IMG/VR virus record: IMGVR_UViG_3300035701_004184
Span: 1-45,603 of that record
Length of the DNA: 45,603 bases
Source of the DNA: a virus
Reading direction: 5' to 3' (one strand)
A model generated the notes under the pieces. That model saw only the letters and a program-made list of their open reading frames with translations, was not told the DNA's origin and did no database searches. The position numbers were made by a program, and so were the translations under genes. Of this stretch, positions 1 through 45,603 are shown one piece after another. Numbering within the stretch: position 1 is the first letter of the stretch; each line of letters starts with the position of its first letter.

Positions 1-175
1 TCAGCAATCCAGGCGGCTTCTTTAAGGACCAAAAACTTACCTACAATCGCTTTGACGCGACCCGTGGCGTGGTAAGTTACAGTCCTAAAAAAATAGGCAC
101 TGCCGATCTTAAAAGGAATCTCTAGATTTTTATATTCACTTAGTTCTTTTTTACTTTTCACTTTTTGTTCTAGTT
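1..175. repeat. Terminal direct repeat, left end
   Basis: Pairs with 45429-45603. Bases 49-175 are identical (127 bp); bases 1-48 differ at nine positions. Exact overlap of a fixed length is typical of a circular or permuted contig. Confidence 0.85.
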
Positions 176-320
176 TATCCAAGTCCTCTAATTCTTTTAA
201 GAGTTCTTGTTTGGCTAGTTCTATTTTAGAATTATTCATCTTTACACCCCCTCTCTCTTTTGACTCATATAAAGGTATATTCATTTCTCGGATGTAGTAG
301 TCTTCTTTTTCTAGGATCAT
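1..320 (-). CDS. Conserved phage protein of unknown function, 5' part (split by window end)
   Basis: The ATG at 318-320 overlaps the stop of the HNH gene upstream (ATGA). The frame stays open to base 1 and, if the molecule is circular, continues at 45428 to a stop at 45290, giving 152 residues. The N-terminal half is charged and probably helical (many Lys/Glu). The second half contains an IGSAYFFRTVTYHATGRV stretch followed by a KFLVL...AAWIA segment, a pattern I associate with a widespread uncharacterised phage protein. No catalytic motif is visible. Its neighbours are the HNH gene upstream and, across the junction, a Ser-X repeat gene downstream. Bases 1-48 differ from the matching 3' copy at nine positions. 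Two residues change (Lys-Glu here, Gly-Asp there) and the other changes are synonymous, which points to a population variant. Confidence 0.75.
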   Translation of the reverse strand, partial: MILEKEDYYIREMNIPLYESKERGGVKMNNSKIELAKQELLKELEDLDKLEQKVKSKKELSEYKNLEIPFKIGSAYFFRTVTYHATGRVKAIVGKFLVLKEAAWIA

Positions 321-709
321 GCTTTTTTCGCCTCCGCTAGTTGCTCTTGCAACTTATTTATAATCTCCTCGTAATTTATAGATGTGGTCAGTTTATTCTT
401 CTCTCTCATAAGAAATTGGTATTGACTTGGGAAGTTAGTAATAAACCACTCGCTAAATTCCAATGGAGACTTATGTTGCCAGTAAAGATGGTGGCGGGTA
501 CACATTAAAAGCGCATTATCTGGGCAATATCTTAATGTGAGATTGCTTCGGCTTATCACGTGGGCCGTTTGTAGTCCTCCGCCACAAGCTTTGTCATCTC
601 CCCAGGCCGCCTCACAGTGACCCCGAAGATGAATAAGTTCGGCGAATAAGTGATCGGCCTTTCTTTTAAGTTTAGTTATAGATATCTTTTTTGGTTTAGA
701 TAGTTTCAT
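317..709 (-). CDS. HNH endonuclease, NinG-like
   Basis: About 130 residues. The candidate metal and catalytic set runs C32, C42, H50 (in TAHVISR), N65 (CPDNALLMC), C70 and the H73/H74 pair. This resembles the HNH core of lambda NinG-type and other phage HNH nucleases. A Lys/Glu-rich helical tail follows. I chose the ATG at 709, giving a 14-nt overlap with the upstream gene. A GTG at 808 would extend the frame, but those extra residues lie entirely inside the coding sequence of the conserved upstream protein. Neither start has a clear SD. Likely roles are recombination or Holliday-junction processing, or DNA nicking. It lies far from the terminase genes, so a packaging-HNH role is less likely. 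The nuclease class is fairly secure; the exact function is not. Confidence 0.75.
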   Translation of the reverse strand: MKLSKPKKISITKLKRKADHLFAELIHLRGHCEAAWGDDKACGGGLQTAHVISRSNLTLRYCPDNALLMCTRHHLYWQHKSPLEFSEWFITNFPSQYQFLMREKNKLTTSINYEEIINKLQEQLAEAKKA

Positions 710-1001
710 AGTTTCTAACAAAGATTCCCACTGGCCGGGCGTGAGATGTTTTGACCCTGGTTGACTGATAACCGACTTTCTTCCAGTCCTTGCGGTTGAA
801 TACCGCACCCAAGACCCTACCGTCTAACCCCTGGGGAATAACTATCTTTTCTCTGATGTCATCCACACTCACGTTTCCCTTCTCCTTGTATATCTTTTGC
901 GCCCACCATCGGGCATAATTCAAGAACTCGATTCTTGTCTTTTCAAAGAGATCAAACGCCTGTTGTTTGGTATATGGAGTGAATAGGTCAGATTGAATCA
1001 T
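696..1001 (-). CDS. Small conserved phage protein (RVLGAVF...GYQSTR type)
   Basis: 101 residues. The N-terminus is helical (KQQAFDLFEKTRIEFLNYAR). The C-terminal half reads DGRVLGAVFNRKDWKK, VGYQSTRVKTSHARPVG and IFV. I recognise this as a recurrent small phage protein usually found near replication or recombination genes, with no assigned function. The density of Arg/Lys/His suggests nucleic-acid contact, but this is only inference. The start ATG at 999-1001 overlaps the stop of the transglycosylase gene (ATGA), and the 3' end overlaps the HNH gene, so all three are probably translated together. No Cys/His cluster or membrane segment is present. Confidence 0.7.
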   Translation of the reverse strand: MIQSDLFTPYTKQQAFDLFEKTRIEFLNYARWWAQKIYKEKGNVSVDDIREKIVIPQGLDGRVLGAVFNRKDWKKVGYQSTRVKTSHARPVGIFVRNYETI

Positions 1002-1573
1002 TTAATGAAGTTGACGAAACTTTTGTTCAGGAAGGCAACCCATGGTGTCCAGCCCTGTTCCTTCCAGATAGAGTGGGCGCAGTCTACGTTCTTGTAAGCA
1101 TCGACCAATTCTTTTAGAGAGCATCCAGGGCGTTTCCAGTGGACTTGGTTGATTTGAAAAATACCAAGGTCAAGTGACTTGCCACCATTAAGATTGGTCG
1201 CCAACTCGTTAAACTTACTCTCGGCTTCGGCTATTGCTAATGCGGTTTGGCACTCATACACCCCAAACTTGTCACAAATATACCTTTTAATTGGGGTGTC
1301 CACTTTCCCCGGATACTGCAATACTATCTGTACTACTTGAGGACTTATCATCTCCCGTTTCTTAACCTCTACCGGATAACTCCACTCCATCTTTAAGACA
1401 TCATTGAATTGCAGATAGTTTTCGGTGAAAAAGTCGTTTACCTTAGAGGCAACGTAGATTGAGACGAAGGAGACCAGACCAATTAAGAGTAGCGCACTAA
1501 GACCAATCAATTTATAGTGACGCTTGGCCTTTGGTTTATCGTAGACCATTTTATGAAAGAGTTTTGGTTTCAT
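998..1573 (-). CDS. Membrane-anchored lytic transglycosylase (lysozyme-like fold)
   Basis: 191 residues. A basic N-terminus is followed by one membrane helix at about residues 21-42, so the enzyme part should face the periplasm or cell surface. The C-terminal 95 residues carry the SLT signature: a catalytic Glu in AIAEAESKFNE (E118), then LGIFQINQVHW (GIFQIN 137-142). Such enzymes cleave peptidoglycan between MurNAc and GlcNAc. It is not part of the lysis cassette at 4,600-6,200; it sits in the small-gene operon. It may therefore act early (wall remodelling) or as an auxiliary to the CHAP endolysin. The start has a good SD (AAGGAG, 4 nt before ATG). The gene runs in an ATGA overlap with the next one. 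Confidence 0.8.
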   Translation of the reverse strand: MKPKLFHKMVYDKPKAKRHYKLIGLSALLLIGLVSFVSIYVASKVNDFFTENYLQFNDVLKMEWSYPVEVKKREMISPQVVQIVLQYPGKVDTPIKRYICDKFGVYECQTALAIAEAESKFNELATNLNGGKSLDLGIFQINQVHWKRPGCSLKELVDAYKNVDCAHSIWKEQGWTPWVAFLNKSFVNFIK

Positions 1574-1583
1574 AGTGCTCCTT

Positions 1584-1618
1584 GGTTGGGCCTATATCAC
1601 TGATAAATAAGTCCAACC
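1584..1618 (-). other. Inverted repeat in transglycosylase leader
   Basis: GGTTGG and CCAACC arms are separated by about 23 nt. The element lies between the stop of the zinc-finger gene (1698) and the transglycosylase ATG (1573), partly next to its SD. It could modulate translation. There is no U-tract, so it is not a convincing terminator. Confidence 0.25.
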
Positions 1619-1697
1619 CGGGAAAACTTGATAGTTTTCTCTGATCCTCACCAGTGGCAGTGTTCAGCACACTTGACCAGAGAGGCTTTTGAAAAAA

Positions 1698-2051
1698 CTA
1701 ACCCCAACGAACGTGCTCTTTGTTGGCCGAACAGAATGTACCAGTCCAGGGCTTGCCGGTTTTACCTACGCCGGATCTCTTTTCGGCTGGCGCACCGCAC
1801 GTTTCGCATTTAAGAGCAGGCTCGCCATTTGTTTTCTTATTGGTGTCGTCATTCCAGCTTGGTTTGAATCCGGACTCGACAAAGTGATCTACAAATAGTT
1901 TCATCTTTGCCATCAAGGGTTGAACTATTACGTTGGGATCGCGCACCGTTACCTGAACCCTGAAACCCCGATCATAGTAGACCACGTTGGCGCTTTGGGG
2001 ACTTTCGGAGCTGAACATACTATTTACTACTTGTTCGTCTTGTGTGTCCAT
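1698..2051 (-). CDS. Zinc-finger protein of unknown function
   Basis: 117 residues from the ATG at 2051, which follows an AGAAGGA SD lying in the last codons of the upstream gene. The middle is a beta-rich segment (GFRVQVTVRDPN). The C-terminus is a compact Cys cluster, CETCGAPAEKRSG...TGTFCS, that could bind zinc or resemble a short zinc ribbon. Proteins of this layout occur in phage replication and recombination regions, but I cannot name the family. It lies downstream of another zinc-ribbon gene. After its TAG stop the same frame stays open for 48 more codons (see findings). A 14-codon longer version from 2093 would overlap the upstream gene and lacks the SD. Confidence 0.6.
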   Translation of the reverse strand: MDTQDEQVVNSMFSSESPQSANVVYYDRGFRVQVTVRDPNVIVQPLMAKMKLFVDHFVESGFKPSWNDDTNKKTNGEPALKCETCGAPAEKRSGVGKTGKPWTGTFCSANKEHVRWG

Positions 2052-2052
2052 A

Positions 2053-2292
2053 TTATTGTCCTTCTGCCATAAACTTCTCGGTGTAGTAGGCATCCTCTAG
2101 CGCCTCTTTTAATTCTTTCTTAATTTCCACTTGACATTTATAGCATACCCCTCCCCCATAAGAGAATGTGAACTCTTGCCATCGGAGGACTTCTCTACCG
2201 CATTGGGGACACTTAATTGTAGGACTCATTGATTCCTTAAACGCTTCTTGTAAGACTTTGGCTATCGTCTTGCCTTTTGTGAGTTTTACCAT
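2053..2292 (-). CDS. Small zinc-ribbon protein
   Basis: 79 residues. Two Cys pairs, CPQC and CYKC, lie about 25 residues apart, which fits a four-Cys zinc ribbon. They are flanked by Lys/Glu-rich helices; the C-terminal one is KELKEALEDAYY. No SD is seen before the ATG at 2292. The 3' end contains the SD of the next gene, so translation of the two is probably linked. It is the second gene of a leftward operon that begins after the DnaA-box region. A regulatory or DNA-binding role is plausible. The family is not recognised. Confidence 0.6.
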   Translation of the reverse strand: MVKLTKGKTIAKVLQEAFKESMSPTIKCPQCGREVLRWQEFTFSYGGGVCYKCQVEIKKELKEALEDAYYTEKFMAEGQ

Positions 2293-2326
2293 GTTGAGAA
2301 CAGAATAACACCACTAACACTGTTTG

Positions 2327-2536
2327 TCAAGAGGGTAGTTTGAGGCTAAATCGCCCAGTCTTTGGGTCGCGGTTAGGAAAAGAGGTCTTTAGTCCCGCCA
2401 CTTTTAAGTAGCGATAGCATGAGGTTATAGTTAGACCCACCATTTGCGCTATCTCTTTTACCGTTTTCCCCGCTTTGTAGAGGTCTATCACATCCTGGTA
2501 CTTCTTCGTTAGTCTTAGAAACTTCGCCTCGAACAT
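2327..2536 (-). CDS. Helix-turn-helix protein
   Basis: 69 residues from the ATG at 2536. An alternative ATG at 2578 would add 14 hydrophobic residues and looks less likely. It contains a clear resolvase/homeodomain-like HTH: YQDVIDLYKAGKTVKEIAQ, a turn, then MVGLTITSCYRYLKVAGL. A short basic C-terminal tail ends in TGRFSLKLPS. This kind of domain is common in small phage regulators and in recombinase DNA-binding regions; no catalytic domain is present here. The gene overlaps the preceding one in another frame for about 160 nt, which is unusual for this phage, where 4-nt overlaps are the rule. Confidence 0.6.
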   Translation of the reverse strand: MFEAKFLRLTKKYQDVIDLYKAGKTVKEIAQMVGLTITSCYRYLKVAGLKTSFPNRDPKTGRFSLKLPS

Positions 2537-2693
2537 TATTAGGAGTATATACCTTATTACTTGTTGTGTCAATGGCATCTCTTTTCTCTATTGCCCGTTG
2601 AATACATCTTGCTTGGGCTTCAATGAGTTTCCGGCGCGACGGGTCGGTTTTCCATTTCTCCCTAAGTTCGACTAACTTTTCTTCTAAATTCAT
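2373..2693 (-). CDS. Small hypothetical protein, first gene of leftward operon
   Basis: 106 residues. The N-terminal 45 residues (MNLEEKLVELREKWKTDPSR, then RKLIEAQARCIQRA) look like a real helical phage protein. Short proteins of this type usually end after 40-60 residues. The remainder (Asn/Gly/Ser-rich) is encoded where the HTH gene is read in another frame and has no protein-like pattern. The true product may be full length, or the 3' part may be incidental. It lies directly downstream of the regulatory element at 2709-2818, so it is probably the first gene transcribed from it. Confidence 0.5.
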   Translation of the reverse strand: MNLEEKLVELREKWKTDPSRRKLIEAQARCIQRAIEKRDAIDTTSNKVYTPNNVRGEVSKTNEEVPGCDRPLQSGENGKRDSANGGSNYNLMLSLLKSGGTKDLFS

Positions 2694-2708
2694 ATACTTA
2701 TTCTTATA

Positions 2709-2818
2709 GGGAACGTACTTAGTAAAGATATATATAACCTAGTAGTAGGGGGTGTGGATAACTCATAATTTCGTGCCTATTTAGCCATGTGTATAACCTG
2801 TGGATAACTCGTGGATAA
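2709..2818 (-). promoter_or_regulatory. Regulatory element copy 1 (promoter-like, origin-like)
   Basis: This roughly 110-bp element is shared with 40301-40397. Blocks common to both copies on the plus strand are ACTTAGT, AAGATATATA, TAGTAGTAG, TTCGTGCCTAT and AACCTGTGGATAACT. Read leftward it holds TTATCC, an 18-19 nt spacer and an AT-rich TTATATATAT, which could serve as a weak promoter for the small-gene operon starting at 2693. It also contains four DnaA-box-like sites and the AT-rich tract, the composition expected of a DnaA-dependent origin. Promoter and origin functions are both inferred. Confidence 0.6.
2753..2818 (-). other. Cluster of DnaA boxes, candidate replication origin
   Basis: On the minus strand the nonamers are TTATCCACA at 2753-2761 (exact), TTATACACA at 2788-2796 (exact to TTATNCACA), TTATCCACA at 2799-2807 (exact) and TTATCCACG at 2810-2818 (one mismatch). 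All have the same orientation. The last three start exactly 11 bp apart, about one helical turn. An AT-rich stretch lies next to the cluster at 2725-2737. No replication protein gene is recognisable in the genome. Confidence 0.55.
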
Positions 2819-2822
2819 TAGA

Positions 2823-2861
2823 GACGGGGTTATCTTACTTTTATCTTCGGATAACCCCGTC
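2823..2861 (-). terminator. Hairpin, probable terminator of the lysis operon
   Basis: A perfect 12-bp stem (GACGGGGTTATC with GATAACCCCGTC) encloses a 15-nt loop. It overlaps the last codons of the 88-aa membrane protein gene and stands directly before the regulatory element that drives the next operon. The U-tract is weak (TCTCTATTA), so termination strength is uncertain. Confidence 0.5.
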
Positions 2862-3107
2862 GTTCCTCTTAACTAGCTTTAGTGAGACTAACGTCCCAAG
2901 GGAAGTGCCTAGGCAATCAGGAATGACCAACAAAATGTCGACTTTGACGACAAGGATCAGGCTGACTGCGCCTAGTAGCACTAGTAAACCGCTAGTTAAT
3001 GAGGCCACGATGATTTCGTTGGCCTGGATTTTTTTGAGATTATAAACGGCCACGAATTCGAAAGCGAAAGAGAGGACAAAAACCAACACCGCGAGATTGG
3101 TGTCCAT
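2841..3107 (-). CDS. Small integral membrane protein, conserved phage type
   Basis: 88 residues with two to three hydrophobic segments (about 5-22, 33-53 and 57-70). The middle and end (KKIQANEIIVASLTSGLLVL, then LLVIPDCLGTSLGTLVSLK) match a pattern I recall from small phage and bacterial membrane proteins that end in an IPA.LGT..GT-like helix. No function is known to me. The SD is strong (AAGGAGGG, 4 nt before ATG). It is the last gene of the lysis-region operon, and its stop lies inside the terminator hairpin. It could be an accessory holin or antiholin, but nothing proves this. Confidence 0.6.
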   Translation of the reverse strand: MDTNLAVLVFVLSFAFEFVAVYNLKKIQANEIIVASLTSGLLVLLGAVSLILVVKVDILLVIPDCLGTSLGTLVSLKLVKRNDGVIRR

Positions 3108-3117
3108 TTCGCCCTCC

Positions 3118-3360
3118 TTAGCTCCAGTGTAGTAACCCGTAAACGTTGAGCATGATCCAGTAGCAGTTCATGATGAAAGGGCCGTTGCGTTGGTGTTTTT
3201 TGTAGTAGTAAAACCAGTAACCATTGCCGGTTAGGAAAATGATGAACAACCACCACTGAGGACCAATCACGATCAGAACTGTCTGGCTGACGATAGTGTG
3301 AAGAGTAAATAACCTCTCCATCCACGTCATTCCGTCCCAAAATTCTCTTAGGGCTTTCAC
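3118..3360 (-). CDS. Small membrane protein
   Basis: 80 residues starting with GTG at 3360, supported by a near-perfect SD (AAAGGAGG). Two or three hydrophobic, aromatic-rich segments are visible: TLHTIVSQTVLIVIG, WWLFIIFLTGNGYWFYYY and FIMNCYWIMLNVYGLLHW. The repeated aromatic pattern resembles small transporter-like or phage membrane proteins, with no catalytic residues. It lies between two other small genes of the lysis region and may take part in membrane permeabilisation. Function unknown. Confidence 0.6.
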   Translation of the reverse strand: MKALREFWDGMTWMERLFTLHTIVSQTVLIVIGPQWWLFIIFLTGNGYWFYYYKKHQRNGPFIMNCYWIMLNVYGLLHWS

Positions 3361-3371
3361 TGTAACCTCCT

Positions 3372-3572
3372 TTAAGGTGCGTTAGCTCTAGCTTTAGCTT
3401 CAACTTCTGATTTCATAGCTTTAGTAACTTCTTCCGGGTCACATTTTGTTGTCTCAATAAGGATTTTCATTAAAGCAGTTTTCTCTTTTTCGCCCGCTAC
3501 TGGATTGGCTAGAATTTGCAAGCATAATTTGGCGGTGGTCGCAACTAAGGATATAGGTCGTTCTACGGTCAT
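3372..3572 (-). CDS. Small hypothetical protein
   Basis: 66 residues, predicted mostly helical. The N-terminal half is hydrophobic-amphipathic (SLVATTAKLCLQILANP). The C-terminal half is charged (CDPEEVTKAMKSEVEAKARA). There is no membrane helix long enough to be sure of and no recognised motif. It starts just after the metallophosphoesterase stop and is probably co-transcribed with the surrounding lysis-region genes. Confidence 0.5.
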   Translation of the reverse strand: MTVERPISLVATTAKLCLQILANPVAGEKEKTALMKILIETTKCDPEEVTKAMKSEVEAKARANAP

Positions 3573-3578
3573 AATTGT

Positions 3579-4550
3579 TTAATGTTTCTCATATATCTTG
3601 GCCCTTGTCTCCATAAGGGCCACTCCATCCTCAATTGTCATCGCATTAAACTCCCTTTTCTCCGCGCCGAAAACGATTGCCAGCCCGCAACCTTGTCCCC
3701 TCTTTGCCATCCCGTGTATCCGGGCATATCTATCCCGAAGTTTGGCTGTTCCGGGCCGGGTATAAAGCACTTCTCGGTCATTTACCATCTCTTTCATATA
3801 ACCCCAAATATGTTCGTGGCCGACAGTAAAAATATCTGCATCCGGATACTCGTTTTCCCTGAGTCTTACACAGCAGTTGTGAATGTTGATTTTGCTCTTC
3901 CCCCAATAATTATGACTTAATGCCCAATCGTACTTCTGGCTTCCGACTTCCAAATGTAACAATCCCATGCCGGGAAACACCGGGCCTTCTACCTGCCTTG
4001 CAAAAATCTGTTCTGGCTTCTGTCCCGCATCAAACATCCACTCCGTGTGATTGCCTAAAACAGTTGCTCCCCACTTCTTACCTAATTCCCTCATCATGTC
4101 CTGAACGGTAAACGCTTGCATATAAGGGGGTAGAAGTTGTTCGTACTGTAGACCACCCCAGATTCCGTTATCGAAAGTGTCCCCATCGTCTACCAAAAAA
4201 GTGTTTGGAGTTGAAAGTACAAGGCCCATTAACCGAATAACCAGTTTATGGTCTGTCGTATAAGAGCCGATATGCCCATCTGAAAACACTAATCCCATCG
4301 CATAAGGTATCTCTGGGTGGTCAATCGGGACTCTGTAAGTTCCTTCCTCTTGCACGATCTCTGCTGCCTCGATCACCGCCACCGTGTCAATCATCCGTTC
4401 CAAGTTCCGCCGCCAATTAACCTCGTACGTTTTTTTATCCGGGAACACGATTGTCTGCTCTGGTGGTGTTTTCTCCGTTCGTATCGCATACACAACCCGT
4501 TCAGTTCCACGATCATCAGTTATGAGTCTTCCGAGTTCCTTCATATACAA
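3579..4550 (-). CDS. Calcineurin-like metallophosphoesterase
   Basis: 323 residues (an alternative ATG at 4544 removes two). The five metal-binding blocks of the family are present in order: SDGHIGS (90-96, the DxH block), GDTFDN (123-128, GDxxD-like), GNHTE (166-170, GNH[D/E]), an SHNYWG His (213) and GHEHIWG (244-250, GHxH). The active site should bind two metal ions and hydrolyse phosphomono- or diesters. The first about 80 residues have no recognised motif. Phage relatives include lambda-type protein phosphatases and SbcD-like or cyclic-nucleotide phosphodiesterases; I cannot choose among them. It sits in the lysis-region operon, which is an odd place. Anti-defence cleavage of nucleotide signals is possible but speculative. 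Confidence 0.85.
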   Translation of the reverse strand: MYMKELGRLITDDRGTERVVYAIRTEKTPPEQTIVFPDKKTYEVNWRRNLERMIDTVAVIEAAEIVQEEGTYRVPIDHPEIPYAMGLVFSDGHIGSYTTDHKLVIRLMGLVLSTPNTFLVDDGDTFDNGIWGGLQYEQLLPPYMQAFTVQDMMRELGKKWGATVLGNHTEWMFDAGQKPEQIFARQVEGPVFPGMGLLHLEVGSQKYDWALSHNYWGKSKINIHNCCVRLRENEYPDADIFTVGHEHIWGYMKEMVNDREVLYTRPGTAKLRDRYARIHGMAKRGQGCGLAIVFGAEKREFNAMTIEDGVALMETRAKIYEKH

Positions 4551-4560
4551 CGTGGCCTAT

Positions 4561-4581
4561 TTTCCGCAGAGCTTGCGGAAA
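4561..4581 (-). other. Short hairpin before metallophosphoesterase gene
   Basis: TTTCCGCA and TGCGGAAA form a perfect 8-bp stem with a 5-nt loop. It ends about 11 nt upstream of the metallophosphoesterase start. No U-tract follows on the minus strand. It could control translation of that gene. Confidence 0.3.
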
Positions 4582-4600
4582 TGTGATATAATACTCCCAT

Positions 4601-4642
4601 AAGCCGTTTTCCGTCGGAGGTCACAATCCAAGGGAACGGCTT
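4601..4642 (-). other. Inverted repeat after the holin-like gene
   Basis: AAGCCGTT and AACGGCTT arms lie 26 nt apart just downstream of the holin-like gene's stop. It may be an mRNA 3' end structure or a weak terminator. The following sequence is not T-rich. Confidence 0.3.
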
Positions 4643-4647
4643 TCTTA

Positions 4648-4875
4648 TTACTTTTGGTACTTACTCTCAGCTAGAAATTTCCTTAAAAGATCAGTTAAAG
4701 TATTAAGGATATATAAAGCTACGACCCCGTATTTGAAATCTGCGGGTACAGCTTGGACCACTGAAGCTATCAATACTAATAGTGCTGGTCCGGCGAAAAT
4801 AAGGGCGTTCTTTCCCCACTTCAACCAATCTTCTTTAACTAACCCGAATTGTGGTGAAACTATCCATCGAATCAT
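4648..4875 (-). CDS. Putative holin
   Basis: 75 residues with two hydrophobic segments: ALIFAGPALLVLIASVVQAV (about 24-43) and FKYGVVALYILNTLTDLL (47-64). The C-terminus is short and basic. Size, topology and place (same operon as the CHAP endolysin) fit a class II-like holin that permeabilises the inner membrane. A GGGGGGTGA SD lies upstream, and the ATG overlaps the stop of the 48-aa membrane protein (ATGA), so the two are translationally coupled. The family cannot be named. Confidence 0.6.
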   Translation of the reverse strand: MIRWIVSPQFGLVKEDWLKWGKNALIFAGPALLVLIASVVQAVPADFKYGVVALYILNTLTDLLRKFLAESKYQK

Positions 4876-5018
4876 ATAATCACCCCCCTACTTACTAGAA
4901 TTATCCCTATAATAATAATGCCGGTGGCGATTACTATAAGGTTGATTTTGTGTATAAGTTCATCCTGTAACTTCAACTTTTGGATTTTGAGCTTTTCCAG
5001 CTTTATTTTGTTTCTCAT
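4872..5018 (-). CDS. Tiny membrane protein coupled to the holin
   Basis: 48 residues. A basic, coiled N-terminal half (KIKLEKLKIQKLKLQDE) is followed by one transmembrane helix rich in Ile (INLIVIATGIIIIGIILV). An in-frame stop directly before the ATG fixes the start. The stop overlaps the holin-like ATG (ATGA), which supports its reality. Its layout (charged coil plus single helix) is like small holin partners or antiholins. Confidence 0.55.
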   Translation of the reverse strand: MRNKIKLEKLKIQKLKLQDELIHKINLIVIATGIIIIGIILVSRGVII

Positions 5019-5064
5019 TTACGGGGATGGAGCCATCCGGCCACACCCCGATAGCGTGGATCAT
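4960..5064 (-). CDS. Possible 34-residue ORF next to the homing endonuclease
   Basis: This short frame (beginning MIHAIGVWPDGSIPVNEKQ) overlaps the 48-aa gene in another phase. It is also open upstream without a start codon, so it may be the leftover 3' end of a gene interrupted by the homing endonuclease. There is no SD. Weakly supported. Confidence 0.25.
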   Translation of the reverse strand: MIHAIGVWPDGSIPVNEKQNKAGKAQNPKVEVTG

Positions 5065-5084
5065 GATTGACGTAGCGACAAAAG

Positions 5085-5555
5085 TTAGGTTGTGGCATAA
5101 AGTCCGTAATGATATTTCTGTTCGGCTTTTTTCCTTGCTTCATAGGCCTCCTTGATTGTTTTAAATATTCCTATATGAATCTTTTTATAGTTAATCTTTA
5201 TTTGAGCTGTATATCTTCCTGTTTGTTTATGAAAAGCCACTCCTGTGTGGCCTGTTTTATTATTTGATCTGACCTGATTTTGTAAATTTCCTTGGATTGT
5301 AGTAATCCTTAGATTTTTTCTACGATTGTCAAGCGTGTTCCGATTTATATGATCGACAACCATCCCTTTCGGAATCGGCTGTAATATAAATCGTTGAACT
5401 GTAATACTGGTCTTTCTAGGCAAATCAATCCTTGCATAAAAGTAATGGGATACTTTATGGATATAAGGCTTAAAGATTTTAATTTTTTCCCAGTCCCCCT
5501 TGTCGATTAAAATCTTAAACCTTCCGTGGGTTGGCGAATTGATAATAAAAAACAT
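5085..5555 (-). CDS. HNH homing endonuclease with AP2 DNA-binding domain
   Basis: 156 residues. The N-terminal part carries an HNH core: VVDHINRNTLDNRRKNLR (D68, H69, N77, N81). An AP2-type module follows at about 101-150 (TGHTGVAFHKQTGRYTAQI, then HIGIFKTIKEAYEARKKAE). This domain pair is typical of free-standing selfish homing endonucleases in phages. It sits between the endolysin and the small membrane genes. It looks more AT-rich than its neighbours and does not take part in the ATGA overlaps around it, both consistent with insertion. It probably cuts a related allele lacking the insertion rather than serving the phage. Confidence 0.85.
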   Translation of the reverse strand: MFFIINSPTHGRFKILIDKGDWEKIKIFKPYIHKVSHYFYARIDLPRKTSITVQRFILQPIPKGMVVDHINRNTLDNRRKNLRITTIQGNLQNQVRSNNKTGHTGVAFHKQTGRYTAQIKINYKKIHIGIFKTIKEAYEARKKAEQKYHYGLYATT

Positions 5556-5582
5556 ATTATCAATATAACACGTTTGACCACG

Positions 5583-6008
5583 TTACGCAATAGTCTTTTT
5601 AGGGTGCAACCAACCAAGAACGCCCCGGTACTTATGGTTCACATACCGACAGAAACTTGGGTTTGACCAATTCTGATCGAAAGTAACCAGACCATAAGTG
5701 GAAGCGGTTGAACAAATAGCTACATGACCCGCCCAGCCGGTCACGAAGGGATAGTAGCCCCAAAAGACTATATCTCCCGTTCTAGGGGCATTGTACGGGC
5801 CGTTAGGTACCTTCCCGAAGTAGTCGTTGCCTACAAAGTTCTTGAATATATCCTTAGCATATCCCGCCGGCGGCATTGAGGCTTGAGGATACCCCAAGAC
5901 TTCTTTGATGTACTGCCTGGCGAGATCGACGCACTGGAAAAGGTATTGGTCGTTATTAAACTCGCAATATTTACCATTCCACTTGTTGAAAAAGGATTGT
6001 GGTGTCAT
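5583..6008 (-). CDS. CHAP-domain endolysin
   Basis: 141 residues, essentially one CHAP domain: Cys26 in FQCVDLARQYIKE, GDIVFWG (78-84), His95 in AGHVAIC, and the third polar position in TFDQNW (110-114). CHAP enzymes are amidases or endopeptidases that cut peptidoglycan. There is no cell-wall-binding domain and no signal peptide, so release should depend on a holin. The ATG overlaps the stop of the XhlA-like gene (ATGA), linking both as a lysis pair. Confidence 0.85.
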   Translation of the reverse strand: MTPQSFFNKWNGKYCEFNNDQYLFQCVDLARQYIKEVLGYPQASMPPAGYAKDIFKNFVGNDYFGKVPNGPYNAPRTGDIVFWGYYPFVTGWAGHVAICSTASTYGLVTFDQNWSNPSFCRYVNHKYRGVLGWLHPKKTIA

Positions 6009-6211
6009 AGATTAAGTCTTTTCCTGATTGAGTCTATCGTTAAAGTAATGACAACAGAGATAATACTGACAATGACGGTTAACTTACCTATCATCTCCGC
6101 CTTCCACGTTTCTAACGCACCCACCCGAACTTCCATCCTGTCTAATTTATCTTCGACTCTACCGACTATTGCGTATGTCTCCTTTAGTATTTCGTAATTA
6201 TCTTTTGACAT
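6005..6211 (-). CDS. XhlA/holin-like membrane protein
   Basis: 68 residues from the ATG at 6211; a TTG at 6250 would add 13. A heptad-like coiled coil (YEILKETYAIVGRVEDKL, then RMEVRVGALETWKAEMIG) leads into a C-terminal transmembrane helix (LTVIVSIISVVITLTI) and a short basic tail. This matches the haemolysin XhlA type of phage lysis protein. It is translated just before the CHAP endolysin with an ATGA overlap, and probably aids endolysin export or membrane permeabilisation. Confidence 0.65.
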   Translation of the reverse strand: MSKDNYEILKETYAIVGRVEDKLDRMEVRVGALETWKAEMIGKLTVIVSIISVVITLTIDSIRKRLNL

Positions 6212-6251
6212 ATAGTTATAATTTTGGGTGTCTCGTCTATTGATAGTCAAT

Positions 6252-8438
6252 TCACCTGTATTTCTGAATAAGGGCGTCTCCGTATGCTTTTCTACTAGCA
6301 GTGTTTGTTATGCTCTTGAATGTGGTTATTTGTTTTTGGGCTTCGGCCTTACTTATCTTGCCCGCCTTTAGGGCTTTACCAAGGGCGTTTTCAACCTTAG
6401 TATAACTGGACCATTCTGCGGTAGTAACCAGTTTCAGATTGGCTTTGTCATTGGACCCACCCAATTCAAGGGGAACTGTATGGTCAAGTTTAACCTGGGT
6501 GGTATCTTTTCCGTACTTCTTTTTGATTGCCTCCGAGTCACCCACCGACATTCTTTCAACTATTATCGCTCCATTAGTGACCTTGAGGATCTTCTGCCCT
6601 GTAAAGAAGCGGTTGAAGGCAGTCTCGGGATCAGACCCTACCGCCTCGGCATAGGTCTTAACCATCTCAAGGACGTCCCCGCTTTTGAGGGGTTTTCCCG
6701 TTGGAACTATACCAGACTTGATATTGGGATCTGGTGTAATGTTTGAATTAAGTCCAAAGAAGTCAGCTAACACACCAAATGCGTTATCAACCGAGGGGTC
6801 TTGCCGGAGTTTTATAAGATTCTGGATAGAAATAGGGAATGCTCGTTGTAGTAGCATACTTGAGAATGTGGGTGGATTCCCCTGATAGTCCTCTCCCGCG
6901 AGTTTGTCCCAAACAGCACCTGTTGCTGGGGGAGCTTTACCCCTGATGAAGCTTGTAAGGGCATCTAGTCTCGATCTCTTCCCTATTCCTGGCGCATATT
7001 TAACAATCTCTCCCTTAGTGCTTTTGTACTCTCCCGACATCATTCTTGCCATAAGTGTAATTAACTGAGGCATCCCTCGAAGGAAACCTAACTTACCACC
7101 TGGTTTTAATAAATCTGATGATCTGGGGTCCAGCTCCACACTTAACCCATTTTCCTTAGCAAGTGTCTCTATAACCACCGTTGATGCAACTATTTTAAGT
7201 AGATTTCCGAGCGCTGTAATTCTGTCTGCTTTGGGAATATCTGAGAAACTATGTGCGGTTAAAATATCAAAGTCGGCCTTTAGCATCTTGGGCGCCCACA
7301 TCATTAACCTTACGAGTGGATTTTGCCCCGTTCTCCCCAACGCTCCCCTTGCGACTAACGAGTTGACAACAGTACCAGATCCCTTAATCTGTTCCTCTGT
7401 CATTTCTATCCCACGACTTACCTTTGCATTTCTGAGTAATTTATAGAGTTCTGTTCTTATTCTAAGAGACCCATTCTTGAAGGCTACCGAGCTTGCCTCA
7501 ATGCCCTTACCAACCAAGGGGAGTCTCTCCGGCCAAGACACGGGGTATTGTTCTTCTACCATATCCACAATTCCCGCCTTCTTGAGTTCCCCTGTCATGT
7601 ATAGAGGATCGGCATAAATTTGTGCCAAGAGAGCGTCTCCCGGTTTCTGCCCCTTGAAAGTCTTGGCGATATCACTAAAACTTCTCAAGAGGTTTCTAGT
7701 CCAGATACGAGGGTGTCCCGACAAGAGGACTGGCATGGCTTGCCTACCAAAAAGGCTGTCGTCAAATGAGGCGACTATCTCAAGGGTCACATTAGAGAGT
7801 TCTTTCGCCACATCAAATAATACCTTGGCGGTTGCCCTGACTAAATTAGTTTGTGCCTCTTCTTTAAACTGTCCCGCACGTTCCTCCAACAACCGCCTTA
7901 GTGTTTGTTGTCCTGTCTTTATGTCGCTGGCGTAGTTCTCAAGAGTGACTTGGGTTGCTCCCTTTAGGGTTGCGTCTTTTTGTGACGACCAAGTTTCTGT
8001 TTTGGGGTCGAAACCCTTACTCAACTCGGTTATCTTGCTAGAGAGTTCGCTAATCGTGTCCCACTGTGTCTCGGTAAGACCAGGCATTTTTAGAGCCTTT
8101 GAATAAAAGTCCTGTAGGAATTGATCTAGCTCACTATCTTCTAATGCCTGGTTTAACCGTTCCACTTTCGATAGGAAATCTCTCTTAACCTCGGGGGTCA
8201 TTCCCAACGTCTTTTTAATCGCACTAATTAGCCCCGCCTTCTGGTTTTTAAGAAGCATCCCCTTTTCAAGAAGGGCATTGACCTCTGGCGCCTTAGCCCC
8301 TCCCACATACTTTGCCAGGAACGCTCTTCTGGATGCGCTTGTTTTAAGTTCGGCGATTATCTCGGGTGTAATCTCCCCGTTTCTAAGGGCTTCCCTGAAC
8401 TTTCTTTTCTCCTCGATTGTAAGGCAAAATTTGTTCAT
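6252..8438 (-). CDS. Large internal virion protein with C-terminal HNH-like domain
   Basis: 728 residues, mainly helical. The middle (FGRQAMPVLLSGHPRIWTRN, then SWPERLPLVGKGIEASSVAF) resembles the central domain of large polyvalent phage proteins that are ejected with DNA. Near the C-terminus lies LDHTVPLELGGSNDKANL (D652, H653, N663, N667), an HNH-fold signature followed by a helical KAGKISKAEAQKQI region. The usual third catalytic His is not obvious, so it may be a variant or inactive. Position after the tail genes and next to another giant protein fits an ejection-protein role. Virion location and nuclease activity are inferred. Confidence 0.65.
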   Translation of the reverse strand: MNKFCLTIEEKRKFREALRNGEITPEIIAELKTSASRRAFLAKYVGGAKAPEVNALLEKGMLLKNQKAGLISAIKKTLGMTPEVKRDFLSKVERLNQALEDSELDQFLQDFYSKALKMPGLTETQWDTISELSSKITELSKGFDPKTETWSSQKDATLKGATQVTLENYASDIKTGQQTLRRLLEERAGQFKEEAQTNLVRATAKVLFDVAKELSNVTLEIVASFDDSLFGRQAMPVLLSGHPRIWTRNLLRSFSDIAKTFKGQKPGDALLAQIYADPLYMTGELKKAGIVDMVEEQYPVSWPERLPLVGKGIEASSVAFKNGSLRIRTELYKLLRNAKVSRGIEMTEEQIKGSGTVVNSLVARGALGRTGQNPLVRLMMWAPKMLKADFDILTAHSFSDIPKADRITALGNLLKIVASTVVIETLAKENGLSVELDPRSSDLLKPGGKLGFLRGMPQLITLMARMMSGEYKSTKGEIVKYAPGIGKRSRLDALTSFIRGKAPPATGAVWDKLAGEDYQGNPPTFSSMLLQRAFPISIQNLIKLRQDPSVDNAFGVLADFFGLNSNITPDPNIKSGIVPTGKPLKSGDVLEMVKTYAEAVGSDPETAFNRFFTGQKILKVTNGAIIVERMSVGDSEAIKKKYGKDTTQVKLDHTVPLELGGSNDKANLKLVTTAEWSSYTKVENALGKALKAGKISKAEAQKQITTFKSITNTASRKAYGDALIQKYR

Positions 8439-8440
8439 AT

Positions 8441-10648
8441 CTAACAGGTGTCGATGGATCGGATAAATTCATCCCAATTATAACGATCTACTTTCTTTAT
8501 TTTACTCTTAGCTTTCTCAACTGCTTTCTTGACAACTTCTTTGGGAGACTTCCCACCGTAGCGCTTTTTAAACATTTCTTCTTGAACCTTGTAAATATCA
8601 CTGGCGATTCTAACGGGCGAGTGGGGATTCAACTCTTTCAAGATTTCAATGTTTTGCCCCATTGCGGTTGAACTAAGCGACGCGAGTTTTGTAGCCAGTT
8701 CATAACTTAACGTCTCACTATTTGAGAGAGCAACGTATATAGCATTTGGAGGAACCCCGCGCGGAAGTGACATTTTACCCTCAAGCATCTTCATCGCATC
8801 CTCTTGGTGATTTACCGCAAGATCGGCTACTTTAGCAATCGTTTCCTTATTGTTCATTTGGTTGAAAGTAGACAATCCCAATTTCTCTATCTGCTCTGGT
8901 GTGGCTTCCCCAAAGACACCCTTCAATCTCGCCTCTAGTCTACTTGCTTTTAGTTTTCCCTCTCCCACTGGTAGTTGTTCTTTTGGGACAAAGACCTCTT
9001 TTGGTTTTATTTCAACTGGTTTAACTTCTAGTACTCCTTTAGGTTGGGTGGAGAGTTCTCCAAATGTCCCCAAATACTTATGGGGTAAACCTTTATCAAT
9101 CTTTTCTGATGGTGCGTGAATCTTGTTTTTATTGTAAAAATTAAACACCTTGTCAGACTTCATACGCTGTTTTTTTGTTAGACCTTCAATGACGAGGTCG
9201 TAGTCGCTAGTTGGTTTCGCTTTTCCACTAGCACGACTACCAACTAGATACACCTTACTTTCTAGTGGAATACCAATTTTTCTTCCTTCTTCTATAAAAG
9301 GTTTGATAATATCTTCAATCTCCTCTCCTACTCCTTTAGGTTGGGTGGGTTGTGTTGTAAAAGTTCCAGCCTCTGTCTTGCTTGGTTGTACCTGGGCCTT
9401 CTTGGGAATATCGTCGGTAGTTGCCGTTCCTGTGGAGATTGCCCCCTTGGCAAGCATTTGTTCTGGTGTTTTTGCTGTTATTGAGTAGACCTTTCCATCA
9501 ATAATCTGATGGCCTACTCCCGTTTGCGTATTATCAATTAGATCATCAAAAGTTTTTAGTTGGCCTACAGGAATTGTTTTGAACTCAACCTTATTTGTAG
9601 TCCTGTCAATTATTTGGACGACACTCTTTTCAATCGCCGGTTCCGATTTGGTTGCGCCTGTTAAAAGCTTTGTCTCTCCTGTTTCCGCTGGGGCTTTCTT
9701 CAAGGCGGCCTCAATTTGTCGAATCTTCTGTCTTATGAAATTGTAAAGCGTGGTCTTTGGGGAGGCATCACGAAGTCCCATTCTGGCGATCTCTGCCTGT
9801 GTCTCGCCTGGAATTACTTTAACTTTAGCCACTTGTTCTGCTGTTGCTGTTCCATTCCTAACTGCGGCAATATCACCCACAGTAACACCGTCTGCTTTCA
9901 AACCATTTAAGACCGTTCCTAATCTTACTTTTGCAAAACGATCTATCGAGTCTAACAACCGAGCGAATCTGGGAGATGCACCCAGAACTTGTTTTAACTC
10001 TTGCCCGCCCTGTTCAATGGGTGCATTTATACCACTGGCTTTTGCGGCATAGTAACCGGAGATTAAGTCGTATAACAATTTACCACCAGTTTCCCCTGGA
10101 TTCTTCGGAGTGAATACGGTTGGCACTCCTTCAAAGTTTTGTCCTCCGGCCGATTTTCCTAGAGCTGACCACTGACCGAAAAATCCTTTTGCAACCTTTG
10201 CCGACGAAATCGGAGGGAGACTGTCAATAACGGCCTTGACTTCTTTAGTAACGGCCTCTTTAGAAAACACGCCAGCCGAGAGATTCCCTGGTTTAAGAGT
10301 TGCGGATGCGCCAGACACCAGCTCTGGCTTGAACCCCGGAAGTATATCCCCGACCTTTAGCGAGGGGAGTTTTTTAATCTGTTCTGGGGTGAGTTTTATC
10401 GTCTGCTGTGGAGATGCGATTTTACCGACGAAGTCTTTTACTCCACTAATAACTCCTTGTGCTTTTTGTAAAAGGTTTGGCTCAGGTGTCGATTGAGGGT
10501 TCTGCTGGGGAATTAAAGGCGTCTGTCTTTGTGCTGTTTGCGAAAGTGGTTTATATTGAGGATTCCCGGTCATCGGGCCTGTTATTCCACGTGGGGCCGT
10601 TCCTATTTTGGCTGTCCCGATATTGGTCATTGGTCCAGTTATTACCAT
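8441..10648 (-). CDS. Large internal virion protein with nucleotidyltransferase motif
   Basis: 735 residues. The N-terminus is low-complexity, rich in Pro/Gln/Thr. The centre holds VYLVGSRASGKAKPTSDYDL, with G470-S471 and the D482/D484 pair. This is the GS...DxD core of Pol-beta-fold (MNT-like) nucleotidyltransferases, enzymes that transfer nucleotides to proteins, RNA or small molecules. A third acidic residue cannot be placed by eye. The rest is charged and helical with no other motif, ending in a Lys-rich tail. It precedes the 728-aa protein by 2 nt. It is probably a virion-packaged polyvalent protein; activity is unproven. Confidence 0.6.
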   Translation of the reverse strand: MVITGPMTNIGTAKIGTAPRGITGPMTGNPQYKPLSQTAQRQTPLIPQQNPQSTPEPNLLQKAQGVISGVKDFVGKIASPQQTIKLTPEQIKKLPSLKVGDILPGFKPELVSGASATLKPGNLSAGVFSKEAVTKEVKAVIDSLPPISSAKVAKGFFGQWSALGKSAGGQNFEGVPTVFTPKNPGETGGKLLYDLISGYYAAKASGINAPIEQGGQELKQVLGASPRFARLLDSIDRFAKVRLGTVLNGLKADGVTVGDIAAVRNGTATAEQVAKVKVIPGETQAEIARMGLRDASPKTTLYNFIRQKIRQIEAALKKAPAETGETKLLTGATKSEPAIEKSVVQIIDRTTNKVEFKTIPVGQLKTFDDLIDNTQTGVGHQIIDGKVYSITAKTPEQMLAKGAISTGTATTDDIPKKAQVQPSKTEAGTFTTQPTQPKGVGEEIEDIIKPFIEEGRKIGIPLESKVYLVGSRASGKAKPTSDYDLVIEGLTKKQRMKSDKVFNFYNKNKIHAPSEKIDKGLPHKYLGTFGELSTQPKGVLEVKPVEIKPKEVFVPKEQLPVGEGKLKASRLEARLKGVFGEATPEQIEKLGLSTFNQMNNKETIAKVADLAVNHQEDAMKMLEGKMSLPRGVPPNAIYVALSNSETLSYELATKLASLSSTAMGQNIEILKELNPHSPVRIASDIYKVQEEMFKKRYGGKSPKEVVKKAVEKAKSKIKKVDRYNWDEFIRSIDTC

Positions 10649-10654
10649 ACATAA

Positions 10655-11446
10655 TTATTTGACGCCCCACCGCGCCTTAGCCGCCGCAATTTCTTCTGGC
10701 GCGTTGTTATAATAATTAGACGACATATAGAGATCAAATATCTCTTGGCGGGTCAAATAACCATCATAATAGGACATTAAATCATCAAGTGTTTTACCAG
10801 AACGAGCGTCGGTCTTAATCCAGTCCACATAATCGGTTCTTTTGGGTTCTTTAGGTGTTCCACTACCAACCCCCGCTTTTCCAAGGTCTTTTATTACCTC
10901 TCCGGTTTGAGTATTTATCAACACCGATTTACCATTGGCGGTAACAACTTGGGTTTTAAGTTCGTTTGCCTTTGCCTGGGCTTCCGTCATCATTTTTAGA
11001 TCTTCCTTCTTACTCTTGATATCATTCTGTAGCGCCAGTGTTCTCTCATTATAAAGTTGTTCTAGTTTAGCCACCCTGCCCACGCGCGAGGCTTCGGACA
11101 AGAAGGGGTTGTCGTTTACCTTAGCTTTAGTATCGGCATATTCCTTCTGTTTCTGTGCTAAATCTGCCTCCAGTTGGGAAAGTCCAGAAGTATCGTACAG
11201 CCCTTGGGGATTCGTACTCGTGGTAGGAGTCCCCGATACGGGAGCAGCAGTCGCCCGTTGTTGAGCAAGATAGGCTACGTTTGCGGGGTTGGTCTGAGCC
11301 ACAACCTCATTGGATACGGGTTGTCCTGCCCCTTGTGCGCCGGGCATATTTATAACGCCGGGTGCGCCTAAGACTTGACCATTCCACTGTCTCCCCTTAT
11401 ACCACCCGCCGGTCTGGTATTTTGATGTATCTGGTGTAGTTGCCAT
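10655..11446 (-). CDS. Virion-associated coiled-coil protein
   Basis: 263 residues. The N-terminal 90 are Gly/Pro/Gln/Thr-rich and probably disordered. Then comes a coiled coil (LEADLAQKQKEYADTKAKV and LYNERTLALQNDIKSKKEDL). A short beta-like section (NGKSVLINTQTGEVIKDLGK) follows, and a helical C-terminus ends in AAAKARWGVK. No family is recognised. Position between the adaptor and the giant internal proteins suggests a tail or ejection component. The 3 nt between it and the next stop imply coupling. Confidence 0.5.
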   Translation of the reverse strand: MATTPDTSKYQTGGWYKGRQWNGQVLGAPGVINMPGAQGAGQPVSNEVVAQTNPANVAYLAQQRATAAPVSGTPTTSTNPQGLYDTSGLSQLEADLAQKQKEYADTKAKVNDNPFLSEASRVGRVAKLEQLYNERTLALQNDIKSKKEDLKMMTEAQAKANELKTQVVTANGKSVLINTQTGEVIKDLGKAGVGSGTPKEPKRTDYVDWIKTDARSGKTLDDLMSYYDGYLTRQEIFDLYMSSNYYNNAPEEIAAAKARWGVK

Positions 11447-11449
11447 AGT

Positions 11450-12163
11450 TTAAAAGTTACCTATAATGTCCTCCGTTGTAGATTTTCCCGAGAACATATC
11501 GTCAACGTGGAAAAATGGCTGTACCTTCTCATATTTTGCCATTTCCATTCTGACCTTGCTCCAGGCGGTAGTTAGAATCTGTTTGGCTTCGGCGCTCAAT
11601 AATTCTCCGGTCTTTCGATCTTCACCTTTACTCTTGAGAATAGCAACCGCCTCTAAGACAATGGCCTCGTTACACTCTGGCATAGAATAAGAGAAGATAG
11701 TTAGATCATCAGCGTCAGTTAATGTTTCTACTACGCGAAACCCCCAGACCGAGATATTGTAGGCTCCGTCAGTTGTAGGAACGGGGTAGATAAAGAACCG
11801 TCTAGCTTGAACGCCCCACTTTTTAGAGGTACTACTGGAGTTATCATCATCTGCCCTCCATTGTAGATAGTCCTCATAAGACATCGGACTTCCGTCGGGG
11901 TCTTCACCATATTGCACACTATCCACCTCTAGTCTCCAGATCGAATCTGACCGCCAGCCCGTAGGGAAATCGTAATACTCTTTACCATTCTCGGTAGAAG
12001 TCTTTTTCGCATCTCTTAATTCGGGCCACCGATACAATCCTCCAACCTTAGAGTAGGCACGATTCAAGGCGAGTTTAACTGTGGCGGTAGGAAATAGACT
12101 ACTACCCGAATCAATCGTGAGATCAGAAAGAACTGCGGCCTGTAACTCTGAAAAGAGATCCAT
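11450..12163 (-). CDS. Head-to-tail adaptor / tubular tail protein A-like
   Basis: 237 residues. The N-terminal helices (ATVKLALNRAYSKVGGLYRW) are followed by PELRDAKKTSTENGKEYYDF, P-x-GWRSDSIWRLEVDSVQYG and an SYEDYLQW segment. I recognise these as typical of podovirus adaptor/tubular proteins that join portal and tail. The start ATG lies 7 nt after a -10 (TAATCT) of a TAGTT-type promoter and there is no SD, so its mRNA is probably leaderless. The start is therefore well supported. Confidence 0.65.
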   Translation of the reverse strand: MDLFSELQAAVLSDLTIDSGSSLFPTATVKLALNRAYSKVGGLYRWPELRDAKKTSTENGKEYYDFPTGWRSDSIWRLEVDSVQYGEDPDGSPMSYEDYLQWRADDDNSSSTSKKWGVQARRFFIYPVPTTDGAYNISVWGFRVVETLTDADDLTIFSYSMPECNEAIVLEAVAILKSKGEDRKTGELLSAEAKQILTTAWSKVRMEMAKYEKVQPFFHVDDMFSGKSTTEDIIGNF

Positions 12164-12170
12164 AAGAAGA

Positions 12171-12200
12171 AGATTAGACGACTAAACTATCGCGAGGCAA
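12171..12200 (-). promoter_or_regulatory. TAGTT-type promoter for adaptor gene
   Basis: -35 TTGCCT, 18-bp spacer with TAGTT at spacer positions 6-10, and -10 TAATCT. The ATG starts 7 nt beyond the -10, which predicts a leaderless transcript. Confidence 0.65.
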
Positions 12201-12204
12201 CTAC

Positions 12205-13122
12205 TTAGAAGTTTTTGAATGTTGTCCCATCCTGAATCTGAAGGTAAGTATTATTGCCAAACTTAATCTCGACATATCCACCACCAGAGTGAGAAATAGT
12301 TATTCCCATATCTCTTAATGTAAACAATTTCGATCCACCAGAATTATCACTACCATCCCCAAAACCTATATTGTCATAATCAATGTATACGTTATATCGG
12401 AATCGGGTATCTCCTTCGACATTAAAATTACCATCACAGTAAATGCCATTTCTCATTGAGGTCTGACCACTTTGTGGAATAACTATCTTCTCTGTACTAT
12501 TCACATAGATATACATTGGACTTCCAATGGAGTTGATTCCCATTCTATTGGAACTATCCGACCAGATCCTTGTCCCCCCCACCCACCTCAATTTCGTTCC
12601 TGTCCCTTCATCACCACTGTTGGACAACTCTATATCACCAGAGATAAAAGCAGAACTGGCGTACAAGGATCCTGTTGGAGTTATCCTAAAGGGTGCGGTT
12701 GCACGATTGGCATAAGTTGCGCCTGCCCAGAAGGGGTAGTCAGCAGGAGACATCCCAGCGGTATTTGCTCCAGAACCAGCATAAAGATAACTTAGTTGAA
12801 TTGTGAATCCCCCTATGTCTCCGGCCAATGCGTGAAGCGTTCCTCGAAACATCGCATCACCCGTAGTGGCGTTAATGTAAAAAGTTTGAACATTACTCGA
12901 ATTACGCCCTACAATACCCGTAGGACTCAACCTAATGTCCCCAGAGACCCCCGCGGAGTATTGGCCGATAGAGATAGCCCCCATTGGAGTAAAGGAGAAG
13001 TCTCCGAGTATCTTTCGGGCCTTAGTATTGAGTGATCCGCCCATGACATCGCTGGCTACTACTGCTAGCGGAAATGGTTGATCGGGTACGGTTTCCTGTG
13101 TGAAAACTTTTGATGCTACCAT
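12205..13122 (-). CDS. Tail fibre / tip-like protein
   Basis: 305 residues, rich in Gly/Ser/Thr/Asn with alternating hydrophobics. Repeated ITPTG/LSPTGI-type strands and INATTGDAMFRGTLHALAG resemble the beta-rich modules found at the tip of many phage fibres and central tail proteins. The C-terminus (KFGNNTYLQIQDGTTFKNF) looks like a trimer-forming end. It lies 1 nt after the nozzle-like gene and is probably translated with it. A receptor-contacting virion role is likely but the family is not named. Confidence 0.6.
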   Translation of the reverse strand: MVASKVFTQETVPDQPFPLAVVASDVMGGSLNTKARKILGDFSFTPMGAISIGQYSAGVSGDIRLSPTGIVGRNSSNVQTFYINATTGDAMFRGTLHALAGDIGGFTIQLSYLYAGSGANTAGMSPADYPFWAGATYANRATAPFRITPTGSLYASSAFISGDIELSNSGDEGTGTKLRWVGGTRIWSDSSNRMGINSIGSPMYIYVNSTEKIVIPQSGQTSMRNGIYCDGNFNVEGDTRFRYNVYIDYDNIGFGDGSDNSGGSKLFTLRDMGITISHSGGGYVEIKFGNNTYLQIQDGTTFKNF

Positions 13123-13123
13123 G

Positions 13124-14497
13124 TCAATCGAAAAATACTTTTATACGTCTTACTTCCGGACTCGTATTTCCTGTGGGGGTTAACACAACTTTAGGCTGGA
13201 AAATCTCACCATCGGTCCCGATAGCAAATACCGCTTTCTTGCCGCCTATAGTATCAAACTTTGTATCCCCATCGGCAGTCTTGGCAAGAGTAAATGTACC
13301 ACCTTTGTCTGTCTGGAAATAGAAAGCTATCGAGGTTCCAGCGGGAAGTGCCTTACAAAATACCTCAGCGGTTTTCCAGACCGTTATTTCCATCGAGTTC
13401 TTATCTGGAGCCTTGAAGTCCAACCCCTCCCACGTACCGATTGCTTTAGTTGTAGAGTCAACCGATTTAACGTAGTAATTGGATCCGTTTTTGTACCCAA
13501 TTACGATTGTTCCCCCAATATTGGCTACCGCCCCTATTTCGGTTACATCCAATAAATACTCAAGATTCATCACAAAAGGATGGTTTTTATTCTTTCGTCC
13601 ATAAGAATAGATCCCGCCGTATCCAGTATCTGCACCCCAGACCCCAAACATGGCCAGATTTCCTACCGATTGCTTGTCTATCCAACTTAGGGCGTCTTGC
13701 TCCCACTCAAAGAAATTAACATCCTCTACGCCGTTACACACACCCCCCGGATTGCACTTGCCCCCGCCCGGAAACCTTTTGGCGGGAATACCATCTTTCA
13801 TATTAGCAAAGTACAATTCTCCGTCAGTCCCGACTTGAGCTAGGGGTACTTCGGCGTCTATGGCCGCGTTAATTCCTATCGTGAGGTTAGACGCTCTTGC
13901 CGTTCCCACAATACTTCTACCGTTGCGTTCGACTACCGTTTTGGCTACATTACCGGGGATAAGATTAAGCGCCTCGGCGGTATAAGACTCATCGTACCCA
14001 ACTTGGGCGAGCTTTCCAGCATTGGCGATGATTAGCGCGCCCCCAGCCTCTCTTTGGGTATGCCAAGTCGCCGAGGTCAAATCCCCAACATCGGTAGTAT
14101 CTCCCCAATTCACATCCCCCGGAATCTCTTTTCTCCGTTCTTTAGTGGCTGTAGCCCAATAAAGATAGGTTTTTGTACTTGAGTACCACTCTGCCGCACC
14201 CGTTATTCCGCCTGCTTCGGTGTAAACCCAGGTAATTACTCCCGCCGAAGTCCGCTTATATATGTTTCCCGCATTACCAAATCCGTAGGCATTACCGTCA
14301 GAACAGGGAATCCAGAAGTAGATAAGATCAACAATTACTCCTGCGCCTTCCTCTTTAAGTGCTTGCTGACAAGAAAGGGAGTCCGCTTTCTTGCGAATAT
14401 CTAAGTTACTACCGAAAGAAAAAGCACCGTCAATTCCCTTCGATTCAAAATCTGAAATTCCACCCCTAAACTCAGAGACTTTATAAATTTGAGACAT
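13124..14497 (-). CDS. Podovirus tail nozzle/stabilisation-type protein
   Basis: 457 residues, all-beta, with repeated blade-like segments (WYSSTKTYLYWAT, GALIIANAGKLAQVGYD, GGTIVIGYKNGSNYYVKS). The start (SEFRGGISDFESKGIDGAFS, then FGSNLDIRK) is typical of beta-propeller tail proteins that follow the adaptor in short-tailed phages (tubular B/nozzle analogues). The C-terminus (TGNTSPEVRRIKVFFD) fits the same group. The ATG lies 6 nt after a TAATGT -10, so the transcript is probably leaderless. Confidence 0.6.
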   Translation of the reverse strand: MSQIYKVSEFRGGISDFESKGIDGAFSFGSNLDIRKKADSLSCQQALKEEGAGVIVDLIYFWIPCSDGNAYGFGNAGNIYKRTSAGVITWVYTEAGGITGAAEWYSSTKTYLYWATATKERRKEIPGDVNWGDTTDVGDLTSATWHTQREAGGALIIANAGKLAQVGYDESYTAEALNLIPGNVAKTVVERNGRSIVGTARASNLTIGINAAIDAEVPLAQVGTDGELYFANMKDGIPAKRFPGGGKCNPGGVCNGVEDVNFFEWEQDALSWIDKQSVGNLAMFGVWGADTGYGGIYSYGRKNKNHPFVMNLEYLLDVTEIGAVANIGGTIVIGYKNGSNYYVKSVDSTTKAIGTWEGLDFKAPDKNSMEITVWKTAEVFCKALPAGTSIAFYFQTDKGGTFTLAKTADGDTKFDTIGGKKAVFAIGTDGEIFQPKVVLTPTGNTSPEVRRIKVFFD

Positions 14498-14503
14498 ACC
14501 ACC

Positions 14504-14533
14504 ACATTAGTCTTGCAAACTATTGGGAGGCAA
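14504..14533 (-). promoter_or_regulatory. TAGTT-type promoter for nozzle-like gene
   Basis: -35 TTGCCT, TAGTT at spacer positions 6-10 of 18, -10 TAATGT; only 6 nt separate it from the ATG. Confidence 0.65.
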
Positions 14534-14845
14534 TCACTTTTTCTCGTTTAGTAATTCTTCGACCCTTCCACATATGAGTGGGGAGGTGTATATTTTCCTC
14601 ACTCTCTCAAGGATAAGAGCGCGCTGATCTACCGTTAAATCGACCTCCTTATTGGCGAAAACCTTTTGGGTTATCTGGTAACACTGGGTTTTAATCTCTC
14701 CTGTTGGCATTTCATCTCTGGTAAAGTTGTTTAGCGCCGTAAAGAAAACTGACCGCAAAGTTACAACGGGAGAATCTTCGGCAGGAGTCTCTTTCACGGG
14801 TTTCCCCTCATAATCCGTTATCTGAGTTGTCACGTTAATCATCAT
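14534..14845 (-). CDS. Small conserved phage protein of the tail region
   Basis: 103 residues. Short beta part (NVTTQITDYEGKPVKET) followed by a helical region. The pattern VTLRSVFFTALNNF ... KTQCYQITQKVF ... VDLTVDQRALILERVRKIY ... CGRVEELL resembles small proteins often found next to fibre or tail genes, possibly chaperone-like. It has a good SD (GAGGTGA, 5 nt before the ATG), unlike its leaderless neighbours. Function unknown. Confidence 0.6.
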   Translation of the reverse strand: MMINVTTQITDYEGKPVKETPAEDSPVVTLRSVFFTALNNFTRDEMPTGEIKTQCYQITQKVFANKEVDLTVDQRALILERVRKIYTSPLICGRVEELLNEKK

Positions 14846-14885
14846 TAAATCACCTCTTCTCTATACACACATTATACACCAGAAG

Positions 14886-16529
14886 TTATCTTTGTGCACG
14901 CCACGCGAAGTCTAGGTTAGAAGCACCGGGGTTGGTTCTACAGTTGACCGTGAATTGAGTAGATGTAATTGTGGTTACATAAATCTGGCCGGGGTCGGTG
15001 GTAGAAAGCTCTCCCAAAGTAATAAAGATATTCTCTAGTGTAGGAGTAAAACTTAATCCATGCGTAATTACTATCGAAGTTGTACCAGAAAGAATTGTCC
15101 CCGTACCACTGTTTTCAGTTACATATCCTACATTATGATCGACTTCGGTGTTTGTACCTGAGTCTAAGATAGTTCCCTGATGATCTGAGCCAATAACTGT
15201 ATTACCTATAATACTGTTGTTGGCACACTCATTTGCTCCACTTCCAGCCCCATGTGTAACCCTGATCTCATAGAGGTCATTGTCCCGACAGCGATTCCCG
15301 ACTACTGCATTGTTATCCGAGTCGTGGGAAACACAAATCCCGTTATAAGTAGCTGTATTATTTACGTCGTTGTCAGTTACCGTATTCCCGATTATCGTAT
15401 TATCATCGGCTGTTGCGATCCAGATTCCATGCTGTGTGTTACTGCTGACAGTATTACCGGAAATTGTATTATTGGTTGACTTATGTGCGGCACTTGGGCC
15501 TTGAATAAGAATTCCCATCGTAGCCCCGCCTGTACAAGTATTGCCGACAATCGAATTTCCTAACCCAGCATCAACATTGATTTGGCTACCAACTTCTCCC
15601 CCGCCAGTTATTGTATTTCCGACTACCGAGTTATAGTGACAGCCGTTAATATAAATACCATAGTCGCAGTTATAAATTGTATTCCCTGAAATTGTATTGT
15701 ACTTACAGGCATTTGGATAATCTGATCCCAGATGGATGTGTATACCAATCCACGAATTATTGATCGTATTCCCGACAATCGCATTGTAGTGACTCTGATA
15801 TGTTACAAAGATACCGAATTTGTTTGTTGTTGTCCCGTTGTCTAACAACTGGTTATCTGAAATTGTGTTATAAGAACAATCAAGTGAAAGCCATATCCCA
15901 TAGGTGACACATCCCGTAAAGTAATTGTTACTGACTCTATTGTGGTCGCAGGCATCGTACATTCTGACTCCGCTACTGCCAAAGTTCTCAAACCAGCAAT
16001 TTTCAACCGCACAGTTAGTACACTCATCTCTAAAATAGACTCCATGGTTAGTATTCCCCGTTCCACTCCCATAGAAGTAGATGTTCTTAATGGCGACTCC
16101 AGTAAGCTTCTCAATATATGCTGCCGCCGTATTCGCCGTCGTAATAATTTTAGTTCCCTTACCTGACCCCCAAAGAGTAATGTTGCTATGGGGAATGGTC
16201 AGATCCTCGGTATAAGTTCCTTCTGGTATAAAGACTATTCCTCCAGTAGCAGGAAGATCGTTTATTGCAGCCTGAATAGTAGGAAACTCTCCAGCATTTC
16301 TAATCGACATCACCCTTTGGACAAATAGCTCTCTCCAGGTTAGGGCTGCCGACCCTAAGTCATAAGCGTTTGTAGTATTAGGAGCAAAACCAGATCCGTT
16401 AAGTGCGGATCTTAGGTTCGCTATGGTTATGCTCTTGGTTGTCGAAGAGTTAACAATCGGAAGTATATCCGCATCAATAGGTGTAGTAAGAGGGGGTAGT
16501 GCAGAAATCTTTTTATCAACTGCGGCCAT
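14886..16529 (-). CDS. Tailspike-like protein with right-handed beta-helix
   Basis: 547 residues. The N-terminal about 90 (KKISALPPLTTPIDADILP, then WRELFVQRVMSI) look like a virion-attachment head. The body holds many parallel beta-helix repeats of the form NxIxGNTI/NTISGNTV (PbH1/NosD type) from about residue 95 to 460. A beta-rich C-terminal domain (GLSFTPTLENIFITLGE) follows. Tailspikes of this fold bind and often cut surface polysaccharide; catalytic residues cannot be assigned. A -10 lies 6 nt before the ATG and no SD is present, pointing to a leaderless mRNA. Confidence 0.8.
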   Translation of the reverse strand: MAAVDKKISALPPLTTPIDADILPIVNSSTTKSITIANLRSALNGSGFAPNTTNAYDLGSAALTWRELFVQRVMSIRNAGEFPTIQAAINDLPATGGIVFIPEGTYTEDLTIPHSNITLWGSGKGTKIITTANTAAAYIEKLTGVAIKNIYFYGSGTGNTNHGVYFRDECTNCAVENCWFENFGSSGVRMYDACDHNRVSNNYFTGCVTYGIWLSLDCSYNTISDNQLLDNGTTTNKFGIFVTYQSHYNAIVGNTINNSWIGIHIHLGSDYPNACKYNTISGNTIYNCDYGIYINGCHYNSVVGNTITGGGEVGSQINVDAGLGNSIVGNTCTGGATMGILIQGPSAAHKSTNNTISGNTVSSNTQHGIWIATADDNTIIGNTVTDNDVNNTATYNGICVSHDSDNNAVVGNRCRDNDLYEIRVTHGAGSGANECANNSIIGNTVIGSDHQGTILDSGTNTEVDHNVGYVTENSGTGTILSGTTSIVITHGLSFTPTLENIFITLGELSTTDPGQIYVTTITSTQFTVNCRTNPGASNLDFAWRAQR

Positions 16530-16535
16530 ATTATT

Positions 16536-16565
16536 AGAATAGGGATAGGAACTATTGGATGTCTA
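16536..16565 (-). promoter_or_regulatory. TAGTT-type promoter for tailspike gene
   Basis: -35 TAGACA (weak), TAGTT at spacer positions 6-10 of 18, -10 TATTCT, 6 nt to the ATG. The core TAGTT is kept although the -35 is poor. Confidence 0.5.
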
Positions 16566-16569
16566 GTCG

Positions 16570-19500
16570 CTAGATATACTTACCAATATAGTTTAAGTCT
16601 GGGGACTCAAGTTTAATTCTCCCTCCAGTTTCTTGCTGAAGGTACATCCCATCTTCCATTAATAGACATTCGAGATACTTCGGGCCATAAACATTATTTA
16701 CATCTGAATACTTACTCCCGTAGGCAACATTATCCTCCAAGACAATATGTCCACCAGTTTCCAATAAAAGATACATCCCATTCTGCATGAGTAAAGATGG
16801 TTGGTATTCGGGAGCAAAAACATTTCCGGTGGTCGTATATTTGTTTCCAAAGGCAATCGCATCTTCTAGGGGTATGCGCCCTCCAGTTTCCAAGAGAAGG
16901 TAGAATAGATCCTCCATCATTAAACAAGGAACATATTTAGGCCCATATATCTCAGGCGAGGGCGAAGGAGAGGGTGAGGGACTCAGCGAGGCGCTCGGAG
17001 AAAGTGAAGCACTTCCTGAGGCTGAGGCGCTTTTGCTAACCGAAGCCGACGGGGACAAACTCGCTGATGGGGAAAGAGACGCGGATGCGCTTGCCGAGGG
17101 ACTCAATGAGAAAGACCCTGAAGCCGATGGGCTGAGAGACCAACTCCCACTGGCTGACGGACTAAGAGAGAATGATCCGGAGGTAGAGGGTGAGAGGGAG
17201 AACGATCCAGAGGCACTTGGGGATAAACTGTAACTGGCCGACGCCGAGGGACTTAAACTATACGACCCACTCGCAGACGGGGAAAGACTCTCTGAACCTG
17301 AAGCACTTGGAGACAAACTTACTGACCCCGAGGCGCTGGGACTCAAAGACCCAGACGCCGAAGCCGAGGGAGAAAGGCTGGCACTAGGACTTAAACTGAA
17401 ACTGCCACTTGCCGAGGGAGACAAAGAGGCGCTGGCACTGGCCGAGGGGGACAGACTGGCCGAAGGAGACAGGCTCTCGCTTCCACTCGCTGAGGGTGAA
17501 AGAGAAGCCGAACCGCTTTCTGAAGGCGATAAACTTGCGCTGGGACTTAATGAAGCGCTTTCGGATGCGGAAGGACTTAAAGAGAAAGACCCGGATGCCG
17601 AAGGTGAAAGGCTGGCCGAGGGTGACAATGAAAAACTCCCTGAGGCCGATGGACTCAGACTGGCACTTCCAGAGGTGCTTGGACTAAGACTAGCGGAGGG
17701 CGAGAGTGAGAACGAACCCGACGCAGATGGAGACAGACTTGCTGAACCACTAGTGCTCGGTGAAAGAGATTCTGACGGACTTAAACTGAACGACCCGCTA
17801 GCACTAGGTGAGAGGGAAAACGAGCCCGAAGCACTGGGACTTAATGAGTATGACCCACTAGCACTAGGAGAGAGTGAAAATGATCCTGACGCACTTGGAC
17901 TTAAAGACTTTGACGCACTGGTGGAGGGGGAGAGGCTGGCTGAAGGTGACAACGAGAAACTACCACTAGCAGATGGGGAGAGAGAAAAACTTCCGGACGC
18001 ACTTGGAGAAAGGCTAGCCGAGGGACTTAGGCTAAATGATCCACTAGCGGAGGGTGAAAGTGATTTACTTGCCGAGGCGCTGGGACTCAAGGAAGTGGAT
18101 GGGCTAAGTGAAAAAGACCCCGAGGCAGATGGACTGAGACTAAACGACCCACTAGCACTAGGTGAAAGCGAGAACGATCCAGAGGCACTTGGGGATAACG
18201 ACGCTGAAGGGGATAAACTAAAGCTACCCGAGGCGCTAGGACTAAGAGAGAACGACCCACTGGCTGAGGGAGAGAAACTTCCCGACTGGCTGGCGCTTGG
18301 CGAAAGTGAGAACGACCCTGACGCACTCGGACTTAAACTAGCACTAGGACTCAATGAAAATGAGCCGGATGCGCTGGGACTCAAAGAGAAAGACCCACTA
18401 GCCGAAGGTGAAGGTGAGGCCGACGGGCTTAAACTAAACGATCCAGAGGCACTCGGACTTAACGAGAACGATCCTGAAGCGGAAGGAGATAGTGAAGCAG
18501 ACGGACTAAGACTGAAACTCCCACTCGCGCTAGGCGACAAAGAGAAGCTACCAGACGCCGAGGGTGAGAGACTGAGGCTTCCACTTGCGCTTGGACTCAG
18601 AGACTTCGACCCCGAAGCTGACGGGCTCAATGAAGCCGAAGGAGAAAGAGAGAAACTACCAGATGCTGAGGGCGAGAGGCTGAAAGAGCCCGACGCTGAA
18701 GGGGATAAACTAGCCGAGGGGCTTAGGCTGAAACTTCCTGATGCCGATGGAGATAAAGAGAAACTTCCCGACGCGGACGGACTAAGGCTGGCTGAGGGAG
18801 AGAGGGAAAAGCTGCCACTGGCTGATGGACTTAAACTGTATGATCCAGAAACACTTGGGGAAAGAGAGTATGACCCCGAAGCCGAGGGGCTTAACGAGAA
18901 TGACCCACTAGCGCTTGGTGAAAGTGAACCTGAGGGAGAAAGACTATAACTTCCAGAGGCACTAGGACTAAGTGAAAACGACCCAGAAACCGAAGGAGAT
19001 AAAGAGAAACTTCCTGACGCTGACGGCGAAAGTGAAAAACTTCCACTGGCGCTAGGAGATAAAGAGGCTGACGGCGAAAGTGAAAAACTTCCACTAGCGC
19101 TAGGAGATAAAGAGGCTGACGGCGAAAGTGAAAAACTTCCACTAGCGGACGGTGAGAGACTAAAACTTCCACTTGCACTTGGGGATAAAGAGAAACTTCC
19201 TGATGCCGAGGGCGAAAGAGAAAATGACCCGCTGGCACTGGGAGATAAAGAAGCAGAGGGAGAAAGTGAGAAACTTCCACTAGCTGAAGGGCTTAAACTG
19301 AAGCTGCCACTAGCTGAGGGACTCAGAGAACCCGACGGACTCAAACTGAAGCTACCACTTGCACTTGGCGAGAGGGAGAATGATCCAGAGGCACTTGGCG
19401 ACTTCGACCCTGACGGAGAAATACTAGAGAAGTTAAATAAATAATAAACCTCATTTGCCGTTAGGGCGGTGCCATTTATCAACCAAACATCATCCAATGA

Positions 19501-21906
19501 GCCAGTAAAGAATAAACCGTTGTCGCCAGTGTTGTTGGCACATCCAATCCGAACAAAATTAGTGGCTTGATACCCAGGAGCCCCACTCCAAGGCCAAGAG
19601 TTATCAAAAACACCGTCAATGTAGATTAAGATATTAACCCCATCCCAGATGCCAGCAATAAAGTGCCAGTTGCCATCAGTAACTGTCGCGTTGCTTGCCT
19701 GAAACTCATAATCTATTCCCTCAACAACACCCGTATTACAATAAATCCCAAAACAGACCTTATTTGAAGAATTGAGGTAAAGTCTCCACCCAGCCACCTT
19801 GCTCGATAACTGGCAGTAACTTTGAAATAAGAACTGGCTAGCACCCGTGGTTGAGGTTTTAAGCCACAGTCCTACAGTAAAACTTCCCGTAGGCTGAAAG
19901 TCGGCATGATCTGTTATTGAGTAGGCATCGTTGCCATCGAGAACAACCCCTCCACCAAATCTCCCAACCCCTTCTGCTGGGTCACTTATATCTGTTAAGG
20001 TATGTGCATCTTTAGAGTCGGTTGTTAAGGCACCAGTCGAGAATCGGTAGTATGCCACCGTGGTCGCACCACCGAACTCGGTGGTGTCGAAAAACTCCGG
20101 AGCTAACCATCCAGCACTAGGACTAGGACTAGGTGAACCCGAGGCGCTAGGACTTAATGAAGCGCTACCACTCGCCGATCCACTCGCCGACGGAGACAGT
20201 GAAGCAGAGGGAGACTGGGAAGCAGAATAAAGACCGTAAATATCAGCAATATCGTTTGACCCAAGACACGTTCCGTTCAAGAGAAAGACGTCATCTATCG
20301 ATCCTGTAAAGAATAGGGCATCAGTGCCAGTGTTGTTGGCACATCCAATACGGACATAGTTCGTTGCCTGATAAACTGGGGCATTGGCCCAGGCAGTCGG
20401 GCCAACGACTAACACCCCATCGACATAAAGACATAAACTCGCCCCATCCCAAGTACCAGCAATAAAGTGCCACACACCATCAGCCAGACTCACCGCACCA
20501 GTTATAAGTTTGTAGTCGGTATCAATTATGGTTCCCGTGTTCTTGTAACTGCCGAAGTTAATTTTATTGGCAGTATTCAAATAAAACCGGATTCCTGCCA
20601 TCTTACTACTACCCTGGGCGTAACTCTCGAAGATATATTGGTTGACCCCAGTAGTCGAAGTCTTAATCCACATTCCTACGGTGAAATTACCGGTAGGTTG
20701 AAAGTCGGCATGGTTAGTTGCCGAGTAAGCATCATTCCCATCCAACGCCACCGCACCATTAAACTCACCCGCAGCGTCTTCGGCAGGATCGCTTATGTCT
20801 GTCAAGGTATGCGCACCCGCACTCGTGTCTGTGGTTAATGCACCCGCCGAAAATCTGTAATATGCAGCGGGAGGATAAGTACCGATTAGTTCGTTGAACT
20901 CGCGCGCAGTCGGGGGATCCCCCGAACTTCCGCTGGCAGATTCACTAACTGATTCCGAAAAAGAACCACTGGCTGAAGTGCTAGCCGACACTGAGGTACT
21001 TTCTGAGGCCGATTGGGATAAACTAAAACTTCCCGAAGCGCTAGGGCTAAGACTGAAACTCCCACTCGCGCTAGGCGAGAGGCTAAAACTCCCCGACGCA
21101 CTAGGACTCAGCGAAGCTGACGGCGAGAGAGAAAAACTTCCGCTGGCACTCAGAGATTTCGAGGCTGAGGGAGAAAGAGAAGCCGAGTATGGTGGATAAT
21201 CACTTGTATAAGTAAGAAGGATTTGTCCATCAGCACCCAAACTATAACCAGCAGTAGTGGCATCACCCCCACCTCCACCACCACCGGGGATACCACCATT
21301 ACCACCAAGTTGACCATCAGTATCTCCACTTCCTGCACCGCCGCCACCACCTAAGTCATTTGCCGCACCATTTTGTCCAGCAGAAGTTCCACCAGTACCA
21401 CCCGAACCATGATCCCCACCACCGCCATCACCATGCGCACTAGCACCTGCGGCGACACCATCCAAACCAGTTCCATCTTTACCAGCTGCTCCTCCTCCTC
21501 CACCACCCACATCTGATGTCGTATGAGCATTTTCACCTGCACCACCACTTGTACCAGCAGGAGTACAACTCGCACCGACACCACCAGCGGCACCAGTGGC
21601 GGTACTTGTACCCGTACCACCTATTGCTACTACCGTAGTTCCGCCAAAAGTAGAACTTGGGGCTACACCCGCAGTATCTCTTGCACCACCCGCACCAACA
21701 ACAATGGCATAGTTATTCCCAGGAGTAACAGCAACAGAAGCATTAACAGTATAGGCTCCACCGCCACCTCCTCCTCCACCACTTGCACTAGCATATCCTC
21801 CTCCACCACCAGCACCCCACGCCTCTACCTTGATTGAATTTACATCAGGTGGACACTGCCAACTATATGTTCTTGCTATGTTATATTTTTTTGTTTGGGT
21901 TGCCAT
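16570..21906 (-). CDS. Giant Ser-rich repeat tail protein with Gly-rich and two LamG-like domains
   Basis: 1778 residues. The N-terminus (about 1-235) is a Gly-rich fibre domain ([23 protein letters not shown]). Then come short Ser repeats and two LamG/concanavalin-like domains (about 338-560 and 599-825, each with [19 protein letters not shown] and WHFIAG.WDG). A run of roughly 80 decapeptide-like units ([10 protein letters not shown] and variants) covers about 827-1650. The C-terminal 125 residues hold three copies of a motif ending [11 protein letters not shown] or similar. The repeat tract is mucin-like: Ser, Pro, Ala, Gly and an aromatic in each unit. LamG domains bind glycans or proteins. 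It is probably a long virion fibre, and the Ser tract is a plausible glycosylation target of the neighbouring island. SD AGAGGT abuts the ATG. Confidence 0.8.
16956..19424 (-). repeat. Ser-Pro-Ala-Gly coding repeat tract
   Basis: About 80 degenerate 30-bp units encoding [10 protein letters not shown]-like decapeptides. Most units differ at synonymous positions, so the DNA repeats are much less alike than the protein repeats. The same unit occurs in the head-fibre-like gene at 34010-34920. Confidence 0.85.
19021..19140. repeat. 48-bp near-perfect tandem repeat, 2.5 copies
   Basis: The unit starts at 19021, 19069 and 19117, with one visible mismatch (19048 vs 19096). It encodes 16 residues within the Ser-rich tract. 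Nearly identical copies stand out from the diverged units around them and mark a recent slippage or unequal-exchange event. Confidence 0.8.
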
Positions 21907-21929
21907 ACCTCTTTGCCGCCATTGGTTAA

Positions 21930-21959
21930 AGGTTAGCCGTTGTAACTATCGGGAGGCAA
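21930..21959 (-). promoter_or_regulatory. TAGTT-type promoter for giant Ser-rich gene
   Basis: -35 TTGCCT, TAGTT at spacer positions 6-10 of 18, -10 TAACCT. The ATG is 23 nt beyond the -10, so here a short leader with an AGAGGT SD is expected. Confidence 0.6.
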
Positions 21960-21965
21960 CCGAAA

Positions 21966-23591
21966 TTAGTACAGTTTCTTCACCAAATCTTCCGTTTTAC
22001 CCCACCCCGGAATCTCCATATCCGATTCCAACCACCCCGTACAAGTAGACTTATCTCTGAAGTCATCCTGGCTCCACTTATCGGGAGTCAGGTTAGTTCC
22101 GTGTCTAACGTCCACAATCGGGAACTCCGACTTCCACCATTCAGACCTACCATCTCTCGTGCCTGGCTCAAAACTCACCGTCTTATACGAAAATCCGTTT
22201 TTTTCAATAAACTCCATGATTTTTTTGTATTCCACTAACAGTAAGTCTCTATGGGCACACAGCCCCGAGAGCTGATCGGCGTCAAAGTGTACCGCATGAC
22301 CATCCGACCTTAACTTCCAGAAATTCCTATTGTAATAAAACTTATCCTTTGTCGGTGGTATAAAGTCAAAATGGGATGGGTGATACATAACATCATGCTC
22401 ACAAAAGAATATCCACTCCGCCTCACTATTTTCTATCGCTGCGTAAATTTGCTTAGCCATAGCGAAGTATCCCCGTTTAAGATGGGGAAAGTGAATGTTC
22501 TTTTTACCGAAAGCAATCTTCTTGAGAGAGGAACTGACAATGGGGATATTCTTTTCTTGACTTATCTTCGCTAAGTTCTCTTTCACTGCTTCAGCGAGTT
22601 TCGGTTCGAGTTGATTATCGGTATAAAAGATCATCCCCTTCGCTGCGCCTTTCTCACTTTCTTTAAGTTTTACTAAATCCGCATCCGTCCAACCTTTTAC
22701 TGGCCAAAATTTCTCTAACAACCAAGAAAGAGGGTGGATGGTTTTCGGCCACTTACTGTTGAAAAACAACTCGCGCGCATGCGCCTTGGCTTTAGATACC
22801 TGACTCCCCGATAAATGATATGGAAATCCAAAGTCGCCACCTTTCGTGCGAAAGAGGTGCGCATACCAAGTCTCGTGATTCACGAGTACGCGCCCACCCG
22901 AGAGCCAGGTCTTACAAGCAACCTCTATTCCTTGACTTCCCCATGACCCAAACTCCTCGCTACACAAATCCAACTCGAAATACTTCTCACGGGTACACAT
23001 AAAGCACGACCCCTGTAAGGACATCGTTTCTGAGATAGGCCCACTCCACCCTGGCCTTCTAGTCCAGTCTCCGAAATATTGAAAATGAGGTTCGGCATCG
23101 AAGCAAAACGACACAGCCTTGGGATTTCGCTTAGCAATCCATACAACTTCCTTTACAGTAGGCTTCTGACACTCTGTACACGGCCCAGAAAGCCCCTGAT
23201 AACGTCGGTGGCCATCTGGACACACCCAATCGAAGACGTGCAGGTTTCTCATTAAGGGCGCCATCGTTACATTGTCCCCAGTCACTTTGAACGCTTCGAT
23301 CATCTTCACATCGAAACCTTTGTCAAAAGCACAGTGGGCGTCTATCTTCATTACATATTTAGATCGAGAAAGTCTAGCTGCTTCATTTGTGGCCGCGCGC
23401 TGTCCCAATGCTTGACTATGCCTAATTATCACCAGTCGAGAGTCTTCGGGAAGCGGGGAAATAGGAATCGTATAACCATCAAGGGCAACAATAATCTCGG
23501 TGTCCCCCTCAATATTAGATAGGATGTCTTCAATCGTCCGACCCAACCACTCTTCATTACAAGATGGGATAAGAATAGAAAGTATTGACAT
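21966..23591 (-). CDS. Bifunctional glycosyltransferase (GT2/GT27-like plus second GT-like domain)
   Basis: 541 residues, apparently a fusion. Residues 1 to about 310 form a GT-A glycosyltransferase: SILIPSCNEE start, DAHCAFDKGFD (DxH, D84/H86), LQGSCFMCTREKYFEL, and GSWGSQGIEVACKTWLSGG with a following AHLFR. These blocks resemble polypeptide GalNAc-transferases (GT27) and related GT2 enzymes. From about 320 on (GMIFYTDN...) the protein is clearly homologous to the 246-aa gene at 25930, sharing FFCE.D..YHPSHFDF, a conserved Leu-Ser-Gly Cys block and an EPG tract. An internal CPDG...C..C cluster (about 125-145) may bind zinc. Donor sugar and acceptor are unknown. It starts inside the divergent promoter region shared with the RHH gene. 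Confidence 0.8.
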   Translation of the reverse strand: MSILSILIPSCNEEWLGRTIEDILSNIEGDTEIIVALDGYTIPISPLPEDSRLVIIRHSQALGQRAATNEAARLSRSKYVMKIDAHCAFDKGFDVKMIEAFKVTGDNVTMAPLMRNLHVFDWVCPDGHRRYQGLSGPCTECQKPTVKEVVWIAKRNPKAVSFCFDAEPHFQYFGDWTRRPGWSGPISETMSLQGSCFMCTREKYFELDLCSEEFGSWGSQGIEVACKTWLSGGRVLVNHETWYAHLFRTKGGDFGFPYHLSGSQVSKAKAHARELFFNSKWPKTIHPLSWLLEKFWPVKGWTDADLVKLKESEKGAAKGMIFYTDNQLEPKLAEAVKENLAKISQEKNIPIVSSSLKKIAFGKKNIHFPHLKRGYFAMAKQIYAAIENSEAEWIFFCEHDVMYHPSHFDFIPPTKDKFYYNRNFWKLRSDGHAVHFDADQLSGLCAHRDLLLVEYKKIMEFIEKNGFSYKTVSFEPGTRDGRSEWWKSEFPIVDVRHGTNLTPDKWSQDDFRDKSTCTGWLESDMEIPGWGKTEDLVKKLY

Positions 23592-23613
23592 ATACTTACA
23601 ATGTATGTATAAT
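23585..23613 (+). promoter_or_regulatory. Consensus sigma70 promoter of the RHH/Tad2-like cassette
   Basis: TTGACA at 23585-23590, exactly 17 bp, then TATAAT at 23608-23613, a perfect match to consensus. The RHH ATG lies at 23624, so the leader would be only a few bases. The -10 overlaps the palindrome at 23607-23618. Confidence 0.85.
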
Positions 23614-23618
23614 TATAC
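23607..23618. promoter_or_regulatory. Palindromic operator candidate (RHH gene)
   Basis: A perfect 12-bp palindrome, GTATAATTATAC, containing the -10 and placed 5 nt before the RHH start codon. The same palindrome lies at 41967-41978, 4 nt before the TerS start. A bound regulator would block the promoter; RHH proteins commonly bind short palindromes. Confidence 0.55.
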
Positions 23619-23623
23619 CATAT

Positions 23624-23791
23624 ATGATTCGTTGTAACTTCTATTTAACGATCGAGCAGAAGAAACGTCTCGAAAAACTTTCTCAGGCATCGGTTGCAGA
23701 ACACATCCGCCGAGCCATTGACGAATACTTGAAACGCCACGCACCCACCTACACGACTTCTCCTTCAAAGAAAGGAGGTAGACATGGTTAA
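23624..23791 (+). CDS. Ribbon-helix-helix (Arc/MetJ/CopG-type) regulator
   Basis: 55 residues. RCNFYLTIEQKKRLEKLSQ forms a beta strand plus helix 1, and ASVAEHIRRAIDEYLKR forms helix 2, the classic RHH arrangement. A basic Lys/Gly tail follows. RHH proteins dimerise and use paired strands to bind short palindromic operators; one overlaps its own promoter. No SD precedes the ATG, which is almost at the predicted transcription start (leaderless or nearly so). It overlaps the next gene by 8 nt. This and the next gene are the only plus-strand genes in the genome, inserted within the sugar island. Autoregulation is inferred. Confidence 0.8.
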   Translation: MIRCNFYLTIEQKKRLEKLSQASVAEHIRRAIDEYLKRHAPTYTTSPSKKGGRHG

Positions 23792-24050
23792 ACTTCAACA
23801 GGTTCCTCCAGCACAAAAGTTTGAAAAGGCCCATATTGTCAAAGGTCCCATCCCGATGATGACCTTTCCCGAAGCGATAAAACAAGTTATCGAAGGCAAA
23901 GTGATTACCAAACTTGAATGGGGAGATGAAAACATCTATGGAGCGCTTTTGGCCGGTAGACTGAAAATTCACAAAGACGACAACAAGTTCTACGATTGGA
24001 TTCTTAACGACGGCGACTTGACGGGAACAGATTTTATAGTAATCTCTTGA
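23784..24050 (+). CDS. Tad2-like (DUF2829-type) candidate anti-Thoeris protein
   Basis: 88 residues from the ATG at 23784, which has a full SD (AGGAGGT, 5 nt away). The core from about residue 25 reads MTFPEAIKQVIEGKVITKLE, then W, and ends with YDWILNDGDLTGTDFIVI. This follows the DUF2829/Tad2 pattern: F.EA...L..GK...R..W, then a Trp and a final TDW/F.V strand. Tad2 proteins bind and sequester the gcADPR signal of Thoeris defence. Here the match is by eye and the usual central region is shorter, so family membership is moderate. Location in a two-gene plus-strand cassette behind an RHH regulator fits an early anti-defence module. Confidence 0.5.
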   Translation: MVKLQQVPPAQKFEKAHIVKGPIPMMTFPEAIKQVIEGKVITKLEWGDENIYGALLAGRLKIHKDDNKFYDWILNDGDLTGTDFIVIS

Positions 24051-24097
24051 GTAGAAGTTGCAACGGGAGAAAGCGCGACAAAACAGTTGATTACTCT

Positions 24098-24910
24098 TTA
24101 ACATAGTGCCTTATAAAGTTCGGCTATCTTTGAGATATGGTATTCTTCGGATTTTGCAATGCACTTCTGGGCGTACTCGTCATATAGCCACGGTGCAGAC
24201 AGGAGTTCGTCTAATCTGGCAAGGAACTCCTCAAAGTTATTGACTGGGATATAACAATCCCCCATCTCATCAAAAGCCTTTTCATGGAAGGCGATAGTCG
24301 GGATTCCGAAAGAGGAGGCATTGACTAATTTCAAGGGATTCCTCATCTTCATCTTATAAGGTCTCCAGACAATCTGAACGTCTACCTTCATAAAAGCATC
24401 TACAACATCTTGTCGTTTGGCAAACTTAGAATAAGCGTAAAGTGTCATTCCCCGCTTTGCTAACTCATCGTTTAAGGCTGGAGGAAAGAATTGAAGATCG
24501 AAGGTGCATCCAATAGCCCCGAGAGTTTTAATTCCCGTTCTCGTCCTTCTAATTCGCTCATAATTGCAGTTGTGCTGGGGGATAAAGACAACTCTATTTG
24601 GTAGATCTCTTTTTAGGGAGTCGTAGTCGAACTTCGAGAGAGCGATCACCGGCACCTCAGGATGTTTCAAAAGTAAAGAGGTTAGATCCCATGAGTCAAC
24701 AATGTCTAAATACGGTTTCCCTTCAAACTTAAAATCCTCAAAGTTCTTAACGTGGGGCTTCACATAAATACAGACATCATTCTCATATCCCTCAGTCGGG
24801 TTTAACTTCGCCCCAAGATACTCGGCGATCTGATTGCCTCGGATTAAGGAAGAAACTCGCATTAGATGGCGTTTCCCTTTGAACATTCTTTTCGCGAAAA
24901 TAGAGATCAT
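24098..24910 (-). CDS. GT-B type glycosyltransferase (GT4-like)
   Basis: 270 residues from the ATG at 24910, which makes the ATGA overlap typical of this operon with the upstream methyltransferase stop (a longer start at 24919 is possible). The C-terminal half shows the GT-B donor-binding region: LGAIGCTFDLQFFPPALND, MRNPLKLVNASSFGIPTIA, and a FEEFLARLDELLSAPWLYDE helix. The N-terminal half is short for GT4 and has no obvious membrane segment. It would transfer a sugar from an NDP-sugar. It is the last gene of the sugar island's main leftward run before the plus-strand cassette. Confidence 0.7.
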   Translation of the reverse strand: MISIFAKRMFKGKRHLMRVSSLIRGNQIAEYLGAKLNPTEGYENDVCIYVKPHVKNFEDFKFEGKPYLDIVDSWDLTSLLLKHPEVPVIALSKFDYDSLKRDLPNRVVFIPQHNCNYERIRRTRTGIKTLGAIGCTFDLQFFPPALNDELAKRGMTLYAYSKFAKRQDVVDAFMKVDVQIVWRPYKMKMRNPLKLVNASSFGIPTIAFHEKAFDEMGDCYIPVNNFEEFLARLDELLSAPWLYDEYAQKCIAKSEEYHISKIAELYKALC

Positions 24911-25446
24911 ATGTTCCATTTCTTGTGGAAATACCAGGAAACCGACTCTTTCGGATTAGTTGTTGTTTCCAAATTTAAGACATGACACTTAATGTAGGTG
25001 CTTACAGCCGTCACGATTCCCTTGTGGGTCGTATCGTCTGAATGGACAACGTAGTCATGTCCCGAAACAATCCCCCCTTTTCTGACTTTCTTGGTCCACT
25101 CGATAAGGTCCCGCATGACATCATCAAAAGAATGTCCGGCATCAATGTAAACGAAATCCAAAGATCCATCGGTGAAGTCCTTAACTGCGTCCAAACTAAA
25201 CTTTTTAATTAGCGTAGCATCATAAGAAGCCAGTCGTTCCTGAACTCGTTCATACTTCCTTCGGCGGTGGTTCATACAAACGCCGGTCTTTATATCCCAA
25301 CAGTCTATGCAGTAAAGTTTCACTCCAGGAATCTCCCTACAAAGAACCTCCGAATAGTCTCCTTCGTCCACGCCAATTTCGGCCCCGGTCTTATAACCGA
25401 GTTCTTTGAAATACTTTGCTAATTCTGTACGGTTACTACAAGACAT
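24907..25446 (-). CDS. SAM-dependent methyltransferase (Methyltransf_24-like), paralog 1
   Basis: 179 residues from the ATG at 25446 (a TTG at 25458 would add four). Motif I is GAEIGVDEGDYSEVL. It is followed by LYCIDCWD, KKFSLDAVKDF, SLDFVYIDAGHSFDDVMRDL and GGIVSGHDY, a class I methyltransferase layout. Three other genes in this island (26719, 27360, 28013) share these blocks and are clearly paralogs. The likely substrate is a sugar hydroxyl on a glycan, judged only from context. Confidence 0.75.
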   Translation of the reverse strand: MSCSNRTELAKYFKELGYKTGAEIGVDEGDYSEVLCREIPGVKLYCIDCWDIKTGVCMNHRRRKYERVQERLASYDATLIKKFSLDAVKDFTDGSLDFVYIDAGHSFDDVMRDLIEWTKKVRKGGIVSGHDYVVHSDDTTHKGIVTAVSTYIKCHVLNLETTTNPKESVSWYFHKKWNI

Positions 25447-25933
25447 ATTTTTTAACAATTTCGGATACTTTCATCCTTTGGGCCGTCACGTTCATCTCAC
25501 AGTTCCAAGTAGGAATAAGATTGACCCAGTGCAAAAACTCGTCCTTCTCGACCACATACCGATAGGTGTCTCTAATCTCTATCGGCTCGCCTTCCTTCAT
25601 CTGGTTACGAAGTGTGTTGATAAGGGTGTGGGGATTAGTCCCCCAAGTGATATTTCCCAATCTCATAATCGCGAAGTGAGGAAGTTCTTTAACCATTGCC
25701 TCCATCTCCAATTTATGTCGGGTATATCGAGTATCGGAATAGAACACCGCCAGAGTTCCAAAGTAAACGAGTTGCCTATCCCGGCACTCTGACACCACAC
25801 TTGTAAGAAGGTCTTTCTCTCTTTGGTACTCCGACTCTCTGATCTCCTGGCTGTTACTGACTCCTGACGCGAAATACAACCGATCTGGACGATCAGTCAA
25901 AACACTGGCTATGTCGCCGTGTCCGCTTATCAT
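25436..25933 (-). CDS. Short SDR-type NAD-dependent epimerase/dehydratase
   Basis: 165 residues, about half the normal length for extended SDRs. It keeps the catalytic YxxxK (YTRHK), a preceding LVYFGTLAVF strand and the FAIMRLGNITWG region. The N-terminal GxxGxxG nucleotide-binding segment is missing. It could be a truncated enzyme, a family of short SDRs typical of phage sugar islands, or a subunit. It lies 4 nt overlapped (ATGA) with the gene upstream. Sugar epimerase/dehydratase function is an inference from family and context. Confidence 0.6.
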   Translation of the reverse strand: MISGHGDIASVLTDRPDRLYFASGVSNSQEIRESEYQREKDLLTSVVSECRDRQLVYFGTLAVFYSDTRYTRHKLEMEAMVKELPHFAIMRLGNITWGTNPHTLINTLRNQMKEGEPIEIRDTYRYVVEKDEFLHWVNLIPTWNCEMNVTAQRMKVSEIVKKYVL

Positions 25934-26670
25934 AATTCGGAAATAATATCAGAGATGTTTCCCCAACCCGGAACTTCTTTGGCCTCTGTCCAACCTTTTA
26001 TTCCCCGTTGGTCATGATAGTCTTGGGGATGGCGTTTACCTTTGGTCATATTGTTATCGTGTCTAAGATCGAGGTTCGGCCACTCAGAACTCCAGGAAAG
26101 CGGAGGATATTCATCTACTCCTCTGGGTTTCATGTGTCCCCCTGGTTCAAACCCCATGTGTCTAGAATATCCATCATTCTCGACAACCCCTCCCTTAGCA
26201 AGAACGTCTCGTTGGTTTTGTAAGATCTTCTCTATTCTCCTTCGATAGTGACCAAGTAGTAAATCTCGGTATCCACACATCCCACTTAACTGCATATTAT
26301 TATCAGTGCGAATGGCGATTCCCTCTGCCATCCAAATCTTCCAGACATTTACATTGTAGTAATAAGCCTCATGGGTCGGAGGAACGAAGTCGAAGTGACT
26401 AGGATGGTAGAGAATATCGGCTTCGCAGAAAAAGATAATGTCGGACTCGCTCTGCTCTAGGGCCGCCAGGATCTGTCGGAACTGACTGAAGGGACTTCGC
26501 TTATAATCGAAAAGAAGATTCACATCCCCGAAGTCCATCCTCCACCGCAAGGCGGAAGTGACAATAGGAAACTTCCTCTTTTTAGCGATGGACTTTATGA
26601 TGCCCGTGACCCTCTCAGTTATTTTCGGTGAGGTTTCGTTATCGGTATAGAAAATGATTCCTTTGGTCAT
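25930..26670 (-). CDS. Glycosyltransferase-like protein homologous to C-terminal domain of the 541-aa fusion
   Basis: 246 residues. It begins GIIFYTDNETSPKI and contains IIFFCEADILYHPSHFDF, LSGMCGYRDLLLGHYR and MGFEPGG, matching the second half of the fused GT at 21966 along its whole length. The acidic FFCEAD block could be a DxD-like metal site of a GT-A fold. The family is common in sugar islands of environmental phages and bacteria, as far as I recall, but has no assigned reaction. Presence of a stand-alone copy and a fused copy suggests duplication followed by fusion. Confidence 0.6.
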   Translation of the reverse strand: MTKGIIFYTDNETSPKITERVTGIIKSIAKKRKFPIVTSALRWRMDFGDVNLLFDYKRSPFSQFRQILAALEQSESDIIFFCEADILYHPSHFDFVPPTHEAYYYNVNVWKIWMAEGIAIRTDNNMQLSGMCGYRDLLLGHYRRRIEKILQNQRDVLAKGGVVENDGYSRHMGFEPGGHMKPRGVDEYPPLSWSSEWPNLDLRHDNNMTKGKRHPQDYHDQRGIKGWTEAKEVPGWGNISDIISEL

Positions 26671-26718
26671 GTTTTAACCCAACCGTGGATTCCCCAAGTA
26701 TCTCCACTTTTCCGCATA

Positions 26719-27363
26719 TTATTTTTTCACCCAGAACCATGAACGGTATTTGTCTCGTATGAGACCATTTCCACAGACTGACAATCCCGGAACAAAGTAG
26801 GGGTGCATCCGATAACATCGCGCATAGACCTCTAGGACTCGTTTAACGTGGTTAAACTTCCTATAAGAGAAATAGGCATAATCATGACCTGCCAGAATCC
26901 CATCCACTTTAACTTTCTTCTTCCAAGTATCTAGGTCGTTGGTTATATTCACGAAGTCATGGTTGGCGTCTATGTAAACAAAGTCGAAATAGTTATCGGG
27001 GAAGTCCTTGGCCGCCTCAAGCGAGGTTTTCCTGACAATCGTACAGTTATACGGAGCGAGTCGCTCTTTGGTCTTTTCGTAACACCCGTCAAAGTACGCC
27101 TGTTGCTCATTCACGCCCGAGAGTCCTGAGGGATAAACGTAAGAGGCCCAAGGATCGATACTATACAAATGTAACTTAGAGTTGGCCTTGCATAGAACCT
27201 CGGAGTAATCTCCCCTATCCACTCCGATCTCCGCACCCGTATTCAGGTTTAACTCACCAAACAACTTCGCCAGATCGTCACGTCCCATATTGGGGATCTC
27301 AATGAAGAACTGCCTCCTAACAGTTATATTATACTTTTTTAAGACGTATTCGTAATTCGTCAC
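26719..27363 (-). CDS. SAM-dependent methyltransferase, paralog 2
   Basis: 214 residues. Same blocks as the other copies: GAEIGVDRGDYSEVL, LYSIDPW, RKTSLEAAKDFP, FDFVYIDANHDFVN and GILAGHDYAYF, ending SWFWVKK. The N-terminal extension (MTNYEYVLKKYNI) is shared with the next two paralogs but not with the first. It overlaps the next upstream gene by 4 nt (ATGA). Glycan O-methylation is the likely but unproven role. Confidence 0.75.
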   Translation of the reverse strand: MTNYEYVLKKYNITVRRQFFIEIPNMGRDDLAKLFGELNLNTGAEIGVDRGDYSEVLCKANSKLHLYSIDPWASYVYPSGLSGVNEQQAYFDGCYEKTKERLAPYNCTIVRKTSLEAAKDFPDNYFDFVYIDANHDFVNITNDLDTWKKKVKVDGILAGHDYAYFSYRKFNHVKRVLEVYARCYRMHPYFVPGLSVCGNGLIRDKYRSWFWVKK

Positions 27364-28016
27364 GTTTTTACCCAGAACCAGTTTCCATAAAGGTCACGCC
27401 TGGGTTTCTCGTGCCTTCGCGGTAGGACAAAGAAAGGAATCATCTTGTAAGAAGTCGCATAAGCCATTAGTGCCTCTCTAACGTGGATCATCTTGTAAGA
27501 CTTGAATCTCATGTAATCATGGCCAGCCACAATTCCTCCAACTCGCACCTTATCTTTCCAGTAATGGAGATCAAGGGTAAAGTTTACGAAGTCGTGTCCC
27601 GCATCTAGGTAAACAAAGTCCAGCGATCCATCTTTAAAATCTTTCACCGCTTCCATTGAAACCTTGCGGATAATCGTGCAGTTGTAGGGAGATAGTTTCG
27701 CAGTCGCTGTTTTGTATGCTTCGTCGTAATATGGCTGACTCTCCGAACCTGGAAGGGGATGTGACTGAGCTAGAAATCCTATAGGGTAAGACTCGATCTT
27801 CCAAGAGTCTATACTGTAGAGATGGAGTTTCGGGTTAGCATCACATAGAATCTTGGAATAGTCCCCATGCAAGACTCCAACCTCGGCCCCCACCGTGAAT
27901 CCCAACTCGGCAAATAAAGCCGCTAGATCGGGACTTCCCATGTTCGGAATCTCCACCATATATTTATGCCCGATTTTAAGGTTGTACTTTTTAACGATGT
28001 AGTCAAAAGTATTCAT
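27360..28016 (-). CDS. SAM-dependent methyltransferase, paralog 3
   Basis: 218 residues from the ATG at 28016, chosen because it makes an ATGA overlap with the upstream paralog's stop. Motifs are GAEVGVLHGDYSKIL, LYSIDSW, SMEAVKDFKDGSLDFVYLDA and GGIVAGHDYMRF, ending NWFWVKT. A 15-residue insert rich in Pro/Ser (SHPLPGSESQPYYD) follows the second motif. It is close in sequence to paralog 2. Confidence 0.75.
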   Translation of the reverse strand: MNTFDYIVKKYNLKIGHKYMVEIPNMGSPDLAALFAELGFTVGAEVGVLHGDYSKILCDANPKLHLYSIDSWKIESYPIGFLAQSHPLPGSESQPYYDEAYKTATAKLSPYNCTIIRKVSMEAVKDFKDGSLDFVYLDAGHDFVNFTLDLHYWKDKVRVGGIVAGHDYMRFKSYKMIHVREALMAYATSYKMIPFFVLPRRHEKPRRDLYGNWFWVKT

Positions 28017-28627
28017 TCTTTCACAAAAAACCAACTCGTTTGGTAGTTCCGATTAGGTAGAAATAACATCTTGATACCATGATTCTTGACGTAAGTATCT
28101 ATGGCCCGTCTTGAACCTAAGGTCATAAACCAATATTTGTAATGGCCGTAGTCGTGTCCACTGACTATTCCACCAGGCTTAACAATCTTCGCCCAGGCTT
28201 CTATATCCTCCAACACATGACTATAGTCGTGGTTAGCGTCTATATAGACGAAATCTAAAGTTTCGGGAGCGAAGTGTTTAACCGCCTCCATACTGGTCTC
28301 CCTGAGGATCTTGCACTTATAAGGAGCAAGGCGTTTACCCGTCTCTTGACAACACTCATCCAGAAACTTTTGGTTGTTGGCATAGAACTCAGGGACTTCG
28401 CTCTCATAGATTATCCAAGGATCGATGCAATATAATTTGAGACCAGGATTCTGTAGACATAAGGTTTCCGAGAACTCCCCCTTGTAGACCCCAACCTCTG
28501 CTCCGACCTTAAAGTTTAACTCCCTAAACATCCCCGCCATGTCATACCTTTTGAATACAAGTCTAACCGGCGACTTTGTATCAGGGCCGATGTCAAACTT
28601 CTTATTAACAAACTCCAGTGTGTTCAT
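28013..28627 (-). CDS. SAM-dependent methyltransferase, paralog 4
   Basis: 204 residues from the ATG at 28627 (ATGA overlap with the next gene). Motifs are GAEVGVYKGEFSETL, LYCIDPWI, RETSMEAVKHF, LDFVYIDANHDYSHVLEDI and GGIVSGHDYGHY, ending TSWFFVKE. Three such genes in direct succession, each with 4-nt overlap, imply tandem duplication followed by divergence, perhaps for methylation of different sugar positions. Confidence 0.75.
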   Translation of the reverse strand: MNTLEFVNKKFDIGPDTKSPVRLVFKRYDMAGMFRELNFKVGAEVGVYKGEFSETLCLQNPGLKLYCIDPWIIYESEVPEFYANNQKFLDECCQETGKRLAPYKCKILRETSMEAVKHFAPETLDFVYIDANHDYSHVLEDIEAWAKIVKPGGIVSGHDYGHYKYWFMTLGSRRAIDTYVKNHGIKMLFLPNRNYQTSWFFVKE

Positions 28628-29121
28628 TTCCAAAAGTCCTCCAAACTAACTAAATTACTCAAGACGGCAGCCTTCCTATCATCCTTATTCCACACCGTCT
28701 TATACTTGAATAAAGGATAGATTTCCGAATAATGGTAGATCTTATCTTTCTCGGGGTTGGCATCATGGATAATGATGTATTTGGCCAACTCCGTTAACCG
28801 CCTGATTTCTATGGCGCGACTGGAGTCGGGAGTCTGATCGATTAGTACCACATCCCAGGGTTTGTCTATCTTCGCCTTGGCATAATCATCAATAATGATA
28901 ATCTCGTGGTTAGGACACGAATAACCGTATTTAATGAAAAAGTTGGCCCAAGATGGATAGTTCTCATAAGATACCAACTTCCGATCTGAGAGAAGGCATT
29001 GATAGTGAAGGTATGGAGTGCTAAAAATTCCCATCCCCAATTCCAACACGTCTCCCGTAGTTTTCTCCATCGCTTTTATCAGACAGGGCAGGTGGGTTCC
29101 GTAGTGGCCCGAGACATTCAT
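28624..29121 (-). CDS. Methyltransferase-like protein
   Basis: 165 residues from the ATG at 29121, again chosen for the ATGA overlap. GDVLELGMGIFSTPYLHY is a class I motif I-like segment, and WDVVLIDQTPDSSRAIEI and KYIIIHDANPE give the following strands with acidic residues. It is not closely related to the four paralogs. Substrate unknown; context suggests sugar or glycan methylation. Confidence 0.6.
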   Translation of the reverse strand: MNVSGHYGTHLPCLIKAMEKTTGDVLELGMGIFSTPYLHYQCLLSDRKLVSYENYPSWANFFIKYGYSCPNHEIIIIDDYAKAKIDKPWDVVLIDQTPDSSRAIEIRRLTELAKYIIIHDANPEKDKIYHYSEIYPLFKYKTVWNKDDRKAAVLSNLVSLEDFWK

Positions 29122-29891
29122 TTTTGTCGCCATTTCTCATTCCTTTCTAAAATCTTCTTTGTTATTTCTGGGTCGTAACTAACACTCTCCGCCCAAGATG
29201 TCCAGCCGTAGACATCTTTGGGCAGACACTTTGAATCAAAACCCTTCTTTTCTCCGTGATCCGCCGTCCACCAAAGGTTGAATCTAAAATCATCACCATA
29301 AACCACGTCTCTTATATTGTAATAGTCTATCCCCGCCTTTTTACAGGCATCTATCAACTCCTGAACCTCGGCAATCTTCCAGGCAATCGCCCTATTTTCA
29401 GACAGTTTAATCACCTCAGCCTCAAGTGCAGTTACTTGTCTGACTGATACGTTGGCATTGTAGACATTTCTGAAGTAAAGTTCGAGCAATTTATGCCTAT
29501 CTTCTGAAGCCCCCCCAATGACCAGGAAGGGTCGCGTCTTTGGATCAAGCATTGGATGCGCCGGGGACTCTCCAAGGTATTCTGGCTGTACCACAATGCG
29601 TCTAGCATACTTCTTTGAGAGTAGATCGGTAGTTCCGGGGTTTACGGTGGAACGAATGACCAAAAGTGGACATTCGCACCAAGCAACCACCCCCTCAACT
29701 ACCGAGGTGTCGAGTTTCCCCTTATCAATACAAGGTGTCGGCACACAAATGAAGGCGGTCTCTCTTTTATTCACCTCTTCCTTTTCCCCAAGACCCAAGG
29801 CTGGATCATAAATATAGGCTTCGGGAAATAATTGTTGCATGGATTTTCCCACCCAACCGTAACCAATTATTGCCACTTTAGGTTTTGCCAC
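29118..29891 (-). CDS. UDP-glucose/GDP-mannose dehydrogenase-like protein (short)
   Basis: 257 residues, against about 390-450 for the family. Present: dinucleotide-binding GYGWVG (10-15), FICVPTP (48-54), RSTVNPGTT (80-88), PEYLGESPA (103-111), EAEVIKLSEN and the catalytic-Cys block SKCLPKD (C222). The C-terminal UDP-binding domain is missing. Family enzymes oxidise NDP-sugar C6 alcohols to uronic acids. Retaining the catalytic Cys suggests an active enzyme on a smaller or different substrate. Confidence 0.7.
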   Translation of the reverse strand: MAKPKVAIIGYGWVGKSMQQLFPEAYIYDPALGLGEKEEVNKRETAFICVPTPCIDKGKLDTSVVEGVVAWCECPLLVIRSTVNPGTTDLLSKKYARRIVVQPEYLGESPAHPMLDPKTRPFLVIGGASEDRHKLLELYFRNVYNANVSVRQVTALEAEVIKLSENRAIAWKIAEVQELIDACKKAGIDYYNIRDVVYGDDFRFNLWWTADHGEKKGFDSKCLPKDVYGWTSWAESVSYDPEITKKILERNEKWRQK

Positions 29892-30745
29892 CGTTTTCTC
29901 CTTTCGTGATATACCTTGAAATAAGGGTCATTCTGCTCGCCCTTCCAGTAACCTTCATTAAGTTGGATAAACCGGCTTTCTTTGACTAGGCTGGAAAATA
30001 CATTAGAGGCCCGTTCATGGTAGACCCCAGAATAACCCGTAACAGCCGCCCAACCTTTCTCATCTATAACTCTTTTGGCCTCAATACTACACCAAATATC
30101 ATCGCACCTCTCCAATTCTCCCCGTATCTGCGGACACATAAAGATGTAGGGGATCATCTTTCGTTTGAAGGCGGTATTCATGTAGGACAGTGGCGCGAGG
30201 ACCCCTTTAGGAATCGCCATTTTATAGAAGTTCATTGGATGCGATCCTATAACTAATTGAGTGGGAGCATCAAAGTCGGGCGTTACCTCCCATACGCCGT
30301 GTGATAATACTACTTCCGCCTCACTCCGCACCCCGTAGGGAAAACCCCTTGTATAAGCATCCCCTATCGGCATCCAGCTAATCGGAACCCTCATGTCGAG
30401 TGCGTTTAGGTGATCTTGGATGGAGTCCCCTATAGGGATAAGGTCGTCATCTAGTGAAACGATAGTCTCTATCTCTGGCAAGTTCAAACCCACATAGGCT
30501 ATCCCTAAGCTCCTCACTCCCGCGTAACGATTACAGACTAAGTCACTATTCTTTCCAAGAATGTCTTTTATGTTTATTTTCTCCTTGTTGTTAATCTGTA
30601 GAGTCGTTTTGTTGGGATTTTCCTCATCCCACACCGTTAGAACGGTTACGTCGTGTTTCTCAAATAAGTCTTTCCACCTGGGGAGGAAAACATCATTATA
30701 TAAATCTTTTCGATAAGACGGTAAAACGACAGCGATCTTAGGCAT
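29867..30745 (-). CDS. Reversibly glycosylated polypeptide / UDP-arabinopyranose mutase-like protein (GT75-like)
   Basis: 292 residues from the ATG at 30745 (a GTG at 30751 is possible). The match to plant RGP/UAM proteins is distinctive: SLDDDLIP (DDD at 99-101), RGFPYGVRSE, SHGVWEVTPDFDAPTQLV, IPKGVLAPLSYMNTAFKRKM, a CDDIW block and YHERASN.F. R140 lines up with the Arg that is glycosylated in plant proteins, by my eye alignment. Those proteins interconvert UDP-Ara pyranose and furanose. A related bacterial or phage activity could make a furanose donor for the island. Reaction not proven. Confidence 0.7.
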   Translation of the reverse strand: MPKIAVVLPSYRKDLYNDVFLPRWKDLFEKHDVTVLTVWDEENPNKTTLQINNKEKINIKDILGKNSDLVCNRYAGVRSLGIAYVGLNLPEIETIVSLDDDLIPIGDSIQDHLNALDMRVPISWMPIGDAYTRGFPYGVRSEAEVVLSHGVWEVTPDFDAPTQLVIGSHPMNFYKMAIPKGVLAPLSYMNTAFKRKMIPYIFMCPQIRGELERCDDIWCSIEAKRVIDEKGWAAVTGYSGVYHERASNVFSSLVKESRFIQLNEGYWKGEQNDPYFKVYHERRKRWQNLKWQ

Positions 30746-31616
30746 TTTCACTTTGCCACCTTCCTAACCTTTCCTTCCAATCATCCGGCCAGGTTGGCAT
30801 CGGATTAAACTTGTCAACAAACCAATAAAAATCGTGTTTTCTCTCGGCCCACTTGTCGCCTAGCCAATATCTAGCCGCTAGATCGTAAGATTTATTCTCT
30901 TGCGCCTGATCCATATGATAACCCCGTTTGTTCCCTTGCTGGTGTAAATGCGCATAAAAAGTCTTTTTGTTAACCATTACCTTTCCTCCACCCAACCAGT
31001 TCTTGAGTGCCAACCAAATCGGTTCCTGCGCGTGACCGTATGGATCGATATTCGGAAATCCCCCTAGTTCAAAGTAATGGTCTTTGGAGATGAACCATCC
31101 TGATCCATGAATCTGGGGAGTTTCATCAATCAAGATGTCTAGTTTCTCCGCCGTCCACTCGGGCCAATGACCACCCGCCTTGAAACGCAAACCCCTCGGG
31201 TCTGTGAAGGGACAGCAAATATAAAAATAATCGTAGAACTCCTCCTGACCATTTTTCATTTGTATTTGCCAGTCAGGAGTTATGATCTTAAAGCGAGGCA
31301 TTACTATCCAGTCATCCTGCATGTCTGCTTGTAAAATCTCGTCAAAACCCTTGCCAAAACTACAATGAGCATCGGACTTGTAAATATACTTACCTGTCGC
31401 CATCGCACAAAGAGCATTGAGATTGGTCTTTATCCCTACAACATCGGGAAATCTTATCGACTTAACCGGAAAGTCGAAGTCTTGGTACGGCGGGCCGTCA
31501 AAACCAACCAAGACCTCGAACTCTCCAGTCGCGTTCTCGTAGATGCTTTTAATTGTCCGGCTAAGGTTCTCGTAACTTTCAGCCCTGCTAGGAATAATTA
31601 TGCTTACTTTGGCCAT
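30738..31616 (-). CDS. GT2 glycosyltransferase with GT27-like DxH and lectin-proximal blocks
   Basis: 292 residues. It begins SIIIPSRAESYENLSRTIKS. The DxH motif is in KSDAHCSFGKGFDE (D82, H84). Then come IHGSGWFISKDHYFELGGF and HAQEPIWLALKNWLGGGK with a following YAHLHQ. These correspond in order to the DxH, GGLF.I...YF..LG and WGGEN.E...W.CGG blocks of polypeptide GalNAc-transferases. The C-terminal YWFVDKFNPMPTWPDDW is shared with the other two GT2 proteins of the island. Donor and acceptor are not determined. Confidence 0.75.
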   Translation of the reverse strand: MAKVSIIIPSRAESYENLSRTIKSIYENATGEFEVLVGFDGPPYQDFDFPVKSIRFPDVVGIKTNLNALCAMATGKYIYKSDAHCSFGKGFDEILQADMQDDWIVMPRFKIITPDWQIQMKNGQEEFYDYFYICCPFTDPRGLRFKAGGHWPEWTAEKLDILIDETPQIHGSGWFISKDHYFELGGFPNIDPYGHAQEPIWLALKNWLGGGKVMVNKKTFYAHLHQQGNKRGYHMDQAQENKSYDLAARYWLGDKWAERKHDFYWFVDKFNPMPTWPDDWKERLGRWQSENA

Positions 31617-32155
31617 GATTTATGCCTCACAATGATTAAAATATTATCCCGTCTGCGTACGTGCGCGAGTTTTGGTACTTCCACGTTATACTCCGATAAC
31701 TGCGGTACTATTGTCTGCCAATATCTAGCGTCCTCGATAATATAGATCGTATGCCTTTGCAAAAGAGGCATGAGAGTCTTACAGGAGAAAATCTGGTCGG
31801 CCATGACATGAGAGCCATCGTCTATCACTAAATCTAGATCGGGGCCAGTATGTACAATTACATTCTCCAGATTGCTCTCTATTCTTTGGTCACAAGTAAA
31901 GACCCTTATTCTTTGTTGGTCATTCATTAACTTAACCCTTTCGGGATCGATCTCAGCCCCATATATCATGGCGTGAGGAAAGAAATCTCTCCACATAAAG
32001 AGACTTGCCCCCTCCGCCGTTCCTATCTCTAAGACTTTTTTAATTATCGTTCTCCTAGGGTTTAAGAGGTCGTAATAATAAGGCGTATAGGAATGTTTTA
32101 TCTGCGGACACTTATCCGAGTTATACTTGAGTGCTAAATCACAAAGTTCGGTCAT
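31604..32155 (-). CDS. Class I SAM methyltransferase, sugar O-methyltransferase-like
   Basis: 183 residues. KYNSDKCPQIKHSYTPYYYD, VLEIGTAEGASLFMWRDFFP, IYGAEIDPERVK and LDLVIDDGSHVMADQ form a motif set I associate with CmcI/TylF-type and other sugar or antibiotic methyltransferases. It is distinct from the four-paralog set. The ATG overlaps the GHMP kinase stop (ATGA). A role in methylating a sugar nucleotide or a finished glycan is likely from context. Confidence 0.7.
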   Translation of the reverse strand: MTELCDLALKYNSDKCPQIKHSYTPYYYDLLNPRRTIIKKVLEIGTAEGASLFMWRDFFPHAMIYGAEIDPERVKLMNDQQRIRVFTCDQRIESNLENVIVHTGPDLDLVIDDGSHVMADQIFSCKTLMPLLQRHTIYIIEDARYWQTIVPQLSEYNVEVPKLAHVRRRDNILIIVRHKSWPK

Positions 32156-33093
32156 ATATTGAAAATCGCTCGGCTACCAGTCGGAGAAATCTTAAATATT
32201 AACTCTCGACAACCTAGGTGTTCTCTGATGGCGTTCCTTCTCTCGGAGTAGGACATTGTAAGCAAGAACCCACCACCGCCCGCACCAGTGATCTTACCGC
32301 CCCACGCACCGTAGTCTATCGCACGAGAGTACAAACCATCAATTAACTGGTTGGTAACTGCTCCGTTTAACTTCTTCTTCAGTTTCCAATACTCATCTAC
32401 CAATCCTCCAAGTGAGAGAAGATCGCCTTTTTCAAGAAGCTTCTTACCTTCAAGAGCCATTTCCTTGTTTCTATCTAGTATTTTCTTGTCTAATTTCATT
32501 TTAGACAGTATGTCTATCGACTTTCTCGTTATACCCGTGTAGAAGAGCATCGTAGAGGCTTCCAGCCTCGTAAAATCCGTTATAATCGGACAAACAGAGA
32601 CCTCTTTTCCAAATTGGATCAGGTTTAACCCTCCAAAGGCGGCAATATATTGGTCTTGAACCCCGATTGGTTTCTTCAAAATGTCAATTTCTAGGTTACA
32701 AGCCTCTTCCGCAAGCTGTTTTGCGCCTATCTGTTCCCCTTTATACAAATGGAGGGCATTAAGCACTCCTACCGCTACACCGCTACTTGATCCGAGGCCG
32801 CTTCCCTCCCCCGGAACGTCTGATAAGAAGGTTATTTCTACTCCTTTATCAACTCCAACCATTCGCATTGCCTCTCTTACTATCTCATGCTTTATTTCAC
32901 TGACACTGTTTACCTTTTCTTTGATCGACCAGTTAATCCTGATCTCATCGTCAAAGCGTTTAGTAATGATGCAATAGACATATTTATCTATGGCCATCGT
33001 CAAAACTGCCCCTCCGTACTTTTTATAATACTTTGGGAAGTCGGTATTGCCACCTAACAATGAAACCCTAAGCGGCGTTTGGGTTATTATCAT
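32152..33093 (-). CDS. GHMP sugar kinase, heptose-7-phosphate kinase-like
   Basis: 313 residues. TPLRVSLLGGNTDFPKYY and GGAVLTMAIDKYVY form the N-terminal block. PGEGSGLGSSSGVAVGVLNA (about 94-113) is the ATP-binding motif 2, and KITGAGGGGFLL is motif 3. The overall pattern is closest to D-glycero-D-manno-heptose-7-phosphate kinases (HddA type) and fucokinase-like enzymes. It should phosphorylate a sugar at the anomeric position as a step to an NDP-sugar. No guanylyl- or adenylyl-transferase partner is found here, so the host would have to supply it. Confidence 0.8.
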   Translation of the reverse strand: MIITQTPLRVSLLGGNTDFPKYYKKYGGAVLTMAIDKYVYCIITKRFDDEIRINWSIKEKVNSVSEIKHEIVREAMRMVGVDKGVEITFLSDVPGEGSGLGSSSGVAVGVLNALHLYKGEQIGAKQLAEEACNLEIDILKKPIGVQDQYIAAFGGLNLIQFGKEVSVCPIITDFTRLEASTMLFYTGITRKSIDILSKMKLDKKILDRNKEMALEGKKLLEKGDLLSLGGLVDEYWKLKKKLNGAVTNQLIDGLYSRAIDYGAWGGKITGAGGGGFLLTMSYSERRNAIREHLGCRELIFKISPTGSRAIFNI

Positions 33094-33961
33094 AAGATGC
33101 CCATACCTCCTTCCAGTTATCCTGCCATGTAGGAACCGGCCAGAACTTCTCTATGAGCCACTCCATCTTGTGTACCATTCCTGGTTCTTCATTGTTCATC
33201 CAGTGTTTAGCAGACCAGTTCGACCCGACAACGTGTTGTCTATCATCAAACTTGTAGAATCGTCCGTATTTACTGCCTTTGTGGAGATGACAGTAAAAGG
33301 TTTTCTTGTTTGTTTTCAACTCTCCTCCACCTAACCATGTCTTATTCCCTATCTCCTGGGCTTCCTGAGCAAACTGACCGTATCCTTCTTCGTGCATCCC
33401 GCCCAAAACCTTCAGAAAATAGTCCCTAGGCACAAACCAACACGACCCCTGGAGACTCATTGTGTCATCAATGTCATATTTTGGGTCTAGTCTCTCTTTA
33501 CCTCTGTCCCACCACTCCACTCCGTGCATCCCGTCATCATGGGCCTTACCCTTATAAGGAAAGCAGAGATAGTGGTAGTCGCGTCTGGCTTTGCCGTTGT
33601 TATCAATCTTCCAATTCTCAGCATCTAGTGAATACCGGGAAGGGACTACCACCCAATTATCGGCGCAATGTTCGGTGAGTTCCTTGTCGAATCCAGGAGC
33701 GACCATACAATGATCGTCCAGTTTCATTAAATACTTGCCTTTGGCCACATTTGCACAAGCATTGATCCCCCACCTCATACCTCTGGAAGTCCCTGGGTGG
33801 ATATAGATGACCCTGGGATCGTCCACTAAGACTTCAGGCCAGTTCTCATCCACATTCACAACAATCTCAATATCGCCAACCGCTTTCTCTAACAGGTCAC
33901 TGATTGTCTTGGTAAGAAAAGGAGAGTTGCGATTGGGGATAATAACACTCAATATACTCAC
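33068..33961 (-). CDS. GT2 glycosyltransferase, third GT27-like paralog
   Basis: 297 residues from a GTG at 33961. A TTG farther upstream would lie inside the promoter, and GTG is 9 nt beyond a TACTAT -10. Motifs are SVIIPNRNSPFLTKTISDLL, LMKLDDHCMVAPGFDKE (D82/D83/H84), LQGSCWFVPRDYF and GQFAQEAQEIGNKTWLGGG, then YCHLHK, with the tail WLIEKFWPVPTWQDNW. D82 and H84 fall at the same residue numbers as in the 292-aa paralog. It is the first gene of the sugar island downstream of the promoter at 33971. Confidence 0.75.
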   Translation of the reverse strand: MSILSVIIPNRNSPFLTKTISDLLEKAVGDIEIVVNVDENWPEVLVDDPRVIYIHPGTSRGMRWGINACANVAKGKYLMKLDDHCMVAPGFDKELTEHCADNWVVVPSRYSLDAENWKIDNNGKARRDYHYLCFPYKGKAHDDGMHGVEWWDRGKERLDPKYDIDDTMSLQGSCWFVPRDYFLKVLGGMHEEGYGQFAQEAQEIGNKTWLGGGELKTNKKTFYCHLHKGSKYGRFYKFDDRQHVVGSNWSAKHWMNNEEPGMVHKMEWLIEKFWPVPTWQDNWKEVWASYDNNPNAA

Positions 33962-33970
33962 GATATACTC

Positions 33971-34000
33971 ATAGTACAAAGCCAAACTACTTTAGGTCAA
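33971..34000 (-). promoter_or_regulatory. TAGTT-type promoter of the sugar island
   Basis: -35 TTGACC, TAGTT at spacer positions 6-10 of 18, -10 TACTAT; 9 nt then lead to the GTG start. This gives the sugar genes the same promoter class as the structural genes. Confidence 0.65.
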
Positions 34001-34004
34001 GAGG

Positions 34005-35147
34005 TTAGAATGGAAGAGACGGAGATGGAGATGGAGACTCGCTGGCTGACGGGCTGAGCGAGGCCGAAGGAGAAAGAGATCCTGACGGAGAGGCTGATCC
34101 TGAAGGCGAGGCTGACTTAGATCCCGAGGCTGAGCCAGAGGCTGACTCACTGGCACTTGGGGACTTAGACGCTGAGGGAGAAAGCGAGGCGCTTCCTGAC
34201 TCGGAAGGCGACAAACTATAGCTTCCTGAAGCAGATGGGGACAAACTTTTACTCCCTGAGGCGGAGGGAGACAGACTCAAACTACCAGATTCTGAAGGCG
34301 AGAGACTGTAACTGCCCGAGGCTGACGGTGACTTACTGAAACTACCCGAAGCGGAAGGACTAAGCGATTCTGACAAAGATAAACTAAAGCTACCCGAAGC
34401 AGAGGGAGACAAAGAGAAACTGCCAGATTTAGATGGGCTGAGGGAAAATGACCCAGATGCGGACGGGGAAAGAGATCCTGACGGCGAAAGTGAACCCGAA
34501 GGACTGAGAGAGCCGGACGGACTGAGAGAGAAACTCCCTGAGGCTGACGGGCTCAAACTACCTGACGGGGAGAGAGAGGCTGAAAACGAGAGACTAAAAC
34601 TTCCAGAAGCGGAAGGGGATAGGCTGTAACTACCGGACTTGGAAGGACTGAGAGAGTACGACCCCGAGGCGGAGGGACTAAGAGATCCCGAAGGAGACAA
34701 ACTATAACTCCCCGAGGCTGATGGTGAGAGACTAACACTCCCTGATTCCGAAGGAGATAGGCTGTAACTCCCTGATGCGGATGGGGACAAACTGAAGCTA
34801 CCCGATGCCGAGGGGCTAAGACTAAAACTCCCGGACGCTGAAGGGGACTTACTATAGCTTCCTGATGCTGAAGGAGAAAGGCTGAAGCTACCTGAAGCGG
34901 AAGGGCTGATTGACGGGGAACTAACCGCTTCTCCTACAAACATCCAGACAGCCACACTTGAAGTCCCGACGTTTTGGTAGACGTTCCGGCCAGTTCTAGT
35001 TGTATCACGGAAGAAACAACCCTGCTTAAAGCCAGGGTAACTCGTGGGAAGGGTCGGGCCGTCAGCATCCAATGCATACCCTGCCCCATCTTCCCGATAG
35101 ATCATTGTCCCGCTTGGTAATGCTGTTGATTTGGCGAAATCGGTCAT
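34005..35147 (-). CDS. Ser-rich repeat head-fibre-like protein
   Basis: 380 residues. The first about 75 (TALPSGTMIYREDGAGYALD, CFFRDTTRTGRNVYQNVGT, VAVWMFVG) look like a small capsid-binding head domain of the decoration/head-fibre kind. From about 77 to the end the chain is [10 protein letters not shown]-type repeats, the same unit as in the giant tail protein, ending SPSPSLPF. It directly follows the MCP terminator and precedes the sugar island, so it is probably a capsid surface fibre and a possible glycosylation target. No promoter of its own is seen; expression would need read-through of the terminator at 35149. That would fit a minor capsid component. Confidence 0.7.
   Translation of the reverse strand: MTDFAKSTALPSGTMIYREDGAGYALDADGPTLPTSYPGFKQGCFFRDTTRTGRNVYQNVGTSSVAVWMFVGEAVSSPSISPSASGSFSLSPSASGSYSKSPSASGSFSLSPSASGSFSLSPSASGSYSLSPSESGSVSLSPSASGSYSLSPSGSLSPSASGSYSLSPSKSGSYSLSPSASGSFSLSFSASLSPSGSLSPSASGSFSLSPSGSLSPSGSLSPSGSLSPSASGSFSLSPSKSGSFSLSPSASGSFSLSLSESLSPSASGSFSKSPSASGSYSLSPSESGSLSLSPSASGSKSLSPSASGSYSLSPSESGSASLSPSASKSPSASESASGSASGSKSASPSGSASPSGSLSPSASLSPSASESPSPSPSLPF
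34010..34920 (-). repeat. Ser-Pro-Ala-Gly coding repeat tract, second copy
   Basis: About 30 units of the [10 protein letters not shown] class, with Tyr/Lys/Val variants at the aromatic position. Codon usage varies between units as in the tract at 16956-19424. Confidence 0.8.
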
Positions 35148-35148
35148 A

Positions 35149-35212
35149 TAAATAAAAAAGCCTTTCCTTTAAAACCTAGATCATTAAACTCTAGGCTTAA
35201 AGGCTAGGCTTT
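35149..35212 (-). terminator. Rho-independent terminator after MCP
   Basis: On the minus strand a long, slightly bulged hairpin (AAAGCCT, CCTTTAA and CCTAGA arms with their complements) is followed by TTTTTT. It lies between the MCP stop (35237) and the head-fibre-like start (35147). Confidence 0.8.
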
Positions 35213-35236
35213 AAGAGAACCCCGAACAATTAGATT

Positions 35237-36358
35237 TTATGCTCCTGTAAATGTCCAGTATCCTTCGGCAGCAAAGTGTCGGCGTGGGTCTGCGACCTTA
35301 GCACCGTAGACGAATAGGTCTTTGTAGGCTGAACCGAAGTTCTGGACTAGATCTTCTTCAATGTCTGCCGCCAAGAGTTTCTCGGCGAATGTGCACCAGA
35401 GCGAGTGACCGGCGATGACTCTGTAACCGTTGGTGTTATCACCAGTCAGTCGGTTGGACTTGAATACGTTGAATCCTAAGAGTTGAGTAATCATGCCCCT
35501 CTTAACGAGTTCGGTGTAAACATCCGGGACGTGAAGGGCGATTCCTGTACCCTGTACTAGAAGAGTTTCAAACTCCGGGGGTACGACGATGAATCGGTCT
35601 GTATCCGGAACGGCGTTGTACCCATAGGACTCTGCCTTATCCAAGACTTTCTTGACCTGAGCAACTTTATTCAAAAGGTTAGCAGTAGTGATCGCCAATG
35701 GAGTGATGGCTTCGACTACATAAGACTTATCTGTTATCGTTCCGCCTGAATAGTGTGCTGTAATATCATCTTCATCATCGCAGATAATACCTTCGGTTGT
35801 ACTTGAGACCGATAGGACTCGATACCACTTGCTGTGACCGACTGCTTTAATACCACGTCCAACCCAAGTGGAAGCAACGGGAGTTCCACCAGAAACTACA
35901 AAGGCCCCGGAGGTAATAGTAATAGTAATGGTGGTTGCATCATCAGCATCAGTTCCAATCCTGTTTCCTGCTCCAACATCAGCGTAGAGACCAAGAACAA
36001 AGGTATCCATGTTCTTGTTTCTCTCGTCTGCCTTCTGAGTTACCACCGTCGGATGTGGATTCTTAATGTAAGAAAGCCAGTTATCAAGCGTCTTTTCTTT
36101 CCAATAGAAAGACTTGTATTGGTCAATCGTGAGAGTTGCGTTATTCTCAGTCAGGGAGTCTGGAGAACCAAGATCGGTGCCGTTATAAGTCTTTTCAGAG
36201 ATACGATCGAAGTTGAGGATATTGAGTTTCGAGCCTACGCCGTTTATTTCACCTTCATAATCCCGGTTGACGATAGTATCAACTAGGGACTTATCATACA
36301 TCTCCTTCAGAAGTTTCTGGGAGAATCCCTGGGCTATAGTTGTTGCTCTTGCTGACAT
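35237..36358 (-). CDS. Major capsid protein, HK97-fold
   Basis: 373 residues. Features of coat proteins of short-tailed phages: an N-terminal helical section, ISEKTYNGTDLGSPDSLTEN and TLTIDQYKSFYWKEK (spine/E-loop region), a QKADERNKNMDTFVL helix, a beta insert with GGTITDKSYVVEA, and a C-terminal RFIVVPPEFETLLVQ ... GFNVFKSNRLTG ... FVYGAKVADPRRHFAAEGYW. It lies after the scaffold-like gene and before a terminator, the usual place. No SD is present; a hairpin abuts the ATG. Confidence 0.85.
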   Translation of the reverse strand: MSARATTIAQGFSQKLLKEMYDKSLVDTIVNRDYEGEINGVGSKLNILNFDRISEKTYNGTDLGSPDSLTENNATLTIDQYKSFYWKEKTLDNWLSYIKNPHPTVVTQKADERNKNMDTFVLGLYADVGAGNRIGTDADDATTITITITSGAFVVSGGTPVASTWVGRGIKAVGHSKWYRVLSVSSTTEGIICDDEDDITAHYSGGTITDKSYVVEAITPLAITTANLLNKVAQVKKVLDKAESYGYNAVPDTDRFIVVPPEFETLLVQGTGIALHVPDVYTELVKRGMITQLLGFNVFKSNRLTGDNTNGYRVIAGHSLWCTFAEKLLAADIEEDLVQNFGSAYKDLFVYGAKVADPRRHFAAEGYWTFTGA

Positions 36359-36387
36359 AGACGGTTATTGAAGACACTTAACCGTCT
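36359..36387 (-). promoter_or_regulatory. Hairpin in the MCP leader, abutting the start codon
   Basis: AGACGGTTA and TAACCGTCT form a perfect 9-bp stem with an 11-nt loop that ends directly at the MCP ATG. The leader has no SD, and farther upstream it contains CACCTCCT, which is identical to the anti-SD end of 16S rRNA. This suggests unusual translational control. Confidence 0.6.
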
Positions 36388-36418
36388 CACTAGGAGGTGT
36401 GGAAGTTATCTATTTGTA

Positions 36419-36448
36419 ACAATACGACTGTAAACTAATTGTTGTCAA
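36419..36448 (-). promoter_or_regulatory. TAGTT-type promoter for MCP
   Basis: -35 TTGACA (consensus), TAGTT at spacer positions 6-10 of 18, -10 TATTGT. A leader of about 55 nt containing the hairpin follows. Confidence 0.7.
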
Positions 36449-36457
36449 GTAGGCAAA

Positions 36458-37264
36458 CTACTCATCGGCTATTTTCCCCGCGATAAGCATTTCTTTATAC
36501 TTAGAATAGTTCGTCTCACGCAAAACCTTGGCCTCTGCTAGACTTATTTTGTCATTCTTGGGTTTTGCGGGTTCGTTAGGGCCACCGGAGCCAGTTTCAA
36601 ACATCTGACCTTTCTTTGGAGGTTCAACTTTCTTCGCCACGTCCATATTATACAGGAAAGCACCAACAAGAATCTCGAAGTCATTACTTCTACGAGAGGG
36701 TTTATTGGCAAATGTCGTAAACGACTCCTGCTTTCCGTCCAGTCCCGGATAATCAGTCAACGTCTTGGGATCGCCTATAAAGGTATCGACCTTAGCACTC
36801 CAGGCGTCTATATCCCTAAACTCCTTGGTTGCTTCGTGAATAATGGCAAATCGTTTAGTTGAAAGCTCACTCTCCCTTATAAGACGCTTTTGTACATCGT
36901 CCATGATATCCCATTCGGGATATTTCTTAGCCAACTCTTCATCGGTAGGCATTTCTGCCTCGTTAGCCTGATCTACCGCTTCAGTTATCTTTTTACTCTT
37001 GGCGTATAAGACGATGTTTTCTTTCGATTCTGCCGCGAACTTCTCTTTGTAATCTGGCTCAGGCTTGACTTCTAGTTTAGGTTCTGGCTCAACAACAGTC
37101 TCTGCTACGGGGGCAGTTTCTTCGGTCACTGTTTCAGCCGCATCGGGAGTCGTTTCGGCTGTGACGGTTGACTCTTCAGGAGTTTCAGTCTTATCCAATT
37201 CCTCAAGCGATTTCTTAATACCTTCGTCTAGTTCTTCAGTTGTAGGTTTAATGTGTTTTACCAT
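36458..37264 (-). CDS. Scaffolding-like protein
   Basis: 268 residues. A Glu/Thr/Pro-rich acidic N-terminus (about 1-75, repeats of TAETT/PVAETVVEPEP type) is followed by a charged helical body (DEELAKKYPEWDIMDDVQKR) and a basic/charged C-terminal segment (KPKNDKISLAEAKVLRE). Order portal...scaffold...MCP and this composition are typical of phage capsid-assembly scaffolds. No protease domain is seen. Its own TAGTT-type promoter lies 30 nt upstream. Confidence 0.75.
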   Translation of the reverse strand: MVKHIKPTTEELDEGIKKSLEELDKTETPEESTVTAETTPDAAETVTEETAPVAETVVEPEPKLEVKPEPDYKEKFAAESKENIVLYAKSKKITEAVDQANEAEMPTDEELAKKYPEWDIMDDVQKRLIRESELSTKRFAIIHEATKEFRDIDAWSAKVDTFIGDPKTLTDYPGLDGKQESFTTFANKPSRRSNDFEILVGAFLYNMDVAKKVEPPKKGQMFETGSGGPNEPAKPKNDKISLAEAKVLRETNYSKYKEMLIAGKIADE

Positions 37265-37300
37265 ATGTCCGTCCCATCTCTGGGGTGTGGTCTAGTTTTG

Positions 37301-37330
37301 ATAGTAAGTACCCGACCTAGTGGATGTCAA
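37301..37330 (-). promoter_or_regulatory. TAGTT-type promoter for scaffold gene
   Basis: -35 TTGACA, TAGGT (one change from TAGTT) at spacer positions 6-10 of 18, -10 TACTAT. It overlaps the end of the methyltransferase gene. Confidence 0.6.
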
Positions 37331-37819
37331 CTATAACTTTTTACCTACGGTACAAATCAAAGTTTTTCCAATACCTACCAATTCTAAAATCTCGTATCCC
37401 TCGAATAATAACTTAACCCCAGAGGGAGTAAAGCGCCAATAGTCATCAGGGTAACGGTGGAAGTGGAAATGTATTGACGGTACACAAAGAAGGTAAAAGC
37501 CACCCTTTTTAAGAACTTTGTTTATCTGGTCCTGAGTAATCCAAAACTTGTCATCGTGCTCAAGTGTGGCAATACAAACAACAATATCGAAAGAATCTGC
37601 ACCGAATTTATCTACCAAGTCGTGTGCATTGACAACAACATCAACACCGTTTCCTGGTCTCATGTCTATACCCGTGTAGGAGTCGTATCTCTCCTCCGCA
37701 AAAGCACTCTTTACGGGTATGGGGTTTATAATCATGCTCCCCACTTCGAGTATCTTCCCCAACCTATCAGGAAGGAAACGGTTTGCCTCCTTTAGCCAAA
37801 CATCCAGTGTCTTTTCCAT
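37331..37819 (-). CDS. Class I SAM methyltransferase in the capsid gene block
   Basis: 162 residues. KILEVGSMIINPIPVKS (motif I-like), SYTGIDMRPGNGVDVVVNA, FDIVVCIATLEHDDKFW and LKKGGFYLLCVPS form a Methyltransf_11-like core. HFHFHRYPDDYWRFTPSGVK is typical of methyltransferases acting on sugars or small molecules. It sits among portal and scaffold genes rather than in the sugar island, which is unusual. It may modify a virion protein or belong functionally to the island. Confidence 0.75.
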   Translation of the reverse strand: MEKTLDVWLKEANRFLPDRLGKILEVGSMIINPIPVKSAFAEERYDSYTGIDMRPGNGVDVVVNAHDLVDKFGADSFDIVVCIATLEHDDKFWITQDQINKVLKKGGFYLLCVPSIHFHFHRYPDDYWRFTPSGVKLLFEGYEILELVGIGKTLICTVGKKL

Positions 37820-37821
37820 CT

Positions 37822-37956
37822 TTATTTCTTTTTCTTGGTCTTGCGAATGACCCTTTTGACTCTCTTGGTCTTCTTAGCAGTTTTCTTTACATGAGAAGGG
37901 AGTGGCCCATGAGTCATCTTGTTCCACTTCTCCGCCCAGGGTTGATGGGTACTCAT
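37822..37956 (-). CDS. Tiny Lys/Arg-rich protein
   Basis: 44 residues; the C-terminal half is almost entirely basic (KTAKKTKRVKRVIRKTKKKK). Such short basic proteins occur beside portal genes and may be packaged with DNA. The stop lies 2 nt before the methyltransferase ATG. No SD is visible. Confidence 0.5.
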   Translation of the reverse strand: MSTHQPWAEKWNKMTHGPLPSHVKKTAKKTKRVKRVIRKTKKKK

Positions 37957-38002
37957 TGCCCAGGCTCTTTGGCTATTCGAAACGAAGGGCGTAATTCATC
38001 AC

Positions 38003-38173
38003 CTACTTTCTGGAAATCTTTTTCATGTTCCTAGCAAATAACGCTTTCTTAGCCCTCTTACCGCCAGCTTTTAGTCCAGCTTTGATCTTTTTATTTGTGG
38101 CCTTGCCGAATGATCCCAAAGTTCCCTTTCGTTTCATCTTGGCAACAGCCTTCTGTATCCATTTCTTAGCCAT
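38003..38173 (-). CDS. Small basic protein (MAKKWIQKA type)
   Basis: 56 residues, starting MAKKWIQKAVAKMKRKGT, rich in Lys/Arg/Ala/Gly. I recall a recurrent small phage protein with a KKWIQKA start, of unknown function. A GGGGGTGAGA SD stands before the ATG. It lies between the 105-aa gene and another basic protein; a minor DNA-associated virion component is plausible. Confidence 0.6.
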   Translation of the reverse strand: MAKKWIQKAVAKMKRKGTLGSFGKATNKKIKAGLKAGGKRAKKALFARNMKKISRK

Positions 38174-38177
38174 ATTC

Positions 38178-38495
38178 TCACCCCCTCTTTCCTATTCCCG
38201 CTAGCATTTGCTCCATAGCTTTCTTGGCTTTGTCGGGAGTAGTTAAATACGCTTCGAGTAACATATAGTTCCTGAGTCTTGCCTTTAAGAAGAGGTCTTG
38301 CTTGGTGTTAAGGTCGCTCTTGGTCAACTCTTGTTCAACCGCATCACGCATGGCCGCGATGTGTCCTCTTACCGTTTCAATGGTGACGGCGTTTTTAGAC
38401 AAAGCCGCCATCCAACCGTTTAGAGTATCCTTCTCGGCAATAGTAAGATCCTCGTATTTTAAGTTTAGCTTGGTTAGGATGTCATCTATTATCAT
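38178..38495 (-). CDS. Small hypothetical protein next to portal
   Basis: 105 residues, predicted nearly all helical (ETVRGHIAAMRDAVEQELTK, KARLRNYMLLEAYL). The ATG overlaps the portal stop (4 nt), a position where many phages carry a small conserved protein of unknown role. No motif is recognised. Confidence 0.6.
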   Translation of the reverse strand: MIIDDILTKLNLKYEDLTIAEKDTLNGWMAALSKNAVTIETVRGHIAAMRDAVEQELTKSDLNTKQDLFLKARLRNYMLLEAYLTTPDKAKKAMEQMLAGIGKRG

Positions 38496-40234
38496 TGTGT
38501 TGGTGCGGTTTTAACGGGTGGAGGCTCTACAGGACGTGTGGGCTGTCCTACGGGTGCCATACCCATTGCCATCTGCTGTTGTAACTGTTGCTGGAGTTGT
38601 GTTTGGGCTTGCATAACCTCGTTTGTCTGTTCGGGATTAAGTCCGGCGAACTCTACTAGCTTCCTTTGATAGATCTCTTCCAGTTTCATATTACCGGGCA
38701 TATTTGCTTTGGCGGCGCTTAACTTCTGTAATGAGTTGGTATCTTCAGTGTTCTTCTCATCCTGACTCCAGACCTTTGTTTGATAACCACTCTTGCTCTT
38801 CCAGTCACCGGGCGCAATCTCTTTAGAATAGATATTGTCGGTGTTTCTACCGTGTTTATAAACCGTAACCGCATCGAGCTTACTAGATCCAGCTTCAATT
38901 AGCTTGAGAAAGGTCGTTCCTCTATCCTTCCAAGCAGGGGTATAGAACTTCGACATACCTTTTATTCTCTCCTTGGCCTCACCCAAGGCGAGTTGGACTT
39001 CTCCGAGGGTAATCTGTCGCTCAGTTGCAACCCCTTGCTGAGTTGGAGTGGCGCCGGTGGCCTTCTCAAGCATCGTAGTTATGAACGTCATCTCATCCAG
39101 AGACTCTGACAGGTCTGCTACCGGTAGTTGCTTAAAGAGATCGTCTATCTTCTTACCCGCCGGGACCGGGACGCCATACATACCCCAAGGCTGGGCGTTC
39201 CATGTCTGAGGAGACCAGCCCTCGACACTGGAATCAAAGAGATTCATGTTAAAGTTTCTGAGCGTTCTATTCTCTACCAACTGACTAAACCAGCTATTCA
39301 AGATCTTATTGGGTGTCCTTACCACATCGCCTATTCCATCTGACCAGAAATCCTGTCTTTCCATGTCATCCGCCCAAGTGTTGTAGGGGAAGTGGGTTCT
39401 CCAATACTTATCTACCGTCTTACCGATAATTTGTTCTAGTGGTTTCTTCATTAAGATAACCATATCCTCGGCCTCGACATATAGATAGAGTTGCTCTTCC
39501 TTATCCCCCTTCTCGGCGTGGTAAACAAAGTGCATAGACAACTCAACGTAAGTTTCGCCCAAAGTCGGATTATCCATATCCGAGATACCCATATCCTCCA
39601 TTTTCTTATTCTTGTCCTGCAACATCGCCCTATTAGAAGCGACTTTAATTAGACCCTGTTCGGTAGCGTAATACATCTTCAGTTTATTTATAGCTTCTTT
39701 GTTGTAGTCCGGATTGCGTTCCAAAACGGCCAACGGCACAAAAACGTGGGTGTGAATTAAGAACCTTGAGGAGTGGAGGATGGTCGGATCTACATATCTT
39801 GCTACTAAGATATCCATCGGGTCTTGGATAGTACACTTAACCTTGCCGTCTACAATCTGCCACTGATCGAAAGATCGTCCAAACAAGAAGACTTGGCGCT
39901 TGTCTACTATGTCCTGAAGATCGAGTTTGTTTTGTTCTACCGTCCACTTCCAATACTCATTCAGAAAGATCTCTTTGTCCTTGTCATTGTCTAAGTTCTC
40001 AAAGAGGAGAACGGGCATATCATCCACGTCTTTGAGCAGGGTGCGAATTACTTGCTTCATCAACGGTACGTTCACTGATTGCCTTTGAGTTAATCTATTC
40101 ACGAGAACCGTATTCCGATATAGTTCGTAGATCTCATCCCACGGGGTGTGTCTACGCTCACGGTAGTTATACCCGGAGTCTTTATTACCAAGAAGCGTCG
40201 CTAATTCCGGGTCGTCCAGAGTAATTAGATCCAT
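38492..40234 (-). CDS. Portal protein
   Basis: 580 residues. Portal-like features: N-terminal RRHTPWDEIYELYRNTVLVN, LTQRQSVNVPLMKQVIRTLL, DPMDILVARYVDPTI, a central region with FWSDGIGDVVRTPNKILN (typical stem/clip region), GATPTQQGVATERQITLGEV, and a Gln-rich C-terminal tail (QTQLQQQLQQQ). It forms the dodecameric ring for DNA entry. The ATG lies 6 nt after a TAATCT -10 without an SD, so the mRNA is probably leaderless. It is flanked by TerL and capsid genes. Confidence 0.85.
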   Translation of the reverse strand: MDLITLDDPELATLLGNKDSGYNYRERRHTPWDEIYELYRNTVLVNRLTQRQSVNVPLMKQVIRTLLKDVDDMPVLLFENLDNDKDKEIFLNEYWKWTVEQNKLDLQDIVDKRQVFLFGRSFDQWQIVDGKVKCTIQDPMDILVARYVDPTILHSSRFLIHTHVFVPLAVLERNPDYNKEAINKLKMYYATEQGLIKVASNRAMLQDKNKKMEDMGISDMDNPTLGETYVELSMHFVYHAEKGDKEEQLYLYVEAEDMVILMKKPLEQIIGKTVDKYWRTHFPYNTWADDMERQDFWSDGIGDVVRTPNKILNSWFSQLVENRTLRNFNMNLFDSSVEGWSPQTWNAQPWGMYGVPVPAGKKIDDLFKQLPVADLSESLDEMTFITTMLEKATGATPTQQGVATERQITLGEVQLALGEAKERIKGMSKFYTPAWKDRGTTFLKLIEAGSSKLDAVTVYKHGRNTDNIYSKEIAPGDWKSKSGYQTKVWSQDEKNTEDTNSLQKLSAAKANMPGNMKLEEIYQRKLVEFAGLNPEQTNEVMQAQTQLQQQLQQQMAMGMAPVGQPTRPVEPPPVKTAPTQ

Positions 40235-40240
40235 AGTTGT

Positions 40241-40270
40241 AGATTAGACCATCGAACTAGTTGGACGCAA
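40241..40270 (-). promoter_or_regulatory. TAGTT-type promoter for portal gene
   Basis: -35 TTGCGT, TAGTT at spacer positions 6-10 of 18, -10 TAATCT, 6 nt to the ATG. Confidence 0.65.
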
Positions 40271-40300
40271 GAGCACTATATATTAACTTACTTCTTACTG

Positions 40301-40397
40301 GGTACGTTACTTAGTGAAAAGATATATAAAATAGTAGTAGTACGGTGGACAAGTCATATTTTCGTGCCTATCTGGCTAGGTACTAACCTGTGGATAA
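40301..40397 (-). promoter_or_regulatory. Regulatory element copy 2, upstream of structural genes
   Basis: Diverged copy of the element at 2709-2818. It keeps one exact DnaA box (TTATCCACA at 40389-40397); the other boxes are degenerate. Read leftward it has TTGTCC, 18 nt, then TATATA, a possible promoter. It lies between TerL and the TAGTT-type promoter of the portal gene. Confidence 0.6.
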
Positions 40398-40404
40398 CTA
40401 GCGA

Positions 40405-41589
40405 CTAATTTATTCCGATCTCCGGGTATAACGACTTAATTCCTCCGAAGTCGGTTTGGGGCTTAATGTGGGTAGGCCGCCTACTCGCGATAGCATATCG
40501 AATTGCATCCATATGATGATTGAAGATCGGACTTGGCTCGTTAATGATCTTACCGTCTTTATCTGTCATCCACATATAGTTTCGGTACTCTTTTAATGTG
40601 TCTACGCTTCGTTTTGTGATGAAGATCTTTTGTGACCGGAGATACTGGATACCATATAAGACCGAATCCTTACCCTTAACCACCCCCGTAATGTTTAGTT
40701 TATAGTCATGCGCCAGTTCGTCTATGCTCTTTGGCTCTGCGCTGTCGGCCATAACTAGGGCCTTGGGTTGCGCGTTGATGATATTAGCAATGTCTTTGTT
40801 ATACAAACCAGACTGATGTGTAATTTGATCTACAACGTAAGCGCCATTCCAATAATAGACTGCGTCTATGGCTGTAGGATCGTTGGTATAGCCGAAGTCC
40901 AGTCCATAACACTCAAGCCTCGCCTCTTGGGGTATATCGTCGAGTATCTCCCACCCCGTGTATATCCTGCCTTCTGCTTCACCTAGTAACCCCTCACCAT
41001 ATACCCTCCACCAGTTCTTATTACTACGCCGAGCCTCTATTGTCGTAACAATTTGCGAATTAAGTGCCTCGTTATCCCGATAAGTAAGCGTGATAAAGTC
41101 GCAATCCATCTTACCCATAACCTCCGTGTACCACCAGAACTCCTGCACCGGGTTCCAGTCGAGCCAAATAATGTCATTGGTTCGGATTTCTAACTGAGTG
41201 TAAGTCTCGTAACTAATATTGTTGGCTTCGTTAATGAAAAGAATATCTCGCCTTGGCCCCCTAACCTTCCCAGGTTGATCGGCACTAAAAAACTCTACTC
41301 TTGATCCGGATTCAAACTGATAAATAAAGTCAGTCTTATTCCATCGCACATCACTAAAGTATCCCTGCTTCTCCATTATGTTTAAGAAATCTCGTATGGC
41401 TCCGCGTTTAAGGTGAGGAAAGCTCTCAGAGACTACTGATATAGTTTTATTTGGGTGTGATTGCGCGAAATCAATTAAGATTAGAAGAATCGAAATTGTT
41501 TTTGAAGCACCCGTGCCACCAGCAACGCCCCTTATTCTTTTATTCAGTCGCAGGAGTTTCTGCGTTGCCGTTGTCTGTATGAACTCCAT
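40405..41589 (-). CDS. Terminase large subunit
   Basis: 394 residues from the ATG at 41589 (50-nt overlap with TerS). Walker A GGTGASKT (24-31), Walker B DILFINEAN (115-123), and the nuclease acidic residues D231 (LDFGYTNDPTA) and D283 (MADSAEPKSIDEL) with a C-terminal HHMDAIRYA. This is the ATPase/nuclease motor that packages DNA into the capsid via the portal. The Walker A has Gly-Thr-Gly-Ala in place of the more usual R/K-rich loop. Confidence 0.9.
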   Translation of the reverse strand: MEFIQTTATQKLLRLNKRIRGVAGGTGASKTISILLILIDFAQSHPNKTISVVSESFPHLKRGAIRDFLNIMEKQGYFSDVRWNKTDFIYQFESGSRVEFFSADQPGKVRGPRRDILFINEANNISYETYTQLEIRTNDIIWLDWNPVQEFWWYTEVMGKMDCDFITLTYRDNEALNSQIVTTIEARRSNKNWWRVYGEGLLGEAEGRIYTGWEILDDIPQEARLECYGLDFGYTNDPTAIDAVYYWNGAYVVDQITHQSGLYNKDIANIINAQPKALVMADSAEPKSIDELAHDYKLNITGVVKGKDSVLYGIQYLRSQKIFITKRSVDTLKEYRNYMWMTDKDGKIINEPSPIFNHHMDAIRYAIASRRPTHIKPQTDFGGIKSLYPEIGIN

Positions 41590-41962
41590 TCGTAACTCCT
41601 CCCAAAATAGACTTGACAGGTTTACCTCCACTGGTTACGTCCAGTGCCGACTTCTCAATCATGTCATGGTTCACTTTTAAGAGAAGCATAACTATGGTGG
41701 CGTTGATCTCTTTCCCTCCAAAGATCCCTATTTCGGTCAAATACTCCTTTTGCTTTAGCTTTAATTCATCTAAAGTGTCGGAAAACTCTTTGTGATCTTT
41801 GGCCCATTGATAGAGTGTGTCTCTATTTATCCCCAGTTTAAGCGCTATTCCTTCTACTGTCGGTATCTTCATGTTTTGGGGAACCGCTTCCGCCATGTAT
41901 TCATTTATCTGCGTTATCACTTCTGGAGTATACAGGGTGGGTCTACCGCCGGGATGTGCCAT
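41540..41962 (-). CDS. Terminase small subunit
   Basis: 140 residues. GGRPTLYTPEVITQINEYM, VEGIALKLGINRDTLYQWAK and FSDTLDELKLKQKEYL form the N-terminal HTH (DNA recognition), and IVMLLLKVNHDMIEK the following helix. This is the usual DNA-recognition small subunit. It overlaps TerL. The start codon lies 4 nt after the palindrome GTATAATTATAC (contains TATAAT on this strand), with no SD, so the mRNA may be leaderless. Confidence 0.85.
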   Translation of the reverse strand: MAHPGGRPTLYTPEVITQINEYMAEAVPQNMKIPTVEGIALKLGINRDTLYQWAKDHKEFSDTLDELKLKQKEYLTEIGIFGGKEINATIVMLLLKVNHDMIEKSALDVTSGGKPVKSILGGVTNGVHTDNGNAETPATE

Positions 41963-41966
41963 ATAT

Positions 41967-41978
41967 GTATAATTATAC
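41967..41978. promoter_or_regulatory. Palindromic operator/-10 candidate before TerS
   Basis: Identical 12-bp palindrome to that at the RHH gene (23607-23618). From the palindrome to the start codon the two sites differ by one inserted base (CATATATG vs ATATATG). No good -35 is seen. It overlaps the 3' end of the winged-helix gene. Confidence 0.5.
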
Positions 41979-42233
41979 TACCGTCCTCAACAAAACATAG
42001 TAAGTTTTATTTGAAACTATACAAGCTCTTCTAATGTATCCCTTTTCAAGAAGAGAGTTGAGCGCCCAGACAACGGTGGGTGGCTTAGGATGCTTACCCG
42101 CCTTTCCCATAACAAGTATTATTTCCTTTTGGGGGACCGGCGTCTTATGTTCGCGCACCCACAAGGCAATAAATCTCATTATCTCCATATGGAATACGTT
42201 TAACTCATCTAGGTTGATGTAGTCTGTGGGCAT
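41973..42233 (-). CDS. Winged helix-turn-helix DNA-binding protein
   Basis: 86 residues. EIMRFIALWVREHKTPVPQK (helix), PPTVVWALNSLLEKGYIRRA (recognition helix plus start of wing) and SNKTYYVLLRTV (wing strands). The fold is MarR/LexA-like. It stands just upstream of the terminase genes and could regulate late genes. No ligand or partner domain is present. Confidence 0.7.
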   Translation of the reverse strand: MPTDYINLDELNVFHMEIMRFIALWVREHKTPVPQKEIILVMGKAGKHPKPPTVVWALNSLLEKGYIRRACIVSNKTYYVLLRTVV

Positions 42234-42248
42234 GAAATAGACGTGGGA

Positions 42249-42419
42249 TTACTTTAATAGTTTTAGGCAAGCATCCGCGCGGGCATTGCTTCCCAATTTA
42301 AGGCACTCCATCTTTTGCTCGTTTAGTGTCTTGGGTTTGGTTTGATTGTATATCCCAAGTCCGAAATAAGCCATTGCCACTAGACAGGTAATTAAAACAA
42401 CAATCTTTGTCTTATCCAT
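42249..42419 (-). CDS. Small single-TM protein with two Cys, type A
   Basis: 56 residues. N-terminal hydrophobic helix IVVLITCLVAMAYFGLGI, then a charged outer part with two Cys (MECLKLGSN, ADACLKLL). A full SD (GGGGAGGTGA) precedes the ATG. Probably an inner-membrane or lipoprotein-like small protein. A similar layout is found at 44472. Unknown function. Confidence 0.6.
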   Translation of the reverse strand: MDKTKIVVLITCLVAMAYFGLGIYNQTKPKTLNEQKMECLKLGSNARADACLKLLK

Positions 42420-42561
42420 TTTTCACCTCCCCATAAAATCTGATGGGTTTGTTCCAGTATTTTACTTCTATCCAGTTTAGCTTCCAGAACTCCCACCATT
42501 TCCTATATGGATTCTTAACAGTAAGGGTTAATCCCACTCGTCTTTTAATTACTTTCTGCAT
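42412..42561 (-). CDS. Small aromatic/basic protein
   Basis: 49 residues, starting MQKVIKRRVGLTLTVKNPYR and then very Trp-rich (KWWEFWKLNWIEVKYW). It overlaps both neighbours (8 and 13 nt). No motif. Possibly a membrane-surface peptide. Confidence 0.5.
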   Translation of the reverse strand: MQKVIKRRVGLTLTVKNPYRKWWEFWKLNWIEVKYWNKPIRFYGEVKNG

Positions 42562-42653
42562 ACTTTGTTACATTCCCACCACCGCCCGCCTTTCATTATC
42601 TTACGATGTTCACATAGGAAATTACGATAGATGAATTTTAGCGACCACTTCAT
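42549..42653 (-). CDS. Tiny Cys/His protein
   Basis: 34 residues with FLCEHRKIM and WWECNKVCRK, i.e. C-x-H and C-x3-C groups that could bind zinc. The ATG overlaps the next gene's stop (ATGA), which supports it. Confidence 0.5.
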   Translation of the reverse strand: MKWSLKFIYRNFLCEHRKIMKGGRWWECNKVCRK

Positions 42654-43045
42654 TTTTTATCCTGACTAACCATTGTTATCATCGGCCTTTCACCCATTTT
42701 CTTCCGGCGATAGGCGATAGAATTACTGATAAAAGCCATCGAGTTACAATCCAAGAAATAACAATCCTTTTGGAAATTGATTACCTTATCTTTAAGAACC
42801 ACCTCATTCAACTTCTCGAAGTAAACTCCCCCACGGTTTTCTTTGATCTTTGTTTTGAGGTCTTTTATTAAGGCGTCCAAGTCTCGGCGCCTCTCCTGCA
42901 TATCCCTCATTATTCCGGCGATTGAGTTTAACTCGATCCCTTTAATTTCTAATTCGCCCTCGTCATTCTCGTCCTCAATTTCTTTGTAGAGGATTCCTTC
43001 TTTTCTAAGATAGTCTAAAATGTCTTTGTGTGTTAGGTTTTTCAT
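42650..43045 (-). CDS. Hypothetical coiled-coil protein
   Basis: 131 residues. The N-terminus is acidic (EDENDEGELEIKG). A coiled section follows (MQERRRDLDALIKDLKTKIK), and a beta-like C-terminal part with DCYFLDCNSMAFISNSIAYR. Overlaps the downstream and upstream genes by 4 nt. No family recognised. Confidence 0.6.
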   Translation of the reverse strand: MKNLTHKDILDYLRKEGILYKEIEDENDEGELEIKGIELNSIAGIMRDMQERRRDLDALIKDLKTKIKENRGGVYFEKLNEVVLKDKVINFQKDCYFLDCNSMAFISNSIAYRRKKMGERPMITMVSQDKK

Positions 43046-43224
43046 TTGTGTTTATGATCCTTTAGAAATTGTTTAGCTTTCTTGGCCCAGAGTTTAGTCT
43101 TAAAAGTAGTAGCGATTCCCTCATTACATTTCTTACAAGAGTAAAGGTCGGCAATGTGCCAGACTCCGATCTTCTCTACTTCTTTTTGTATTGAGGGTGA
43201 GTCGGTTTTTATTAGTCTTTTCAT
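43042..43224 (-). CDS. Small protein with CxxC
   Basis: 60 residues, basic, with YSCKKCNEG and a C-terminal KDHKHK. A zinc knuckle is possible. Coupled by ATGA overlaps on both sides. Confidence 0.5.
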   Translation of the reverse strand: MKRLIKTDSPSIQKEVEKIGVWHIADLYSCKKCNEGIATTFKTKLWAKKAKQFLKDHKHK

Positions 43225-43271
43225 TTTTCCTTTCTAATCATATCTAGGTCTGTTTTCTGATTGTGTTTCAT
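43221..43271 (-). CDS. 16-residue frame with duplicated gene start
   Basis: Begins MKHNQKTD, copying the start of the gene at 43372-43791 (MKHNQKTE) through a 30-bp exact direct repeat. It keeps ATGA overlaps on both ends. It may be a gene-start remnant or a translational link rather than a functional protein. Confidence 0.3.
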   Translation of the reverse strand: MKHNQKTDLDMIRKEK

Positions 43272-43278
43272 AGATTTC
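43249..43278. repeat. 30-bp direct repeat, copy 1
   Basis: Exact copy of 43769-43798. Both copies cover the start codon of a gene encoding MKHNQKT and the end of the gene before it, so the whole start module was copied. Confidence 0.9.
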
Positions 43279-43375
43279 TCTTAACAACTAGACCACAGAT
43301 AAAACACATCACCTTTTCCCATCCTTCAAGGAAGTTCAGAGAGATGGAAATAAAGCAATGCTGGTGTGGCATCAT
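43268..43375 (-). CDS. Tiny Cys/His protein
   Basis: 35 residues with PHQHCF and VMCFICGLVV: a possible zinc site. The ATG overlaps the stop of the 139-aa gene, and its own stop overlaps the next ATG. AGGAG lies 4 nt before the start. Confidence 0.45.
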   Translation of the reverse strand: MMPHQHCFISISLNFLEGWEKVMCFICGLVVKRNL

Positions 43376-43791
43376 TTTTCTCCTTTATCTTTTGAGGTGT
43401 TAGGTAAATGATTTATGACTTCCCCGGTCTTGATATTTACTATTAAGGCGTGGTATCTCTTGGCTTCCTCCTCATCTGACAAATGCTCATCAATGGTTAG
43501 TCGGCAACACTGTATGTCTTTACCAACACAAAATTTGTCCCATTCGTCATAGGTCTTAAAATGTAGGTTCTTATTTCTGACCTTGACTAACTTTTTCATT
43601 CCCTCCACCTTCTTGATTAAGGATTGGGTGCGAAGGTCTAAAAGTTTGTCTAGGCCCGATTCAACGGAGAATGAGAGTTTTCTATTCCTTAAATTCTTAT
43701 TCCAAGTATCAGCTGACCAGAAGTTCCAAGCACTTAACTCATTTACCCAAGACAAAAACCTATACCATTCTGTTTTCTGATTGTGTTTCAT
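43372..43791 (-). CDS. Hypothetical protein
   Basis: 139 residues, basic and aromatic in the first part (EWYRFLSWVNELSAWNFW), then helical (LVKVRNKNLHFKTYDEWDKF). It has three Cys (FCVGKDIQCC), and beta strands near the end (YHALIVNIKTGEVINHL). I do not recognise it. Its start module is duplicated 520 bp downstream. Confidence 0.55.
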   Translation of the reverse strand: MKHNQKTEWYRFLSWVNELSAWNFWSADTWNKNLRNRKLSFSVESGLDKLLDLRTQSLIKKVEGMKKLVKVRNKNLHFKTYDEWDKFCVGKDIQCCRLTIDEHLSDEEEAKRYHALIVNIKTGEVINHLPNTSKDKGEK

Positions 43792-43798
43792 AGATTTC
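43769..43798. repeat. 30-bp direct repeat, copy 2
   Basis: Identical to 43249-43278; see there. The 520-bp interval between the copies is a possible site of duplication or loop-out. Confidence 0.9.
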
Positions 43799-43994
43799 CT
43801 TTAGCTTCCCTCACGGTATATCTTTTAACATAACCCTCTCTCAATAACCTCCGAAGGGGAGTGACAGCATAATACTTCCCACCAATTTCGACTAATTTGA
43901 ACTCGATTTTGAGAGTAGACTCATATAATCTGTCACCTACAGCGAGCCTATGGCCTTTGGCACATCTTTGATTAACATATTTGAGTTTTTTCAT
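43788..43994 (-). CDS. Small basic beta-rich protein
   Basis: 68 residues, about 25% Arg/Lys. LKIEFKLVEIGGKYYAVTPL and YVKRYTVREA look like strands of a small nucleic-acid-binding fold. Overlaps both neighbours by 4 nt. Function unknown. Confidence 0.55.
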   Translation of the reverse strand: MKKLKYVNQRCAKGHRLAVGDRLYESTLKIEFKLVEIGGKYYAVTPLRRLLREGYVKRYTVREAKGNL

Positions 43995-44317
43995 TTCTCT
44001 CCTCCTTTGTCTTTTGGGGTAAGTCGGGTTAAGATTTCGTTCCCATAGGCTTGAATATCGTGTGAACTTAGTTCAACAACTCCATTGATAGAGCTTTTGT
44101 CACCAAATAACTTATGGATAAACTCTCGCACCAATTCATAGTCCTTTTTTCTCTCATCCTCTCGGACTTTTTGGAAAGCGGCGGTGAGTATTTTTCCAAA
44201 CCTTTCTCCTGTAGCAGGAATCAACCGACCACCCCCCGCGTCAACAATATCGACTTCAGATAGGAGACTCTTTATCAATTCCTCTGATACTGTTTTCTTT
44301 TTAGAGATTGGTGTCAT
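43991..44317 (-). CDS. Hypothetical helical protein
   Basis: 108 residues from the ATG at 44317, which overlaps the upstream stop (ATGA); a longer frame from 44383 would overlap another gene. Helical pattern: KVREDERKKDYELVREFIHK and HDIQAYGNEILTRL. Its first residues, MTPISKKKT, repeat those of the next gene upstream (MTTPISKKKT). No family recognised. Confidence 0.55.
   Translation of the reverse strand: MTPISKKKTVSEELIKSLLSEVDIVDAGGGRLIPATGERFGKILTAAFQKVREDERKKDYELVREFIHKLFGDKSSINGVVELSSHDIQAYGNEILTRLTPKDKGGEK
44292..44311. repeat. 20-bp direct repeat at gene starts, copy 1
   Basis: Exact copy of 44447-44466; both encode PISKKKT directly after a start codon. A second case of duplicated gene starts in this operon. 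Confidence 0.85.
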
Positions 44318-44475
44318 TTTCTTAACATAACTCCTTTCGCTATTTCGGTAAACTTCCAAGGCTGTAACTTCATCCACCACCAATGAAGTTGAGAGTCAAC
44401 AATAAAGTTAACACCGTAAAGATCGAATACTTTTTTACCTGTTGTAGTTTTCTTTTTAGAGATTGGGGTGGTCAT
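44314..44475 (-). CDS. Small hypothetical protein
   Basis: 53 residues: MTTPISKKKTTTGKK, then VFDLYGVNFIVDSQL and a Trp-rich HWWWMKLQPW. ATGA overlaps on both sides support it. No function recognised. Confidence 0.5.
   Translation of the reverse strand: MTTPISKKKTTTGKKVFDLYGVNFIVDSQLHWWWMKLQPWKFTEIAKGVMLRK
44447..44466. repeat. 20-bp direct repeat at gene starts, copy 2
   Basis: See 44292-44311. Confidence 0.85.
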
Positions 44476-44639
44476 TTTGTTTTTATACAGTTTAATAATT
44501 GTTCACTTGTTACCCACCGAATGTCTCTCTGGCAAGGTGGCATTCTGTGCAGACGCCAACCCTCATTCATAATCCACAACACAATCAACAACCACATAAC
44601 CGCTATCACTCGATCAAATAGTGTTTTTGGTGTAGTCAT
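44472..44639 (-). CDS. Small single-TM protein with two Cys, type B
   Basis: 55 residues. VIAVMWLLIVLWIM is a membrane helix, and the tail carries two Cys (MPPCQRDI, LLNCIKTK). Layout is like the gene at 42249. It overlaps its neighbours by 4 nt each. Begins MTTPKT, akin to the next two genes. Confidence 0.55.
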   Translation of the reverse strand: MTTPKTLFDRVIAVMWLLIVLWIMNEGWRLHRMPPCQRDIRWVTSEQLLNCIKTK

Positions 44640-45010
44640 TTTTCCTTCGTAAAATTTATCTTTGCCTTTTTGTCGATTTTCCTAGTAAAGCAACACCCTT
44701 GGACAACGGCATTGGCTGTACAAATTAAACTAAGATTCGCTTCTTCCTTTTTACTGACCATATTGATTACGTTATCTTTAATCAAGAGATTATCCCCGGA
44801 AAGGAATAGCGGTCGCGTTAATTTTTCCAATCCTTCTACTCTAACTACTGGCATAATTGTTACAATTTTTCCACTTCGACTAAATGCCTTGTTTGTCTCA
44901 ATAAGTCTTTTGTTTTCCTTTTCTAGTCGATAAAGTTCCCAGTAAAAAAGGCCACCAATAAACCGACGAAGCAACCGAAGGGATATTTCGTATGTTTTAG
45001 TGATGGTCAT
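44636..45010 (-). CDS. Hypothetical protein
   Basis: 124 residues. N-terminus helical (ISLRLLRRFIGGLFYWELYR, LEKENKRLIETNKAF), then beta-like segments (KIVTIMPVVRVEG, NLLIKDNVINMVS) and a C-terminal Cys pair (QGCCFTRKI). The repetitive NLLIKDNVI pattern could be a small beta-sheet or beta-helix-like fold. No family recognised. It is the first gene after the Ser-X repeat gene. Confidence 0.5.
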   Translation of the reverse strand: MTITKTYEISLRLLRRFIGGLFYWELYRLEKENKRLIETNKAFSRSGKIVTIMPVVRVEGLEKLTRPLFLSGDNLLIKDNVINMVSKKEEANLSLICTANAVVQGCCFTRKIDKKAKINFTKEK

Positions 45011-45045
45011 AGTCTTTTATTGTTTGAATAGGTATTTATAGTTTA

Positions 45046-45243
45046 CTAACTATTTAGCGACCACGACCGCGACCACGACCACGACCACGACCGCGACCGC
45101 GACCACGACCGCGACCGCGACCCCGACCGCGACCCCGACCACGACCACGACCCCGACCGCGACCGCGACCACGACCGCGACCCCGACCCCGACCACGACC
45201 AATATAATGTGTTTATATTATAAAGTTGTATTTGGTTAGACAT
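45046..45243 (-). CDS. Low-complexity Ser-X repeat protein
   Basis: 65 residues from the ATG at 45243, with an AGGAG SD 6 nt upstream. A 14-residue N-terminus (MSNQIQLYNINTLY) is followed by 24 dipeptides of Ser with Trp, Arg or Gly (WSWSGSGSRS and so on), then LNS. Each dipeptide comes from one hexanucleotide (TCGNGG on this strand). Short SXSX or GYG-repeat genes of this kind occur in environmental phages; function unknown, possibly aggregation- or adhesion-related. If the array is read in another phase it would encode Gly-Arg. Confidence 0.55.
   Translation of the reverse strand: MSNQIQLYNINTLYWSWSGSGSRSWSRSRSGSWSWSGSRSGSRSRSWSRSRSWSWSWSRSWSLNS
45058..45201. repeat. Hexanucleotide array, 24 units of CGACCN
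   Basis: 144 bp without interruption. The sixth base is A, G or C but never T. Such an array can change length by slippage in multiples of two residues without breaking the frame. Confidence 0.9.
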
Positions 45244-45289
45244 AAAAGTTCTCCTGCTTGCCCCCAATAAGGAGGCAAAAGCAAAACTC

Positions 45290-45603
45290 TTACTTCTGTT
45301 CCGCCGGTAACTTTGACTTCCAAACAAAAGCGTCAGTGATTGAATCCACATTGAGGTACATATCAACATCAACCGGTTCAACCTCTTTTAGTGTGCCTTT
45401 ATTTATTGCTTCGCTGAATCTACCGCTATCAGCAATCCAGGCCGCATCTCCTAAGACCAAAAACTTACCCACGATTGCTTTGACGCGACCCGTGGCGTGG
45501 TAAGTTACAGTCCTAAAAAAATAGGCACTGCCGATCTTAAAAGGAATCTCTAGATTTTTATATTCACTTAGTTCTTTTTTACTTTTCACTTTTTGTTCTA
45601 GTT
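45290..45603 (-). CDS. Conserved phage protein of unknown function, 3' part (split by window end)
   Basis: Continuation of the gene at 1-320 if the genome is circular. It ends KSKLPAEQK. This copy reads FLVLGDAAWIAD where the other end reads FLVLKEAAWIA. A GTG at 45589 is an internal codon rather than a start, because the frame is open through the window end. It stands next to the Ser-X repeat gene. Confidence 0.7.
   Translation of the reverse strand, partial: LEQKVKSKKELSEYKNLEIPFKIGSAYFFRTVTYHATGRVKAIVGKFLVLGDAAWIADSGRFSEAINKGTLKEVEPVDVDMYLNVDSITDAFVWKSKLPAEQK
45429..45603. repeat. Terminal direct repeat, right end
   Basis: See 1-175. It defines a genome unit of about 45,428 bp. Confidence 0.85.

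Follow-up and report, generated by a model that had tools for sequence, protein, structure and literature searches.

Several DnaA-assisted plasmid and phage-plasmid origins, among them P1 oriR and those of F and pSC101, place DnaA boxes beside an AT-rich region and depend on iterons and a Rep protein of the plasmid. Reliance on host replication is common among phages, and the known cases mostly supply their own initiator. Host proteins only are used by the oriC minichromosomes of bacteria and mycoplasmas, which carry a chromosome-type origin and were made in the laboratory from excised pieces of the host chromosome.

The opening module of the bacterial chromosome, the basal unwinding system (BUS), is indispensable in B. 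subtilis, and in vitro DnaA unwinds it (PMC6669920). The published BUS rule comprises a DnaA box with up to two mismatches, a spacer of 0–16 bp, and at least three DnaA-trios, 3'-GAT-5' being the commonest trio adjoining the box (PMC8287927). The parts of this module are thus known; in the literature searched, coverage of which was incomplete, we found neither a description of DnaA-trios in a phage origin nor duplicate use of the module by an initiator-less phage. The locus described here belongs to a virus contig of 45,603 bases, analyzed in full and referred to as the window. Its sequence suggests, with a probability that we put at roughly 0.77, that positions 2718–2818 (minus strand) form a phage origin driven by DnaA and organized as a BUS of the bacterial chromosome type.

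Genome completeness and gene content

The last 127 bases of the contig match bases 49–175 exactly. An exact overlap of this kind is the trace left by de Bruijn assembly of circular DNA, and a complete circle of 45,428 bp is therefore very probable; one gene crosses the circle junction. The first 48 bases align to the other end just before the overlap with nine mismatches, indicating a strain variant in the sample.

Genes for packaging, capsid, tail, and lysis are recognized, as is an island of sugar-transfer and methyltransferase genes. Others encode HNH nucleases, small DNA-binding proteins, a metallophosphoesterase, and a NinG-like protein. The preliminary description had reported no recognizable replication gene or integrase, and this holds: the HMM scans it proposed for hidden replication proteins, run with Pfam, PHROGs, and NCBIfam, revealed no polymerase, primase, replicative helicase, initiator, or integrase, and PDB sequence searches found no replication protein among six small proteins. 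As the circle is complete, this absence does not reflect a sequence gap, and an incomplete contig as its cause is ruled out by the 127-bp exact overlap. Two genes near the element deserve mention.

2327–2578, minus: 83-aa helix-turn-helix (HTH) protein with a resolvase/sigma region 4-like HTH (HMM)
3579–4550, minus: metallophosphoesterase, matching PHROG 'DNA repair exonuclease' at 5.8e-26 (HMM); not a replisome part

The 83-aa HTH gene is the first DNA-binding gene beside the element, and its product is, by sequence, a candidate regulator and no known initiator. Near-consensus sigma-70 promoters lie at 2572–2544 and 2330–2302 (minus strand), with expected starts a few bases from ATG codons, which would leave the transcripts of the small genes almost leaderless. 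Rfam and tRNA searches gave no match. GC skew and strand composition, nearly all genes running in one direction, carry no origin signal; the skew, put forward earlier as a check, proved uninformative. Genome matches of the terminase are mixed, several of them in MAGs of ~1 Mb, and indicate no host.

Ser-rich repeats make up most of two proteins (16570–21906 and 34005–35147). The island between them (21966–33985) encodes glycosyltransferases, methyltransferases, a GHMP kinase, and a sugar-nucleotide dehydrogenase, and the phage perhaps glycosylates its own fibers. The only likely plus-strand genes are frames of 68 and 88 aa (23585–24050), the first of which we take to resemble a ribbon-helix-helix protein and the second to be DUF2829/Tad2-like; their sole PHROGs match is weak, function-unknown, and to the 88-aa frame.

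The element at 2.7 kb

Read on the minus strand, the intergenic region 2694–2840 contains TTATCCACG-AG-TTATCCACA-GG-TTATACACA-(26 bp)-TTATCCACA-CCCC-CTACTACTA-GG-TTATATATATC. The features of the element and its immediate surroundings are as follows.

2823–2861, minus: 12-bp perfect inverted repeat, GACGGGGTTATC/GATAACCCCGTC, with a 15-nt loop, adjoining the box array
2810–2818, minus: DnaA box TTATCCACG, one mismatch, distal array
2799–2807, minus: DnaA box TTATCCACA, distal array, its counterpart kept in the second copy
2788–2796, minus: DnaA box TTATACACA, distal array
2753–2761, minus: trio-proximal DnaA box TTATCCACA, no mismatches (strict BUS motif scan)
2749–2752, minus: GC-rich spacer CCCC, 4 bp, from box to trios (read from the sequence)
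2740–2748, minus: three DnaA-trios, CTACTACTA on the box strand and 3'-GATGATGAT-5' opposite (motif as in PMC8287927)
2718–2737, minus: predicted AT-rich unwinding element, stability rank 3 among distinct 20-bp sites

The distal boxes at 2810, 2799, and 2788 are spaced by exactly 11 bp, and the trio-proximal box follows 26 bp beyond. From this last box onward the minus strand reads TTATCCACA-CCCC-CTACTACTA-GGTTATATATATC, which is a box, a GC-rich spacer, three perfect DnaA-trios, and low-stability DNA; only two distinct 20-bp sites genome-wide are less stable than 2718–2737. Three exact boxes and one near-match on one strand, with 11-bp spacing and an AT-rich neighbor, had already been noticed in the preliminary description. 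The box scan bears out the boxes and their spacing, and the AT-rich stretch is now located at 2718–2737; the trios (2740–2748), the inverted repeat (2823–2861), and a second copy of the element (40286–40399) are additions to that account.

Exact TTATNCACA sites number five in the genome, none of them on the plus strand; three of the five fall within this cluster. None of 600 order-2 Markov genomes contained three exact same-strand boxes inside 66 bp. The DnaA-box cluster at 2753–2818 is real and not a product of chance.

The inverted repeat has an RNA fold of −20.6 kcal/mol (z −3.9), without a U tract, and possibly terminates the gene that has its end at 2841. It includes GGTTATC half-boxes.

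A diverged second copy

A second copy of the element sits at 40.3 kb, in a 170-bp gap between the terminase and portal genes; the gap measures ~40 bp in the relatives G007 and G024. Its features are listed below.

40286–40399, minus: diverged second element copy, 79% identity over 116 columns (92/116), E 5e-20
40389–40397, minus: intact DnaA box TTATCCACA (box scan)
40344–40352, minus: degenerate trio-proximal box TTGTCCACC, two mismatches, 3-nt spacer (BUS scan)
40332–40340, minus: DnaA-trios CTACTACTA, fully conserved relative to the first copy
40317–40336, minus: low-stability element, rank 5, four distinct genome sites being less stable

Comparison of the two copies shows no change in one box or in any of the nine trio bases, and decay of two array boxes. 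Downstream of each copy is a gene on the minus strand.

The order, orientation, and distance of box, spacer, and trios fit the published BUS rules. Mismatches of the trio-proximal box to TTATCCACA, of which two are allowed, number zero at 2753–2761 and two in the second copy. The spacer (0–16 bp, usually GC-rich) is CCCC, 4 bp, in the first copy and GTA, 3 bp, in the second. Three trios, the minimum, with the central A on the bound strand, are present as 3'-GATGATGAT-5' in both copies. Same-strand boxes lie upstream (three at 11-bp spacing in the first copy, one in the second), and easily melted DNA is found past the trios, these sites ranking third and fifth among the least stable 20-bp sites of the circle. 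With strict trios, the BUS rule finds two matches in this genome, one per copy (at 2.7 kb and at 40344); one of 300 order-3 Markov genomes had at least one match. The element at 40286–40399 may be a second origin of the same kind, probably weaker or decaying.

Occurrence in bacterial chromosomes and other viruses

We looked for a strict motif, TTATNCACA-N2-8-CTACTACTA, across 528 bacterial genomes from two phyla, with the reversed pattern as control. It gave three matches and the control none. Each of the three is located in the interval from dnaA to dnaN (genes named from flanking open frames), in the same orientation. That the strict motif occurs in these bacterial genomes only at dnaA-dnaN backs the reading of the phage element as an origin for host DnaA.

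In IMG/VR, the bare box and trio motif is present in 32 contigs, against 46 for a trio-reversed control. As it is no commoner than its control, the bare motif is mostly due to chance, and an enrichment of box and trio alone in viruses was rejected. Further exact boxes within 120 bp upstream are found in 8 of the 32 box and trio contigs and in 0 of the 46 controls (Fisher p 0.0004). In 6/8 array-bearing contigs and 3/46 controls, the stability of the 20-mer adjoining the trios is within the lowest 0.1% for the sequence fetched; the adjoining 20-mers of the eight are far less stable (Mann-Whitney p 1e-4), and in G600, G601, G602, G605, and L160 this 20-mer is the single least stable site of the whole contig.

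No dnaA gene was found in the element-bearing IMG/VR contigs checked, which are therefore not fragments of a chromosomal oriC, and genes for capsid, portal, and terminase occur in those scanned. Proteins in common with the window are almost absent from the element-bearing contigs, which among themselves show only sporadic distant matches. The presence of the same architecture in mostly unrelated phages implies that it recurs in several phage lineages. Of 15 contigs with similar elements, two encode DnaB. A more frequent lack of DnaB or PolA in element contigs was unsupported (DnaB 2/7 vs. 2–4/18; PolA 0/7 vs. 2/18).

Conservation of the element in terminase relatives was rejected: no tandem DnaA boxes are present in these genomes, several of which are 36–44 kb long. 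The element is thus no family trait, and the relatives must replicate otherwise. In the non-structural regions of three near-full-length relatives no replication genes are visible; these three carry recombination genes, for example Erf and RusA. Searches of phages, plasmids, and IMG/VR for sequence relatives of the element returned box-array matches only, with no match to the inter-box sequence. In the initiator-encoding microvirus L237 (PQ006958.1, Microviridae), a box array is followed by TTATCCACACACC-TTATTATTATTATTATTAT and AT-rich DNA.

Proposed function and alternatives

In the proposed mechanism, host DnaA would bind the distal array and the single trio-proximal box, and a DnaA filament would then grow 3' to 5' along the strand bearing GATGATGAT and open the adjoining AT-rich element, allowing the host helicase loader, DnaB, primase, and polymerase III to complete replication. 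DnaA binding, unwinding, and origin use at 2718–2818 are what we infer from this arrangement. Recruitment of host DnaA to an origin, as suggested in the preliminary description, gains support from the trios with their 4-nt GC spacer, the extreme low-stability element, the second copy, and the dnaA-dnaN motif. The origin was there called plasmid-like; chromosome-like is the better term, as the layout is that of a bacterial oriC and not of an iteron plasmid. The absence of a consensus sigma-70 promoter from either element copy also counts for an origin. Against it stand the absence of tandem boxes from the terminase relatives, the lack of a GC-skew signal, the degenerate trio-proximal box of the second copy, the failure of the bare IMG/VR motif to exceed its control, and the DnaB genes of two similar contigs.

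Intergenic tandem boxes similar to these are found in lytic phages of the Autographiviridae, Schitoviridae, and Demerecviridae, which encode their own replisomes. Given such trio-less arrays in phages of replisome-encoding groups, a box cluster alone is no proof of an origin, and an array can serve another use, for instance holding DnaA. It is conceivable, albeit unlikely, that the array in the window lowers free DnaA or controls a neighboring gene and plays no part in initiation. The position of both copies upstream of a minus-strand gene would suit such a role, as would the occurrence of 11-bp-spaced DnaA-box triplets in >120 IMG/VR contigs (L083–L202), some of them seemingly microviruses, with strict trios in only two of the ~120 fetched. 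However, while a box cluster is what datA-like titration would call for, trios and low-stability DNA are unexpected in a sink. In-register trios and one of the genome's least stable sites would be superfluous there, yet both copies have them, and the trios are fully conserved between the copies while nearby boxes decayed.

It is considerably less probable that the 116-bp block common to the copies serves the two downstream genes as a duplicated promoter/operator, with the TATATAT run as its −10 region. A minus-strand gene does follow both copies, and the AT-rich 3' half is common to both; however, neither copy contains a sigma-70-like site, although strong ones occur nearby (TTGACA-17-TATACT, 2572–2544). 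The copies also differ in their distance to the start codons, and the upstream box and the trios would be left unexplained.

The window and two terminase relatives contain GC-rich hexamer/dodecamer tandem arrays, 2–4 kb upstream of the terminase small subunit.

Window, 45057–45200: 24 hexamer units
G024, 22473–22581: 18 hexamer units
L012, 7659–7832: ~29 hexamer units

The three arrays differ in sequence, are similar in position, and are possibly packaging sites or alternative origins. The least probable explanation, that the working origin lies elsewhere, for example in the array at 45057–45200, with the DnaA element as an auxiliary, draws on the absence of box clusters from the array-bearing relatives (G024 and L012), but relatives G007 and G015 have no hexamer array, and the array, which could equally be a packaging site, has neither an initiator link nor a known origin signature.

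If the element is a DnaA-driven phage origin, it would be a minimal natural system in which to test what parts of oriC are sufficient for DnaA-driven initiation, and would explain the replication of phages without replication genes. Its layout provides a sequence signature for finding further such origins. The broader idea, that tailed phages of several unrelated lineages independently took up or rebuilt the chromosomal opening module and replicate without an initiator of their own, with two origins in the present case, we regard as an even bet.

Comparison with known systems

The phage element shares with P1 oriR, F, and pSC101 the presence of boxes by AT-rich DNA; in contrast to these, it is accompanied by no Rep-like gene detectable by HMM and by no iteron array at the element. 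For the Rep/iteron origin type at large (P1, pSC101, lambda ori), Pfam, PHROGs, NCBIfam, and PDB sequence searches found no encoded initiator, and the DnaA-box array is the sole repeat at the element, with no iterons besides. Tandem 11-bp-spaced boxes, likewise intergenic, are found in Escherichia phage P483, Proteus phage PM135, and Pseudomonas phage DL64, the groups of which encode their own replisomes; unlike in the window, no strict trio adjoins the array in the stretches of these phages that were examined.

The BUS of bacterial oriC (B. subtilis incC, Helicobacter pylori oriC; PMC6669920, PMC8287927) resembles the phage element in its distal and trio-proximal boxes, short GC-rich spacer, tandem 3'-GAT-5' trios, and AT-rich DNA beyond, and the three bacterial dnaA-dnaN loci have the same part order and orientation. 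In contrast to the bacterial BUS, its proposed phage counterpart lies on a genome without dnaA or any replisome gene, has a single box at the trios, and is present twice on a 45-kb circle. The origin type proposed is the same as that of the oriC minichromosomes, but its carrier here is a natural virus.

Follow-up and report, generated by a model that had tools for sequence, protein, structure and literature searches.

The window, a 45,603-nt stretch of viral DNA (IMG/VR record IMGVR_UViG_3300035701_004184), carries all of the genes relevant here on its minus strand: two genes for serine-rich "comb" proteins, a sugar island, and head and tail genes. The two ends of the window overlap each other by 175 nt with 94.9% identity; thus, the genome is probably near complete. 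Transcription passes through the small and large terminase, portal, methyltransferase, scaffold and major head protein genes to the first comb gene, SR2, and then through the sugar island (33985 down to 21966), the second comb gene, SR1, a gene for a pectate-lyase-like protein, the tail genes and the lysis genes. The pectate-lyase-like protein was assigned by reading the sequence, whereas the major head protein, portal/connector and terminase were assigned via PHROGs and isolate matches. The features, in order of transcription and with the basis of each assignment, were as follows:

40405–41631, minus strand: terminase large subunit (context; PHROGs/isolate matches)
38492–40234, minus strand: portal/connector protein (context; PHROGs/isolate matches)
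35237–36358, minus strand: major head protein (context; PHROGs/isolate matches)
34005–35147, minus strand: SR2, 380-aa comb protein (repeat analysis; N-terminal domain in relatives)
33068–33985, minus strand: GT305, GT27-like transferase (DDHC ... YCHL), probable initiator (Pfam, motifs, profile)
32152–33093, minus strand: GHMP sugar kinase, closest to heptose-7-phosphate kinase HddA (Pfam, PDB, NCBIfam)
31604–32155, minus strand: methyltransferase-like protein, Methyltransf_24 just above cut-off (Pfam)
30738–31616, minus strand: GT292, GT27-like transferase (DAHC ... YAHL) (Pfam, motifs)
29867–30751, minus strand: RGP/UDP-arabinopyranose-mutase-like protein (PF03214) (Pfam)
29118–29891, minus strand: compact UDP-sugar dehydrogenase (Pfam, PDB, NCBIfam)
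28624–29133, minus strand: 169-aa protein, no Pfam match, recurs in relatives' islands (Pfam, island comparison)
28013–28633, minus strand: methyltransferase (Methyltransf_24) (Pfam)
27360–28034, minus strand: methyltransferase (Methyltransf_24) (Pfam)
26719–27363, minus strand: methyltransferase (Methyltransf_24) (Pfam)
25930–26670, minus strand: stand-alone paralogue of the GT541 C-terminal GT-A domain (paralogy, model)
25436–25933, minus strand: compact 165-aa SDR-like protein, weak RmlD match, same size in relatives (Pfam)
24907–25458, minus strand: methyltransferase (Methyltransf_24) (Pfam)
24098–24919, minus strand: 273-aa protein, weakly resembling GT group 1, recurs in islands (Pfam, island comparison)
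21966–23591, minus strand: GT541, N-terminal GT27-like domain (DAHC ... YAHLFR) and second GT-A domain (model, profile, motifs)
16570–21906, minus strand: SR1, 1778-aa comb protein, probable tail fibre or tip (domain matches, repeat analysis)

The first-pass annotation had placed about 12 kb of sugar genes between two Ser-rich genes. This was borne out: the island is one tight operon of ~16 soluble sugar genes that separates SR2 from SR1. A gap of 89 nt separates SR2 from the preceding gene, that of the major head protein, and 19 nt separate it from the first glycosyltransferase gene, GT305. Nearly all of the island genes after GT305 overlap a neighbor by 4–26 nt, and 59 nt lie between the last glycosyltransferase gene, GT541, and SR1.

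In SR1, a Gly-rich domain and two LamG/ConA-like domains accompany 458 alternating Ser sites and C-terminal LLLETGG repeats; SR2 consists of a ~75-aa N-terminal domain and 145 alternating Ser sites. Alternate positions of the repeat tracts were Ser without exception (458/458 in SR1, 145/145 in SR2), the positions between being occupied by P, A, L, G or F; this strict alternation was a point absent from the first-pass annotation. One decapeptide, previously noticed in both genes, indeed recurs in exact copies, 44 in SR1 and seven in SR2. The 44 identical SR1 copies were encoded by 43 different DNA versions, and their mean pairwise nucleotide identity was 0.591, compared to 0.594 expected for random synonymous codons. 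Comb genes of 52 relatives gave broadly the same pattern (0.661 observed, 0.632 expected). Because identity lies at the random synonymous level, selection acts on the peptide; we concluded that the repeat is kept by protein-level selection and that young DNA duplication is not its source, with the caveat that short-read assembly loses DNA-identical repeats and this bias may contribute. Across 109 comb proteins, the comb positions held 13,339 Ser versus 137 Thr (tracts were picked by Ser content, which introduces some bias), and the spacer residue varied (P 27%, A 21%, also L, V and E). Thus, what is conserved in the comb is the Ser hydroxyl, recurring at every other position. SR1 and SR2 have no signal-peptide-like hydrophobic N-terminus and no anchor. 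Pfam/NCBIfam matches of SR1 and SR2 to MSCRAMM/Sdr, GldM and clostridial receptor-binding domains reflected composition or the general ConA-like fold, were mostly at or below cut-offs, and were rejected.

We then considered the three glycosyltransferases (GTs), which had been described as having the motif layout of polypeptide GalNAc-transferases (GT27). The layout was as stated: DAHC (GT541, GT292) or DDHC (GT305) precedes a GS.F/W...YF block, followed by W..GG and then YAHL (GT541, GT292) or YCHL (GT305). The length of the third GT is 305 aa, or 297 aa if a later start is used. All three matched PF00535 in a Pfam scan. A single-sequence phmmer search of GT541 against the PDB had GalNAc-Ts as its top 14 hits (best E 1.5e-4), and a profile of 33 relatives matched GalNAc-T1 over the whole catalytic domain (E=5.2e-18). 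A structure comparison, of the kind that the first-pass annotation had proposed, gave the same answer for GT541: its AlphaFold2 model (pLDDT 91.5) had GalNAc-Ts as its best 16 PDB matches, the next being the chondroitin polymerase K4CP. Residues D84, H86 and H245 were invariant in the 33 family sequences, and in the alignment this DxH and later His correspond to the GalNAc-T1 metal ligands (DAHC, GHVFR). In the acidic motif WGGEN(L)E, the first Glu is kept in GT305 and GT292 but is Gln in GT541. Profile and model therefore identify the three GTs as real relatives of GT27 enzymes in predicted fold and metal site, and to this extent the earlier identification stood. It did not extend to GT27 in the strict sense, because Pfam scans found no ricin-type lectin domain in the window GTs or in the 33 family members. 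A Phage_tail_S match of GT292 (0.0016) was below cut-off and was rejected. Residues ~316–541 of GT541 form a second GT-A domain with an invariant ExD, a domain missing from the first-pass annotation, which is paralogous to the protein at 25930–26670. The model of that paralogue (pLDDT 88.9) had only general GT-A matches in the PDB.

The remaining enzymes agreed with the earlier calls of sugar kinase, NDP-sugar dehydrogenase, RGP/UAM-like and methyltransferase functions, as judged by Pfam, PDB and NCBIfam. The dehydrogenase retains the catalytic Cys motif GFDSKCLPKD and is without the C-terminal domain. Methyltransf_24 proteins number four to five. No island protein had a convincing membrane segment, the top score (1.67) falling within a methyltransferase core, and the operon contained no membrane GT, flippase or carrier enzyme. 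Nor did we see a UDP-GalNAc epimerase, a point against the O-glycosylation reading given below.

We asked how regularly combs and GTs occur together. A comb ORF was present in 25/30 loci found via the GTs, compared to 6/80 loci found via terminase. Within the terminase set, five of five GT-positive loci had a comb versus one of 75 GT-negative loci (Fisher p=2.5e-7; p-values in these association tests overstate independence because the loci share kinship), and that lone locus (L044) ends just after the comb. Of 80 loci found via the head protein, 59 had at least 1.5 kb of downstream sequence, and every one of these carried a comb 40–430 nt after the capsid gene, the N-terminal domain of SR2 being present in 57/59. 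A GT was found in 34/34 loci with at least 4 kb downstream. GT305 was the constant member, whereas the rest of the island varied. Combs could not be picked out specifically by scanning DNA for plain TCN x10, which returned poly-Ser and hexamer repeats for the most part, and a case-control test was used instead. In this reverse test, the GT family occurred in 10/21 comb-bearing viral records versus 0/47 controls of the same DNA scan (p=1.2e-6, again for related loci); the comb records lacking it were mostly short contigs or simple-sequence repeats. The co-occurrence in other phage genomes that the first-pass annotation had proposed to look for was therefore found, and comb–GT linkage is near-obligate in the phage lineage.

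The pairing also occurs outside this lineage. Ser-Glu/Ser-Ala combs, (SE/SA)n, are found in a second phage lineage, whose portal, protease, head and tape-measure genes are unrelated and of HK97 type. In two of its loci (L022, L023) a GT27-like domain, a GT-A domain and a methyltransferase are encoded by one fused gene, which the comb gene overlaps by 8 nt; such a fusion is an argument for the three activities working one after another on the same substrate. This fusion supports the earlier suggestion that the methyltransferases belong to the same pathway as the GTs; together, the association tests and the gene fusion and overlap lend support to the idea of a dedicated, linked GT system acting on Ser proteins. 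On a 149-kb Patescibacteria contig, a related prophage matches the window colinearly across portal (46%), head (32%), LamG and tail genes but has neither the island nor the Ser tract; thus, comb and island are absent together.

A single-protein search of 84,980 species genomes returned seven relatives of GT541, all in Patescibacteria MAGs (Woesebacteria, Saccharibacteria, Microgenomates, Niyogibacteria, Levybacteria). Six of the seven adjoin a comb gene, and the seventh is on a 5-kb contig. Some of these GT–comb modules are chromosomal, on contigs with rpoB, secA and uvrD, whereas one (L277) is on a phage contig, and its comb has the LamG domain in common with SR1. The family is rare, occurring in 6/380 Patescibacteria genomes. 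Among 50,697 phage records we found no relatives, only a weak partial match for GT305. Viral and chromosomal GTs were intermingled in the GT tree, with at least seven well-supported switches, a pattern indicative of repeated exchange between phages and Patescibacteria. MAG binning errors could touch single host cases, not the overall pattern. We concluded that the host of the phage, on which the first-pass annotation was silent, is almost certainly a member of the Patescibacteria, which are ultra-small, uncultured bacteria.

We consider it likely that the island is a dedicated protein O-glycosylation operon, in which GT27-like enzymes modify the Ser residues of the combs and the products are assembled into particles. 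Late in infection of a Patescibacteria cell, the soluble phage enzymes would draw on cytoplasmic nucleotide sugars. GT305, GT292 and the N-terminal domain of GT541 would place a sugar on the comb Ser hydroxyls, in a metal-dependent reaction using D-x-H and the later His; the second GT-A activity (the C-terminal domain of GT541 and its paralogue) would lengthen the glycan, and the methyltransferases may cap it. Unusual sugar nucleotides would be provided by the kinase, dehydrogenase, SDR and RGP/mutase. Modified SR2 would then enter heads and modified SR1 tails as stiff, hydrophilic glycan brushes, serving either shielding or adhesion. Residence in the virion is suggested by tail-fiber-like domains and by where the two comb genes lie, next to the genes for the major head protein and the tail; catalysis on Ser, the sugar, methylation of the glycan and its purpose are put forward here as the probable reading of gene content. 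The earlier term "self-glycosylating virion" was misleading, in that the enzymes are soluble and would do their work in the cytoplasm of the host, ahead of assembly. GT27 enzymes usually favor Thr, and the near absence of Thr from comb positions counts against GT27-type initiation. Since the acceptors are Thr-poor and GT541 has Gln for the Glu of WGGE, it would be inadvisable to name the sugar GalNAc.

Pro/Ala/Ser sequences can act as unmodified flexible polymers or spacers. The combs might thus be plain spacers in tail or head fibers while the island modifies the host surface, through a lipid- or polysaccharide-linked glycan, for superinfection exclusion or adhesion, much as sugar-nucleotide genes of Patescibacteria phages have been read as O-antigen or attachment genes (PMC12911398). 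We regard this as quite unlikely, given that the operon has no membrane GT, flippase or carrier, that its GTs are closer to protein-acting than to polysaccharide enzymes, that two lineages with unrelated head genes, and chromosomes as well, show the pairing, and that comb and island are jointly missing from the related prophage.

Glycosylation could also be real and the comb not part of the virion at all, but a secreted or surface adhesin, made from phage and chromosome alike, that aids attachment of the episymbiont to its own host. The modules beside rpoB, secA and uvrD and the LamG lectin domains of SR1 are consistent with this; on the other hand, SR1 and SR2 lack a signal peptide or anchor, phage combs are located inside the head–tail gene block, where they immediately follow the major head protein, and two combs of Patescibacteria genomes align with viral combs outside the repeats. 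We judged the adhesin explanation unlikely. Phages do encode DNA-modifying GTs, yet it is highly improbable that the present GTs act on phage DNA or another non-protein target beside combs that adjoin them by coincidence: reading the window ORFs, we recognized no gene for modified-base synthesis, and both the GT27-like domain and the comb–GT association tests speak against it.

Assuming that the combs are glycosylated for the virion, several known systems invite comparison. Strictly alternating Ser tracts, even as 10-residue repeats, are found in SRR glycoproteins (e.g., SLSNSVSMSE x91; PMC6973325). Like the Gram-positive SRRPs (GspB, SraP, PsrP, L. reuteri SRRP), the phage has alternating Ser tracts with linked, dedicated GTs, and the SRRP systems likewise obtain the first sugar from soluble cytosolic enzymes. 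Unlike them, the phage has GT27-like initiators (PF00535) rather than GtfA/GtfB, the weak group 1 match at 24098–24919 being the only one; its combs have no long signal peptide, accessory Sec or LPXTG (the C-terminus of SR1 is made of LLLETGG repeats); and its comb and GT genes lie in a phage structural operon with added methyltransferases. By analogy, therefore, the phage system may work like SRRP glycosylation while standing outside the SRRPs in the strict sense. Staphylococcal Sdr/Clf proteins also combine an alternating Ser tract, of Ser-Asp repeats, with dedicated GTs, SdgA and SdgB. Those GTs differ, Sdr/Clf are cell-wall anchored, and the SR1 repeat matches Sdr/Clf models through composition only. 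Chlorovirus PBCV-1, a eukaryotic virus, places N-linked glycans on a jelly-roll capsid protein. It too encodes GTs for virion proteins, and the paralogue of the GT541 C-domain matched, among other structures, one PBCV-1 GT (2p6w) in fold (E ~1e-5), as a general GT-A match.

With CAZy GT27, which performs mucin-type O-glycosylation in animals and protists, the phage GTs share the predicted fold, DxH with later His, the Glu of the W-G-x-E block in GT305 and GT292 (Gln in GT541) and, presumably, Ser/Pro/Ala-rich acceptors. They differ in having no ricin lectin domain or membrane anchor, in acceptors that would be Ser-only, and in that one version carries a second GT-A domain or a methyltransferase as a fusion. 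A candidate GT27 gene has been reported in a Bacillus genome (PMC3178493); thus, prokaryotic GT27-like genes are not unprecedented. Phage-encoded GTs decorate head proteins in mycobacteriophages Che8 and Rita, as reported in PMC11256854 (citing Freeman et al. 2023). The comb system, with three phage-encoded GTs in one operon, may work in a similar way. The mycobacteriophage target is reportedly the major capsid protein, whereas here long repeat proteins look to have evolved as acceptors, with the GTs adjoining.

Our literature search, which covered sources outside subscription, returned nothing directly on mucin-like or serine-rich glycosylation in phages, and the comb system appears to be undescribed in the searchable literature. 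We lean, with some reserve, towards a previously undescribed prokaryotic "mucin-type" O-glycosylation, with GT27-like initiation on alternating-Ser proteins, as a core trait of a widespread Patescibacteria phage lineage, exchanged with host chromosomes and yielding methylated glycan brushes on virions. Sugar and lectin genes of Patescibacteria phages have been interpreted as host-attachment genes (PMC12911398), and the comb system offers a virion-based alternative reading. If true, mucin-like O-glycosylation machinery would exist in phages of bacteria not yet amenable to phage isolation. It would offer GT27-like enzymes that are soluble and simple, with Ser alone as their defined acceptor, and would bear on the origin of mucin-type initiation. 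Alternating-Ser combs beside GalNAc-T-like GTs suggest that a virus sugar-coats its own particles, and they provide a testable prokaryotic mucin-like system.

Two products encoded in the window were compact, and we list them here together with an additional methyltransferase and a doubtful reading frame:

29118–29891, UDP-sugar dehydrogenase of only 257 aa, which lacks the C-terminal domain and retains the catalytic Cys motif
25436–25933, SDR-like protein of 165 aa, about half the usual size
37331–37819, additional methyltransferase, between the portal and scaffold genes
23613–24104, ORF of 163 aa

Short forms of the dehydrogenase were also conserved among relatives, and the SDR-like protein had counterparts of similar length (51–63% identity) in other phages and in Patescibacteria contigs. 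No homologue of the 163-aa ORF was found; this ORF may be spurious, possibly together with the opposite-strand ORF at 23784–24050.

In a second phage lineage (L022), GT27-like, second GT-A and methyltransferase domains were joined in a single protein (L022:841–2949), whose gene overlapped by 8 nt the gene for the comb, a protein with serine at every second residue. A prophage on a Patescibacteria contig (G376:C1, L412–L415) was colinear with the window in gene order and lacked the sugar island; by reading, it carried a serine recombinase-like gene (L415:5414–6925). Chromosomal comb/GT modules of two Patescibacteria (L240, L278) adjoined an AbiEi/AbiEii-like gene pair, recognised by eye.

Near the window's end, the hexamer GGTCG[T/C/G] was repeated 24 times in tandem (45057–45200, minus strand). 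One frame reads (Gly-Arg)24, in which all hexamer variation is synonymous; because this frame lacks a usual start codon, the repeat may be an array at the DNA level. L176 contains a comparable array at 10257–10352. Lastly, positions 1–175 matched 45429–45603 at 94.9% identity over 175 nt, which suggests that the window is a near-complete, terminally redundant genome.

Follow-up and report, generated by a model that had tools for sequence, protein, structure and literature searches.

A divergent Tad2-fold protein and its RHH partner form a recurrent cassette, a candidate anti-defence moron, in uncultured phages

What do two small phage genes do when they face against nearly all of their neighbours? 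The question is raised by a unit in the IMG/VR virus record IMGVR_UViG_3300035701_004184, of which we analysed positions 1 to 45,603 (the window, meaning this whole 45,603-nt stretch). Genes for terminase, the portal region and the major head are present in the window, as is an extended series of genes for glycosyltransferases and methyltransferases, and almost all of them lie on the minus strand. The cassette is a single plus-strand unit located between a glycosyltransferase family 2 (GT-A) gene (21966–23591, minus strand), to which it is head-to-head, and a glycosylation-island gene without a Pfam match (24098–24919, minus strand), with which it is convergent; both are flanking context outside the cassette. 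The remaining plus-strand ORFs examined all overlapped minus-strand ORFs, and two seeming gaps contained small minus-strand ORFs, in agreement with a previous sequence-only reading that had singled out these genes as the only ones against the general direction. A tRNA search of the window found none, and no intrinsic terminator was found downstream of the cassette. Two further features of the region were recorded. A 1778-aa protein with long repeats (16570–21906, minus strand), which may be a glycosylated virion fibre, adjoins the glycosyltransferase island, and a tandem expansion inside the island comprises three successive Methyltransf_24 paralogues (26719–28633, minus strand) and a fourth at 24907–25458.

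The cassette has a sigma70-type promoter, TTGACA-17-TATAAT (23585–23613, plus strand), which matches the consensus at 12 of 12 positions and whose −35 box falls within the opening codons of the divergently oriented glycosyltransferase gene. No further 12/12 site was found in a scan of 22.5–25.0 kb or across the whole window. The perfect promoter had been recognized by the sequence-only reading, which also placed the gene start at 23585; that TTG belongs to the −35 box, and the real ATG is at 23624. The first gene (23624–23791, plus strand) encodes a 55-aa protein that matched Pfam RHH_1 with an E-value of 8e-4 (score 19.6 against a cut-off of 20.5). Profile similarity extended to RHH chains of the CopG/NikR/ORF56 type. 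The monomer model formed two helices (residues 10–19 and 24–39) and left the N-terminal strand unformed, and Foldseek returned a sole chain, Reg576 (6gyg), with a weak and uninformative Z of 2.8. The profile matches and the two helices support, with moderate confidence, the earlier call of an RHH (CopG/Arc-type) DNA-binding regulator. The RHH C-terminus has a conserved SxSxSK tail, and its last codons double as the Shine-Dalgarno sequence of the next gene.

In all 14 cassettes that we collected, TTGACA lay 35–39 nt upstream of the RHH start, which should put the first nucleotide of the transcript at the start codon or no more than a few nucleotides from it, and the RHH mRNA is predicted to be nearly leaderless. 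This architecture is general in these phages and not cassette-specific: TTGACA-to-ATG distances peaked at 36 nt (16 cases versus about 1 for most other spacings). In this clade of phages, leaderless-type starts seem to be common, and many genes also lack an obvious Shine-Dalgarno sequence; one example in the window is the gene at 2327–2578 (minus strand), with a near-consensus promoter TTGACA-17-TATACT at 2572 and an ATG 36 nt from its −35 box.

What distinguished the cassette promoters was a repeat over the −10 region. They exhibited an 11-bp self-similarity (z 4.9) that differed from 19 further promoters of the leaderless type in the same phages (Mann–Whitney p=5e-4), and TGTGT was present in 8 of the 14 cassettes but in 0 of the 19 others; the motif was noticed first and then tested, which makes these z and P values post hoc. 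At 11 bp, the repeat recurs once in every helical turn, a spacing that fits side-by-side RHH dimers. We designated 23591–23623 (plus strand), which overlaps the −10 box and contains the palindrome GTATAATTATAC at 23607–23618, as the predicted RHH operator. By analogy with acr-aca loci, the repeat points to autorepression by the RHH protein. Separately, GTATAATTATAC followed by ATATATG occurs twice in the window, at 23606–23626 over the cassette −10 box and at 41963–41985 (palindrome 41967–41978), the second copy lying directly upstream of a TerS-like (terminase small-subunit) gene (41540–41962). The chance of a second exact copy was roughly 0.6% from base composition, and shared control is possible.

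The second gene (23784–24050, plus strand) overlaps the RHH gene by 8 bp and encodes an 88-aa protein, which we call mini-Tad2. Its Shine-Dalgarno sequence, GAAAGGAGG (23770–23778), places GGAGG 5 nt ahead of the ATG. The sequence-only reading had noted a full Shine-Dalgarno sequence here and had also suspected a Tad2-like protein. The window protein aligned with the whole Pfam PF11195 (Tad2-like) profile at E 4.2e-4, scoring 21.2 bits against a curated cut-off of 25, and NCBIfam held no matching model. Scans of the viral collection yielded a clade of at least 34 distinct viral sequences, which were aligned; 33 of the 34 matched PF11195 at E<=1e-3 (best 4.4e-10), and a profile built from the first 13 members retrieved SPO1 Tad2 from the PDB at E 7e-9, together with five more Tad2/AcrIIA7 sequences. 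In the AlphaFold model, residues 1–25 form a low-confidence, probably disordered tail, and residues 26–88 form the Tad2-fold core with a pLDDT of about 90. The model matched Tad2 crystal chains with Z of 10.0–11.7 and an rmsd of 1.2–1.6 over 63–66 residues, and Tad2 chains filled Foldseek ranks 1–21; the next non-Tad2 structure was the phage 812 neck protein, at Z 5.3. These results settled the homology and the fold. Many mini-Tad2 N-termini carry an SPxP motif followed by a variable linker; the Shine-Dalgarno sequence by itself explains neither this motif nor the SxSxSK tail of the RHH protein.

Its recurrence in 13 viral lineages other than the window shows that the pair is no chance ORF. 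Eleven of these lineages have the RHH gene upstream of mini-Tad2, adjacent to it in ten and separated from it by a single gene in L027. An independent sample of 21 contigs, retrieved through the flanking glycosyltransferase, contained 2 more mini-Tad2 copies, both with RHH, in L184 and, one gene apart, in L183. Together with the window, these make 14 independent cassettes. Among 120 canonical Tad2 loci, a single weak RHH match was found and none was convincing. Of the new observations, the presence of an RHH partner is the strongest. About 20 clade members lack an adjacent RHH gene, and none was found elsewhere in the 17 of their records that were searched. Three inverted copies without RHH (L018, L021, L022) have a near-consensus promoter 36–37 nt from the mini-Tad2 start, and codirectional copies without RHH are mostly promoterless, consistent with operon read-through. 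In L027, the RHH protein (5536–5802) has a Cys-rich, Zn-ribbon-like tail in place of the usual C-terminus. A third small gene encoding 82–111 aa (FKLKDK...FGFIPEVLIIEKV...IVRA) stands directly before mini-Tad2 in L027 (5820–6026), L183 (3285–3560) and L048 (5596–5931), in two of the three cases after RHH; the L048 copy has no Pfam match, and the gene is possibly a second anti-defence gene. No relatives were found in cultured phages by tblastn (queries: the window protein, L049 and the clade consensus). Two scans of 84,980 species genomes gave no confirmed relative, and there is thus no host link.

The pair can be read most readily as an autoregulated, early-expressed anti-defence moron, its product sequestering a defence signal, a reading to which we give a probability of about 0.55. 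Canonical Tad2 proteins are sponges (PMC12043709), and the question is how far mini-Tad2 resembles them. Peptide patterns of SPO1 Tad2 retrieved no relative from the viral collection, and canonical members were therefore gathered by the motif GWNGKGM. In a tree with 65 of these viral sequences and SPO1, a set from which intermediate forms may be missing because of the motif selection, the mini-Tad2 clade was monophyletic (support 0.998) on a long branch. Mini-Tad2 shares with known Tad2 proteins (SPO1 gp34.65, ModTad2, HgmTad2/AcrIIA7, SptTad2; PF11195) the fold over its residues 23–88, the F-A-G-W...W..D..DW skeleton and a small phage-borne gene. Unlike them, it has an N-terminal tail (often with SPxP) and an RHH partner, and it lacks a segment of about 23 residues, including helix alpha2, that separates beta2 from beta3 in SPO1 Tad2; the core of this segment, SPO1 residues 36–56, had zero aligned mini-Tad2 residues. 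Helix alpha2 is part of the dimer interface, and some Tad2 proteins bind cyclic dinucleotides through an insertion located between beta2 and beta5 (PMC12043709). The sequence-only reading had taken the shorter core as a sign of a divergent subtype. The core is indeed divergent and shortened; shortness alone is not unique, because the Pfam model has only 73 positions and Tad2-like proteins of 60–75 aa are already in BFVD.

The loops also differ. The R-x-G-W-N-G-K of canonical Tad2 becomes K/R-x-E/S-W-x-D/N-x (EWxD) in the mini clade, and the W-x-x-S-Q-T/S-D loop becomes N/S-D/E-G/A-D; because GWNGKGM served to select the canonical sequences, GWNGK is 100% among them by construction, and SQTD and R-x-G are the only unbiased motif contrasts. 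The FPEAI, YDW and TDF elements listed by the sequence-only reading are present, whereas its Tad2-like W lies in EWGD and not in GWNGK. These differences bear on the strongest rival, namely that mini-Tad2 is a classical Tad2, merely shortened, that acts against Thoeris as a sponge for gcADPR (or His-ADPR). The identical fold speaks for it, as do the retention of the invariant Trp, both Asp residues of the TD..DW motif and the terminal W/F; moreover, the reported gcADPR-pocket elements (loops beta1–beta2, beta3–beta4 and beta4–alpha3, and helix alpha3; PMC12043709) all have counterparts in the model. However, both pocket motifs are replaced clade-wide, and the segment bearing helix alpha2 is absent. 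We consider this rival unlikely. The pocket may be present with altered chemistry, the ligand may differ, and an anti-Thoeris role is not assigned. The second protein is best placed as a Tad2-fold member of a divergent clade and is not filed as a gcADPR sponge.

Another way to explain the two genes is a type II toxin-antitoxin-like or signal-sensing pair, in which the Tad2-fold protein would modulate RHH via the SxSxSK tail. RHH comes first, the genes overlap, the predicted operator covers the promoter and the short tail is conserved, all as expected for such a pair. The many RHH-less clade members count against it; in addition, no toxin fold was found, and the RHH tail partly encodes the Shine-Dalgarno sequence of the second gene. 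We regard this explanation as improbable.

The genomic placement of the unit argues for a moron. It was found downstream of the major head gene, ahead of terminase, in glycosylation islands in both orientations, and also in phages of 91–178 kb, and it combines its own promoter with optional presence and changing position and orientation, which supports the early-moron build proposed by the sequence-only reading. Only 2 of the 21 glycosyltransferase-fetched contigs carry mini-Tad2, indicating that the cassette is accessory. A part in the glycosylation island, for example as a sugar-nucleotide binder, was attractive at first, because 11 of the first 12 relatives lay among glycosyltransferase and methyltransferase genes, often adjoining GT-A, but it was weakened by wider sampling and is now very improbable, since roughly one in three members of the wider set lies elsewhere, for example near terminase genes or in phages of 91–178 kb, around a dozen mini-Tad2 loci are outside glycosylation islands, 19 of 21 GT-A loci lack mini-Tad2 within 4 kb, and the unit has its own promoter and regulator. 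As a separate observation, mini-Tad2 is head-to-head with the same glycosyltransferase gene in eight lineages (L001, L005, L007, L008, L009, L039, L054 and the window) and codirectional with it in others (L002, L012), which suggests repeated insertion at one site beside this gene.

For the autoregulated anti-defence moron, we infer early timing, a leaderless start, RHH binding and sequestration of a ligand from what was computed: the gene pair, promoter, conservation, Tad2 fold, missing segment, replaced motifs and −10 repeat. The strong host-type promoter would fire upon infection and give an early burst of RHH and mini-Tad2, RHH being translated off a nearly leaderless mRNA and mini-Tad2 off its own Shine-Dalgarno sequence. 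Judging from fold and context, mini-Tad2 would most likely sequester a nucleotide-type defence signal; because the canonical pocket motifs are absent, it is the fold that argues for signal binding, and the specificity is probably unlike that of the canonical gcADPR and cyclic-dinucleotide sponges. RHH would afterwards bind the repeats over the −10 box and shut the cassette off, as Aca repressors do on anti-CRISPR genes. A fuller version, in which mini-Tad2 proteins are a separate Tad2-fold sponge clade with a rebuilt, more acidic pocket for a defence signal that known Tad2 proteins do not bind, expressed early from a leaderless cassette that an RHH repressor controls in the Aca role, is put forward tentatively.

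The cassette resembles acr-aca operons in its strong promoter, in the co-transcription of a small anti-defence-type gene with a DNA-binding protein and in a predicted operator over the promoter; it differs in having an RHH rather than an HTH repressor, the regulator gene first and a Tad2-fold product instead of an Acr. According to a 2021 paper, repressors of this kind are RHH on plasmids and HTH on phages (PMC8708921), so that a phage-borne RHH protein with this function would count as a variant. On plasmids, RHH repressors lead to transient bursts of establishment genes upon entry into a new cell (PMC8708921). The Reg576-type control (p576/pLS20 family clade II) likewise combines an RHH repressor with a transient early-gene burst, as proposed here, whereas the cassette is on a phage, is a single operon, has a leaderless-type start and carries mini-Tad2 as cargo.

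Should mini-Tad2 prove to be a sponge whose pocket differs, it would be a probe for an immune nucleotide signal still unmatched to a Tad2-type protein. The arrangement of an RHH gene, TTGACA about 36 nt upstream and an 11-bp repeat also offers a search handle, much as promoter motifs have served in archaeal viruses (PMC11065993), and could flag anti-defence genes in uncultured phages.
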